Shown here: piece after piece, positions 1-64,000 of the stretch
How positions within the stretch are numbered: position 1 is the stretch's first letter
Layout of the letters: each line of letters opens with the position of its first letter
Assembly (NCBI GenBank): GCA_037043015.1
Contig: CM073329.1
Span: forward strand, 9,006,648 to 9,070,647
Source: Bryum argenteum
Lineage: Eukaryota; Streptophyta; Bryopsida; Bryales; Bryaceae
Direction of reading: 5' to 3'
Length of the DNA stretch: 64,000 nucleotides
The notes under the pieces: model-generated
What the model saw: only the letters and a program-made list of their open reading frames with translations
What the model was told of the DNA's origin: nothing
Databases searched by the model: none
Made by a program: the position numbers and the translations under genes

Positions 1-1
1 T

Positions 2-1965
2 CTACCCACCTCCACTCCGCAGTCTCCGCTCAGTCCGGCTGCTCCGGCACCGAACTTCTCCCCAAACTGCTCCCCGCAGCAGCCGCATTCTCCGGGCTCT
101 GATATTCCTTGTTCCATCACAGACTTTCGTGTAGCACTTCCAATAATGCCCGATACTTCCCACCTTGCTCAAGTCCCTCTTCATACTTACCATAGGCGAT
201 CTCGAGTCTTACTAGAATCCACTCCCAGTCCCACTGAAGTTCCTGCAACAACACTCCCAGTTGAACCGTCAGTACCTTCTCGTAGTTGTCGCCCCCGTAA
301 GCTTCCCAGCCGACTCTCCGATTATGAGCTCAACGCCACCGAAGCTCAGTCCACAGTGTCCACACCCCCGCTACCAGAAAGTGTGCATGCCGCCCTGCAG
401 CATCCTGGCTGGTGTACAGCCATGCATGATGAGCTCTCCTCAATTCATCAGAACGACACATGGGATCTAGTTCAACTTCCCCCCGGCCGCAAAGCAATTT
501 CAACAAAATGGATATACCGCGTGAAAACAAACGCAGATGGATCGACCGCCAAGCTGAAAGCTCGCCTTGTTGCAAAAGGCTTCCAGCAACAAGCCGGCAC
601 CGACTACATGGAAACGTTTGCTCCAGTGGTGAAATGGAACACCTTGCGGAGTATTGTGGCCCTCGCGGGACATCGAGGGTGGCCCATATTTCACCTGGAC
701 GTGAAGACGGCTTTTCTCAATGGTGAGATCACTGAAGATATCTACGTAGCTCCGCCCCCTGGATTTGAAGATTCCTCCCGCTCTGGCTTTGCTTGTAAGC
801 TTAAAAAGGCCCTTTATGGGCTGAAACAAGCTCCAAGGGCGTGGTACAGCAAGGTGGACGCTTACCTTCTTAGCCAAGGTCTTCGGAAATCATCTGCCGA
901 TAGCAACTTGTACTACTCCGAAGCTCATGGTAAACTTACTTTGCTACTTCTCTACGTGGATGATGTTTACATCATTGGTGATCACTCTGAGCACATCGCT
1001 TCGATTCGTGCTGCGATCCAGCGTGAGTTTGCCATGTCTGACCTTGGTCTGCTATCTTATTCCCTGGGCCTGGAGTTTGTATTCACCACGAATGGCATCC
1101 TAGTCACTGCCGGCAATATACGCGAGTCGCTCTCAGACTTCGGCCTTTCGGAGTGTCGCCCTGTTCACACACCCATGGTGGACAAGTTGAAGTTAGAACC
1201 AGACATGGCAGCTCCTTCGATCGACACAACAACTTATCAGCGAATGGTGGGCAAGTTAATTTTCTCACCCATACTGGACACGATATTTCATTTGCGGTAA
1301 GCCTTGTAAGTCGCTTCATGTGTAGCCCGCAAGAGCCCCACCTGCTTGCTGTCAAGCACATTTACAGGTACCTGAAGGGCACTTCCGAGTTTGCTCTGTT
1401 TTACCAACGAGGGGAGGATGATCTTATTTGTGGCTTCACTGATGCGGATTGGGCCGGAGATCTCTATGATCGGAAGTCCACAACAGGTTTTGTTTTTCTT
1501 CTTGGAAACACACCTATCACTTGGAATTCCAAAAAACAACCTACTGTGGCGTTGTCTTCAACAGAAGCTGAGTATATGGCAATCATAGAGGGCTGCAAGG
1601 AGGCAATTTGGTTACGCAGGCTCTTTGGAGAATTGAAGCTACAAGATCTGCAGATTCCCACGACCATCCGTGGAGACAATCAAGGCAGTCTAAATCTGGC
1701 ATATAATCCGGTTTATCATGGGAGGACGAAGCATGTGGAGGTACGACATCATTTCATCAGGGAAAAGATTCTGTCTGGAGAGATTGCTCTGGAGTTTGTA
1801 CCTACAGGTGAACAAGTGGCGGACATCTTCACGAAAGCGCTCGGGAGAACAGCATTCGAGAGAATCCGAAGCAAGCTGGGGCTAGTCAAGATCAACGCAA
1901 ACAAGGAGGCCGAGTCAGTTCCGTGGAATTCTCGGTCATCGATTAAAGGAAGCTACAAGTGGTAG
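2..1965 (+). pseudogene. Ty1/copia pol, 3' part (reverse transcriptase and RNase H), frameshifted
   Basis: The reading frame is open from the window edge, so the gag, protease and integrase parts lie to the left. The reverse transcriptase starts around 465 (WDLVQLP) and includes the LDVKTAFLNG block and the YVDD catalytic motif near 955-965, as in Ty1/copia elements. The RNase H domain carries TDADWAG, STEAEYMA and the C-terminal TKHVEVRHH block and ends at 1965. Around 1250-1262 the frame jumps by one base: the upstream frame stops at 1300 and the downstream frame takes over, so this copy could not make an uninterrupted polyprotein. A polypurine tract and the start of an LTR follow at 2661-2670. 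The superfamily assignment is firm; the family is not identified. Confidence 0.93.
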
Positions 1966-2611
1966 TAACTGTGGCATTCCTCCACATCGGAGGACACCCC
2001 TCAAGTGAGACATAAAATGGAACAGCTCTCACTGAGAAACCGGTATACCTAACCCTAGCTTCTATCTCTCTGTAATCTTCAGAAAGGACAATTCTGAAGC
2101 AAGTGATCTCATCTGTCCACCGCTGAGCAAAGGTTGAACTGCTGAAGTAGCGAGAAGCTGGATCGCGAAGCCACGGTGCTTCACTTGCGATGATGGTCAA
2201 TACGCTCCATTCGATTGAGGCGGCTACAAAACTTCTCCACCACCTACTGATGCAGCTAAGTCGCGGCAGGAGCTCAGGAGTTTGAACGAGCAGTGGCCAG
2301 ATCTTTTCCTCCACAATTTCATCAGGCAATGAAGGAACAAGATTGCCCACAATTGGCTCACTCTCCAGCTCATCCCAGCCTTCATCGCTATTCAACAGCG
2401 AACACTCAATTCGGGAAATGTCAGAGAAACTTGGAGCTTCCTCAACAATCGTTTCTTCAAATGACCGCCACAGCATCGAGGTTGCTGCTTCCGCCAATCT
2501 TCGAATGAGAAGACCAATCATCCACATGCTAAGTAGGAACATCTGCCACAGAGATAGGCCCGCTACCAACGAAGACAAATTCTCCACTGACTGCCCACAA
2601 GATGTCGACAT
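1943..2611 (-). CDS. Antisense F-box-like ORF carried inside the copia element
   Basis: This is a 223-codon ORF reading opposite to pol, between the end of RNase H and the polypurine tract, so it lies inside the retroelement. The N-terminal part is acidic. At about residues 95-135 is a stretch that looks like an F-box: LPDEIVEEKIWPLL, then LPRLSCISRWWRSFV and an EW pair, the usual spacing of an F-box helix bundle that binds SKP1. The C-terminal half has no recognisable repeats. The start used is the ATG at 2611; a TTG nine bases upstream is in frame. No own promoter is evident. It could be a captured host exon or an element-specific antisense gene. The F-box call rests on pattern recognition only. 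Confidence 0.5.
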   Translation of the reverse strand: MSTSCGQSVENLSSLVAGLSLWQMFLLSMWMIGLLIRRLAEAATSMLWRSFEETIVEEAPSFSDISRIECSLLNSDEGWDELESEPIVGNLVPSLPDEIVEEKIWPLLVQTPELLPRLSCISRWWRSFVAASIEWSVLTIIASEAPWLRDPASRYFSSSTFAQRWTDEITCFRIVLSEDYREIEARVRYTGFSVRAVPFYVSLEGCPPMWRNATVTTTCSFL

Positions 2612-2660
2612 TTCTGACAAATGCCATAGCCAAAGCGTCCAGTGCCATGGTCACTGGAAC

Positions 2661-2669
2661 GAGGGGAGG
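2661..2669 (+). promoter_or_regulatory. Polypurine tract of the copia element
   Basis: The purine run GAGGGGAGG lies immediately before a TGTTAAC LTR start, the expected plus-strand priming site. Confidence 0.7.
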
Positions 2670-2818
2670 TGTTAACGTTATGGCATGGCGACAAGTGGCT
2701 GGAGCCTAGCATGCTGCTGACAAGGCAGCACCAGCAGGGTAATCGAGTACTACTGAGAATTAGTTAGAGTTCGGTTAAGAACTCTCATGAGATTACGAGT
2801 GGGGCTGCCCTCCATGCA
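2670..2818 (+). repeat. 3' LTR of the copia element (right end uncertain)
   Basis: It begins TGTTAACG directly after the polypurine tract. The right end is not certain: a CA at 2817-2818 or one at 2863-2864 could close it, and the other LTR is outside the window. The next gene's stop codon at 2826 argues for the shorter version. Confidence 0.5.
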
Positions 2819-2825
2819 AATGTAT

Positions 2826-3606
2826 TTAAACCTTGAATTCTGGAATATCATGCATCTGTTTTACAGTCCCCATGCCTATGATCCTCAATACTTCTTCATC
2901 CGTAAAACTTTCCTCTTCGTCCCCCGAGAGCTCTTCCTCATCCGATTCCGAATCATCCCCGAGGACTTCTTCCAATCTTTCCGAGTTGGGTGCAAGGCGA
3001 TAATACTCGCATTCCCGAAACGTAGCTAGTGCACGGTCGACATCTTCATTCATTACACAGTTCAGAACCAGTAAGAGCTCCGTTTCATCTTCTCCGATCT
3101 CTTGCTCTCCTGCATGAAGGAAGTTGAAACCCGATAATATTAGATTAGTTCGGATTTATGTACAGCTCAAACGCTGCAGAACAGCCATTTAAGGGATGAT
3201 GAACATTATCTTCCAAGGCTGTTCGCGAAGATATGTATCTCCATACCAGCCTGCCGGACAAGTGCAAACGTCTGACACCAGTCTCATGATTCCATCGTGA
3301 GGATATTGAATGCTCCAGGCAAGTTGAGCAAACTAGCTAGCCACAGATCTCACAAACATAACAAGCAGAGGACTACAGCAAGTGCTATATATCCGGCGAT
3401 CTCATAATACCTTGTAGGGGCTGAACAATGTGTGGAATACGATGTGGAATGTGATTGTAGTCCGCGGCCAACGGATAGATGTGGTTTGGCTGTATTAGGC
3501 CTCTTGTGCAAGCTTCAAACGCATGGTCGTTCACGCTAGTATGAGCCATTTGCAACAAGTGCCTGGCTAGTTCTAGTATTCTTTGCTTCTCCGAAGCCTG
3601 GAGTGC
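2826..3606 (-). CDS. 3' end of an unrecognised spliced gene with an acidic C-terminus
   Basis: Two exons can be joined: 3411-3606 (acceptor TGACAG, donor CAAG/GTATTA) and 2826-3109 (acceptor ATGCAG). The join keeps the frame, giving 160 codons including the stop. The first exon encodes a mostly helical segment (ALQASEKQRILELARHLL). The second is strongly acidic (DDSESDEEELSGDEEES) before a short hydrophobic end. Upstream exons on the minus strand beyond 3606 are not clear; a 43-base candidate near 3745-3790 is ambiguous in frame. I do not recognise the family. The splice sites are good but no expression or homology evidence is available. Confidence 0.4.
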
Positions 3607-4377
3607 CTGTCAATACAAGCACACAAGGGTAACCATCAGGGGTAAGTAACCCGTTCAACACTTCGTTCGCTTCTTGCAAGTATTCACCGGAGTTTATAGT
3701 GGTTGGTTGGATGTGGTCAACTTACTTACTCAGCTTGTTCACTGGCCCGATGCCTCTGCTCGCACAGCGTTCTGAACATACAAGCAACGTTCCACATGGC
3801 TTGGAACCGCATGATCAATTAATCTTGCTTGGAAAGATATACTATACCATGAAACAGGTGTTTTTTTTCTGCTCTGAAAGCTTCAGTTCACAAGGTTCTT
3901 CTACATTACTATTTTCTTGCAGCAGAAGGCAGTGAATACTGATGCACGCAGAATCAATGTGTCTACCCAACTAGTGACAGCAATATTGTTGGCCGAGGCC
4001 ATCTTTCACTGATCGACTCTCCAGCTAATTAAACATAGATCTGTTTTATCTGAGCAGATAGTTCGTCTTTAGGCCCACTGTTTGACTTCTTGTACCGTGG
4101 GTTTGCAAAGTAGTGCTTGCACCGGAAGCACACCTTGTGACTACCGACAGGAGTATGCTACAGATGTTCTCAGTATCTGAGAACTCATCGGCAGACTCAT
4201 GAACTTCCTATTTTACGTCAGTCTGTCATGAAGAAAGAGATTTCACACTATATCATGCCTAGAGGGAAGGCCGTAACTTTGTGAGATGAGTGCAACCAGT
4301 TCCTAGCAGGAGTCAGAAGATATCACACCAAACAGTCCATAACATTTGCTACAAATTAACCTATCACGCCAGTTCAA
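3607..4377. other. No gene seen
   Basis: Short ORFs only, none with a recognisable motif. It may hold upstream exons of the unknown minus-strand gene ending at 2826. Confidence 0.4.
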
Positions 4378-4379
4378 CT

Positions 4380-5170
4380 GTCAGGATCGGGATCAAGATC
4401 GGGATCGGGATTAGTCAGTTGATCGGGACGGGTCAGTTTGATCGAGTCAGTTCGGTAGCAATCTGGGCTCTGCGGCAACAGTATACCAAGGTTGTAGAAA
4501 CCGACCCTCTCATACAGTCAGAACGGATGTTTCCGCTTGCCATCCCAAAAACACCGCACATTGAGTTCGGGAATAAACCGTCAACTCATCGAAGGTTTCA
4601 ATTCGAAGAACTCATAAGGGCAAGCCCACTCGGTAGATTGACTAGGAAGTTGATCAATATAACTCGAATCACTAAGTACTACATTGCTAATTTGTAAAGC
4701 ATGACGATCACTGTAAGGTAGTGAACGCACACGTCAGGTACAAACTGTACTGACTGTAGACGGTGGACCGTTCTCGAGTCATTCACTTAGAAATTGTAGA
4801 ATCACAAGCCAGGAGTGTGCATCAAATTAGATTTTGATTCAATACAAGAGGAGGTCTTAAGTATACATTGGGTATACCAAGATTGGACTCTGATTCTAGA
4901 TCTAACTACAGCTGTTACTGGTTACGGACTAATAACAGACAGTATGCAGAATGAGCCGGACTGGCTGAGCTTCCGCCTTGCTGATCTGGCAGCTACGTAG
5001 GTTCTTTTACTAATCCTAGTTGGACAGTGCTTTCACTTCAACAGAAATCTGGATGCTGCAGCAGACTCAAAAGGGTGCAGAAATCGACCTAATCAACTGA
5101 TTGATCCCGATCCTAGGATGAGGGCGGTAGCTTTCCGTTCGCCATCCTCAAACCCCATACCTTTCAAACC
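4380..5170. mobile_element. Possible small non-autonomous DNA transposon remnant
   Basis: Left part (4383-4440): repeated GATCGGGATC steps followed by TCAGTTGATCGGG. Right part (about 5085-5125): the reverse complement, AGGATCGGGATCAATCAG on the minus strand. Such GGGATCGGGATC terminal runs are common in non-autonomous hAT-like elements. A weaker direct similarity (TTTCCG..GCCATCC) also lies just inside. No target duplication was resolved and no coding capacity is present. Confidence 0.35.
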
Positions 5171-5203
5171 TACAGTAGACATACAATGTGCGGCGGAGTT
5201 GCA

Positions 5204-5485
5204 TTAGTAAGTGTCATGTCGAGCTACTTCGAAAGAGAGAAGGAAACTAACCTTTGGTGACAAATCTTGAGTAACGTCCACCTCGTCATACAAAACGCGA
5301 TTGGTTCGCCCACATCTATTCTCGATCTGTTTAACGTTATGACCTACTGAAAGTGACCTCACGGGCGAATGCAACTTATCCAAGTCACGTACTTGACAGG
5401 TCGCCACGGGACTGTTTACCACTCCATCGTCCACAGCCATGGTGGAGAAATCCATGGTTGACTGAGCCGTTGCAGCTGACTGCAT
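5204..5485 (-). CDS. Small ORF sharing a DDGVVNSP segment with element A's left part
   Basis: This 93-codon ORF contains DDGVVNSP; the same segment occurs in the minus-strand ORF at 8516-8716. Both lie just beyond the 3' side of an FCP1-like gene, one in element B and one in element A. This supports the view that element B extends left to at least here. Function unknown; it may be a downstream exon or 3' untranslated remnant. Confidence 0.3.
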   Translation of the reverse strand: MQSAATAQSTMDFSTMAVDDGVVNSPVATCQVRDLDKLHSPVRSLSVGHNVKQIENRCGRTNRVLYDEVDVTQDLSPKVSFLLSFEVARHDTY

Positions 5486-5802
5486 TAATAGACCTCTACT
5501 CCGGAGTGTTGGCCCTACTCCCTCCCTATTGATAAACGAATCTACCGAAGCACGACAACCCCCCTGCGGAACCTATTATAAATGATTGACACGATAATCG
5601 ACAGATAAACAGTTGTCAGTTGAGCTCATTCAGAACATACAATATTCAAAGTACGACTCCTAACTACTCTTCACTCTGCTCTATACAGTTAACAAAACTT
5701 GTTAATTACAATGTAGAAAAATCGAAACCAGGGTGAAAATAAACAGAACAAAAACAAAAATGGATGTACAGCACTCAGTAGACAAGAAGAATAGAATCGT
5801 TG

Positions 5803-6600
5803 CTAATCTGACATGGCCCTTAGGATGTCAGCATATATAGAACAAGTGGCTCTATCATCGTAAAACATAGGTCGCCCAAAAAGATGGGAAGTGCGGTACT
5901 CCTTGAGTGATCCTGGGAACTCGTGTAGCTCTATGAGATATGGCAAAATCTCGTCTAGTAAAACGGAGTCCTCTTCAGCCCTATTGACCTTGGAAGTCCA
6001 CGAAGGCAGTAAAAGAACATTCTCACTAAGATTTAACATGTGCTTAATCGGACTATCGTCAATAAAGAGAGTATTGGCCTCTGTATATAGACCATCATAG
6101 CTATTAAAAAGGTGGGCAGACATGGTCTTAAGGAAAATATCTTTTTGGGTTCCTGGTTCTTTCATGAAGACAGTTCGGCCCCCAACATTCCGCACGGGCA
6201 CTCTATCACAGTCTTCTTGACCGAGAATTCGTAATGGCTTAATAGGTTTTATCGGACCAAAGAGATAATCACAAATTGCTTCAGTCGTTGTTGTCATCAT
6301 AGAACTCCAAACCGTGATAGTGGCGAACGCCGCCATCCCGGAGAGGAAGTCTTTACAACCGGGCCTTACCCACACAAGTTTCTTCCCATCTCGATTGGCA
6401 CCGCGGCCGAGTGTACTTGGATGTCACGGTTTTCGGATCCCTTAGCTTCCCATGTTGGGGAACAATAATGAGAGGATCCCATTGAGGTCGATGACAACAT
6501 TTAACCAAGCTTTGCCTGACTCTCTTGGAATAAAACCTATTTCTTCACTAGAATTTTCAGAGACCGTGGCGTTCCTAACCTGGATAGCAAGCACGTCGCA
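5803..6600 (-). pseudogene. FCP1-like (NLI-interacting-factor type) HAD phosphatase, element B, with in-frame stops
   Basis: Reading leftward, one frame gives WLNVVIDLNGIL (the HAD motif I region, DxNGxL type), two in-frame stops (TAA and TGA, about 6435-6455), then VWVRPGCKDFLSGMAAF, ITVWSSMMTTT and, further on, FIDDSP, which are the downstream blocks of FCP1/SCP-like HAD phosphatases. These families remove phosphate from serines, classically in the RNA polymerase II C-terminal domain. The two stops sit between motif I and the WVRPG block. A 48-base GT-AG segment could remove them, but that is very short for a plant intron, so I call it a pseudogene. It lies next to the broken ParB/methyltransferase-like gene of element B, and a related gene holds the same place in element A. 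Confidence 0.6.
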
Positions 6601-6901
6601 GCAGGACAACATTACTGAGGTTTCTCTGCGAGAGGTTTAATAAATTCAAAGACAACATCTTGTAGTACAAATATTCGATGATCTCTAAAGATAAGAATGG
6701 ATTGATGAAAAGTACTTGGATATCGTCATTGCTCATCTCGTCATCATCGTGAAGGCCCATTGATCCTAGCGACTGTTGGGTGCAATCTACATCATCACCC
6801 AATGTAGGATCATTGCCGAGAAGCGATGCTTCAGTGTAATTGGGAGTGTCCTCGGGAGGATGCGAGTCATGGCGAACAAGATCAACAAATACATCTTCCA
6901 T
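6575..6901 (-). CDS. Acidic ORF upstream of the FCP1-like pseudogene
   Basis: 108 codons on the same strand as the FCP1-like remnant, overlapping its 5' end in another frame. Acidic stretches (LHDDDEMSNDD) precede a hydrophobic segment. It is probably an upstream exon or the frameshifted N-terminal part of the phosphatase-like gene; no independent family is recognised. Confidence 0.3.
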   Translation of the reverse strand: MEDVFVDLVRHDSHPPEDTPNYTEASLLGNDPTLGDDVDCTQQSLGSMGLHDDDEMSNDDIQVLFINPFLSLEIIEYLYYKMLSLNLLNLSQRNLSNVVLLRRACYPG

Positions 6902-7043
6902 GACCGGAGTATCGATATCTTCATGCTCATCCTCTACATCTGTTCAACGCAATACAAGGTCATTGAAATCAGGCAAACACAATGAAGTGTGGTGGAAGGA
7001 GGAGTGTGAATCCGAACAGAATGCCTATGTGGCTGATGGGCAA

Positions 7044-7064
7044 TTTAGCTCGAGTCGAGCTAAA
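7044..7064. repeat. Isolated palindrome (TTAGCTCGANTCGAGCTAA family), element B
   Basis: One perfect copy with central G, between the C-terminal remnant of the element B ParB/methyltransferase-like gene and the FCP1-like remnant. Confidence 0.85.
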
Positions 7065-7155
7065 ATGAACGTGTAACGCCTTTGTATTAATTACAAAAAA
7101 ATGTTTGAGAGTTTGTATCAAAAAAAGTGTTCTACCGGTTTTTACAACTCAATAA

Positions 7156-7853
7156 CTATACTGTATACCCATTATCTAAGAAGAAGTGGGACCTGTGGTA
7201 TTCTCTTGCACTTGACCTCGAGTCGATGATTGCATGGAATTGACGTGGTGGATGCGCTCTTGGCTCGACGTTAGCGGTGGTGGTGGAGGTGCGATGTCGG
7301 GGAAGAGGGCGTTCTTTGTCCATGGAAAGTACCGCATCTAAACTTTGAGTACTAGGCACCGCAATTGCGTATGCGCGGAGGAGGAGGAGGAAGTGCGAAG
7401 GATTTAAGCCACCTAGTGCTCTACTAAACATATCCATTATATCCGGTGTCTTCTGTTAGCCTCCTGCTCGCGCCGAGCGTCGCGAGCGAAACTCATCAGC
7501 ACCCATTCTGACAATCGCGGCTTGCTCTTCCTCAAGTTTCTTCGCAGATTCAAATCACCGCAGCTTCGGAGAACCTTGACTTGGCGATTCCTTGGCCATT
7601 GCGAGCCTTTCCGCTTTCGACTTGCGGAACCCCCCGCCACGCTACCGAACCGCTACGCGATTCCGGGGTATTGCGCAGATTGTCGGAGTATCTCTGCGGG
7701 AGGTTGAAATCCGGTGCCTCGATCCGCACGAGAGAGGCGTCTACCTCGCCCGACCTCGCTGGGCGCGCCTTGCGCTTCCGCTTCATCTTCCCCGGCGCTA
7801 GAGGCAACTTCTTCCACATCATCATCATCTTCTTCTCCTGCACCGTCATCGCC
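7156..7853 (-). pseudogene. Severed C-terminal part of the element B ParB/methyltransferase-like gene
   Basis: Directly beyond the left terminal repeat of element A, the minus strand continues the frame broken at 27023: the acidic run GDDGAGEEDDDDVEEV follows on from ADDDSMK on the other side of the insertion. The region matches the acidic and coiled-coil tail of the element A gene; for instance MDMFSRALGGLNPS here corresponds to MEQMFQSFGNILSQ there. After about 7653 the frame shifts more than once (parts in all three frames), so this tail had decayed or has decayed since. A nuclear-type basic cluster (RKRKG) lies near 7615. Confidence 0.65.
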
Positions 7854-7857
7854 CTTC
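7854..7857. repeat. Target-site duplication CTTC, left copy
   Basis: Identical to 27023-27026 on the other side of element A; immediately abuts the terminal inverted repeat. Confidence 0.75.
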
Positions 7858-7885
7858 AACACGTAATTCGTTATAATGGGAATAT
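7858..7885. repeat. Left terminal inverted repeat of element A
   Basis: 28 bases, begins AACACGTAATTC; perfect inverted match to 26995-27022. Confidence 0.9.
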
Positions 7886-7972
7886 ATACTGATTTTGGTA
7901 ATTAGGGAGACTTCCATTTAGATCGATTCTGACCTGATTAGTTACCAAATCACCAGGTTTTTACTGATAACG

Positions 7973-8290
7973 ATGAATTTTCTCAATATAAAAGACAATA
8001 CTAGTAAAGATTTCATAACGCAAGCTAAGAAATATGCTACCCCAAGAGTAAATTTTATTCATATGAAAGCACAAATACAATTTATTGGTGTAATTGTAGA
8101 CCTCCAACAGGTAGGCACTATATTTATCTACCAATTACGACGTGGCGGAGAAGAGGTATCACCAGAAGTATCATTCTTAGTGAATAGAGGGTCCTCACTA
8201 CGTGTATATTTAGAGAAGGCAGGTTCGTCCATCTCCATAAGCCCACCACTTCTACGACGCTTCGGTGCACGTCTCCGTAATAGACGGTGA
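7973..8290 (+). CDS. Hypothetical 105-codon ORF near the left end of element A
   Basis: ATG start, reading inward from the left end. It has no recognised motif, an N-terminal lysine-rich half and an arginine-rich end (RRFGARLRNRR). It may be chance; nothing in element B matches it by eye. Confidence 0.2.
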   Translation: MNFLNIKDNTSKDFITQAKKYATPRVNFIHMKAQIQFIGVIVDLQQVGTIFIYQLRRGGEEVSPEVSFLVNRGSSLRVYLEKAGSSISISPPLLRRFGARLRNRR

Positions 8291-8378
8291 GACTCAGTCG
8301 AAAATCGTGTTGGATGAACGCGAGTGTTTGCCCCAAGAGATAAGGAGCAATGAGCCTGAAAGATTTGGCAAGGAACTA

Positions 8379-8399
8379 TTTAGCTCGAGACGAGCTAAA
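8379..8399. repeat. Isolated palindrome, element A, one mismatch
   Basis: Core with AGA in place of AGT at the centre; outer bases are T..A and A..T, the element A type. It lies on the 3' side of the FCP1-like gene, as the element B copy at 7044 does. Confidence 0.8.
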
Positions 8400-8515
8400 T
8401 AGGCACGGCGCGTCGACGACGGGGGTTGCGTGATCTGACTTCACCTTGGGGTGTGCGCCGCAACCGAGGTCATCACACCGATTCGATCATTGCGGTTGCA
8501 ATAATTGGTTGAATC

Positions 8516-8716
8516 TCAATAGGGGGGACTGTTTACTACACCATCATCGTCATTATCCATGTCCTCCTTCGTGTAGTCTCTGAGATGACGACGATCGTCC
8601 GGAGCAAAGTAGATTAGCCGCCCCCGCATTCGTTTCGAGAAAGTTCGAGTCGTCACTTGTAATGGAAGCCTCAAACCGTCGAAGGACCAATTACAAGATT
8701 TGCTTGCAAAGCACAT
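8516..8716 (-). CDS. Small ORF with DDGVVNSP segment
   Basis: 66 codons ending DDDGVVNSPPY. It shares that segment with the ORF at 5204-5485 and occupies the same place relative to the FCP1-like gene. Function unknown. Confidence 0.25.
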   Translation of the reverse strand: MCFASKSCNWSFDGLRLPLQVTTRTFSKRMRGRLIYFAPDDRRHLRDYTKEDMDNDDDGVVNSPPY

Positions 8717-8956
8717 GATGCATGTGGAGAGAGCTGACGTCCAACAGCAGCAACCTGGTTCATAAACACAACCATATTAGCAAGAGAGTACAAGACGCTA
8801 AGTGCAATGAAAAAGGTACACAATATAAGAACGCATATAATCATGTATGTCGAGGGTGGATTCACCAATCGATCTACATTATATCTGGATCTAAGCAATC
8901 GTTAAACATAAGCGTTCCTAGGGTAAAAACCAGAACAATACCACTGATAAAAGAAT

Positions 8957-10028
8957 TTAAGGCAAATTCTTCCCACTGATTCGGTCCTGATTCCACATAT
9001 ATGGAAGATTACGGCTCAAGAGCATATACAACTCTGAGTCCTTCGACAGTTCATTTTGCGTGGGTCTACGATGGCGCATAGTCTCGGCAAAATTTTCAGG
9101 ACCGTTCAAATGCACGGAAAGACATATCTCGCCAATCCTCTTCAAGAAGTCGGACTTTGGATCCTCGGGACAGGAATGGTTCCACGGAACAGTGAAAAGT
9201 GTGTTCTTTGTGGGAACCGCAATGCAAGTCTCGGGCTTGGAATCGACAATGAGCAAGTTATCGTCATTGAAATTGGCACCCTCCTTAGGATACAACCGCC
9301 GTCGAGGATATTTTAAGAGGATGGGATTTGTCGTGCGGGTAGATTTGGCGAATGCACGCGTAATTCTTCAACAACAGATTATCGCATTGGTTGGAAGCCA
9401 AGACAAGTCCAGGGGCAGCGTCTGACTTCGAGAACAAAAAGGAGCAGAGTCCATGTACAACCTTAGGATCTAGGGTACTCCAGACGTGGACGTGGCAAAA
9501 CAAATTAAGTAAGCGAAGGAACCCTGTCAACCCGGGACGACAGTAGACGACCCTCCCGGCAACTAAGGTTGGGACGGTGGAGGAAAACACCGGAGGATTA
9601 TTGGGATCCGGAAAAGACAGCACTGCGCAGGCTTTGGGGTAGACACAGAGGCCATCGAACATAGAACCCCGTCCAGCTCCAACATCACATTCAACCACTT
9701 GGGCTTGGACCGTAAAAGACTGCGGGAGATATGCGTAATGGGTAGCTCGGGCGAGATACGCTGTTTGGGATGTTTGGACGGTCCTGCCTGCAGTGAGGGA
9801 ACACGTAACAATGGCAAATGGTATTAAAACAAGAGGTGTGTACCTTGCAAAATTTCAAGTATGCAAAGAACGCCAAAGACGATTGAGTCTTGAACCGCCA
9901 CACCAGGAGGTAACATGAGGTGGTTGGTGGGGATTTTGAAGCAATCGGACGGAACAAGGTATTCGGAAGGGGGCGATAGAAAAGGACGAAGTTTAGGGCC
10001 TTGTGATGAGAAGGACTTGAGACTCATG
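8957..10028 (-). pseudogene. FCP1-like HAD phosphatase, element A, frame broken
   Basis: A plausible start is the ATG at about 10028, then an exon ending CTTGAAATTTTGCAAG/GTACAC (about 9845), and a second exon after acceptor CACTGCAG near 9793. The recognisable blocks are WLNVMLELDGVLCSM (HAD motif I region; compare WLNVVIDLNGIL in element B), VYCRPGLTGFLRLL with VHVWSTLD, and NLLIVDSKPET near 9240. These three blocks lie in different frames (changes near 9660-9560 and near 9290), so one or more indels or unseen introns are needed. The arrangement matches the phosphatase-like remnant of element B, so the gene was probably part of the ancestral element. Catalytic competence is doubtful: the first motif reads LELDG rather than DxDxT/DxNG. 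Confidence 0.55.
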
Positions 10029-10278
10029 AAGATAAAAAGCGATTTGAAAAAAAGAGTCTCAATTTTATTGAATGATGTTTCAATAAGTACAACGATTATA
10101 ATTGTACTATGTACAAAAAGCGAAACAGCATCCAATAATTTGGAGACTACTCGTCGACCTACTCGCCGCCATCGGTGCCGGACTCCTGTCAAACAAGGAG
10201 TGCCGGCTTTAAGATTACTAAATGCGAAAACTTCAAGAGATGAGGGAATAGCAGAGCAAGGAAAGGATAGTAACTAAC

Positions 10279-11640
10279 CTCTGGATTTGCCGGTGAAGTT
10301 ATAGCCGTCTCAGTAGCAGCCCCGGGAGAGTCAAGGGTAGGAGGAACATCCGTAGTAGCCACGGGAGAGTCAAGGGCAGGAACAACTTCGGTAGCAGCCA
10401 CGGGAGAGTGGGTCGGCGTCGGCTTCTCCGAAATCTCGAGGGGTATGGGGCGGGGTGCGATCTCCGGTTCAGCAACAATAGGAGGCTGTGGAGGCGCGAC
10501 AATGGCTGGTTGTGCAGGCGCGACGATGGGAGGATGTAGAGGCGCGACGATGGCTGGTGGACTCGCGTCACAGATGCTGAGGCGAGGTTGATCGGGGTTG
10601 ATGGAGGCAATGGGGATAGGAAAACTAGGCAGTTGGGATAAGATATTCCCGAATGATTGAAACATCTGTTCCATCTTGCCTAGTGCCATGCGGGTTTCGG
10701 ACTGAGAGCTCAGGAATGTGGACTCCAATTTGTCCACTCGAGCATTCGCAGCTACGATGTCTTCTAACCTTTGCCTCTCTCTTACCGCTTCTCTCTCTGC
10801 TTCTTCCTTTGCCTTGCGAGCCTTCTGAGCCTCCTTCTCTTGCCGCTTCTGTGCTCGCTTCTGATCCTTCGTGAGCAAAGGGGCGACAACTTCCACTTTC
10901 ACTGGTGGTTGTGAAGGCTCTCCTTCCTCCGTGAGCAGAGGCATGACAGGAAGAAGAGGATCATCCTCAGCCCTCAAAGGCTTTGGAGAACTAGGCTCTT
11001 CCGAGAAGTCATAAAACCGGACTACTTTGGTATCCTCCGGCTCGTCCTCGGCCTTCCAAACACCTTTCACTAACCATTTGTCATACTTCCCCTTCTCAAT
11101 CTGCCTCCTGGGAGGGCTCTGCGGGCCCTGGGGAGAAGGGGCCAAAGTAGTCTCCTTCTGGGATGGATCAGGAGCCACCTCGTCGTCTAAGGTCATGGCC
11201 GCGAGATCAGCATCATCAGCTTGGTTATCGTCATCCCCGTCGCCATCGCTCGCACCCTCATTATCGTCATTGTCTGACGAGTCAGAACTGTCTGATGATG
11301 ATGCATCCCGTGGCACACGCTCTTGCCCAGGTTCTTCATCGTCTTCGCCAAAGATATCCCGGTAGATGCCATCGTTGGAGTTCTTTGAACGAACCTCCCT
11401 CCGAAACCCCGGGGGTGGAACCGTGTGCTGAACCTGAGTCACAGCGGCCCCAATATCGACGACCCCAGGAGACTGCACGTTTAGCTCGACTCGAGCTAAA
11501 TCCTCCTCCGATGGAGGACCACGACGCAGTCGCCGGAGGGGGGGGCTATCAATGTCCCCAACGACATCGGAGGCCCCAAAGTTGGCTTCCAGCGCCCTCC
11601 GTGCTTGAGGCACAGAAGCGCTAGCTTCTCGACCGAGAAG
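10279..11640 (-). CDS. Acidic / coiled-coil / Pro-rich tail exon of the element A gene
   Basis: This is the open frame forming the C-terminal tail. In order: an acidic Ser/Asp stretch (DASSSDSSDSSDNDDNEG), a charged coiled coil around 10740-10880, a conserved MEQMFQSFGNIL block, and imperfect Pro-Val-Ala repeats (PPIVAP type) from about 10550 to 10450. A donor-like CCAGAG/GTTAGT at 10279 may end it before the FCP1-like gene, so fusion with the phosphatase-like part is possible but not shown. One palindrome copy (about 11480-11501) lies within this open frame, translated as LARVELN. Confidence 0.45.
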
Positions 11641-14600
11641 CCTCTCCAGCTCGCGCCTCAGAAGAAGAACGCTTGGTAGATTCGCGGGGAGGGGCGCGTG
11701 CAGTACCGCGACCATGTGACGCAGAAGACCGAGCTCGACCGCTTCCACGACCCTGAGGGGGAGCACGAGCAGTACCACGACCCTGAGGGGGAGCACGAGC
11801 AGTACCACGACCACGAGGGGGAGCACGAGCAGCACTCGACGGAATTGCCACCGCAGCCCAGTCAATTGCGGGAGGAGAAACCAGAGGAACAGCTGAATCC
11901 ATGGGGGAATTCATCCCCGCCGGAGAAGAAGGACCACCTTCATCTTCATCCTCGTGCTCAGAAGCGGAAGAGTCGTCGCTTGCAGGCTGGGTGCTCTTCT
12001 TCTTAGACATCCTCTTCTTTCCCTTCCCTGACCCTTCAGCAGAAGGCTTGGGTCCGCGATTAGCTTCTGGATTGACGTATGCTGCGACGTTGATATCGTT
12101 GTAGTCCAGATGTTGGTAATCCGACGCAGCATTCGTATAAGCCTCCTTCTCAGTCTCGCTGATAACAACATATGTCTCAGCCTGGCACATCTGTGAAAGA
12201 AGGAGAGAGAAACATATAAGAAGAGTAAGACGAAATAGCTCGACTCGAGCTAAAAGGCCATGGACAAAATACATGATGAAGAGATTTAAGCATGAGAGTG
12301 TTTAGCTCGACTCGAGCTAAACAGGCAGGAGAGTGTTTAGCTCGACTCGAGCTAAACAGGCATGAGAGTGTTTAGCTCGAGTCGAGCTAAACAGGCATGA
12401 GAGTGTTCGGCTCGACCTGAGCTAAACGAGCATAAGATCGTTTAGCTCGACTCGAGCTAAACGAGCATGAGATCGTTTAGCTCGACTCGAGCTAAATGAG
12501 CTTGTGGAATTCAAATTGAAGGAATGGTGCAATGTACTTACAATTCCAGCCAACATTGGCTTTGTGCCACCCATAATCGATAGAAACTTCCCTCCCGGAG
12601 ATGAGAACATCTTGAGCACCCGACAGTAGAACTCCAATCGGAGCTCGGTATCACTGAGACCAAGGTGGTGTTCTCTGTACGCGCCGGGCTTCGAGTACAG
12701 GGGCAACTCTGGAGCGTAGAATACAGAGGGTATCGCATCCAACACACTCTGAGCATGGCTGCTCTTCTTGACAAGAAAGAGGAGGGGGAGCAAGTGCTTC
12801 TCTGAAGCTTTTCCCTCTGCAATGCCGTTGAAACGCTCGTTGCTGGCCGGCATGTAGTTGGCTGCCTTGCGAGAGTACTCGTCCTTCAACTTCTTGTCGA
12901 CGTAAACCATTGCCTGGCAGTTACGGTCGACGTTGGAGGTGATGAACATCCAAACCTCGGGATTCTTGATGTGAGGATCGGTCACGGTGTCTGCCCACAC
13001 ATCAAGGAATTCTTGAAAGTATGGACTCTCCGTGTCGTCCACTCTACTTCCACTCCCCGGGACAGCTCGCAAATCAATCAAGCCTAAATCACACTTGCTA
13101 GATTGATTCCAGGCGTAGTTCTTGTCCCAAATCCCAAATTTGAACTCGGAAGAGTGAAAGAGCCGCGTGTAAACAATCGGTGCAGGAGGTTGAAACGTCC
13201 CTTTGACATCCAGGAACTTCTTGAAGAACTCAGCTGCATATTCCGATATCTCTGCTGCACTCCTATTCTTCGCTTTCTTTTGGCGGTAGATGGTGAAGAA
13301 CGAGTCGCCCGGGACGGAGAGAAGCATGGACATAGTCTGACGAGTCAGATTGTATTCCACCTTAAACTTCCTCCAGTTGTCGACGTCGAACTGCCATTCG
13401 GAGTCGAACAAACCAAGCGAGGGCTTGAGGTTGTGCAGTTCCCTCGCGACAGTGTTCTTCCTCTTCCGATTCTCCACCCACTGCTTTGCACTCATGCACT
13501 GAAAGTATTTCTTCGCAGGCTTCCTCACGGCCACCTTGGGGTAGGGCAACGTTCGATCCGGAGTCTCGTTCAGCAAGTGCTGCGCCAAGACCTCGAGGTT
13601 CTCCGCGTCCAACTGCCCCATTCCCTTGAAGAACTCCCTGTTCAAGGTGAACTTCTTTGAGGCGGTTTCCCAATCTTTCGCCCGATTGAATGGGAGCTCG
13701 GTGTCGGGGTCGATCAGCTCTCCAAGACTGTAGTCAGTGATGAACCTCTTCCACAACTCGTAGACGTCGTCGGGAGATGTGATGATGAGGAGCTCGTTGC
13801 GAAGGTCGGACGGTCTGACGATCTTGTCCTTCGCGTTATTGTTGATGCTGATGAACCTCTTCACCATGGCAGCCGCGAATGCCTGCACGAAAGCCAAACT
13901 ATTAAAAACAACCTATGTTGTTTTAGCTCGAGTCGAGCTAAAACGACATCCCCAAACACGTCGACAGAGAATGCAAACAAAGCCAACCGGAAAAAGTAAA
14001 GACCAGGTAATCTCATACCTCATAACGCTTCCGGTTATCTACTTCAACCGGTGTTTCACGTCGATGCGGCTTCTTGAGCTTCTCAGGGCGGCCATAGTCT
14101 TCCCAGACCTTTCTAGCGCCCATGATGTTCGTTGCCCAGGAAGGTATGAACGTCCCAGCATTGTTCGTCTTGTTCGCCATGGCCGACACGTCCAGAATCT
14201 TGTTGATGTCGGAATGCCACACAACGTGGGCTTTCCATGTCTGAAGGGCGAGGACCTTCGATTCGTCGATCTTCTTGTCCCGAATCAACTGTTTCGCAGC
14301 CTCAACGTGGTGCTGCCCGTCGATAATTCGGAACCGACAAGATTGGACCAGAACTTCCCAATCCCAAACCTCAGGCTCAGTTTTGATCTTCGGCATTATG
14401 ATGATGGTTTGTCTGGAAGTTACATCAAGAGAATTCATCAAGATGTTCTTGTAATGCGCGATGCCGGCTGGTTCCAGAGATCGCACGATAAACCTTGGTT
14501 CGGAAGGGTCAAGGAGGTCGATCGACACGTCAAGGGGATTGTCACGACCGAAGACATAAAACTCTCCACAGCTGTCCCAGTAGTCCTCCAGAGACTTTGT

Positions 14601-15559
14601 CGCTTCCTTGTACTTGATGTCCTTCTCAGAGACAGCCACGTTCATGGTAGGGTTCATGAACGTCAGAGCGCTGCCGGAGGATTTGCTCCTCTTCGATCCA
14701 GAGCTGGAAGAGTTCGGGTTTGGACGCTTCGTACCCTGAACGCCGAGACTTCCCTCTGGAGTGCCTAGACCCGACGGAGCATTCCCGGATGGAGCCTGCA
14801 ACAAAAGATTCCCGGGCCGTTTTATTGGAGCCTTGCCTTTCTTCTTTGAATTCTCGAAATCAGAGAGAGCCTTCCAGATCTGCGCAGTGTAAGGAATGTA
14901 GGATCTGGCGAAGATTTTCGGGGAAGACTGATTGGGCTGCAATTTCGTGTCGATATGATGAAGTTGATTGGCATCGACCTTCCCGACCATAAAGCTCCGG
15001 ATGAAGTCGTGGGAGAAACGGACTTCATTAGGGGGAAACACAATAGTGAAGACGAATCCTTCGACCTCCACAGCTTCGAACTTGATCATGAGAAATTCGT
15101 CCTCATATGTAACAAGTTCGATGAAGGCATCAAGACACAGGGGCAAAAATGCCCCGTGAGATCCTGATTGTTGATAAAAGAAGAAGTGGGTCTTGTTCAT
15201 CGGACGAATCGACCAAGACTTGATGGAATGTTGCTTGGGGGTCCACAATTTTCCCCATTGCGCGTCCAGAAAAATAGCTGCAAGCGGATCGTCTGGTGAT
15301 TGGAGTTCAACTGGTGCAAGGAATCCCTCCAGGGCTTGCATGTTATAAGTGACCTATGGATAACGAAATAATAGAGGGCGAATTAGCTCGATTCGAGCTA
15401 AATGGACACATTAGATAGGAACATAGATGTGAAGTAGACTATTACCTCAGGAGCCGACTCTTGCTGCTCCACTTCCATGTTGATTTCAGGCTCGGTAGGT
15501 GCATTTGCAGCCATCTGAACAATTCTGGCAGTTTGTTTGGTTCTCGGCATCACTGTCAT
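10279..15559 (-). CDS. ParB-like / DNA amino-methyltransferase-like protein, element A
   Basis: Exons: 15446-15559 (starts at 15559 or, in frame, at 15550), 14019-15353, 12542-13882, then from 12190 down. The first three joins use clean GT-AG sites and keep phase (930 codons). Exon 2 holds a ParB-like block (FRIIDGQHHVEAAK) and the WATNIMGARKVWEDYG segment. Exon 3 holds a methyltransferase-like fold: a motif IV-like strand (LGLIDLRAVPG in place of DPPY), then YCRVLKMFSSPGG and GGTK near its end. Exon 4 completes the nucleotide-binding part (TYVVISETE) and runs into lysine-, acid- and RG-rich tracts. The tail frame (10279-11640: acidic, coiled coil KDQKRAQKRQEKEAQ, Pro/Val repeats) is shifted relative to exon 4, needing an unplaced intron near 11.5-11.8 kb or an indel. 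Catalytic motifs look degraded. The N-terminus resembles the histone H3 tail. Confidence 0.6.
11738..11832. repeat. 30-bp tandem repeat encoding RG-rich repeats
   Basis: About three copies of a unit GAGGGGGAGCACGAGCAGTA plus CCACGACCCT, encoding GRGTARAPPQ repeats on the minus strand within exon 4 of the element A gene. Confidence 0.75.
12191..12541. repeat. Palindrome cluster in intron 3 of the element A gene
   Basis: Seven copies (about 12235, 12302, 12337, 12372, 12409 degenerate, 12445 and 12477) in a 351-bp intron, spaced about 35 bases. The outer flanks vary in step on both sides (TG..CA or CG..CG), keeping the extended palindrome. Confidence 0.85.
13922..13942. repeat. Palindrome in the 136-bp intron 2 of the element A gene
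   Basis: One perfect copy, central G, inside intron 13883-14018. Confidence 0.85.
15382..15402. repeat. Palindrome in the 92-bp intron 1 of the element A gene
   Basis: One copy with central T and one lost base at its left edge, inside intron 15354-15445. Confidence 0.8.
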
Positions 15560-15664
15560 TCAAACAATGAGAAACAAACTGTAAGATTCACAGGGGCCAG
15601 AGCACATCGCCATTATCTTCGCGATCAAACCGGAAAAACATGCTTAGATTAAGTGCCAAGATTA

Positions 15665-16858
15665 TTTAGCTCGAGTAGAGCTAAATGGGGTTAACCTGCT
15701 ACATGACGAAGCCCATTTAGCTCGACTCGAGCTAAATGGTCCCAAACCTCAAACAAGATCGGGCCCATTTAGCTCGGGTCGAGCTAAATGGGCTACAAAC
15801 CTGCAACAGAGCAGTAAGTTCATTTAGCTCGACTCGAGCTAAATGGACATACGACCCTATAGCATGTTTACAGCCCATTTAGCTCGACCCGAGCTAAATG
15901 GTCACAAACCTGGAACAAGGTCAGGCCTATTTAGCTCGAGTCGAGCTAAATGAGCCGACTACTTGGCAATCGTCCAAGCCAATTTAGCTCGACACGAGCT
16001 AAATGGTCACGGACCTGGAACAAGGCCAGGCCCATTTAGCTCGAGTCGAGCTAAATGGGCGTACTACTTCCTTGAACGTCAAGCCCATTTAGCTCGACTC
16101 GAGCTAAACGGGCCTGGCCTTATTCCAGGTCCATGACCATTTAGCTCGGGTCGAGCTAAATGGGCTTAGACTACAGCCAATTAGTCGGCTCATTTAGCTC
16201 GACTCGAGCTAAATGGGCTCACTGCCCTGTTTCATGGCAAGCCCATTTAGCTCCAGTCGAGCTAAATGGGCGTGGCCTTTTATAGATCCGTGACCATTTA
16301 GCTCGAGTCGAGCTAAATGGGCTTACTGCTATGTGGCAGTTCAAGCCCATTTAGCTCGACTCGAGCTAAATGGTCACGGATCTCAAACAAGGCCATGCCC
16401 ATTTAGCTCGAGTCGAGCTAAATAGGCTTGACATGCAACAAAGCAGTAAGCCCTTTTAGCTCGACTCGAGCTAAATGGGCCTGGCCTTTTTTAGGTCCGT
16501 GACCATTTAGCTCGAGTCGAGCTAAATGGGCTTACTGCTATGTGGCAGTTCAAGCCCATTTAGCTCGAATCGAGCTAAATGGTCACGGACCTCAAACAAG
16601 GCCAGGCCCATTTAGCTCGAGTCGAGCTAAATAGGCTTGACATGCAACAAAGCAGTAGGCGCTTTTACCTCGACTCGAGCTAAATGGGCCTGGCCTTTTT
16701 TAGGTCCGTGACCATTTAGCTCGAGTCGAGCTAAATGGGCTTGAACTGCCACATAGCAGTGAGCCCATTTAGCTCGACTCGAGCTAAATGGTCACGGACG
16801 TAGAAAACGCCAGGCCCATTTAGCTCGAGTCGAGCTAAATGGGCTTGGTGGTATTGGA
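15665..16858. repeat. Palindrome array A1, in the first intron of the element A minus-strand gene
   Basis: About 23 copies of the palindrome, most extended to CCCATTTAGC..GCTAAATGGG, at about 50-55-bp spacing. The central base alternates G and C almost strictly from copy to copy. The spacers also occur in both orientations: GGTCACGGACC..CCAGGCCC in one place and GGGCCTGGCC..GGTCCGTGACC in the next. A higher-order unit of about 214 bp with four palindromes repeats from about 16290. A 5' exon donor (CATT/GTAAGTTGC at 17152) and an acceptor at 15579 place the array in a 1.57-kb first intron. Confidence 0.88.
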
Positions 16859-16900
16859 AAATCAAGTACTCTAATGAAGCTAATTTGGTAGCTAAATTGG

Positions 16901-16985
16901 CATCGAGCTAAATGGGCATCGAGCTAAATGGGCATCGAGCTAAATGGGCATCGAGCTAAATGAGCATTGAGCTTAATGAGCTGAA
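16901..16985. repeat. Tandem half-sites at the edge of array A1
   Basis: Five direct repeats of a 16-bp half-palindrome unit, CATCGAGCTAAATGGG, the last two degenerate. Confidence 0.8.
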
Positions 16986-17152
16986 ACTTGAAAATGGGCG
17001 CATTGCAGGAGAAAAACACAAATTTCGACGCAAATAACACAAATCGGAAGACCTCTATTACTGTGCGAGCAACATTTCATAGCATTCTGCCCTGCGATGT
17101 ACTGAAAATGGAATTGAATCAAAAACCTAAAAGACAAGAATTAGCAACTTAC

Positions 17153-17700
17153 AATGAAGCAAGTGAGAAAATGCGCTGTAGATGCCGCAATGATTCGCGT
17201 CCAAATGCAGGCGAAGAAAGGCGCAGCCACGAGCGTCCACAGCGCAACAGCAAAGCGAAAAAGCCGCCCAAAGCTTGAAAATAAGCAAGCTCGAAAAAGC
17301 AGGAAGGAGGAGGAGTCTGAAAAGCCGCCCGAAGTCTCAAAACAAGTGCAAAAGCAAGGAGAGAGAGTGCGCGCGAGGAGCGGTAGGAAGGAGGAGGCGG
17401 AGGCGCGCGATTAGCATCAAAATGCAGCACCGTATCGTGCGAGGAGCGGCAGACACAGCGCGAGGGAGGAAGAGGGCGGAGGTGCGGAGACACAGCGGAG
17501 AGCGGCAAAGCAGCGGAGACAGAGCGGAGAGGTGCGGAGAGACAGCGGCAGACACAGCGGAGAGCCCGACGCTGCTGTCGGCAGGGTTTCCCGCCAGAGC
17601 CCGTCCGCCGCAATCTGCAGCCGCCGGCCGCCTGGCGGCGACTCGATTCGCTTCTCGCCCGAGCTGCCGGAGCTGCCCGGGCTTGGCCGCCCAAGTTTTG
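17153..17700 (-). promoter_or_regulatory. Probable 5' noncoding exon and promoter region of the element A ParB/methyltransferase-like gene
   Basis: GC-rich island next to AT-rich DNA, ending on the minus strand in a good donor (CTTCATT/GTAAGTTGC). No long ORF on the minus strand is conserved with element B. The equivalent place in element B is 49466-50030, also purine-rich on the plus strand. Transcription start not determined. Confidence 0.4.
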
Positions 17701-20700
17701 TTTTTTATTTTCAAATTTTTATTCTTTAATACTTTCAAATTTTATGTCCATTTTTTGGGTTTTTGTTTAGTTTATATATAATCTCTAAAAATCATGTGTG
17801 AAGGTTTGAACAAATTTGAATAAGGAGTTCGTGCATGGGTATGGAAAAAAAAAAGGGGAATAAATATTTTGTGTACTTCATACTTTATATAAGCCATGGA
17901 AATAATCCTAGTGCCAAAAACAAATACTAAATCAATACTCAAAAATCATTTGGTTTCATTAGAACTACTTGTAGTTTTGAATGAGGAAGTGGTGCCTTTG
18001 TTTTGGAAAAAAGGGTTGAAAATTTTTTGGAAATTTTCCTAGGTAATTGGTACCCTATAAAGTATATAGCGTGTGTTTTGGAAGCATGCAAGAAATAAAA
18101 GAATTTTTGAAGAAGTACACAAGTTTAATTATTTAGACTTGTCAAAATAGGAGGCGCTTGGAGATGTATTTAAAAAAAATTATTGGAAAGGGGTTTTTAT
18201 ATGTGAAGTAGGTAATAAGGATTCAATAAAATTTATGGAATCACCAAAATAATTTCTAAGAAATCCGAACTATTTTTCCCGATTTACATTACATTACCTC
18301 TATCGACCTGAACTTTGAATAATTTGTAGAAAATATAAAGAAGATGAGAAAAAATATATTTGAATCTTAGGTTAGCTAACCTATAAAATTGCTGGTGATA
18401 TTTAGAAATTTGTGAGGGGTCATAAAATAAATCATAGGAGTAACCCATCTATGTGTCATGGTTTACGTGGACCTTTTAGAAATTTGAATAAGGGGGTGAA
18501 TAAGAAAATGATGAAAAGAAGTTGATTTTAATATCTAAAATAGCTAAATAGGACCATATGAATGTGGTGGAAGTGTGAAAAATATCATAGGGCAAATGGA
18601 ACTTTGTCTAAAAAATTTCGTGAGTATTCAATAACTCAGCAGAATTTGAAGTAGGGCGCGAGTGCAAGTGTAATTATGTGCAAAAAGGGAGGAAGAGTGG
18701 TTTTTATAACTTTAATTCATAATTCATGTCATATGATAACTATGGTGAAAATATTACGACCACGAGACGATGGAAGTATTTCTTTTTTTTCAATTTTTTT
18801 TAATTTCGTTACTTTAAAATTATATGTTTAATTTTATTTGTTGTTGTTTAATTTATATGTTTTTGTTTTCACGCATTGAATTAAATTAGTTCATTTCTAT
18901 GGGTAAAGCTTAAATTAATTCGTAAGAAATCAAAATAAAGTGAATAAAGATATTTTTAAATCCTAGAGTAATTATCCTATAAAATGTTAGTTAAATATGT
19001 TTAATTGGTAGGAAAGCAAATTAAGGTTAAGAAACATAGTTTAGATCTGAAAATGAAAACTTATAAATATGATGGTGATATTTAAAACTTGTATAAAAGA
19101 CAAATCTACATGCTACGGGTTTTTTGTAAAAGTTTTATCACTTTCGAACTATGAATAATTTGTGAAATGTAAATAAATAAAATACAAGAATATATTTGTA
19201 GTGATCGTGTTAAAAATATTATATGCTTGGAAAAACTATGTGTAGAAAGAAAATGAGGATTGGATAATCCGTCAGTATTTGAAGTAAGTAAAAACATCTA
19301 ATATAGTGGCAAATAGAGAGTGTAAGTGGTTTTTATAACTTGATTGCTTTACTTGTTTCTTCTCCGCAATTACTTCCTCTATTGGATCAATCTGTTTGTC
19401 TCGAAATAGCGCAACCAATTCTCATTGCGTGAAGGAAATAACTGAGGAATGCACAGCTACTGTGATGTGAGCAACGCCGTCATTCTTAGATGTCTTCCGC
19501 AACAAGCTTCTTTTAGAGTCAATCTCATTTTAACGGAATGAGTCTCATTTTGATTGAAATTCAGATATGCAGAGTCGATATCCTATACGTAAGTATTCTT
19601 TCTTAAGTAAAGATAAAAGTGTTTAATTTCCCAATTGCATTCAAGTAATTGTATAAGGAAGTGATTATCATTTCTAAAATACCTAAAGACAACCATATTT
19701 TTGTAGTGTACGTGTTAAAACTATTAAATGCTAAAAGAAAGTATTTGTAAAAAAAAAAATGAGAATTCAATAATCCGGCATAATTTTAAGTAGGTAAAAA
19801 CAAAAAATGTATGGGCAAGTCTGTGTAACTAAGTGTTTTGTATTACCTTAATAGAAAAAAAGTTATTCAATATAAATAAATAAATGAATATATATATATA
19901 TTAATAAAAATAACTATAAAAGATTTCCAATTCAGCTTCCTTATAAATCATGAAGGTATAATGTTCAGAGTTGGAAAATAATTTTTTATTTGTTCTTGCA
20001 TAGGCAAACCTAAGTTTCTTAAGATAGTAAGATACAAAATTACAAAAAAGATATTGTTGATTCTAAATATTTAATTTTCATAAATAAAACGTTAACTGAT
20101 TTGACCTACATTAAGTAATTTTGTAGGCAATAAGCATACTGTTAGCACGGAATAAAATAAAGTATTTACGCACAATTAAAACTGCATTTAATTAATGTAT
20201 GACGAATGCCCTTGATTATTAATCTACATTTACTCGTTTACTAGGGAAAATTTAATGCACAACCAACACATTTGATTCTCATAGCTTAATATACGAATCT
20301 CCTAAAAATGAATGTGCCATTTGCAACCATTTTACAGTAGCAATTATCAGATTGATTCAATGAAAGAACCAAGCGCGGAGCAAAATCAAGTGAATCAATA
20401 CTAATATGATCTCTTTGGAAAATACGGAGGCTGCACCAAATTGACCGGATGAAGAGCTTCCAAGCGATGCAAACAAGCGCAAGAAAGAGAATGAGCGCGA
20501 GGATTACCTAAAGTAGCATGAGCGAGGAGTAGGAGCAAAAGTCAACGGCGGAATAGCGAAAGGACATGTGCGCGAGAAAGTAGAGAGTGCGCCAGGAGAT
20601 TGAATGCGTTGCGAGAGTCCTCTATTAGAGTATAGAATTTAGGCTAACGAATTTAGGAATTAAGGTTTTGGTTATTGAGTTAAAGGTTTAGGATTAAAGC

Positions 20701-21990
20701 TTAATTATTTTTGAACTTAAAGAGTAAGGATTGAAAAGTAAACATAGAAGTTAGATATCAACTTTACAAAAAAATGCGTAAATGCGGATACATTATAAAT
20801 TTTTGAAAATAACTATAGAATACTATAATATATAAAACATCCTAGCATAAGAATTGAAGTAAAACAGAATATTATTATGTTTGAATATCACACATAGAAT
20901 ACTAAACTTCTAAAAAACATATAGTCACTCAATGTTAACAAGACTGAATTTAAAAGCAATAATATTATACTTTAAATATATTATACTTTAAGTAATATAC
21001 TTAAAATATCCTATTGGAAATAACACACTTGTAAAAATACGTAATAAACTTATGATTTCTCAACTTATTCACTGTCTAAATAGTTATATGATATTATATC
21101 ACATAAATATCTTGAATATTATGTTTATAATGGCCATTTGTAGAATATCACATTCAACTTAATTGAATATCATACGTAATACACCACACCTAATTAAATA
21201 GAAACTAATCTTATAGGATCACATTTAAATAATGTGAATATAATATTTACTATAACTGTTTCAACGTGTAAAGTATTTATCTTTTAATATTACATGTAAT
21301 TTAGTAAATACAAATCTTACAATTATACTTCACAACACCTATCGATTTTAATCAATTAAGCATAAACCCTAGGCTTAAAGACTATAAAGTTGTAAAGAAT
21401 CACCTTAAGATCATGATTATGAAAAAGCGAATCATGAAAAACTCTTTTTAATTTCACGTAATTGGCTTGCAATCATAATACATGCTCCATGCTTGGAGTT
21501 CCAATAAAATAAAAGAGTTGTTTTCACTTAAGTGCATTTCATTATTTCATACTTTTTTGCAAAGTTTAGAATAGAAACTAGACTTGATTTGGAGCAAAAC
21601 CTAAGTGATATCATTCAAAACGGACCTCGGACGAAGAAGATATGGCTATTCAAAGTTATGCTTTCTATTCAAAATGTCGTTTTTTGACATTCGGCGCATT
21701 AAGAGTTTAACATTCTAGTGCCCGATATGAGATTATTTTGTTCATTTGAGTTTGGGTTATCCATTGTCCTCCCGAATCCGGTTTTTATTATTACAATTAT
21801 GTAATTTCTATTTTTAGAAGTATTACAAATTTCTCGGCGACTTAACTTTCAAATGATTTCACTGGCCTAAGATGTCCTCGTTCCTCCCAAATTTCCGAAG
21901 ATGTCCTCGTTCCTTGCGAAGTTCCCCGTTCCTTGTGAAGTTCCCCGTTTCCCCCCAAGTTCCCATCCACGTCGCTTTTACTCTATACCG
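17700..21990. other. AT-rich core of element A, no genes
   Basis: About 4.3 kb of AT-rich DNA with no credible ORF, between the two divergent genes. It contains diverged internal repeats (for example 19200-19305 against 19700-19810). It shares a segment with element B's core: TCCTATACGTAAGTATT at about 19580, followed by AAGTGTTTAATTTCC, matches 51689-51745. A role as origin, scaffold or divergent promoter is open. Confidence 0.6.
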
Positions 21991-22019
21991 TTACTGGCCG
22001 TATTTGGCGCCCTTTCTAT

Positions 22020-22409
22020 TTTGAGTTCGTGATCTTGTTTGGCGCCATTTCTCTTCCCGCTTGCTCTGGCTCTCTCCTCATTTGCGCACTATGCGCTTTC
22101 GGCTCCTCTCTTGCTCCGCTCCTGTGCTCTTTCCGCTCCTTCGCTCCTGCTGCGCTCCTGTGCTCTATCCGCTCCTCTCCGGCTCCGCTCCTGTTGCCCT
22201 TCGCCTCACCTCCGCACCTTCGCATCTCTGCCCTTCGTCTCTGTACACTACGTTTTGCCTAAACTCCCTATTACCATTAGTGCTTCCGGTTTTGCAAATT
22301 TTGATTAGGGTTTGGGACTCTAAGAAGCTCGGGAGTTGATGCGCGTGCTGCTTTTGAGGATGCCCAAGGCCTTCGTTGAAATACCGCAGCTGTCAAGCAC
22401 GGCGTGAGG
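22020..22409 (+). promoter_or_regulatory. Probable promoter and 5' noncoding exon of the element A DUF7869-type gene
   Basis: A CT-rich GC island leads to a donor GGCGTGAG/GGTAAGTTCG (GT at 22410). The next acceptor (GGCATTCAG, 23599) is followed at once by the start ATG at 23606. Confidence 0.45.
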
Positions 22410-22682
22410 GTAAGTTCGATCTATATCCTCAATGTCAATGTATAACAAGAGATTGTTGTTGATTGGTCATGTCTTGCGTTCATTGTGGTGCATTCCTGAT
22501 GGCAATGTGGAAATCGTCGGTTTAGTTGTGCACGGAAATCGAGGCAAAGATACTGTTTTACTTCTGCTCAGTTCCCAAGAACGATTCATAGTATTTGCTG
22601 TGCACGAATATCGAGGCAGTTTCATATAACATATGCATGATATGCTCATGAAGTCCTGTACTGAGGGATTCACTCGATGTCC

Positions 22683-23507
22683 ATTTAGCTCGAGTCGAGC
22701 TAAATGGGCGTACAGCTCTGATTCACTGCAAGCCCATTTAGCTCGAGTCGAGCTAAATGGGCTTGACCGCTACGAGGCGATGACTGGTGAATCGGAGAGC
22801 ATGACGCCCATTTAGCTCGACTCGAGCTAAATGGGCTTGCAGTGAATCATATTTGTACGCCCATTTAGCTCGACTCGAGCTAAATGGGCTTGCGATGATG
22901 AATCATATTCATGCGCCCATTTAGCTCGAGTCGAGCTAAATGGGCTTGATCTGCTATGATTCACTGCAAGCCCATTTAGCTCGACTCGAGCTAAATGGGC
23001 TTAACCTACAACGGAGTGGTGTGCCCATTTAGCTCGACTCGAGCTAAATGGTCATCCGGTTTTAACTTCGTCGTGGTGAGAGTTGAGCAGTTATCTTGAA
23101 GTCCATTTAGCTCGAGTCGAGCTAAATGGTCATTAAGAAAACTGTTCATCATTCTTACCTTGAAGCTGTTGAAACTTGATGACTATTTAGCTCGACTCGA
23201 GCTAAATGGTCCTCCTCTCAACATGCTTCGGGGTAAACAAAATGTATTAAGATCTTCAAGTCCATTTAGCTCGAGCCGAGCTAAATGGTCATCCAGGTTT
23301 AACTGCCGCGGTGAGTGGTGAACAATTATCTCGATGACCATTTTGCTCAAGTCGAGCTAATTGTTCATTGAGAAAACTGTTCATCACGCTTACCTCGAAG
23401 GTGTTAAAGCGTGATGACCATTTAGCTCGAGTCGAGCTAAATAGTCGTTAGTATACACGTGCATCGTGACTGAGTGGTGAATTCTTATCGAGTCGAGCTT
23501 AATGGTC
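22683..23507. repeat. Palindrome array A2, in the first intron of the element A DUF7869-type gene
   Basis: Eleven good copies plus a degenerate one and a terminal half-site, in the 1.19-kb intron 22410-23599. The first seven carry the same CCCATTTAGC..GCTAAATGGG extension as array A1; later copies have GTCCATTT..AAATGGTC. Spacers again recur in both orientations (for example AGTGAATCATA and TGATTCACT). Confidence 0.88.
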
Positions 23508-23605
23508 ATATATTCTCAATGGTAGTAATCATTTCTGACTGCACGTAAATATAGCTACCAGTGATTTCTCATGATTGTTTATTTATTGCTGGCATTCAGG
23601 TTATC

Positions 23606-26551
23606 ATGGAATTGAGTGAATCCGATGGCGACGATGATTTGCAGCGTCTTTTTTCGGAGGTACTGGACTTACTTATTTTGCATAATACAATATTGTTCTG
23701 AGATCATCCATTCGTACTAATTCGTCTATGTTTGTGGTCTTTTAGGACTTGGATGGTCCTTCTGAGCTTGTTCTTCCGGACCATTTAAAAGATTGCCCCA
23801 GGACTACCCGAAGTAAATGGGTTACGAAATTTGTGACACTTCTCAACGATAGTGGGGACGTTGTTGGTGAAGGCATTTGTCAGACTGACGGGCTGAAAGA
23901 ATGCTTGAGAGTAATGACGAGCCCGTATGTGAAGATCAAGTAGTTGTGCAGATCGTGAAGTGCTTAAATTTCGACTACGTTCTCTGCTGAGACCATTTAC
24001 GGGACCAGGAGTGGAAGCTCAGCCATGCTATGCACGAGGGTTGGTCACTACTTGATCATTTACGAGTTGATCAATTCAACGTCAGCTGTTTATGCCCGCG
24101 ATCATCCAAAGAAGAAGGGGTGCGACCGTATGATTTGGGAGAACGGAACCAACGGTTTGTGAGGACCAAGAGGGAGGAGGAGCTTTTGACGTTGGATTCA
24201 TCAACTTGGTTGCAAGCAAGATTTCTTTGCAAAGAAGAACTGTTGCCAACCTTTCCCCGTGAGAAAATTATGGCTCTCCGGAAGCAGATGTACGAGGCGT
24301 CGGGTTTTAAATTTAAATCACATTTCAAGATAGATGTTCATAATCGTTTTCATCAGGCACCGAGACGGCACGATGATGGTAACCACTGAAGGCATTGATG
24401 TTTTGCGCGCGTGCATGGCAACATATTAGTGGAGTTCCGATTTCCACATTTTACAAGGCGGAAGGCGGAAGCTGCGCTGGACTACGTGCTCGCCACCATG
24501 GGAATGTTGGTCAGAAGAAACCACGATTGCATGTAAAGCAAGTTGTTGCTACTTTGAAGACATTCATTGACAATGCTGCTGATCATATGCCTCACCGGTC
24601 GAAGATGTTGACATCCGGTGAGAAGGTTGTCTCTCGGTCCTTGCCATCGTCCTTCAGATGGAAGGATGCTATACCAGGGATCAATGACATCAATGAGAGG
24701 TTGGGCTTGAAGTCTATTTCTCAGAGCACACTGAGCAGGATTAGGAGGTCAAAATTTTCAGAGTATTCAAAGAAGGCGCCTGGGGACAATTTTGCTCGTT
24801 GCTCAACTTGTGACAGGATGGAGACAATGATCAAGTCTATGGTACCTGATTCATGTGAAGAGACTATGTGGATCAAGAAGCTAGAGGAGCATTTGCATCA
24901 TCAAGAAACGCATCGTGAGTATTATTATTCAAATCGTTCTCTTTCTATTCAGCGGCCGAGAGATGTCCTTTGTATAATACATGACAAAATGGATCATGCG
25001 AAGACTGCCTGCCCTGTATTTTCACATAAAACAAAGGCAAATGATGCATTGATGAAGCTTCCAATTGCTGTGACTGGCATGATTGCTCACGGGCATAGCG
25101 ATGTCCGGTATGCTCATTATGGGCTCGATATTTATCCAAGTGATTGCAATCACACTGTTGGATCAATATTAAAGCTTTTACGAGATCTAGAAGGTGTTCC
25201 GATCTCGTATTCGAAGTCATTATTCGCAAATTCGGGGTCGCTGCCTTTATTTGAAGCTGTATTGTTCGGAAAAGAAGGGTGTTTAAACTCTCTTCTACCT
25301 GAAAGTGAAGTTTCTGGGGTGGCGGAGCCTCTACCTCCTGTCCTGCATGTGCAACTGGACAACGCAGCTTCTGACAACAAGAATAGATTTATGTTTTGCT
25401 TTTGGTCTCTTCTGGTACACATGGGTGTGTTCCGTGAAGTATATGTCAATTTCTTGTTAGTTGGACATACCCACGAAGACATTGACGCCCTCTTTGGACG
25501 TTGGAGCATGACTCTCAAAGAGAATGACTTTCTTACACTTCCTCAGTTGATGAAGTCATTTATGGACGCGGAGGCTTTGCCCGTCATTCCTCATTTGATA
25601 GAGGAAATACCTGACTTCGAGGGTTATATCAAAGACTACATTGGTTCCAGAGATGAAATTTTAGTTGGGCATTCGGAGGGTCAGCAGTTCAAGTTTTACA
25701 TGCATGACAATGGATGGCCCATGATGCAGTATAAGATGTTATGCACAGACAAGGAGTGGTTACCTTCTACTAATGGAGGTATAAAATTGTGGAAAGAGGA
25801 CCGAAGTACGGGGAAACCAATGTTACCTACAGGTGACATGAAACCTTTGGCGCCCATTCCCATGAAGAACCGTGATGACATTGTAAAAGGCATTGGAGGG
25901 TTTATTAAGATGTGGGAGACTTCAAGTGCGGAGGACATATCAGGAGAATTTGGTCGGCGTCATGAATTTGTTATTCGCTATTGGCGAGCTGTGAAGCTGG
26001 CGTTGGTTGAGCCTATAGAAGTGTCCTCATTTTTGAAGAACGGCTATTGGCCTTTAACTCGAGTACCTGCGACACGAGAATTCTTAAATACTGGCGAACT
26101 GCGAGAGGAATATGGCCGTGATCCGCACTTTATCGGACGGTTGTGTGATAGACCAAGGGAGTCGTTTCGGGTTGGTCGAGATGTTTATGCTGGATATTTT
26201 GTAGCTCTACGTCCAGCTGATGGGGATGCTCGTCCTTTCTGGATTGCTAGGGCTCTAACTGATTTCGATGTTGATCACAACTATCCAGGCTGTATTTAAA
26301 TGCAATATTTTCAACCTGCATCGAAAAATAGTGTTGTTCAGGAAACCTATGCTGGTTGGGATACGAAGAAGACATTCAAATGGAAAGTTGAAGACACTCA
26401 CATTCCGGAATGGCTTCATGCTGATGCTATTTTTACGTCATGGAAATCAAGTGCAAAACTTGGCTCTCGGCGTCCTATTATTTCATTATCGGAGCGTCAA
26501 ATCGACATCATCAAACAAAGTATTGAGCGATTTGACGATGGAGAGGAGTAG
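23606..26551 (+). pseudogene. DUF7869-type gene (putative DDE-type transposase), element A, decayed
   Basis: Coding starts at ATG 23606 (exon 23606-23659, then 23746 on, good GT-AG sites). Recognisable order: FKSHFKIDVHNRFH; HHGNVGQKKP; a C-x2-C pair (ARCSTCDR); HDKMDHAKT; VQLDNAASDNKNR; GHTHEDIDALFGRWS; C-terminal YVFKVGRD-like SFRVGRDVYAGYFVALRP. The three aspartates in HDKMD, QLDNA and HEDID are spaced as in an RNase H-fold transposase; that role is inference. Compared with the element B copy it has frameshifts near 23.9 and 24.36-24.41 kb and an in-frame TAA at 26297-26299 (GCI stop MQYF), so it is a pseudogene. It reads toward the right terminal repeat, about 440 bp away. Confidence 0.75.
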
Positions 26552-26583
26552 CCTGTCATCCCTACTTTATTTGGGCATGCTCA

Positions 26584-26604
26584 TTTAGCTCTAGTCGAGC
26601 TAAA
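26584..26604. repeat. Palindrome in the 3' flank of the element A DUF7869-type gene
   Basis: One copy with a single mismatch (CTCTAG for CTCGAG) in the left arm. Confidence 0.8.
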
Positions 26605-26994
26605 TGACCTCAGTGCAATTTGAGCTGTCTATTTATCGTGTGGTGACTTTTTGCCAATAGATTCATCTTAGAAATGGACGTACTAGAAGTCCTACCATTC
26701 GTAGTTAAGTATTGGTACGGTTTTTATGCCTTAAAGTTAACAATGCAAGTGTTTGTAAATTTTTGGACTTGGTCGTCGATTCCCAGTTTAATTGACTTTA
26801 TCATTTTATTGTGCTCTTTTAGCAAACTGCTGTCAGGATGCATTTTGCTTTGCTATTATCATCATCTTTTGTATTCAGTTTAGGTCTACCACATGCGCGT
26901 TTAGCTCTACATCACGCGCGATTTGCTCTTAAACACGCACGTTTAGCTCGATATATATGTTGGAATTTAGGTCGATTGGTTTTTGAGAGTTTGG
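26605..26994. other. Right subterminal region of element A
   Basis: No gene. It contains degenerate half-sites of the palindrome near 26898-26950 (GCGCGTTTAGCTC and CACGTTTAGCTCG). Confidence 0.5.
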
Positions 26995-27022
26995 ATATTC
27001 CCATTATAACGAATTACGTGTT
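26995..27022. repeat. Right terminal inverted repeat of element A
   Basis: Perfect inverted match to 7858-7885; followed by the target duplication CTTC at 27023-27026. Confidence 0.9.
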
Positions 27023-27233
27023 CTTCATACTATCGTCATCAGCTTCCACCTTAGCTTTCCCCTTCAAGAGGGCTCTCCCAATGATAGGGTAGGTGTTAGC
27101 ATCGACAGGATATCCGTTGATGCTGAAGTCATTCGGATCAAGATTAACACCGATCTGATATGCCTGGTGTATGTCAACGTTGTCGTCCTTGTCGGCGATG
27201 ACGAAAGATTCAGACGCTATCATCTGCAGGACG

Positions 27234-27643
27234 ACGACGAGAAGTCAGACCAAGCAATTTAGCTCGATTCGAGCTAAACAACATGCTAGGAAGGAAATGA
27301 ACGAGTCCATAACTTAGAAGGAAGTCAGAAGTATCAGAGATATCACGTAGTTTAGCTCGACTCGAGCTAAACTACATGTGCAGGAATCCATGTGCAGAAG
27401 CATGCAACTGATTGAGTTTAGCTCGATTCGAGCTAAACTTCAGTCTAAGGAATGCAATCAAGGTTATGAAATAAGTGCGGCCTGAAGGACATGAAATGAC
27501 ATAGTTTAGCTCGACTCGAGCTAAACTATATTACGATCATTGCAGACGAACCCGGAATTCAATGAGGATTTAAAATGATTCAGAGAAAGGAACGGTACTG
27601 ACACCGTTTAGCTCGAGTCGAGCTAAACTGGGCTGTATCTTAC
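27234..27643. repeat. Palindrome cluster in the third coding intron of the element B gene
   Basis: Five copies (about 27258, 27352, 27418, 27505, 27605), mostly extended to AGTTTAGC..GCTAAACT, in a 410-bp intron equivalent to the palindrome-rich intron 12191-12541 of element A. Confidence 0.85.
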
Positions 27644-29060
27644 CATGCTTGCTGTAACGGCTTTTGATCCGGAATAGACAAGGCAGATAGACTCATTGGG
27701 GCCGCAGAAAAGCTTGATGACTTGAAGGTAGAATTCCATTCTCAGCTCGTTGGGGAACATGCTGTACTCCACCTCATTGTACTTTCGGGGCTTCTCGTAC
27801 AGAATGTGTTTGGGGGCTGTGTAGATAGTTTTTATTTCCCCGCGGATCCTCACGGATGTGTGCTTGAGGAAGAGAAGTCGCACGGGCTCCATTGCCTGCC
27901 TACTCTTAGCGGCAAACCCTCCAAGACACTCGTTGGCGGCAGGCTCGTAAATGGACTGGATCAACTCGTATTCCACACCTTCGAAGAAGTAACTGGTCTT
28001 GGCGAAGTGCTGTACATGCTCAAGGTCCTTCTCATCCCCACATATGAACAGCCAGACAGGAACAGCCTTGAGAGAAGGCTTATCTTGTCCTCCGAGAACG
28101 TTCATGAAAATCTCAAAGAACGGTTTCTCGATAGTAGATTTCGCCTTTCCAGCAGCTCCAGGAACGAGTCTGAAGTCGATGATCCCAAAATTGATGTCCT
28201 TGCCATCTTTACTCCAGGAACCTGTTTCCCAGTCATGAAGCTTCATCGGGTTCTCCCTTTGAAAGAACCGAGTGTGAGCAATTCCAGCAGTAGGTTGGAA
28301 TTTCTTTCGGACTTCAAGGAATACTCGGAAGAACTCTTTGGCATATGGCGAGAGAACCTCGCAGCTGCTATTCCGGTGCATAGTTGCCTTCTGGTTGGCG
28401 TAGTATGACTCCGGAACACCCCACTCGAGAAGCACTCGCTTCGACGCTTTTGTTACGTGGTAGTCCTGCTTAAATTTCTTCCACGCCTGAACGTCAAGTT
28501 CGTCGCCCTTGAAAATACCGAGCGTAGGATCGATCTTGTGAAGCTGGAGCTGGGCGATAGCTTTGCGCTTCAATCGTTCTACGTAATCCTTCCATACGTA
28601 GCAGTCCTCGAGCTGAGACTTAGGCTGCTTGAGCACAACCTTCGGGTATTTCAGTTTCCTTGATGGCCCTGACTCGTTCAAGATGTGCCTGCAGAGCTTC
28701 TCGTGGTCCTTCTCGGAGAGGTTGCCAAGGAATTTAAAAAACTCTCGATTGAGAGTTGTATCTCTGTCCGGAAGAAAGCCCTCCTTGTCCTTGAACTTGG
28801 ATCCGTCCATGGATTCGGGGTCGACGAGGTATCCTTGGGCGGCGCAAGTAATCACAGATTCCCAGAGCTTATACAGGTTCTCTGGTGCAGTGATGATCTT
28901 GATCTCGTTAGTAAGGGTAAGCAATTTCTTGCCGCCCTTCTTGTTTAGTTCTCTTTGATGATTGACAACGTCGATCATTGAAAACCTCTCGCTTACAGCC
29001 GCGAAGAATTTCTGCAAAATCGAGTACAGGTAATTTGAGTAAGAATCGACTGGGGCTATA

Positions 29061-29370
29061 CAATTTAGCTCGAATCGAGCTAAACCAAAGGGATTCATGT
29101 TCACTATAATGCATTTTAAGTTTAGCTCGAATCGAGCTAAACAGTACTGCATGTTAAGTTTAGCTCGATTCGAGCTAAACAAAACTGCAAGTGCAGTTTA
29201 GCTCGATTCGAGCTAAACAGTACTGCATGTTAAGTTTAGCTCGATTCGAGCTAAACTTCATTGCATCTGCAGTTTAGCTCGATTCGAGCTAAACTTCATT
29301 GCATCTGCAGTTTAGCTCGACTCGAGCTAAACTTAATCATCTCTGATTTAGCTCGAATCGAGCTAAACAT
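29061..29370. repeat. Palindrome cluster in the second coding intron of the element B gene
   Basis: Eight copies at about 38-bp spacing, central base mostly T or A (GATTC/GAATC); spacers TTCATTGCATCTGCAG and AGTACTGCATGTTAAG repeat in tandem. Confidence 0.88.
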
Positions 29371-30876
29371 TTGTGTGATGGTTCGTAAATGCTTACATCG
29401 TAGCGATTGCTTACTTGCGCAGCGCTTTGGCTTTATTCGTTGCCCCCGCCACCTTTTGGTTGCATCGTGTTTTGGTGGAGGACACCCGAACTCAACCCAC
29501 ACTTTCCGAGCAGCAAGGATATTCGTTGCCCACGTCGGCTTAAACTGAGCGAAGTGATTCACTCTGTTATAAAAAGCCGAAATTTTGCGCAGCTTGTCCT
29601 CATCTTTAGTCCAGACTATGTACGCATTCCAAGTCCGGAAGTCCTTCTTAATAGGTTCGGGGACGGTGTCTTTCTGAATCATCTCCTTCGACGCAGCGAC
29701 GCTGTGCTGGCCGTTAATGATGTAGAATTCGCAGTCCGTCATATCCCGTTCGTCCTTGGGCTTGAACTTCAAGTTGGGCATGACGCACAGAGTCTGCTTG
29801 TGTGACCGGTCCGGCAAATTAATGAGGTAGTTCAGGAGGCTGGTTTGCCCCCTCTTCTCGAAGGCTCGGATTGTCCACGACGCTGGTGCTTCCTTCATCT
29901 TCATGGTGTCAATCTCCAATTTCCGCTGGGGATTATTTTCGAAGACAAATGCGTCTTGGCAGTCCGAGAAGAATTTCTGGTATATGACATTGCAGTTGGT
30001 GTAGTCAATGTCTTCTACCTTGTCGACAATCATAGGGATCTCTGAGACGGCGTCGTTGATAGCGTTTGCCAAATCCTCTTCTGAGACGAGCTTGTTGCGC
30101 CTCGCGTCATCAGCTAGCTTCCTCGACCGTCTCTTTTGAGGCGACGACAATCCAGGGGTTCCAGAACTATTCGCCCCTGTGGATGTTACCCTCAGGGGTT
30201 GATGGTCGGACTCGTGTCGTGGTCCTCGCTATCTATGGGACTCCCCTGTCCCGGTTAGGCTCGAACGCTCGAAGAGAGGTCATTTGAGCTACTTGTTTTG
30301 CTTTTTTTGCTGCAACCGATGCTTGAATGATGGAATTGACGACGTTCCTGAGCTTGAAGGACAGAGCTTTAGCTTTGAGCGGCCCATCGTTCTTCGACCT
30401 CCACTTCCCATCAAGGATCTCAGCTCTGAGAGTGGATTTGACTTCGTCGAAATGTGATGCCTCTAAACTCTCGACCATTGCTACAGAATCGAAGGGCGTC
30501 GCTACTGTGTTGACGGCGATGGTGAAATTATAAGGCGTCGCCCCTGGAGAAGAGCAAATGATCTTGATCACCTCCGGTGTCTCGCAATCAAGCTCTGTGA
30601 TTTTCGTGTCGACATCGATCGTCATCGGCTCAGCGATAGGCCCCTCGTAGCTTACAGGTGTGACGTATGCGCAGCCCAAAGCGCTGTCCAGCTTTTGACC
30701 TTGGTTGCGTCCTTGAATTCGTAGCAATCAAGGTTCATGGTATCATCGCCATCATCGTCATCAACCACCGGTGCCCTTGGCTTGAAGAAGTGGCCAAGCA
30801 AGCCCTTCATCCTCAGCTCACTGCAGTAGTCATGAGATTTTTGAGATTAGTAATGTGCGCGAGTTCGATGCCATAG

Positions 30877-32761
30877 TTTAGCTCGACTCGAGCTAAACTG
30901 GATAGAATTTATTAATCTCTTATGTTAACGTTTAGTTTAGCTCGAGTCGAGCTAAACTACATAGTCGAGGGTCTGAAATATGAATATTGTATGTCGTTTT
31001 TCTGAACATTATATCCATTCTTGTAGGGTCACAGCTCAATCAAGTTACAGGATGTGCGAGTTCATGCCTTAGTTTAGCTCGAGTCGAGCTAAACTCCATA
31101 CTTGTAATTGTCTCATGTGAACATTTAATTTAGCTCGATTCGAGCTAAACTTACTCGACTAAGGTTAGATAAGAAGGGTTATTGAGTCGAGCTAAACAAT
31201 ATTACAGTATGTACAAGTTAGTACCTAAGTTCAGCTCGACTCGAGCTAAACTGAACAGCTTGCAATTGTCCCATGTAAACATGAAGTTTAGCTCGATTCG
31301 AGCTAATCTTATTAGACTATGGTTAGATGTTCATGTTAATATTAGCTTACTATACTAAGGGTCACAGTTTAGCTCGAATCGAGCTAAACAAGATTAGAGA
31401 ATGTGCGCAAGATTACCTTTGTTTAGCTTGACTTCTGCTGAACTCAATAACTAGCAAATTTGTTATGTTACAATAGGTTTAGCTTGATTCGAGCTTTACA
31501 AATTTACAGAGGGATTTTGTCACTTATTAAGGGTTTCAATTTAGCTCGACTCGAGCTAAACTTAGTTACAGTTTGTGCACGTTAGTAACTTAGTTTAGCT
31601 CGACTCGAGCTAAACTCAACAGCTCGCAAGTGTCTCATGTGAACATGAGGTTTAGCTCGATTCGAGCTAAACTTCTTAGACGAAGGTTAGATGTTAATGA
31701 TAATGCTAACGTACTATACAAAGGGTCAGAGTTTAGCTCGATTCGAGCTAAACAAGATTACAGTATGTGGGAGATAAACTAAAGAGCTAGCAATGGTCTC
31801 ATGTGACTTTTATGTTTACGTAGTTTCGAGCGTTACATTTGAATCTAAGATTAGATATTACGTTTAATTCTAAATCTATAATGGACTCAGTTTAGCTCGA
31901 ATTGAGCTAAACTCAACTGAGTTACAGTATGTACGAGTTGGAAGCCTTAGTTTAGCTCGAATCGAGCTAAACTTCATTAATTTTCATTGCTCTTATGCGA
32001 ACATTTAGTTTAGCTCGAATCGAGCTAAACTTCATAGCTTAAGGTTAGTTATAATCAAGTTTTCTATCAATTTTAAAACAGGTAAATTCGAACTAATGTA
32101 GGTTACAGTTTAGCTCGAGTCAAGCTAAACTGAATTACAATTGCTGCGAGTTGGCTGCTGTAGTTTAGCTCCGCTCGAGCTTAACTTAAAATATTTTAAT
32201 ATTATCTTATATAAACGTTTAGTTTAGCTCGAATCGAGCTAAACTTTATAGTCAAAGGTTAGATATAATTTATTGTATGTTATGTTTGGTTTGAGTTTAG
32301 GGTCACAGTTTAGCTCGAGTCGAGCTAAACTGAAATACAGTTGAGGCGATTTGGATGCCTTAGTTTAGCTCGACTCGAGCTAAACTGAATAGATTAACAT
32401 AGAGAACGTGTAGTTTAGCTCAATTCGAGCTAAACTTAGTTACCATTTGAGCTAAACTTAGGTATCATTACGTTTTTAATGTCTTCCTATTCAGGTACAT
32501 TTTAAAATATTTAGGGCCACAGTTTAGCTCGAGTCGAGCTAAACTTAGTTACCATTTGCCTGGGTTGGATACTATAGTTTAGCTCGACTCGAGCTAAACT
32601 AAATAGAATCCTATATTCGCCTATGCGAACGTGTAGTTTAGCTCGAATCGAGCTAAACTTCATACTCTAAGATTGGATAATCTTGTGTTTTTTATCTCGT
32701 TCTTAACCAGGACAATTCTACATACTGTCAGGAGCTTAGTTTAGCTCGACTCGAGCTAAAC
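30877..32761. repeat. Palindrome array B1, in the first intron of the element B minus-strand gene
   Basis: About 26 copies including degenerate ones and half-sites, extended to AGTTTAGC..GCTAAACT rather than the element A form. Spacing alternates roughly 55 and 85 bp. The central base uses all four letters. The array lies upstream of acceptor 30820; the matching 5' exon donor (AGGAG/GTACGTTAGG) is at 49465, now separated by element C. Confidence 0.88.
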
Positions 32762-33310
32762 TTTCAGCCTCTCAGTATCCATTTTTACAGAGTTAGAGGT
32801 GGTTTCAGCTTTGCGAGTGATTTCAATTAGCACCTTTCTCCCATTCCAGCCATTTCTGTAAGCTGGAAGGTCCAATTTCCTGATGGTCGTCTTCGGCCTT
32901 GTCGTATGTCTGCACAACATACGAGCCTACAGTTTTAAAAAAAAGCAATAGCAATCTACAAACTTTGCTGCGATTCTTAGTTTGCAAACTACGCTGTCAT
33001 TACAAACTGGTTTCTAAATACAATTGCTAGAATCTCAAACTACCAAATCTGCTGGCACTGAATTGAGCACATTAAAGCTTCTTAACAGCATTTCAAATGT
33101 CTGATCATTCACAGTATTGAAAGACTTCAATCTAGCTTCAATCTAGCTACTAACGACATACTTGGATAATATTCCAGGCAAACCACATATACAATATACA
33201 TGCAGCCGCTTGCAATATTGGAATACTGTGCACAGCACTACTACACCTGCTGTCGAAAAATTCCTAAACCCTATTACAACAAAGCTCCAAAACAGAACGA
33301 ATTAATGTGC
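32762..33310. other. Element B first-intron DNA left of element C, no gene seen
   Basis: Ordinary composition with no recognised ORF. It ends at the 10-bp sequence ACAACATTGC, which recurs with one change on the other side of element C. Confidence 0.5.
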
Positions 33311-33944
33311 ACAACATTGCGGGGAATGTAGAGGTGTGAGCGGTGAGCGGTGAGGTCCAAGATGGAATGGGTGGACTTGAACATTTTAAAAATTTTCTGT
33401 GAAAGATAGAGACCCTATGACCATTGATTTAAGCGTTTTCAAAATTTGTAAGGATTAATTTTGTCCAATTGAGTACCCCAAATCCGTGGATTTAGATCCT
33501 ATTTCCATGTGAATGCGATCGTCGACCCACTTTATAGATCATTAAGGAGGGAATTCTGGCCCCATATTTTACTGTCGTATAGAAATTAGGGCTGACGTCA
33601 TCGTGCCCAAATCATATGGAATTGGGGGTCACCAATGTCTCTAAATATAGTTTAATATTTTTTACACACTTTTATTTGAAATGCGGTATTTAGATTATAT
33701 TTTATTTAGTGACATTTAATTTGGAGTAGTGATTTGTACATTAAAATTAGGGCTGACGTCATCATTTCCATTACAGTGTATTTTCTTTCGTGAACCAGTT
33801 AATGTGTGTTAAGATATCAACCACAATCACGATAGGTAATAATTCAATACCGAATTCAAAAACATATAAATAAATAGTATATTATGGCAAACACAAATAC
33901 ATGGCGCTATCAAGTCGAGCACCTATCGGAAAACAAAGCACATA

Positions 33945-36900
33945 CTACGCTGAAGGTGTAGTACCATTGAAGTGCAGGTCACACTCATCAGCCTCGAAGT
34001 CTATATACTTAAGCACACTACTACGATAACGTAGACGTGTAGTGTCAGACAAGATGGGAGATGAAGCTTCAACAAACTCTTGTGCAAGACGCTCAGCATA
34101 GGAAGGTAGGGTGAACGTTGACGGAGGGCTATTGTAGAGATGAGCGTTGCGAGTCAAGCGCGCTTTCAGACCTGCGATGCTAGAATCACATAGAAAGTCA
34201 GTACAATATACTTGTAAGAGCAGAATACGGATAATGAAAAAAAAATAGACTAAGTTACAACGCACCAATAAACTTCCGTGGCTTCTTCACGGGCGGTTCG
34301 TCAGAGTCATAATCTGCAGGTGGGGCCGATTCTCCACTTTCTTCATCACCGGGAGGACCATTCTTGTAATCGGCTAGTACACCATCAAAGATTTCTTCGT
34401 CAGGTTCCATGGCGATGAGGTGTCGGTTTGAGCGCGCGCAAGCAATTACAGATGCACCTAAAAAATCAAAAGCCACCTTAGAAATGCGAAATGTATAAAG
34501 GATTTCTAAAAATGCGTTTACGGATACGGTACCTGTACTTGCGCTCCAGTCGAAGACTATACCTCCGTCGTCCGTGAGACAATCTACGAAACATTGTATG
34601 AAGGACGGGTCCTTCTCTTGTGAGCCTCGCCATGGCGTACCGTCCGGACGAGTACGCAATGTGTCTTTGTCTGCAAAGTTCGAGAGGTGCTCTTCCTCAT
34701 CCGGAATGATTGCCACACCCGCATATGCGTGTGCCACTTGCCGAGTTTGGAACTTCGACACATAATCTTTACGAACATAAACTTTGATATGGAAGCAGTG
34801 AGTCTGCAAAACACAAGTATAGACATTTTAATATAGAAGCATAGAGGACATAAAACATAAACTTTGAGAATGGAAACTACAAACTGCTCCGTACCTCTTT
34901 TGGGTGCGGTACCGTAGAGGCCATTGGGAGTGGATTATATCCCCACCAATCTCGAACAACACGAAAACCATATGTATGGGATTCGGAGTCGAGAGTACGC
35001 TCGATTCTACGACATTTGGGATGCATCAGTAGAATCGCTCCAACGTCTGTCAAGTGGTATGCGGCAAAGATAAAAAGGCTCTCAAAGTAGTTTTTATCGC
35101 GCCGGTTCCAGGAAGGAACTTTTGTTGGAGACACACCCGGTACTGGCAAGTTCTCGGGAGCGTCTCCAAAAATGAGATCAATCCCAGGATGCTTGGGATC
35201 ATACTCCATCGCCGAACACGGGTACTTTCGGTCTTTTCCAATCTGAAATACAAGGCAATAATTAGATAGTGGCATATATATTGAGAAGTACAAAACGTAA
35301 ATATGAAGATTATAAATGACCAATGTATGAAATAATACCTTCTTGATGTGCTCAATGATATCGAGGATTTGCGAATCCCATTTTGCAGTCTTCGACGATT
35401 GATGAACCAAATCTCCAATGTTGCCCTTCTCAAGATACATAGGTAGAGTGACTGTAATTTTTGAGGACGAGCTGCTACCAATGTGATTGGGTTTCGGAAG
35501 AGGGCGTTTGGCGAATTTTGGCTGACTGAGACGGCGAGGCGACCGCGGCGAGTTGTGGTCAACGGTAAAGGACACAGGAGGGGATCCCGCATTCGTAAGT
35601 CCACCTCCGGAAACCTGAGTCAGTCGTGCACCACGTCGAACGACATTGACTGTCGTACCATGTGAAGTTTGAGTAAGATCAGGTTCCTCGGGACCTTCCA
35701 GTTGGAGAGGAGCAATGTCTCCAGAATGTTGTTGAACATCTTCTACAGGGTCTGCACCAGCGTTGCGTCGCTTCTTCTTTCCTCGAGCTTTTGGCAGTGC
35801 AGCCGGAGACGGTGGTGGAGAACCTGAGACAGGTGCGGTTGGCAGAATCGAGAGGTCGTCGTCGTCGTCATCATCGATTTCCATGGGTGCATCGTCGGCT
35901 CCAAGTGAACCGAGGTTTCGAACAAGCTCTTTCTCCTCCTTGTGCACGAAGTTCGTCTGACACTCAAGGAACCAACCCCCTGTCTGCAACTGTGCGTTAG
36001 TGAATTGCCTCTGTTGTGATTCGGAGAAGAAGCTCGAGGGATCGTTGGTGACTGCAACGTCTTCTAACTCCAAAGGAATAGACCATGAAGCTAGAGCTCC
36101 CTTGGCAACAAGCTCTTGCTTCAAGTACCTACAATCAGAAGAGCAAATTAGAACATTGGAATTGCATAAGTGAAACCAAAATTGTTAGTAGAGAATAGGT
36201 AGGGGATGGCATACCGGAATAACAATCGTTTGATGGTGACTTTACCACCCGCAATCTTATAAATATCTGTGCCTTTGATAAATTTTGGGCTAGCATTTGG
36301 AGCAAGGTAGTTGTCGAATGCCTTCTCCCAGTATAGCAATCTCCACTTCTCGACATATGCGGGTGGCTTAAGGATGGCGTCCGACCACTGAATGTTGAGA
36401 TTTTCTTTCTCAATAAGTTTCTCTAATTCACTTTCAAGAGATTTTTCCAACTGCACATACATAGATGACGTTAGAAAATGTATAACTCAGATGGCAATAG
36501 AAAGGTAAACACAAAATTAGTGACCAATTTACCTGTGCCCAGAGAGAAGCGCGATGGAGAAATGTCATCAAACTTTTGTCCTTCATTGGACGGTCTTCTG
36601 GGTAGTGGACCAGTCGACGTACATCATTTGGAGAGTTCCACCATTGCAACCACTTTGCCTTGAAATCGAAGTGACAATTGGTAGTTGCTACCATGTGCAA
36701 GCGATCTATTGTCATATCTGGTTTGAGATTTTTGCTGTAGTGTGCATAAATCTGCACACAAGACGGTTTGGAATACAGAGTTTATTATTGTAAAACATTG
36801 ATATATAGACAGAAAAGAAACTTCAAAAAAGGGTCATACACACCTCTTTTGGGAATTCTCTTCTCAGATTGTAATTCGCCACTGCGACCATCTTGTCAAA

Positions 36901-38223
36901 GTTCTTGCCACGGATTGCCTTTATTTCAGCTTTAATGGCATTATCCATGGCACTCCATACTCCCGGCCCTGATTGCTTATCTTTCGGGACAGTTGCATAG
37001 TAAGCAGTCTCGGCATCGTCCGATGCTTTGGCTAACCTCCTCTACCGGAAACAACTCAAACATAAGAAGATGTAAAAGATTAGATTTATGTACAAGAGAG
37101 AAGAAAGTGTTCAGAAAACTTACCGAGTACAAGAACTTAACGAAAACGTCTAGAGTGACTGGGTACCAAGTTTCTTTCTTGGCCTTGGCATTCTTGCAGA
37201 TTCTGTAATCCTCTGGACTTATGAGATCTTTGAAATCATGCAGTTTGAGCTTACCAAATTTCCTCATGCGTTGAAGTTTAGCACAAAGGCTGTCTTCAAC
37301 ATGGTCATGTTCAGTAGACCTATACACCAAAATCGGATATTAGTACAGTTGAAGGGAGACAGGAAATCGATGAAGTTCAAGTTTAAGAATGAGTATGCGT
37401 CTTACCAGTTGATGTCATTCATGACGTCGAGGAGCAAACTGCTCTCTCCGCGAGCATCGAGGATGATGCAGTCAACCGAAATATGCCACGAAGCATCTAG
37501 CTTATGGTACCTGTCGATGTGCCGCATCCACGCCGTCATACGATGGTTACCTTCGTAAACATAGAAGTACTTGCCGATGAGATGATGGAGATCCGGATCC
37601 GAGCCCAACGTCTTGTCGAACTCGTCATTCGCCTCTCTCCAAAGCGTGTCCGTGAAGACAACATCTTCCGCATCAACAAGTTTTTCTCTCCCTTTCCTAT
37701 CAAAGGGAGAGACGTACATGACCCGGTCGCCCTCCCGATAGCCTTTGTTGAACTCATTCTCCAATTTTCGGACGTCTTGTTCCGAAATTGGTCGAACCTT
37801 AGGATAGCAAACAAGGCGACACAATGGAATCATCATACGCGATTTCTTTACAGGTTTGAAACGCAACCTGTTGATGACGGCAATTGAATCACTCTTGTGA
37901 ATCATTCGCATCTCGTTTGCGCTCCAATCGGGGTCTTTGTTCTGGAGATGAGCGGGCATATGAACAATTCCCACCTTGACACCTCCCGGCAAAGCAGGTT
38001 CCTCATCATCGGAAAGAGAATCGTGTGCATCGTCAACTTCGAAAGTTTGAGGGAGTTGGGCAGTTTCGGACGGACTTTCGTTGGGAACCGCATCGCTCGA
38101 GCCTTCTAGTATTTGTTGTTCAGGAACTACCTCGTCATCACCAACGATGTTTTCTTGTTCGACGATAAGAGGAGGTTGAACATCCTCTTCTTCTTCTACC
38201 GGAGAAGCTGGTGAGAATGTCAT
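33945..38223 (-). CDS. ParB-like / beta-class-order DNA amino-methyltransferase-like protein, element C, intact frame
   Basis: Ten exons join with GT-AG sites and unbroken phase: 37406-38223, 37124-37319, 36844-37041, 36533-36751, 36215-36450, 35339-36128, 34895-35242, 34533-34803, 34266-34457, 33945-34171 (3,495 nt, 1,164 residues). The N-terminal part is acidic. A ParB-like block (YFYVYEGNHRMTAWMRH) lies near residue 230. An acidic-basic linker (DDDDDDDLS, then KARGKKKRR) follows. The methyltransferase-like part comes last, with a motif IV-like DLIFGDAPENLPVPG before a motif I-like IVFDWSASTG and an acidic end of the next strand (LIAMEPDEEIF). This order is that of beta-class N6/N4 methyltransferases, but DPPY has become DAPE. 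A nuclear-type PPVKKPRK follows. Target and activity are unknown. Among the three paralogues it is the only one with no visible damage. Confidence 0.75.
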
Positions 38224-38361
38224 CTGGCAAGAAAAACAGCAAGGACAACAACGCACATACATAATAAGAATATGTCTAGAAGGAAATGGAAGATGAATAA
38301 AATGTTAATTTTGATATATGATATAGTTATTTAACAAATAACATATACTGTGGATAATAAT

Positions 38362-38694
38362 CTAGGTAGTCTTGGACTTTGCTGCGAGTCGAGGTGAACG
38401 GCGAGGAGCAAGTCTGGCCGATGCCTTGGCCTCGAGACGACGTGCTTTTGCTTGTACGTAATAGTTACGCATGTAACTTGCTCGTGCAACCCGATCAACA
38501 TCAACACTTAACGTGTGACGGACAGGAGAAGCTGGAGGGGGCGTTACAGGAACCGAGGACAAAGGTATTGCTAAACGCCGAGACTCAACTACTTTCTGGA
38601 CATAAGATCTAACTTCAGATAAGTCGCTGTCCGTGTCAGATTCTCCTTCCGCCACAATGGAAAACTTCTTCAAATCGTTGTCAGTATCCTGCAT
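38362..38694 (-). CDS. Small protein or terminal exon with a basic C-terminus
   Basis: Open frame from an ATG (or an acceptor ATATGCAG) near 38690 to a stop at 38362. Acidic N-terminal half (EGESDTDSDLSEV), then a basic, alanine-rich end with RRSPRLAAKSK, a pattern common in chromatin-associated proteins. No catalytic domain. It lies 139 bp upstream of the start of the ten-exon gene on the same strand and could be a separate gene or belong to a longer transcript. Confidence 0.4.
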   Translation of the reverse strand: MQDTDNDLKKFSIVAEGESDTDSDLSEVRSYVQKVVESRRLAIPLSSVPVTPPPASPVRHTLSVDVDRVARASYMRNYYVQAKARRLEAKASARLAPRRSPRLAAKSKTT

Positions 38695-38762
38695 ATCCAA
38701 GTACCAAAACTTAAGGAAGCAAAAATCAACAAAGAGATAAATCAAGCCATTACTTGTAAATC

Positions 38763-39105
38763 AAACCAAAATCAACAAGGTCATTCTTTTAGTCTACGAT
38801 ATGAAATAAAGAAAAAGATAACATCTAAGCAAACATTACTAGGGTTCACACCAAAACAGCCAATGTGATATCAGCCGTAGGACAGGCTCAATAAGCAAAA
38901 TCCTTTACTTCCGAGAAAGAGCGGTTCACGACCATGAACCATGACAAGCCTTTAGCACAAGCAACAGATGATGACCAGCACGTTCAGCACTAGTATCACC
39001 ATAACACTACCGGCACCACGAGCAGCACAATCACGGGACCATACCAGCAGGTTCACCGTGTCACCGTTCATGGAGGGAAAGTCACAAACCAAGACGGGCA
39101 CCAGG
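38763..39105. other. No gene seen; degenerate satellite edge
   Basis: From about 38990 the sequence has CACGAGCAGCAC-type words like the adjacent 436-bp satellite but out of register. Confidence 0.4.
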
Positions 39106-41880
39106 ACATGACGAGCACCACAAGGCGACCAGGACGAGGAGTTCAGCGCCCTCACGAGGAGCACCACGGCAAGACCGACAGGGTCACCACGGAGCCTCTC
39201 CCACCCTGTTCGAGCACCACGAGGAGCAACACGCCGAGACCGGAGGGCTCACAGCGAGCGCCAAGCCAGCCCAGCAGCTTCACCACGAGGATGCTAGGAG
39301 GGTAATCAAACGATGAGAACGGGGAGTTTGAAACAAAAAGCGGAATAGCTCATCCTCATGGGTCAGCCTTGCGTCCACGCAAGGCTGAGCCCAATCCCAG
39401 GATTCATCCAAATTCACAGGCAAATGGAGACCAGGTCACATACCAAGACGGGCGCATACCACGATCACCACGACGAGACGAACAGAATCACGACATCACC
39501 AACAAGGGGGGGCAGCACCTTCACCACAACCATGACCATTTACATGACGAGCACCACGAGGCGACCAGGACGAGGAGTTCAGCACCCTCACGAGGAGCAC
39601 CACGGCAAGACCGACAGGGTCACCACGGAGCCTCTCCCACCCTGTTCGAGCACCACGAGGAGCAACACGCCGAGACCGGAGGGCTCACAGCGAGCGCCAA
39701 GCCAGCCCAGCAGCTTCACCACGAGGATGCTAGGAGGGTAATCAAACGATGAGAACGGGGAGTTTGAAACAAAAAGCGGAATAGCTCATCCTCATGGGTC
39801 AGCCTTGCGTCCACGCAAGGCTGAGCCCAATCCCAGGATTCATCCAAATTCACAGGCAAATGGGGACCAGGTCACATACCAAGACGGGCGCATACCACGA
39901 TCACCACGACGAGACGAACAGAATCACGACATCACCAACAAGGGGGGGCAGCACCTTCACCACAACCATGACCATTTACATGACGAGCACCACGAGGCGA
40001 CCAGGACGAGGAGTTCAGCACCCTCACGAGGAGCACCACGACAAGACCGACAGGGTCACCACGGAGCCTCTCCCACCCTGTTCGAGCACCACGAGGAGCA
40101 ACACGCCGAGACCGGAGGGCTCACAGCGAGCGCCAAGCCAGCCCAGAAGAGCAGTTCACCACGAGGATGCTAGGAGGGTAATCAAACGATGAGAACGGGG
40201 AGTTTGAAACAAAAAGCGGAATAGCTCATCCTCATGGGTCAGCCTTGCGTCCACGCAAGGCTGAGCCCAATCCCAGGATTCATCCAAATTCACAGGCAAA
40301 TGGGGACCAGGTCACATACCAAGACGGGCGCATACCACGATCACCACGACGAGACGAGCGTAATCACGACATCACCAACAAGGGGGGGCAGCACCTTCAC
40401 CACAACCATGACCATTTACATGACGAGCACCACGAGGCGACCAGGACGAGGAGTTCAGCACCCTCACGAGGAGCACCACGACAAGACCGACAGGGTCACC
40501 ACGGAGCCTCTCCCACCCTGTTCGAGCACCACGAGGAGCAACACGCCGAGACCGGAGGGCTCACAGCGAGCGCCAAGCCAGCCCAGCAGCTTCACCACGA
40601 GGATGCTAGGAGGGTAATCAAACGATGAGAACGGGGAGTTTGGAACAAAAAGCGGAATAGCTCATCCTCATGGGTCAGCCTTGCGTCCACGCAAGGCTGA
40701 GCCCAATCCCACGATTCATCCAAATTCACAGGCAAATGGAGACCAGGTCAAATACCAAGCCGGGCGCATACCACGATCACCACGACGAGACGAACAGAAT
40801 CACGACATCACCAACAAGGGGGGGCAGCACCTTCACCACAACCATGACCATTTACATGACGAGCACCACGAGGCGACCAGGACGAGGAGTTCAGCACCCT
40901 CACGAGGAGCACCACGACAAGACCGACAGGGTCACCACGGAGCCTCTCCCACCCTGTTCGAGCACCACGAGGAGCAACACGCCGAGACCGGAGGGCTCAC
41001 AGCGAGCGCCAAGCCAGCCCAGCAGCTTCACCACGAGGATGCTAGGAGGGTAATCAAACGATGAGAACGGGGAGTTTGAAACAAAAAGCGGAATAGCTCA
41101 TCTTCATGGGTCAGCCTTGCGTCCACGCAAGGCTGAGCCCAATCCCAGGATTCATCCAAATTCATTGGCAAATGGAGACCAGGTCACATACCAAGACGGG
41201 CGCATACCACGATCACCACGACGAGACGAACAGAATCACGACATCACCAACAAGGGGGGGCAGCACCTTCACCACAACCATGACCATTTACATGACGAGC
41301 ACCACGCAGGAGGCGACCGGGTGACGAGGAGTTCAAAGACCTCACGAGGAGCACCACGGCAAGACCAGCAGGGTCACCACGGAGCCTCTCCCACCCTGTT
41401 CGAGCACCACGAGGAGCAACACGCCGAGACCGGAGGGCTCACAGCGAGCGCCAAGCCAGCCCAGCAGGTTCACCACGAGAATGCTAGGAGGGTAATCAAA
41501 CGATGAGAACGGGGAGTTTGGAACAAAAAGCGGAATAGCCCATCCTCATGGGTCAGCCTTGCGTCCACGCAAGGCTGAGCCCAATCCCAGGATTCATCCA
41601 AATTCACAGGCAAATGGGGACCAGGTCACATACCAAGACGGGCGCATACCACGATCACCACGACGAGACGAACAGAATCACGACATCACCAACAAGGGGG
41701 GGCAGCACCTTCACCACAACCATGACCATTTACATGACGAGCTCCACGAGGAGCTCAGGACGAGTAGTTCAGCACCCTCACGGCGAGACCAGCAGGGTCA
41801 CTACAAGCTTCTCTTACCCTGTTCGAGCAGCACGAGGAGCATCACGAGGACACGAGCAGGTTCACCACAAGCAAACAAAT
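39106..41880. repeat. 436-bp tandem satellite, about 6.3 units
   Basis: The ATGGGTCAGCCTTGCG landmark recurs at 39358, 39794, 40234, 40670, 41106 and 41548, spacings of 436-442 bp with near identity. Each unit carries a strong hairpin: TCAGCCTTGCG, loop TCCA, CGCAAGGCTGA (11-bp stem). The ORFs of about 127 codons seen in two frames of each unit do not join across units (436 is not a multiple of three), so I do not call them genes. The outer copies are diverged or truncated. Confidence 0.93.
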
Positions 41881-42090
41881 AAGCAGATGACCTGGAAAGA
41901 CCAGTTCGAGCACGACAGTACCGAGTTCGGCATAATAGCAATTGTTTCTGTGATTTAAAGCGGTAGATCTGACTCTCCTTCGCTAGCCTTGACCTCAACC
42001 TCGACGGCCGTGGTCGTGTTAGTCCTGAGCAAGCACAACTAGGTGGCCAGCGCCATACCCCTAAAATCGAAGTGCCGCAAATCCTAAACC

Positions 42091-42766
42091 CTAACTAAAA
42101 GAAACGTGATAACAGGATTCCCTCGAGTGCAAAAATCGGCCAAGTTTATCTGGATTCTGACTGACCTTCAACTTCCTCGAGGAGAAGGGCTCCAACTCGC
42201 CCCGCGTCTTCACTGCTCTCCCTCGTCCATGGGGGTAGAATATGTGAAAATCTGCAAACATACTTGTATCCGATGATTCCAAACTCACATTGCGTGAATG
42301 CAGGTCGTTGTTGTTCCCTCCTTCGAGGTCTCGCACTTTCTTGTTTCCACCTTCGCGATTGAGCACGTCCTCCCCACCTTCGACGTTGAGCCCCTCCTCT
42401 CCACCTGCGACATTGAGCCCCTCCTCTCCACCTGCGACATTGAGCCCGTCCTCCCCACCTTCGAGGTTCAGCCCGCCCTCCATGATTACTGTCTGCGCCA
42501 TAGCTTCTTCTTCTCTTCTCGCGGCAATCCCCTAAAAATTCGAATAGAGAGGAATGAATTGCATTTAGCTTCTGTGTATCGGATGGGAGTACTACACAAT
42601 CTCCACCAACTGCAACGAATCTCTCCATTCTATTCCAAATCATGTCAGAAGGCATCTCTTCCGTCAGAGCCTTCATCTGACTTCTTCCACAAAAAAGCAT
42701 TTCCTCTCTACTGGCGAAGCTGATGCGCCGATTTCGACCTACGCCCAAATTGGGTTTCACGCTCAC
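42091..42766 (-). CDS. Unknown two-exon gene with 27-bp coding repeats
   Basis: Exon 1 runs to about 42583 (donor GATTGT/GTAGTA). Exon 2 begins at 42534 after acceptor TTTTTAG and runs to a stop at 42091. The join is in phase. Exon 1 has MKALTEEMPSDMIWNRMERFVAVGG. Exon 2 starts AARREEEAMAQTV and has four to five copies of a nine-residue repeat of the type GGEDGLNVA (27 bp), then a basic, serine-rich end. The alternative frame over the repeat is also open, so the frame choice rests on the splice join. No family recognised. Confidence 0.45.
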
Positions 42767-43430
42767 CCTAACTCAAATTCCTATCTTTAAACCCCATTTA
42801 AGGGTGCGCCGGCTTAAATCTCGCTCAAAGGTCCCGGGCGTCAAGGTCTGCCACAGCGATGGGCTCAGCTGCGATGGGTTCAGCTGCATGATCTTCCGCC
42901 AGCTCACCGGCCCGGCAGCAGAAGCTTCCTAGTCTGACACCGCAGAGCCACGAGGTTCAGCCCCTTTACGGCTGGAGACTGCCCCTTCCCATTCGCAAAC
43001 TGCCGTTCCTTAAAGGTCCGCGATTCTGCCCATTCGGATCGAAGACTACCTTTTCCAATGTCTGCCCTGGAATATTCCCTTCTTGATCGTATACTGCCCT
43101 TTCCGAAAGGCTGCCCGCGAATCTATTTACTTAGATACTCGATATTTTTAATTCCCATACTTATTTTTTGACTGTAGTTATTGACAAATCGTAAATGTAA
43201 GAATATGCATACGGTACCTAATAATAGTTATTTGTCGTTACACATTTTGCACGTATGTTTGAGATTGAATTTCCATACTCCATCATCATCTGACTTGGTC
43301 CAATATTCCAAAAATGGGGTTCACTACATTGTTTATAGAATACTCTATCAATTCTTGGATACTCCGATATCGCTCGCTTTACTACTACTACTGCGGTAGA
43401 ATGTCGGGACAACAGAAACGCAGGTTTAAA

Positions 43431-44156
43431 CTACGGAATAGAATGCTAGTATATGTCCGGCCTCATTCATGACACTCATAAAATATTTCATATCATCCTT
43501 CTCCTCATCGCCAACACTTATATCTTCGACTCCGTCATCTTTATACGCTCGGCATGCATCACCCTAAGTTCAAACAAATACAATGATTAAATAAAAGCTA
43601 CAAACTTTCATTGACTAATACCTTAAGTCTAGCGTACCTGACTCTTTGAATCCACAGCAACGCCTTCGCCTGAATAATCGCTTCCCACGTCGCCTGGCAC
43701 ATCGCTTCCAACGTCGCCTCCAACATCGCCTGCAGCATCGCCTCCAACATCGCCTCCAACATCGACACCAATGTAATAACTTAGCGAATCGCTTGACGTC
43801 GAACTTCGCCTGCCATTCTCCTGCTCCTCGCCAAAGCTCCTCCAATCCTCTTCTTCAATACATTTTTCACTCTCTGTAATCTCTACGACATTGTCGAGAT
43901 TGATAGACCGCATCTTCACATTACGCCTAAAGTCTGACCCACCAACTTCATCGTCTCCGTCAAATCCAATGGGTCCACGCTCGTCTCCACTGGACCGCGA
44001 TGCTCCAGTCTTTCGCATAGCACTTCGCTTCCGCGCCTTGGTATTACTAAAACGTGTACCACCCCTCCTCTTCTTCCTCTTAGGCATACTCTCACTGGGT
44101 TTCGCCGAGCCCATGCCTATTGCATCCATGCTCTCAAACTCGCATAAGCACATCAA
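43431..44156 (-). CDS. Small acidic two-exon protein, divergent from the Mutator-like transposase
   Basis: Exon 1 ends at CAG/GTACGC (about 43638) and exon 2 starts after AACTTAG (about 43563) and ends with TAA at 43431; the phase is kept. The N-terminal part is basic and nuclear-like (MPKRKKRRGG, then KARKRSAMRK). The middle is acidic. A run of Gly-Asp-Val repeats (DVGGDVGGDAAGDVG), encoded by a 15-bp tandem repeat, closes exon 1. Exon 2 is short and acidic (VEDISVGDEEKDDM). It is divergently arranged with the transposase 530 bp away, so they may share a promoter region. Mutator-like elements often carry a second small gene; that this is such a gene is inference. Confidence 0.5.
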
Positions 44157-44685
44157 ACTTTGAAAAGAGCGTTATAGTGGTCATCTTCCTTCTTATACAC
44201 TTGTGTCTCCTCTCTTTCATTAATTGTCACCACCTGGATGACGGCGCACTGAGTGCCAAATATGATAGTATCTGACAATGTAAGCTAATCTATTTTTCAA
44301 ATTTAAATACGCTTCACCTGACATTGCCGGCCGCCGTCACCTACCCATAATTTTGATAATCTAAATACAATTACTCTGACATAGTCAGTAGCCACCACTT
44401 TCTTAATGTCACTATGTCTAGCACATGCAAATTAATGATACCGTCTAAACCAGTAGTTTAACTTATACATTTTTACAACAGTATTATTCCTGAAATTAAC
44501 TAGAATCATCCCAAGTGCATTTGCTATACCCGTCACATAAAAAGTAATAATGGAGCCGACCTATTACACTAAATACGAACTCCTACTCTCCACACTAATC
44601 CAATATAAATTCTTTCAAATCATCTATTTCAATTTCTCTCACCTTCACATCACACGCCCCCCTGTCGCCTGGATTTCCAAGCACA
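44157..44685. promoter_or_regulatory. Divergent intergenic region, Mutator-like element C
   Basis: About 530 bp of AT-richer DNA between the acidic gene (-) and the transposase (+), with no ORF. A candidate bidirectional promoter on layout alone. Confidence 0.35.
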
Positions 44686-47600
44686 ATGGCTTCCTCCGCT
44701 TCCCATCTCCCTGTCCAGAACGTCATAGAGATTAGTTCATGTTTTTCGTCCGCTCCTATATGCATTCCCCCGGGTCCAGATGGTGTGGCTGAAATCACAC
44801 CGCAATGGCTCGGTATTCGATTCGGGTACGATGAATCGTCTCTATGGTTAGAGCGTGAGGTCATAGATCCAATTTCTCTTATTGTCCAGTACTCTATGGT
44901 AGAAGCACCTCTGCTTCTCGATGACAATACTTCCATTTGGAAGCTTAGACCAGGCAAGTATCGCCTCTACGGAATTACAGAGTCCGTCATGAACGCAAGC
45001 ACCGTTCTCTTAACTCCTCGCACTTCGTCTACTATCTCTAATGGAGCTCCACTCCTAGCTCGTGTTGAAATCGAACCAGGCCATCGCGTTAGTATAGATT
45101 TGTCAGATTCCTCTAGCGACGAGAAAACATCTCCCGTTCAAACCCGTCTCCCTGCCGCAAGGCTCCCTTCACCAAGTTCTCTGTCGCTTCCCTCTGTCGA
45201 CTTAAGTCCTTCGCCCTTTACATTGTCCCAGGCTAGAAAACCCAAAAAAATTCTTCCTTCTCTTCTGAAACTCAGTTCCATGTCAGGTAGCAAAACTATC
45301 TTGAAAAAAATCAACTTTGAAACCATACGTACTGTCTGTACCCCGTCACTTCCTCCGTCTTTCAATGGAGATGTTTTATACATCCTACCTCCCGTCACTC
45401 CCTCATCTGTTCATAGGAATGCCAAGTCCATGGAAGGTATGGACAAGCGCTTCGATGGCCACGTGTGGACGAGAACGATGACCACAAACATCAGCAACAC
45501 CCTTGGCCTATCCTTCCGCTATTCAAGCTGTGTGGGTCATTTGCAGTGCCACAATCGAAGTTGCGATTTCTTGGAACGACCGGATCGGTCTGCAGGAGTA
45601 AACGAGGTGGAGTTTGAAGGCATTACCAAAGATCCGTTTGCGGTTGGCGAAGTACATCCACCATCCTCCACCATTGTCTGTAAGATTTGCAAAGAACCTC
45701 CCGTCTCTGTTGCTCAATGCTCCGCTAGAATCTTCTATGTCTTTGAAAATGATGATCAGGAGCGTGCTTGTATTCATCTCGGTACCCACGAACACCCTGT
45801 CAAGGTCGGAGTGTATAGATGCACAAAGAAGAAGATAGATGAGCTATTAGAGGAGCATGTCGATCGAAATCCCTAAGCAACAGTTTCCAAAATCGTAATG
45901 GAAACTAGCAAAGATCTCTTAGGGAAATATCCTACTCCGTGATGAAGGTGATCCTATAACCTCGCAGCTTTCTCTCCAAGAGCTAGAGCCAGTTTTCGAA
46001 CAATGTAGAGAGTTGAACTCTCCTGCCATACGGCACCGTGTCTACACTTTCAGATATTTGCGGAGGTATGGAGTTCTGGATGGAATCACCAAACTCAGGG
46101 GCCTTAGCAACTGGGCCTTCGTGCAACGTAACATGTTCCCCGGCCAAGGAGACGACTCCGACAAAGTCTTCATTTTCAAGATGTCAGAGGTCGGCCCTGC
46201 TAGTGGTGTTGACCTTGTACGCCGAATGCAACCTGGCGGCAACCTCTCCCACGCTTGGATGATGTTCGACCACGTGAAACGAGTCAAGAACTGGACCACA
46301 ATGGCGTGCCACGTGTACGACTCTCGATACCAACGCATTCTAACTATTGCTTGTTGTGATTTCCAGTCCGAGGATAGAGAAGCTCAACTCGTATTTTGGA
46401 AGAACCTAAACCATGTTATGGCTAGGCACGGAGTACCAAAGCCAGAGTTCCAAGGATTTATGGCTGACAGTGCTCAAGCCAATTGGAATGCTGTGCGCAT
46501 CATTTATGGGTCGGGCAACCCTACGGTCCCCATGGAAGGCCGTGAACGAACGTGTTACTTCCATTGGACGCAGTCCCTTGAGAAACACACCAAACAGTAC
46601 ATTGTTCACGAACTACAAGATCAACACAAAGTTCTTTGTAAGCAGTACAAAGACGCCCGCACCATGGAAGAAGCTGAGACTCGCTACTGGGCCATCAGGG
46701 CGTGGTGGTCGTCATCGAACGCCACTTCCGAAAGTGGGCTCCAACACCTAGGCCATTGGCTTGCATACTGGCATTTCCGCTACAGACAATGGGGTGGATT
46801 TATGGAATTAGTGAGTTTCCTTATCTATACTTTTTATTACTTAATTATGATATCGTAATCTAATATTTTCATTATATACACAAGTAATTCCATTTCTATA
46901 TTATGGATTTCATTAATTACTGTTCTGCCACAGTTGTACCCATCATAGAGTTAGGGAAAACAAAGTTGTTGAAGCATATATTAAACTGTGATGGGAAATA
47001 CAATGCAGGAAAAAAAATACTCTCCAGAAGAGTTAGCGGAGATGCCGTCCTGTAACCTTGCTGAGACTGTACATACACAACAAATGGTTACAGGCCTCCG
47101 GCAATAAGGGAGGGGACCTCTACGTTGCCGCTGTTGACGATTATGTTCGCGCATTCCTCCAAGTAGTGGCTTATCATCAATTTAACAAGGGTGGCGAAGG
47201 TGGTTGTGGTCCATCTACAGAGGAACTTCAACTTCGCGCAGCTCGACGCAAAGCTCTTCGCACCGCTCAACGCAAGGCTCATCGAACAGGAGATCCAGTA
47301 GATATCAACAAAGCAGTACTGAATTTTCCTGAAGCTCAAGTATTCTATACTCGCGACGCCCACTTGGAAGGAGCTGAGGTCTTTGGTACAAAGAAACGAA
47401 AGGCAAATGTTCCAGTTGGAGCGGAAGAAGAAACACATCGTCCTGACACCGTGAGCTTTTCACGTCCTCAAATCGGGAGAAGGGTAACCCGAGCTTGTGC
47501 TGTGAGTTTGGGTACTATCTACGAGGAAGAAGAAGTTCAAGAATGCCCTCAGGAACCATCTACCTCTCCGGGACCGAGTATCCAACGCGTGACCGCGGTT

Positions 47601-48484
47601 CAAGAGACTAAGGTGAACGAGAGGTTGTGGCACATTTCTCGACTCAACAGCAACTCTTCCAAGGCTTGTTGGGCAAATATGGCAGTGACTAAGAAGAAAT
47701 GTACATCACGCATAATTCAGAACGGGAAGGCTACCCCGGCTCCAACTTACACTGGAATCTGGAAGCCTCCTCAGCGTCGCAAAGTTGAAGAACAATTCTT
47801 TTTCTGTGCAGACGATATTGAGAGATGCGTAAAGGGTTATCATCGGAGATGGATTGAGCAATTCTCTCGGACCCAAGATCGACCACCTATCCCTTCAGTG
47901 TGGCCTGTCAAAATAGGGACAAATCTGACACGTACTGAAATCGAGGCCTTGGAGAATGCAGGATTCCAACTCCGACAGAAGGAGCGCCTTCCTGTAAACC
48001 GGACATTCAATAACATTATCCCTCCACGGGACTTGTCACACATCCCGGTGCCGGACGATGCGAACGTTTTCCCCAAATCTCGAAAATCGAAGAATCTCCG
48101 ATCCGTCGAGTCACGTCTGCAACACCGAAGTTGATGAAGGGAGTCGATTCGGCTCGGGCTTTGCAAGCCACCATACTCAAGGTGACCATGATACCGCAGC
48201 CTGGTTTTGGTTGTATTATTGACTTGGAGTCGGATTCGGGGTCAGTTTATCAAGTTTCAATAAGTGCATTGCCTAATTGTACTTGCCCAGTGATGAAAGA
48301 CACACTTGCTAAGTTGGGTAGAAAAGGATGTCCCTATAGACCCTGTAAGCACCTTTACTATATCTTTGTTAGGGTCTGTAATTTTGATGCTGATAGCGAC
48401 CTTTTTATCCACGCGCCAACCTTCAGTTTCAATGAGGTGAAAAGGATTCTAGAGTGTGGTGTCCTAGACCATGCTAGAGACTAG
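44686..48484 (+). pseudogene. Mutator-like (MULE) transposase with N-terminal zinc-finger-like and SWIM domains, broken
   Basis: Start ATG at 44686. First block (44686-45873) ends with a WRKY/GCM-like zinc-binding region (GHLQCHNRSCDF and HLGTHEHPV). The transposase core follows from about 45975: HAWMMFDHVKRVKNWTT, CCDFQSEDREAQ, FMADSAQANWNAV and CYFHWTQSLEKHTK, the DDE-type MULE pattern. A GT-AG intron (GAATTA/GTGAGT to GCCACAG) lies near 46810-46934. The C-terminal part has a SWIM finger (CTCP then CPYRPCKH). Damage: an in-frame TAA at 45874, a one-base frame change near 45930, another near 46.95-47.06 kb and one near 48.09 kb. It is a decayed copy. The family call is firm. Confidence 0.8.
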
Positions 48485-48890
48485 AGGACACCCTACACAT
48501 ACTCTATATGTTCTACTATAATATTGTGTCTTTCTTATCTTATGTACTATGATTTCACAATTTAGTGAAAATCAATATATATAATTATACATGTTCCTAA
48601 ACCATATGATTCTATTTAACAGATTTTATGCTTGTAAGTAGGTATCATGCACATGTAATCTTATCGTTCGGGGTAAAAACTGGCTCTATGTGCATCTCAA
48701 GCATGCATAATTGTAAGATTCTGTCTCCCAATTCCGCGGGTTTAGGGTCCAAAATCCACGGAAATAAGTCAAGAATATTCGAATATTCTCAGGAATATTC
48801 TTTTAAAAAATAATAATTTTTTTTTTTTACATTTTCTTACTAAAAATACGGAATTACCGCTCTAAATTCAGAATTTCTGCAATCACCGCT
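48485..48890. other. Right subterminal region of element C
   Basis: AT-rich with short homopolymers and no gene; ends in GCTCACCGCTC repeats that form the right inverted repeat. Confidence 0.5.
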
Positions 48891-49319
48891 CACCGCTCTA
48901 CGCTCACCGCTCACACCCCGGCTACGTCCACAGCATTGCTATTCCTGCATATCTAAAGAATCTATGATGCAGTAGACGGAAGCTCAAAACATGAAATCAT
49001 CATCGTCACATACACCAGACGGACCTCTTCATCAATCATCTGTCTTTCGACTTCATCGACTTTTATACTCGCGAAACTATCTATCGGAGCGCAATTACAT
49101 TTTCATATGCTTAAAAACAACGAGATCATTAATCAAGCACTGTGCAGTACAGCAAAAAATCCACATTTTAGCAGTGGTTGAAGAACGAGCTGATCGGTAC
49201 AGATGAGAAGAAATTGATTCAAAGACCTGTTAGACTGAAGCTGTGATTGAATTATCTAACGATGTCTAAGGATGTCGTCCTGAGGTATCCATACCATTCC
49301 AACCGATAAAAATTGCAAA

Positions 49320-49390
49320 CACTACATTCCTTCCAATTAGCTCGACTCCAGTCTGTGCGCAATATTTCCTTAGTTTAGTTCGACACATTG
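49320..49390. repeat. Degenerate palindrome remnants of element B beyond element C
   Basis: AATTAGCTCGACTCCAG and TTAGTTTAGTTCGACAC are half-palindromes of the A/B family. They show that element B's first intron resumes here. Confidence 0.55.
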
Positions 49391-49465
49391 CTTGACACCC
49401 TACACCCTACAGAAAAAGCTTGAGCAAATTGCAAACTTGGAAAGAGACTTGAAAACCTAACGTAC

Positions 49466-50030
49466 CTCCTGTGAAGCTGTGGAACTCCACCTCCGACACG
49501 GCAAAGGTACTTCGCGGCGCTACCCTCCACAGCGCTCACCTCCAAAAGCGACCCTCCTAGCAGTGCGACGCTCCTCCAACAGCGCTCCACTCCAAACGGG
49601 CTCCCTCGAACACCAACCTCCTTGAACAGTGTCGCTCCAAAAGCGCCTCCTCTCTCCCAGCAGTGCAAACCCCAACAACTAACACGCAAAACTGCGAAAA
49701 GCTACACCAAAAATCTACCTCACTACTGTAACCACGAGCTGCAAAAAAACGCTGAAATGGAAATCACTACACCGAAATCAAAAGACGCTGAAATCGAAAT
49801 CGCTACACAGAAATCGTTGATACTCGCGCGCTACGCAAAGCGTCCTAATCGACAGAAACGAGAAAACAACTTTGCGAAAAGCAGAGAGGGAAAAACTCAC
49901 ATGCAAAGCGGAAATGCAGGAGCGAAAAAGCAGGAGCGAGACTGAGCAGAGGAAAAACAAAAACACGAAACTCAAAGTGAGAGAAAGGGAGTGGGAGGTG
50001 AAAGGCGGCGCTGGTCGAATAATGATTATA
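49466..50030 (-). promoter_or_regulatory. Probable 5' exon and promoter region of the element B ParB/methyltransferase-like gene
   Basis: A minus-strand donor AGGAG/GTACGTTAGG at 49465 is in the position equivalent to the element A donor at 17152, next to a GC-richer stretch and then the AT-rich core. Confidence 0.35.
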
Positions 50031-50129
50031 TCCAATCATTTTAACTTCTGCCGAGGCCATCATTTTTACTGCCGAGGCTATCATTATTGCACGACAATCA
50101 CTTTTTAAAAACTTGATTTCTGAAACCAT

Positions 50130-51050
50130 TTTTCACGTTAAGTTTAGTACCATTATTATATTTTTTCACTTCTAAATTTTAATTCATTCACTTTATCAAA
50201 TCATTTTTTTTTAACCACATTAGAATGCTCATTCGTAAACACGCTAAGTTTGATTTTAAGTGTAATAATATAAGTTTCCATTCACTTTTATTACTCATCT
50301 TTTTTTAAGCTACATTAGAATGATAATTTTAACACGCAAAGTTTAAATGTAGTTGTACGAATATTAGTTTTCATTCAGTTTTATTACGCCTATTTTTTTG
50401 AGCAAAATTAGAATGCCAATTCAAACACGATAAGTTTAATTCTAATTGTATGAATATTAGTTTTCATCCACTTTTAGAACTTATATTTTTTTTAGCAAAA
50501 TTAGAATGCTAATTCCTAAACACGCTAACTTTGATTTTAAGTGTAATAATATAAGTTTCAATTCACTTTTATTACTCATCTTTTTTTGAGCTACATTAAT
50601 AGAATGATCATTTTAACACGCTAAGTTGAAATGTAGTTTTACGAATATTAGTCTTCATTCACTATTATTACGCCAAATTTTTTGAGCAAAATTAGAATGC
50701 CAATTCAAACACGATAAGTTTAATTCAAATTGTATTAATATTAGTTTTCATCCACTTTTAGAACTTATATTTTTTTTAGCAAAATTAGAATGCTAATTCC
50801 TAAACACGCTAACTTTGATTTTAAGTGTAATAATATAAGTTTCCATTCACTTTGATTACTCATCTTTTTATGAGCTACATTAGAATGATCATTTTAACAC
50901 GCTAAGTTTAAATGTAGTTGTACTAATATTAGTTTTCAGTCACTTTTGTTACGCCTATTTTTTTTAGCAACATTAGAATGCCAATTCAAACACGCTAATG
51001 TTTAAATCTAATTGTATTAATATTAGTTTTCTATTTAGTCTTGTCAATTT
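50130..51050. repeat. AT-rich satellite: about nine 95-bp monomers in a 285-bp higher-order unit
   Basis: The landmark ATTAGAATG followed by AACACGCTAAG recurs at about 50218, 50313, 50406, 50498, 50599, 50690, 50784, 50879 and 50971. Three monomer types repeat in order (for example 50498 and 50784 share CTAATTCCTAAACACG). Confidence 0.85.
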
Positions 51051-53560
51051 ATTGAAACTAAGTTGATGTTAATATTGTATACTCTATTTTCAGGATGTGA
51101 ACTTTACATTGCAATTCTTCTCACCATTTTCAACCAAGTTCATTTTCAACCATAATGATTTTAGACGAGTCTATTTGCCAAGCGCTTCAAGTTGCTAGGT
51201 GAATCACCGTGAAGGAGCCGTGTCCATGGTGGGCATGCTCAAGCACCGTGCGCAATTTAGAAACCACAATTGGGTAAAGTAGGAGCGGAATCACTACAAC
51301 CCTATTGACACGTAAAGAGGTAGATGTCACACCAAGAAGTGGCCCGTGCGTGGCAAATCAAGCACTTGGAGGCTCCTCCCCCAGGCAAGTTCGTGCTACA
51401 ACCGTTTCATCAAATAGTTCATCGTATGATTGATCAGCATGATTCCACTCCGCGCTTGGTTCCTCCATTGAATCAATCAGATAGTTGCTATGTTAGACAG
51501 TCGGCAAATGACACATGAAGTTTTTTTTTTAGTTTTGTATATTAAGCTATAAGAATTGAGTTGAGGTTTAAATTTTAAAGAATTGGTTGTGTTTTAAATT
51601 TTAAATTTCATTATTCCTTGATATGTGCCTTGTTTACCCTAGCGCAATACTTAATATGTGAAATCATTATTATTTATTCATTCGTATATCCTATACGTAA
51701 GTATTATTTTTTAATTAAAGATTTAAGTGTTTAATTTCCAAGATTTGTCCAATCATTTTAACGTACATAAGTATCTCTCTTGATTTAAAATCTTCATACT
51801 GGTATATTTTCCAAATTTTGTAAACCATAGAGTACATAAGTATAATTGCATTCAAGTATAATAGGTTCAGGTTATAACTTTTGTCCATATGTAATCACTA
51901 CATATTTCTAAATAATGCCATGTATTCCAAATATACCTTTACATAGAAATTACATGTACCAGTATATGATTCGTTACAAATATATAATATTCTCTATATT
52001 AGTAATTATGCCAATTGAACACATTATTATATGAATACATTATGTATAGTAATTTATAGTACATTATTTAACATAATTATGAATATAGTGCAAAATTTAA
52101 TCATAATTTCGAACGTTAGCATTCTTATAACATGGTTATAGATAACTACAATTAGATTGTAATTATTATTTATTACTAATAACTATTTACGATCGTATAT
52201 AATTTAAAATAAATAGCTTAGAAGAAGAGAAAGTGCTTAAAATATTAATTTGGAATAAATAGCACATTTCACATTAAAGGGTGCCCATAATACATCAGTG
52301 TCCGTTATAGATAAAAGGATCTATTTAACTTCGTCGAAATGACTATTTCATTTTAAGTTCTATATTTGAAATCCTTGACATAAGTTCACCTACAATTGAG
52401 CAAATACTTTGGCATATGCTTTGATGTAACATAGCAAGCTATTGTCACTATTTGCACAGAAATTGATACATAATTTAAGGCTTCCTATCAAAGTTACTTA
52501 TCTTGGAGCATAAAACCTAGCATAAATAATTAAGTATATAGACTTGCTCATGCAAGTTGATTAGATGAACAAAAGTTGTTTCAGATATAAACATACAAAG
52601 TAAAGTGTTCGTAATGCTGTAGATGTTGTACGTGATGTTTAGCAATTCAAGTTAAGTATTGAAGATTCACAATATAGTCTAAAGATTCACAATATGAGAG
52701 TTTCTGGGTTTAGGATTTAGGGTTTAGGGTTTAGGGTTTAGGGTTTAGGGTTTAGGGTTTAGGGTTTAGGGTTTAGGGATTAGAGGTTTTGGTTTAGGGT
52801 TTCCGTTCTGTGGAGGCATTTGGCAATTTAGTTATCTTTCCATACTGTTATCACCTGAAGTTAACCATTTTGTTAAAATGCTGATTATACTGTTCTAAAT
52901 ATTTCTCGTTAAATACATTATATTCCATACATTCATACCTTGATTTTGATGTAATAGTATATGATTTATATTATTTGTTGCACGGCATGTTGAGAGCTTT
53001 TTAAGAAATAGCATACTTATTGGAGTGTTACATTTTAATACATTTTTGTATGCACTTAAGTTAATATCGTCTTGAGATTGGTAATCAGGTTATTTCAGTT
53101 CATCATTTTTGAGAATTCATTATTTATATGTTTTTGAGGTAACTCTTTCTTATTGACAATGAATCATATAGAAAACCAAATTTCTTACAAAGCATGGCAC
53201 ACTATGAATAATACTCATATTAAATGTATTCAATATGAGGGACTTTGAAATGTCACAAAACGCTTAAGAAAGTATCAAGTGGAGAAGATGAATAATTACA
53301 ATCTTTTAAATACAATATATCCATTTAGGTTGACATGTGAAACAAACCATATCCACATGCAATATAACCCCATGTAGTGAGACTAATAATGAATCCAATC
53401 ACATTAAGCAATAAGTATAATCATGAATGTCCATAAAAACAATTAAATTTTCTCTATATAATGAACAAAAAATTGTAAATCTATTTCCTACCTTCGGTGA
53501 AAATGAGTATACAAAACTTAGAAGAATATATCTTTCAAACTTAAACTATTTGAGTATGCC
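51050..53560. other. Rest of the AT-rich core of element B, no genes
   Basis: No credible ORF. The segment TATCCTATACGTAAGTATT at about 51690 is shared with the core of element A. Confidence 0.6.
52706..52802 (+). repeat. Interstitial plant-type telomere repeat (TTTAGGG)n
   Basis: About nine perfect TTTAGGG units from 52715, with degenerate units at both edges, inside the AT-rich core of element B. Confidence 0.95.
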
Positions 53561-54319
53561 TAAGTTTTAATTGCATGGTCAATATTGGCATGATAACTTT
53601 GAAATGCATGCCTTCATTGGAAGCCTATTTCGGCCAATCAGTGTAATATTACGATTGATCTTGTCGCAGGGATGTACAGAATTCGTTGATGTACGTAGGA
53701 ATGGCGGCTGTATTCCCGCTCGAATTCGCGGATGCTACTTCTATGCAGAAATATAGGGAGAAGAAAGTTTCCCGCCGGAATCTCACCATTGATTTTCCTG
53801 ACGAATCACATTTGTATTTCCCGCCTCATCTCGAGATAAGGTGGAGCGCGGGAAAGGCCAGACGAATCTGAATGACCTCCGAGAACCTGGCCGTCTTGAT
53901 TCCTTTTTCCTCATTTTCTGAAGCTGCTGCTCCTCCTTCAGCGTTTTCGGCTTCGTCGGCGTTTCAGATTCCAGCGCGCTGCACGTAGGGAACAAGATGA
54001 GCTCCACACAAGCGTCAAGGTAAGACTCCACGCATATGCCAGTAAGATGATTTGTGTCTCTGTTATCGTACGTGCTTCTTGCATTCTACAATTCAGTTTC
54101 GGCGTCATAAGCCCTAAACCCAGAGTAGCGTTCCACATACGTCGTGGACGCCTTTATTGTGATGCTTAAATTTGTGTGTTTTCAATGTAAGTGCAGGCAA
54201 GCCTTCAGTTTCATCGCACTCATTTCGAGTGCAAACATATTGCTTTCAGAGAATGAGGAGAAGCGGTACTCCGGAATACGCGCTGTAATTATCGGGAGAG
54301 AAAGAGTGAAGACGTATAG

Positions 54320-56326
54320 GTCGAGTCGAGCTAAATAGCAGGACTATCACAGTGAAGCAGTTTAGCTCGATTCGAGCTAAGTGCGAGGCTTGTACAGTCA
54401 AGTAGTTTAGCTCGACTCGAGCTAAATTACTAGACTTTGCAAGGTCGAGCAATTTAGCTCGAGTCGAGCTAAAGTATGACTAACCATAGCCATAAAAGTT
54501 TAGCTCGATTCGAGCTAAACTTCACGTCAAATAGAGATTGTTAATATTTAACCAGTTTAGCTCGACTCGAGCTAAACTACGGAGTCCAAATGGCGCAAAC
54601 TGTGCTTCAGTTTAGCTCGACTCGAGCTAAACTAGACGTTTACTTTTGAGAGAACTGAAATCCATTATCCACCCAAGTCGCCCAATATGTAACTCAGTTT
54701 AGCTCGACTCGAGCTAAACTGTGACATTAAGTTAGTCGAAATTTACCAAAAGAATGAGGGTTCATGAATCATTCAAATCCTTAGACTGTAATGTTTAGCT
54801 CGATTCGAGGTAAACTAAACGATTAAATTACGGACTTTCGAATTCTATTCAGTTTAGCTCGAGTCGAGCTAAACTAAGGCACCCAGGTCTCCCAATATTT
54901 AACTCAGTTTAGCTCGACTCGAGCTAAACTGTGACATCAAGTTAGTCAAAATTTACCTAAAGAATGAGAGTTGATGTAATCATTTAAAACCTTAGACTGT
55001 AATGTTTAGCTCGATTTGAGGTAAACTTAACGATTAAATTACGGACTTCTGATAATCTATTAAGTTTAGCTCGAGTCGAGCTAAAGGCGAGGAGTCCACC
55101 TCGACCAATATGTAACTCGGTTTAGCTCGAATCGAGCTAAAGCGTGACCCTATGTAATTTAGAGTGTACCTAAATAGAACATAGAGCTGATTTACTCTAT
55201 CAAATCCTTAGACTGTAAAGTTTAGCTCGATTCGAGGTAAACTAAACGATTAAAGTACGGACTTTTGATAATCTATGATGTTTAGCTCGAGTTGAGCTAA
55301 ACTTTCGATTCAACCTCGACCAATATAGAACTCAGTTTAGCTCCAGTCGAGCTAAACTGTGACCTTCAGTAAGACAAAATTTACCTAAAAGAAGAGAGTT
55401 GATGTAATCATTTTATTTCTTAGACTGTACTGTTTAGCTCGATTTGTGCTAAACTAAACGATTAAATTACGGACTTTCGAATTCTATTCAGTTTAGCTCG
55501 AGTCGAGCTAAACTAAGGCACCCAGGTCTCCCAATATTTAACTCAGTTTAGCTCGACTCGAGCTAAACTGTGACATCAAGTTAGTCAAAATTTACCTAAA
55601 GAATGAGAGTTGATGTAATCATTTAAAACCTTAGACTGTAATGTTTAGCTCGATTTGAGGTAAACTTAACGATTAAATTACGGACTTCTGATAATCTATT
55701 AAGTTTAGCTCGAGTCGAGCTAAACTGAGGAGTCCACCTCGACCAATATGTAACTCAGTTTAGCTCGAATCGAGCTAAACTGTGACCCTATGTAATTTAG
55801 AGTGTACCTAAATAGAACATAGAGCTGATTTACTCTATCAAATCCTTAGACTGTAAAGTTTAGCTCGATTCGAGGTAAACTAAACGATTAAAGTACGGAC
55901 TTTTGATAATCTATGATGTTTAGCTCGAGTTGAGCTAAACTTTCGATTCAACCTCGACCAATATAGAACTCAGTTTAGCTCCAGTCGAGCTAAACTGTGA
56001 CCTTCAGTAAGACAAAATTTACCTAAAAGAAGAGAGTTGATGTAATCATTTTATTTCTTAGACTGTACTGTTTAGCTCGATTTGTGCTAAACTAAACGAT
56101 TAAATTACGGGCTTTCGAAATCTATTAAGTTTAGCTCGAGTCGAGCTAAACTGTGACCCTATGTAATCCAGAGTGTACCTAAATAGAAAATAGAGCTGAT
56201 TTACTCTATGAAATCCTGAGACTGTAAAGTTTAGCTCGATTCTAGCTGTACTAAACGATTACATCAAAGACTATTGAAATATGAGACTTCGCGAACTCGG
56301 GGAATTTTGCTCGACTCGAGCTAAGT
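54320..56326. repeat. Palindrome array B2, in the first intron of the element B DUF7869-type gene
   Basis: About 29 copies including degenerate ones, mostly extended to AGTTTAGC..GCTAAACT as in array B1. Every third copy or so has a mutated right arm of one recurrent type (CGATTCGAGGTAAAC or CGATTTGTGCTAAAC), so degenerate copies were themselves amplified. Confidence 0.88.
54813..56118. repeat. 639-bp tandem duplication inside array B2
   Basis: The segment starting CTAAACGATTAAATTACGG at about 54815 repeats 639 bp downstream with only a few differences (for example CTAAAGGCGAGG against CTAAACTGAGG), doubling about ten palindromes. Confidence 0.85.
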
Positions 56327-59300
56327 TACATGACCTCGCAAAGGACCTGTACTGTACAAGGAGTCCTTATATCATTAATTTCAGAGACTTCGATGTGCTT
56401 GATGGCCTTTCTTTTAACTCGTTTCTATGTCCATGTGCATCTGCAGCATGGACACCTCATCCGCTGAGGAGGAGACTGTTGTTCCACCAGTGAACCCGGA
56501 TATTCCAGATTTTGAGGTCATTCCACCTCGGCTCTGGTCGGGAAGAACGGTTGCGTTGCACAACAGCGATGGTCTCAAAATTGCAGAAGGTTTACCTCGG
56601 AATTTACGATCCAGTGCCCTTTCTGATTCTTCAGGACCCCTCGGTGAATCTGTTATTGTGGTGCAAGTTTCAACTTTGTTTGTGCCTGTGGACAATCCTG
56701 ACGACTGGATTTACTCATTCAAGTCGTGGCCCATTGATCGAGTTCTTCTGGACGGTGTTAGTCTTTTGCACCATACCCAGCGAGATGTGTACAACCGATG
56801 GGTTAAAGAACAGGGTCGGGTCAATGGTAGACGCACTCGTACGTATGACAATTCCAATAGAAATGTTCCTACACAAGCACCTCGCAGAGCAAAAAACTTG
56901 TTGACACAGCAGTCAATTAACGAAGTGGCATCGAATACCTGTTGTAGCCGAAACTGTGTACAACACTACCCTAGAGACAAGATAAAGGTTCTTAGGTCTC
57001 GCATGTATGAAAACACAACAGTGCAGTTCAAAAACCACATCAAACTAGATGTTCATCGACAATTCCATACCAACGCTAATGGGCGGAATGTGGTGACACT
57101 TGAAGGCATAGACGTATGTCCGTTAGCGTGGATGCAAGTTATGGGTGTTAGTTCTAGCGTCTTTTATCGCAACGCTTTGAACGCAGCTGCTGGGTTCGAA
57201 GCCCAACATCATGGGAATACTGGAAAACGAAAGCCCAGGGGTCATACTGTTGTAGCTTCTGCTGTCTTGGGCGCATTACTTGCTAGGCATGCTGACCACA
57301 TGCCTCACAAGTCTCATAGCCTCTCCTCAGGGGAGAAAGTTGTAACGAAGATACTTCCTGCAAGTTTTAAGTGGAAAAATCAGATTCCGCCTATATATGA
57401 ACATCTTGCTGAATGCGGGCTTCCACCAGTGTCAGCTTCAAGCATTAGCAAAATCCGCCGACTTAGCTATCCTGAGTACTACGCGAAGAGGGCAGGAGAC
57501 AATTTCGCACGGTGCTCAAAGTGTGATGAGTTTGACTCCTTGATGAAGCTCACCTTACCAGGAAGTCAATCTGCACTTTTATGGTCGAGGAAACTAAGTG
57601 CGCACTTGGACTCGGCGTTTGCTCATAGGGATTTGTATTACCTCAATCGTTTTAGGTCGAGGACGATGCCTCATGAGGTTCTTACTATTATGCATGACAA
57701 GATGGACCACTCGAAGACAGCCTCCCCTGCTTTATCCCACAAGGTGAAGAACTTAGATGGTCTCATGAAATTGCCTCTAGCAGTAACAGACATTTTAGCT
57801 CATGGACATGTAGATCAGCGCTATGCGCATTTTGGATTAGATATTTTCTCACATGATGCAAATTACACTGTGGGGTCATTTGCGAAGCTGCTACGCGATC
57901 CGGAGGCTCGCCGAAATCCACCTCTAGACAACTTTTTACAGAGGCATCTTCGCATCCTCTTTACGCAGACTCTTCTTCATGGTTCGAGAGATGTGTTTGG
58001 ATCCACTTGGCCCGATTCGGACATTTTGGTTCCACCTAGGCCATTGCCCCGATATTAAATGTCCAAATGGACAATGCTGTTAGTGATAACAAAAATAGGT
58101 TTGTCTTCTGTTTCTGGTCCCTTCTCGTAGCCAAACGGGTATTTCGAGAAGTATATGTTAATTTTATGCTAGTTGGTCACACACATGATGATATAGATGC
58201 ATTATTTGGTCGTTGGAGCATGGCTTTGCATAAGGAGGATTATCCTACTATCCCTCTTCTCATGAAAGATTTCATGAAGCTAGAGTCACTTCCTGTCATT
58301 CCTCACCTCGTTCAAGAGGTTCCTAACTTCAAATCTTTCATTCAAGAATGGTTGCTGGAGGGTGATGAAGCATTGGTTGGACATACAAAAGCGCATCAGT
58401 TCAAGTTCTTCCTCGATGCACGTGGGTGCCCGGTTATGAAGTACAAAATTCTTTGCCATGACGATGAATGGCTTCCTAGAGGTGATGAGGGGGGCATTAA
58501 GTTATGGAAGGAGGATTCAGAGGGTAGATCGCTATGGCCTAGGGGCGTACCACAAGCTGTGCAGCCAATGCAGATGCATCATTTGCCGGAGATTGTGAAA
58601 GGAGTTTCAGGATTTGTTGACCATTGGGAGCGATTATCACGTGAGTCAATCGAATCAAGGCGACTGTATGAGCCTCTCTCATACTATTGGAGCAACGTAA
58701 AGGATGCTCTTTGTATACCTATGGATACACTAATATCACGCGTGACACAGTATCCCGTCAACTCTTGAAGAAGCTCCGGAGTTGGAACATGGGTTTTGGC
58801 CATCAACTCGTCTCGCGCATGCTGTAGAAGATGAGTTTACATTGGAGGGGACACTTCGTGAAGAGTACGGCGAGGACGACCACTTTGTAGGTCAAAGACG
58901 TGATCGACCAGCTCCGTCATTCCGAGTTGGACGTGACCTTTACAAGGGATATTTTGTTGCACTACGTCCATGTGGCACAGATGGCCGTCCATTTTGGATA
59001 GGGCGTGCTATGTCTGATCCAAATTCAAACCCAGACTTACCTAATACCGTAGAAATCCAGTTCTTTTGTCCCATATCACGGGATAGGGATGTTCAAAAGT
59101 ATTATACATGTTGGGATGTAAACAAAAAGCTACGTTGGACGGTGGAGAGAGGCGTCGACGTTTCATCTCAAAGTACGGATGCCATTTTCACAGCTTGGAA
59201 ATCTAGAACAAGGCAACCTAGGGGGGACGACGGAATGGGGCAAGATATGACTATTTCAATACCTGAAATTCAAATCAATATCATAAAGGCCTCTTTGGGA

Positions 59301-59327
59301 GAACTTGCCACATCTTCAGAAGAGTAG

Positions 59328-59585
59328 TATTCCATCAATGATGCTCTACGCATCCGATAGCCGACTCTTACACCCTTTAGTTTGTATTCTAATATATAGT
59401 CGTAAGTGAATTATATATTATAATGTATTTTGTTCATTTCCTATTATATATTCAAATTATGGGTTGATGCAATCCAATTCTTCATATAACGATGTTGATA
59501 CAATCTACGACAAGTGCTTATCATATTGCTATCACAAGGGTATCAATCACTCTGTTTTATTTTCTTCATCTCATGACATGCTTTC
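59328..59585. other. 3' flank of the element B DUF7869-type gene
   Basis: No gene. The right end of element B should be here or beyond the gypsy insertion; no sequence matching a left end was found. Confidence 0.4.
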
Positions 59586-60372
59586 TGTTAGCCGGGGTAC
59601 AGTATGGAGGTGCCCGAGGTGCGAGGGGGCCAATTGGGGGGCTGCTGGACGGGCAAGAACCGGGGTGTGTGGGCTTCAACCTTGGTTAACCACGGTCCGG
59701 GTATGACAGGGCAGCCGTTGACTGGGGGGGCCGTAATCACCCTGCGATTGGTTCTGTCGGGGCAGGTCAATCCCTCGAGGGCGAGACGGTGCTCGTTAAG
59801 CGGAGTTCCAGGGTTAGCCTGCTGTTCGGCGTTCTTCCCTTGTGCAATTCCTCGGCCACGGCAGGAGCTCGGATTTCTCCAAGGCGGTCCGCAGTGACTC
59901 CGCGGGGTGGCTTCGCGACCACGTAGTACACGCTGAGACCCACGGCCTCGACACAGACTCTCACGGCGCCACGGACGTCACAGGGATTAGGACTTCAGGA
60001 GTCAGGATAGTAAGAAGCGAAGGGGGAGAGTACAAGTAGAAATGGGGTTAGAGTAGAATTGGACTGAGTCCTGCTTGCATTGAATCGTGAGTGCCAAAAG
60101 GAGTACAAAGATCGCAACACTGTGCTCGCGGCTATCACTACATTCGTGCATTTACAGAGAGCTCCCTATTGTATAACTCTAATTCTATTTATAATAAAAC
60201 CTAACCCTTCTGCGCTGTTCTTCGGCCTTAACTGCCTGTGTCCGCGGTCTCGATCCTCGTGGTCCTCTGTTCACTGTGCCCCAGCCTCGAGCCCCGTGGA
60301 TGCTGTAAAGTCTTGGTCTTCCGTGGCTCTTGGTCTTCGGTGATGATACCCGTGGTGTTGTGGCGGGTAACA
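59586..60372 (-). repeat. 3' LTR of a Ty3/gypsy element
   Basis: The 787-bp LTR begins TGTTACCC and ends GGCTAACA on the minus strand, and a purine-rich tract lies immediately upstream of the TG. A TATAAATAG promoter-like box lies near 60190. The sequence abutting the outer end is CTTTC; the other LTR is outside the window, so the duplication cannot be checked. Confidence 0.75.
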
Positions 60373-60388
60373 TTTTGCCCTCCTTCGG
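60373..60388 (-). promoter_or_regulatory. Polypurine tract of the Ty3/gypsy element
   Basis: GAAGGAGGGCAAAA on the minus strand directly abuts the TGTTACC start of the LTR. Confidence 0.75.
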
Positions 60389-60417
60389 AGAGTGCAATTC
60401 GTCCGCGAATTGCTGAG

Positions 60418-63400
60418 TTAGCGACGCGTGGGGGCGGGCCTCCTGTTCGGTCGGGCCTGTTCGCGAGGAAATTGGTGGCCGCTGCGAGGGGGCTCCTCAC
60501 CGTTGTACAATCGCCGAAGTGCTTCGGCCACGGCGCGATGCATCAGGATGTGGTTGCCACGGAAATTGAGTGCGTGGGTATACACATCGAACACCGTGCC
60601 TCCCAGGGTTCGGTTGCAGGCCGGGCATTGCCGTCCAGTTGCCTCGGAATTGGTATAGTGAGCAGCAAGATCGGGGTGTTCGTGGAAGTATCGCAACACA
60701 AATAGCATGGATTCTGTGGACTCGTCCCCGGCCTCCTCCCCGTCTTCCACGTTCCAGCCTTCCTGTTCCTCCTTTTGGAGGATGATTTGCCTGTGCCTTG
60801 CGAGGGATATCGGTGATGGTATTACTCGCAATGGTGAAAACGTGGGCAAGGGGTTTGAGGGGGATAGTGGGGACTCCGCTCGCGTCGGCCACGGGTATGT
60901 GCCATCGGGGTTCTGCCTCACTGGGGACTCATATTGTGTTGGTGGTGACAGGACCGGGAGGTGATACTGTGGCGAATTCACCGAAGTATGATGCCGGGGA
61001 GACTGGTGAGGCGTCTGCTCTTGATCCGTAAAACCTTCCGGTATGTCTACTCTCTCCTCTTCTATCCGTGTCGAATATCGATACATCTCTTCCCCGGGGT
61101 TGCCATCCATGTCCATGTCCTCGGTTTGTGCTTGGCCCTGTGTTACGCGGATGTCCTCCTCCTGTACGTTGTCGTAATCCTCCTCGTGGGCATGTGACCG
61201 GGGTTGTGTCAGCTCCGGTTCTTCCATGGGCTGGGGCTGCGTCTTCTCCTCGTCTTCGCCAAGAAAGGGGTCCCCCTGGCTGCCCCAGGTATTTTCCGAG
61301 TTTTCCAGTTCCAGGGTTATCAGTGCGTCACCAATGCACTGATCGAGAAATGATGCGGGGGGGTCCTCGGACGTGGATTGTAGCATCTGATATGCCGTGG
61401 TGGCAATTATTCGGGCCGCGTGGTTCGTCCATGCCACCTTGTTGGCCTCGAAATTCTCACGGGCATTGTCGATCTCCTGACGCTGCTGGTGTATCGAGTC
61501 CATGGCCACGGTGTTTGAGGACGGGGTCGTGGGTTTGAGAGCCAACTCTTCGGTTAGAGCCTTGCATTGAGCTACGAGCTCGGCTGTTTGGCGGTCCAAT
61601 CTCTCGATCCTCTCACGATCCCTGGTGCTCTGATCCTCAAAGGACCGGGATTTCTCCGTGGCAGCCTGTAACTCCAAATCCCTCGTATTGAGCTGATTTT
61701 GCAGGGAAGTCAGCTGCCCTTGGAGTTGGTCATTCTGACGCTGCACCTCCAGCTTATAGTCCTCCATGGCTTTGTGAGCCGCGGCCTGGGTGGTCTGTAC
61801 GAGCTGAGCAGTGTGGCGCTTGTGCCGAATCTCCCATTCTTTCTGCTTGGCCGTGGCTGCCTGTTGCTGCTGCTCGGTGGTGTGGAGGAAATTGAGCATT
61901 TCCTCCATGCATGTTTCCACGGTGCGTTTCCTTGTCTCAAACTCCGTGGTGCGTGGGCCGAACTGTGTGGCGGTGGATGTATTGGCCACCTCCATGTGGC
62001 CTCCTTCGTCTACACCGGCTTCCTCAGTGCATGGCCTCTCGCCTCGGTGTGTCGGCGTGGCCTTCGTGTGTGTGGACTCTGCCAGCTCGCGTTGCACATC
62101 CAAAAATGTGCCCATGGACCACGGGTGGTGGTTTACCCTATGGTAATCCAGAAAATGCCCGATGAATTGTGTCAGGAACGGGGCGATGGGGCTTTCGTAA
62201 GCATCGTTGTGAACGTGGCCCTGTATCTGACTCACCGCGTTCCTGTCGACCAGCTTTCCCCAGTTAATCTTCTCCCCACGGCCCGCCATTATGCACAATG
62301 CAAGTTGATCCGAGTGCACTGCATTGCAGTCATTTCGGAAAAAGACTTGGCTTAGTATTCCACGGATCCTACCGAACCAGGGGTCGGGCATCTTCGGGTT
62401 GCTGCGTGTGATTTCGTAGACGTCGAACTTGCCGTCTCCCTGTGCTGGATACCCGTGGGTGTATACCGTGGTGTCTGGCTGTGGAAAGCTACTCCGCGGT
62501 GTCCAACTGGTGACCCCCGTGCCATCCCACCCAAAGAACTGATACAAATACCTCGGGGAGTACCGCACGAGGACTCCTTCTACGACCCCGGCCACGTCCC
62601 TGTTGCTGGGGTCCTCCTGCTGCCTCTCCCGCATCGAGGTGATGAAAGCTCGGCAGCGACCTAAATCGATATTCTCACGGAGGTGGTTTGCGTATCGAAA
62701 CAACCCTACCTCCGTGAGCCATTCTACATCGGGGTATTTCTTCCACTCCGTGATCTGCCGGGGTACGTACAGGGGCTTGCGATCCCGGGGAGCACCGCGC
62801 GCCATGACCGCTGGAACCTGCACCGAGGGGTCCGAACAAGGAAGAGGAGTGTGCGGGGGTGAGAAGTCAGAGATGTTGCGCGGAGGGAGGTCGCTGCGCT
62901 GAGGTGAGTGTGGCAATGGCGAAGAAATGAGGTCTCTCACCGGGGGCTGCCTCGGCCTATATGCTCCTGCTGGCTGCTGTGATGCGAGCGTGGTCATTAT
63001 GGTCTTTTCTGTGGCGGCGGTGTCCGCTTTTAAAGTGTGTTGTGATGATGCCTCGGGAGTACCCAGGGGGGTAATTATGTCTTCAATCTGCCATGCCTCG
63101 GGGGTAAGGTTGTGACTATGACTCCCCGGGTTATGGCCATGGTACACATGTATGTGGCTGATGTATGTGTATGGCATGGGCATCAACATGGCCGAGGCGG
63201 GTGAGATTCCCTGTGCAGCTAAGTCCCAAGGGGTGCCCATGTATTTTTCTGCCATGGTTCCCCCGTGCGTCTGTGTCTGCTCCCCGGTGTCCTGTATGGA
63301 TTTTCGTGCCTCGGGTTGTGTGTGGGTGTGCTCGTGCTTGTCTCCCCGGATTTCTGCCTGGCGCTCTCTGCTGCCTGTGTTACTTTCTTCCTCGGGTTGC

Positions 63401-63999
63401 GTGTCCTTGGTTTCCGTGGACTGTGTTCTTGTGTGGGTTGGGTCCACGGTGTTTTCTTCCTCGTTACGTGCCTCGGCTGCTAACGTTGTGTGGATATCTT
63501 GCAGGCTCAGGGCTGTCGTGAGTTGTGGCGTTTGCGTATGATAGTGTTTCAACTTTGCAGCGTTGACTATCGTAGCGTGGGGATCGTAGTTTGGGCTGTT
63601 CACGAGGAGAACGGTATTGTTAGGGAGGGACAATTGCACCGTATAGGGGCCGTGCCAGATTGACTCAAATTTGGAGCGTTTGAGTTTTGGATCTCGGGGG
63701 CACCAGAGTACCTGGTCACCCCTCTGAAATACCCGCGGGGGCTGTGTGCCTTGAAAGTGTCTGGTGGCCAGGGTTTGTTTATGCACAATATTCGATGTTG
63801 CCAAGGCTCGAATTTCCTCGAGGTGGTGTAGATCCCCGACGCGGGCGGCCAACACCATGTGCGGAGTGTAATCCCTGGGCTGTAGTGTCTGGAATGTCGG
63901 CACAATATATTCTGTAGGTAGTAGCGGTTGTGTGCCGTAAACCATTTCAAATGGACTAGCTTTCGTGGCGGTTTTGATGGCTACGCGGTACGCCCAGAG
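60418..63999 (-). CDS. Ty3/gypsy pol, integrase C-terminal part fused to a long coiled-coil extension
   Basis: The frame is open from the window edge to TAA at 60418 (about 1,193 codons). It starts in the integrase C-terminal part: SPFEMVYGTQPLLPTE, then FQRGDQVLWCPRD and the HGPYTV (GPY/F-type) module. Instead of stopping there, the frame runs on for about 1,050 residues: a Ser/Thr/Pro-rich linker, a compact region from about MARGAPRDRKPLY to residue 640 (WLTEVGLFRYANHLRE, FFGWDGTG), a coiled coil of roughly 150 residues, and a C-terminal CPAC..H..H finger-like segment with conserved ALNFRGNH spacing. The last part recalls the small zinc finger of SGS3-like proteins, a weak resemblance. No frameshift seen, so this is a young or conserved copy. 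The extension may be structural (a gag- or envelope-position extra ORF); its role is unknown. Confidence 0.8.
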   Translation of the reverse strand, partial: LWAYRVAIKTATKASPFEMVYGTQPLLPTEYIVPTFQTLQPRDYTPHMVLAARVGDLHHLEEIRALATSNIVHKQTLATRHFQGTQPPRVFQRGDQVLWCPRDPKLKRSKFESIWHGPYTVQLSLPNNTVLLVNSPNYDPHATIVNAAKLKHYHTQTPQLTTALSLQDIHTTLAAEARNEEENTVDPTHTRTQSTETKDTQPEEESNTGSRERQAEIRGDKHEHTHTQPEARKSIQDTGEQTQTHGGTMAEKYMGTPWDLAAQGISPASAMLMPMPYTYISHIHVYHGHNPGSHSHNLTPEAWQIEDIITPLGTPEASSQHTLKADTAATEKTIMTTLASQQPAGAYRPRQPPVRDLISSPLPHSPQRSDLPPRNISDFSPPHTPLPCSDPSVQVPAVMARGAPRDRKPLYVPRQITEWKKYPDVEWLTEVGLFRYANHLRENIDLGRCRAFITSMRERQQEDPSNRDVAGVVEGVLVRYSPRYLYQFFGWDGTGVTSWTPRSSFPQPDTTVYTHGYPAQGDGKFDVYEITRSNPKMPDPWFGRIRGILSQVFFRNDCNAVHSDQLALCIMAGRGEKINWGKLVDRNAVSQIQGHVHNDAYESPIAPFLTQFIGHFLDYHRVNHHPWSMGTFLDVQRELAESTHTKATPTHRGERPCTEEAGVDEGGHMEVANTSTATQFGPRTTEFETRKRTVETCMEEMLNFLHTTEQQQQAATAKQKEWEIRHKRHTAQLVQTTQAAAHKAMEDYKLEVQRQNDQLQGQLTSLQNQLNTRDLELQAATEKSRSFEDQSTRDRERIERLDRQTAELVAQCKALTEELALKPTTPSSNTVAMDSIHQQRQEIDNARENFEANKVAWTNHAARIIATTAYQMLQSTSEDPPASFLDQCIGDALITLELENSENTWGSQGDPFLGEDEEKTQPQPMEEPELTQPRSHAHEEDYDNVQEEDIRVTQGQAQTEDMDMDGNPGEEMYRYSTRIEEERVDIPEGFTDQEQTPHQSPRHHTSVNSPQYHLPVLSPPTQYESPVRQNPDGTYPWPTRAESPLSPSNPLPTFSPLRVIPSPISLARHRQIILQKEEQEGWNVEDGEEAGDESTESMLFVLRYFHEHPDLAAHYTNSEATGRQCPACNRTLGGTVFDVYTHALNFRGNHILMHRAVAEALRRLYNGEEPPRSGHQFPREQARPNRRPAPTRR

Positions 64000-64000
64000 C

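Follow-up and report, generated by a model that had tools for sequence, protein, structure and literature searches.

Arrays of a 21-bp palindrome in the introns of DUF7869 DNA transposons of the moss Bryum argenteum

The question raised by this locus is why a single 21-bp palindrome, TTTAGCTCGANTCGAGCTAAA, is repeated so many times in the non-coding parts of moss transposons, and what may recognize it. We analyzed a window of 64,000 nucleotides (C9:9006648-9070647) of the 258.8-Mb Bryum argenteum genome. An earlier note on this DNA had claimed about 115-120 copies and the count bears this out: the window holds 116 copies of the 21-mer at ≤4 mismatches and 112 matches to its 19-bp core, TTAGCTCGANTCGAGCTAA, at ≤2 mismatches (the first at 7045, the last at 56306), compared with 0 in 100 dinucleotide shuffles. 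Across the genome the core has 6373 exact copies, and neither of two controls, the reversed pattern and a made-up palindrome built in the same way, occurs at all. Our preferred reading, to which we give a probability of roughly 55%, is that a protein encoded by the transposon recognizes the palindrome specifically, as a dyad-symmetric site in double-stranded DNA. This protein, most likely that of ORF2 (or of the DUF7869 gene), would bind as a dimer and would serve anti-silencing or activation as well as mobilisation.

Two nested transposons and their genes

The palindromes had been ascribed to two elements, A and B, and both do carry arrays; the correction needed is that A (7858-27030) is nested inside B. 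This can be seen from a second copy of B on contig C1, which reveals two insertions in the window copy and in which the site occupied by A is uninterrupted. To the left of 5227 the window copy of B no longer matches the C1 copy, its left part having been lost or changed, and the coordinates of B are approximate as the right boundary is an estimate. The elements are as follows, with the strand where one applies:

5227..59400: element B, approximate, interrupted by A and C (comparison with the C1 copy)
7854..7857: left 4-bp target site duplication CTTC of A (from comparison with the unoccupied site of the C1 copy)
7858..27030: element A, a 19,173-bp DNA transposon nested in B (comparison with the C1 copy of B)
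7858..7885, plus strand: left 28-bp terminal inverted repeat of A
27003..27030, minus strand: right 28-bp terminal inverted repeat of A
27031..27034: right target site duplication CTTC of A
33321..48925: nested element C, inserted separately into B and free of palindromes

The absence of the palindrome from C, which had been noted before, is borne out by the core search, which finds no copy between 32,760 and 54,315, an interval that includes C and its satellite.

The ends of A are perfect 28-bp inverted repeats, AACACGTAATTCGTTATAATGGGAATAT, and have 600 + 614 matches in the genome at ≤3 mismatches. On C1, the exact ends among those listed (46 forward and 41 reverse) form 15 facing pairs within 32 kb, of which 14 are spaced 13.7-29.4 kb apart and one only 151 bp. 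Two further full elements, D (18,585 bp, duplication TTTT) and F (16,960 bp, duplication CCTA), have the same ends and layout as A, so that a 4-bp duplication is found in 3/3 full elements.

A and B share a gene set: a DUF7869 gene, an orphan gene on the opposite strand (ORF2) and, beyond ORF2, a NIF-phosphatase-like gene. The genes point outward from an AT-rich centre, DUF7869 rightward and ORF2 leftward. The gene models rest on splice consensus, codon periodicity of substitutions and homology:

5806..6423, minus strand: gene 3 of B, NIF-like phosphatase (PF03031, E 2.1e-11)
8957..9854, minus strand: gene 3 of A, NIF-like phosphatase by a weak match (E 0.012)
10192..12190, minus strand: ORF2 exon 4 of A and a following open frame in another frame
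12542..13882, minus strand: ORF2 exon 3 of A
14019..15353, minus strand: ORF2 exon 2 of A, with a IIDGQHHVEAAK motif, ParB-like by weak evidence
15446..15550, minus strand: ORF2 exon 1 of A, beginning MPRTKQTAR
24383..26296, plus strand: DUF7869 candidate transposase of A (PF25273, E 6.8e-44)
27626..30727, minus strand: ORF2 of B (exon 3, 27626-29014; exon 2 region, 29299-30727, frame broken in the window copy)
56418..59324, plus strand: DUF7869 gene of B (PF25273, E 1.1e-33 at 58040-58765)

Both DUF7869 proteins are members of PF25273, with scores of 150.2 bits (A) and 116.9 bits (B) at a curated cut-off of 26, and named relatives occur in the mosses Ceratodon and Physcomitrium. In the open frames scanned in the two elements, nothing but PF25273 and, for B, NIF scored above its cut-off; neither a MULE-type transposase nor a TNP2 domain was seen in these frames. 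A structure model of DUF7869 gave no significant Foldseek match and showed a weak resemblance to integrases, and PDB sequence profiles for DUF7869 and for ORF2 exon 3 returned nothing credible. The exon models of ORF2 in A are backed by the codon periodicity, as codon positions 1, 2 and 3 differ by 6.7, 4.7 and 11.5% among A, D and F. ORF2 of B is ~33% identical to that of A where the two align, and its exon 3 is bounded at the same residues.

Placement and conservation of the palindromes

The palindromes of the window lie at:

7044..7064: palindrome of B outside open frames, shared with the C1 copy
8379..8399: lone palindrome ~520 bp from the left end of A, at the same place in D and F
11480..11500: palindrome within an exon, where it can be read as LARVEL; shared by A, D and F
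12234..12496: seven palindromes in ORF2 intron 4 of A, 35-bp period
13922..13942: palindrome in ORF2 intron 3 of A
15382..15402: palindrome in ORF2 intron 2 of A
15665..16839: array A1, 23 palindromes in ORF2 intron 1 of A, mean spacing 52.5 bp
22684..23441: array A2, 12 palindromes in the first intron of the DUF7869 gene of A
26584..26604: lone palindrome ~450 bp from the right end of A
27258..27627: five palindromes in ORF2 intron 4 of B
29064..29367: eight palindromes in ORF2 intron 3 of B, 38-bp period
30877..32760: array B1, 25 palindromes 5' of ORF2 of B
54315..56325: array B2, 30 palindromes 5' of the DUF7869 gene of B

By the gene models, only 1/116 copies is exonic, the one at 11480, and the remaining 115 lie in introns or flanks, which agrees with the earlier claims that nearly all copies are so placed and that exons are avoided except at this position. 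In A, 44/47 palindromes are intronic, two are near the ends and one is exonic; a single coding copy among 47, against 43% of A being coding by the models, corresponds to P = 1e-10. The introns of the minus-strand gene of A (ORF2) all carry palindromes, as had been proposed, with 23, 1, 1 and 7 copies in introns 1-4. The further claim that arrays occupy the first introns of both divergent genes stands for A (23 and 12 copies), whereas B1 and B2 lie 5' of their genes and, to judge from A, are probably first introns. Three window copies (7044, 8379 and 26584) are at element ends or in non-coding flank, and the two lone copies near the ends of A are common to A, D and F.

One possible explanation for such arrays is the growth of a functionless satellite within introns. 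The arrays do show tandem periods, of 35-211 bp, and their size varies between element copies, with 16 palindromes in D and 10 in F at ORF2 intron 1, which carries 23 in A. Yet the palindromes are more conserved than their spacers: in the ORF2 gene of A, D and F the intron palindrome positions differ by 4.2% (22/525 pairwise comparisons) and other intron positions by 15.7% (178/1136), with Fisher P values of 1e-4, 2e-4 and 7e-6 for the three pairs and of 7e-13 when pooled over these non-independent pairs. The same core is moreover found with different spacers, in lone intronic copies, in miniature elements and in relatives from other assemblies. We therefore give satellite growth very little credence, and the earlier statement that this is not a simple satellite stands as regards the constant core and differing spacers, with the reservation that tandem periods are present.

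Another explanation is that the palindromes act as RNA hairpins in the introns, in splicing or as a source of small RNAs. The introns are presumably transcribed and a 9-bp stem with a 3-base loop could form. In such a hairpin, the loop would free the bases next to the centre. However, among 248 copies (many related by descent) changes in the core were one-sided in 143 cases and two-sided in 4, of which 1 was compensatory, and the centre-adjacent bases are 94-97% conserved. One-sided changes together with conserved central bases argue for a DNA site rather than an RNA hairpin. Copies also occur in miniature elements without genes, and the part of the window searched against Rfam (15400-33400) gave no match at the gathering threshold. 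The hairpin reading was set aside after the symmetry count and we regard it as highly improbable, although the bases 11-15 from the centre do covary between two array types, in its favour. This covariation may reflect two array lineages only; it also counts against a fixed binding site, which does not predict it.

Genome-wide sites, miniature elements and other DUF7869 families

Where do the other sites of the genome lie? A sample of 100 of the 6373 exact core sites (C1:9,794-1,224,192) forms nine clusters, and 9/9 belong to these elements. Seven have DUF7869 or ORF2 protein matches, one has element ends with an ORF2 start and one is DNA 82% like A; some represent families with an ORF2 48-62% like that of B. 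An even spread over unrelated DNA, the outcome that would speak against a link to the elements, is contradicted in this sample. At single loci, the left part of one cluster (L053) has no protein match of its own, the cluster being matched through L054, and L055 matched A as DNA only.

The sampled clusters bear on the possibility that a host factor, either a transcription factor or an insulator protein, binds the palindromes and drives the promoters of the element. A first-intron position would suit an enhancer, and the core is the same across families whose ORF2 proteins are ~33% identical. A host factor is nevertheless quite unlikely in our view, as all nine clusters lie in this transposon group and other DUF7869 families have other palindromes.

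A miniature element of 151 bp has the same 28-bp ends with two palindromes between them. Its interior has 157 matches in the genome at ≤3 mismatches, and a 4-bp duplication flanks 4/6 of the miniature elements. Only 4/20,000 shuffles of the letters of the interior give even one palindrome at ≤4 mismatches. The palindrome is thus kept where almost nothing else is, and these copies modify the earlier view that it is confined to introns and flanks, since here it is outside any intron. Among the relatives of ORF2 exon 3, 4/12 (P0121, P0122, P0123 and P0127, from other assemblies and 65-83% identical) read past the exon into peptides encoded by palindromes.

The miniature elements argue for a role in mobilisation, and the first-intron arrays for a role in expression control. 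It is possible, with clearly less probability than our preferred reading, that transposition is the only role, so that the palindromes would be accessory sites for a transposition complex, like the TNPA sites of En/Spm, and the intronic arrays would mark where tandem growth is tolerated. The retention of two copies in the miniature elements, so rarely obtained by shuffling, and the lone copies ~520 and ~450 bp from the ends of A, D and F fit this option, as does the fact that DUF7869 is the common factor of families with differing palindromes. On the other hand, 44/47 copies in A are intronic and not subterminal, and most of the listed miniature copies multiplied although their palindromes usually carry 2 and 4 mismatches (9 of 100 listed copies have one perfect palindrome).

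Other DUF7869 families were also searched for palindromes. Thirty DUF7869 loci (L009-L038, 3.5 kb each) contained none, a weak count as the flanks are too short for an array. Of five longer stretches upstream of distant DUF7869 genes, two (L045 and L047) have a repeated palindrome of their own and L046 has a different short repeat; no repeat palindrome was seen in the upstream stretches L048 and L049. One distant-family palindrome, AGGTCTGCGGCCGCAGACCT, has 11 sites in 5 clusters, and 5/5 of these lie 4.4-7.2 kb upstream of a DUF7869 match. A second, GTRGGCACATGCCYAC, has 113 genome matches. Counted on a subset of the 100 sites listed among these 113 and on 104 of 151 scored DUF7869 matches (1807 candidates), 9/21 of its clusters are within 12 kb of a DUF7869 match, 8 of them upstream, and the other 12/21 have no DUF7869 match among the matches listed; such proximity is expected for ~1% of clusters. 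No ORF2 homologue was seen in the five distant-family stretches (7.5-8 kb read), so that the binder of these other palindromes would be something other than ORF2.

ORF2 and comparison with known systems

We infer binding by a protein, the identity of this protein and its effect on chromatin or transposition from the placement and conservation of the sites. Conservation extends to the comparison of A with B, in both of which the same 21-mer fills ORF2 introns 3 and 4 although the two ORF2 proteins have diverged so far. If ORF2, or DUF7869, is indeed the binder, the arrays crowded into the first intron of each divergent gene, together with the smaller intron sets and the near-end copies, would allow the protein to coat the non-coding parts of the element. 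Such a coat may shield the two promoters from host silencing, or activate them, and the bound palindromes may tag the element, along with its miniature derivatives, for mobilisation. The best reading by analogy is that the palindromes work like the anti-silencing motifs of VANDAL/VANC and/or the TNPA sites of En/Spm, in an unrelated superfamily.

VANDAL elements have a transposase, VANA, of the MULE class and target duplications of 9-10 bp. The moss element differs in having DUF7869, a 4-bp duplication and a 21-bp palindrome, with no VANC-like domain recognised, and in that its core is constant across families with ~33% identical ORF2. According to PMC5735166 and PMC10398659, VANDAL21 of Arabidopsis is a multi-gene DNA transposon in which the motif YAGTATTAY is tandemly repeated in introns, intergenic and terminal non-coding parts; VANC21 binds such short motifs and brings a loss of methylation, VANC6 targets have a different motif, and the number of VANC target repeats changes fast. 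The moss element likewise has a short motif tandemly repeated in introns and other non-coding parts, and its array size varies between A, D and F, as described for VANC targets (PMC5735166). In En/Spm, according to PMC2613891, the element-encoded TNPA binds repeated short sites that are needed in cis, non-autonomous derivatives keep these sites and the motifs differ between families. The 151-bp derivatives that keep two palindromes resemble this by analogy, not by membership, since the moss ends are AACACGTAATTC and not CACTA, the duplication is of 4 bp and not 3 bp, and the moss arrays are intronic, not subterminal.

Sola-type transposons likewise have 4-bp duplications. ParB/parS systems combine several palindromic sites with a protein that has a DGQH-type motif; the moss element has several palindromic sites and a DGQH-type motif in ORF2, with a weak, putative homology (PHROG 1033, a ParB match, E 0.051). 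On a ParB identity of ORF2 nothing firm came from the Pfam, NCBIfam and PDB profile searches (A3, A4), a genome search with ParB_N missed ORF2 and gave one unrelated match (E 1.5), and the structure model of exon 2 was useless (pLDDT 31). No DNA-binding domain was recognised in ORF2 in Pfam or NCBIfam. With the four spliced exons of ORF2 as the query no protein matched at E 0.001, which may be due to most entries being single exons; the 12 relatives mentioned above came from a query with just exon 3.

To our knowledge, sequence-specific anti-silencing by transposons has been worked out mainly in one Arabidopsis group. If our reading is true, family-specific intronic palindrome arrays in an unrelated moss superfamily would point to more than one origin of this strategy, and a sharp 21-bp site makes the binding directly testable. 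For DUF7869, an abundant domain to which Pfam assigns no function, the moss elements supply a context, namely a DNA transposon that has inverted ends, makes 4-bp duplications and has given rise to miniature derivatives. Our literature search found no paper on DUF7869. A search by the letters of the palindrome listed matches that were all unrelated by title, and among the matches listed by title for H3 mimicry, Sola or moss, subterminal repeats and moss palindromes there was no report of this system.

Another question is raised by the start of ORF2. In A, D and F it opens with MPRTKQTAR, with no in-frame upstream Met under the splice model, and this includes residues 2-8 of the histone H3 tail, (A)RTKQTAR. 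ORF2 of B does not show the peptide at its start. In the H3-like codons, synonymous changes are in excess when counted by copy (20 to 22, P 0.001) and not when counted by distinct change (5 to 18, P 0.72). We treat this start as a lead for a possible chromatin role. A speculative and rather unlikely extension is that the moss superfamily has a self-licensing chromatin system, in which ORF2 would bind the tens of intronic palindromes while its copy of the H3 tail would recruit or decoy H3K4 readers or erasers, leading to escape from silencing and to mobilisation; other DUF7869 families would then have evolved different palindromes for the same purpose. If the match is functional, it would be a case of histone mimicry by a plant transposon. 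Among 70 genomic copies of this start, found at ≤3 mismatches, MPRTKQTAR is kept in 51.

Genomic distribution of ORF2 and of the miniature elements

The start of ORF2 exon 1 of element A (MPRTKQTAR) is present in 70 copies genome-wide when up to three mismatches are allowed. With the B-type ORF2 as query, the matches were concentrated on C1, a contig that also carries a second copy of element B (99 of the 128 matches listed; scores were computed for 128 of 945 candidates). This contig is 44.1 Mb in length, which is 17% of the genome; it could represent a sex chromosome or some other region of low recombination. The ends of element A are also found on much shorter elements:

L057–L063: miniature elements of 151 bp, bounded by the same 28-bp ends as A

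Unlike the ORF2 matches, the miniature elements are not crowded on C1, where 7 of the 100 copies listed are located. One 151-bp miniature element is inserted in DNA resembling an ORF2 exon of a different element.

Element C

33321–48925: element C, nested in B, with GC-rich ends similar to each other

Element C is flanked by a duplication of ~9 bp (ACAACATTG/ACAGCATTG). No Pfam domain was found in the five open frames scanned, and a satellite with a 436-bp unit is repeated six times inside the element (39106–41782).

Phosphatase genes and other repeats of A and B

A NIF-like phosphatase gene is common to both transposon families:

5806–6423: copy in B
8957–9854: copy in A

In the AT-rich centre of B, the plant telomere unit GGGTTTA occurs ~14 times (52706–52802). 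In A, a 16-bp tandem repeat, AGCTAAATGGGCATCG (16890–16978), adjoins array A1, the palindrome cluster of ORF2 intron 1, and is similar to half-sites of the palindrome.
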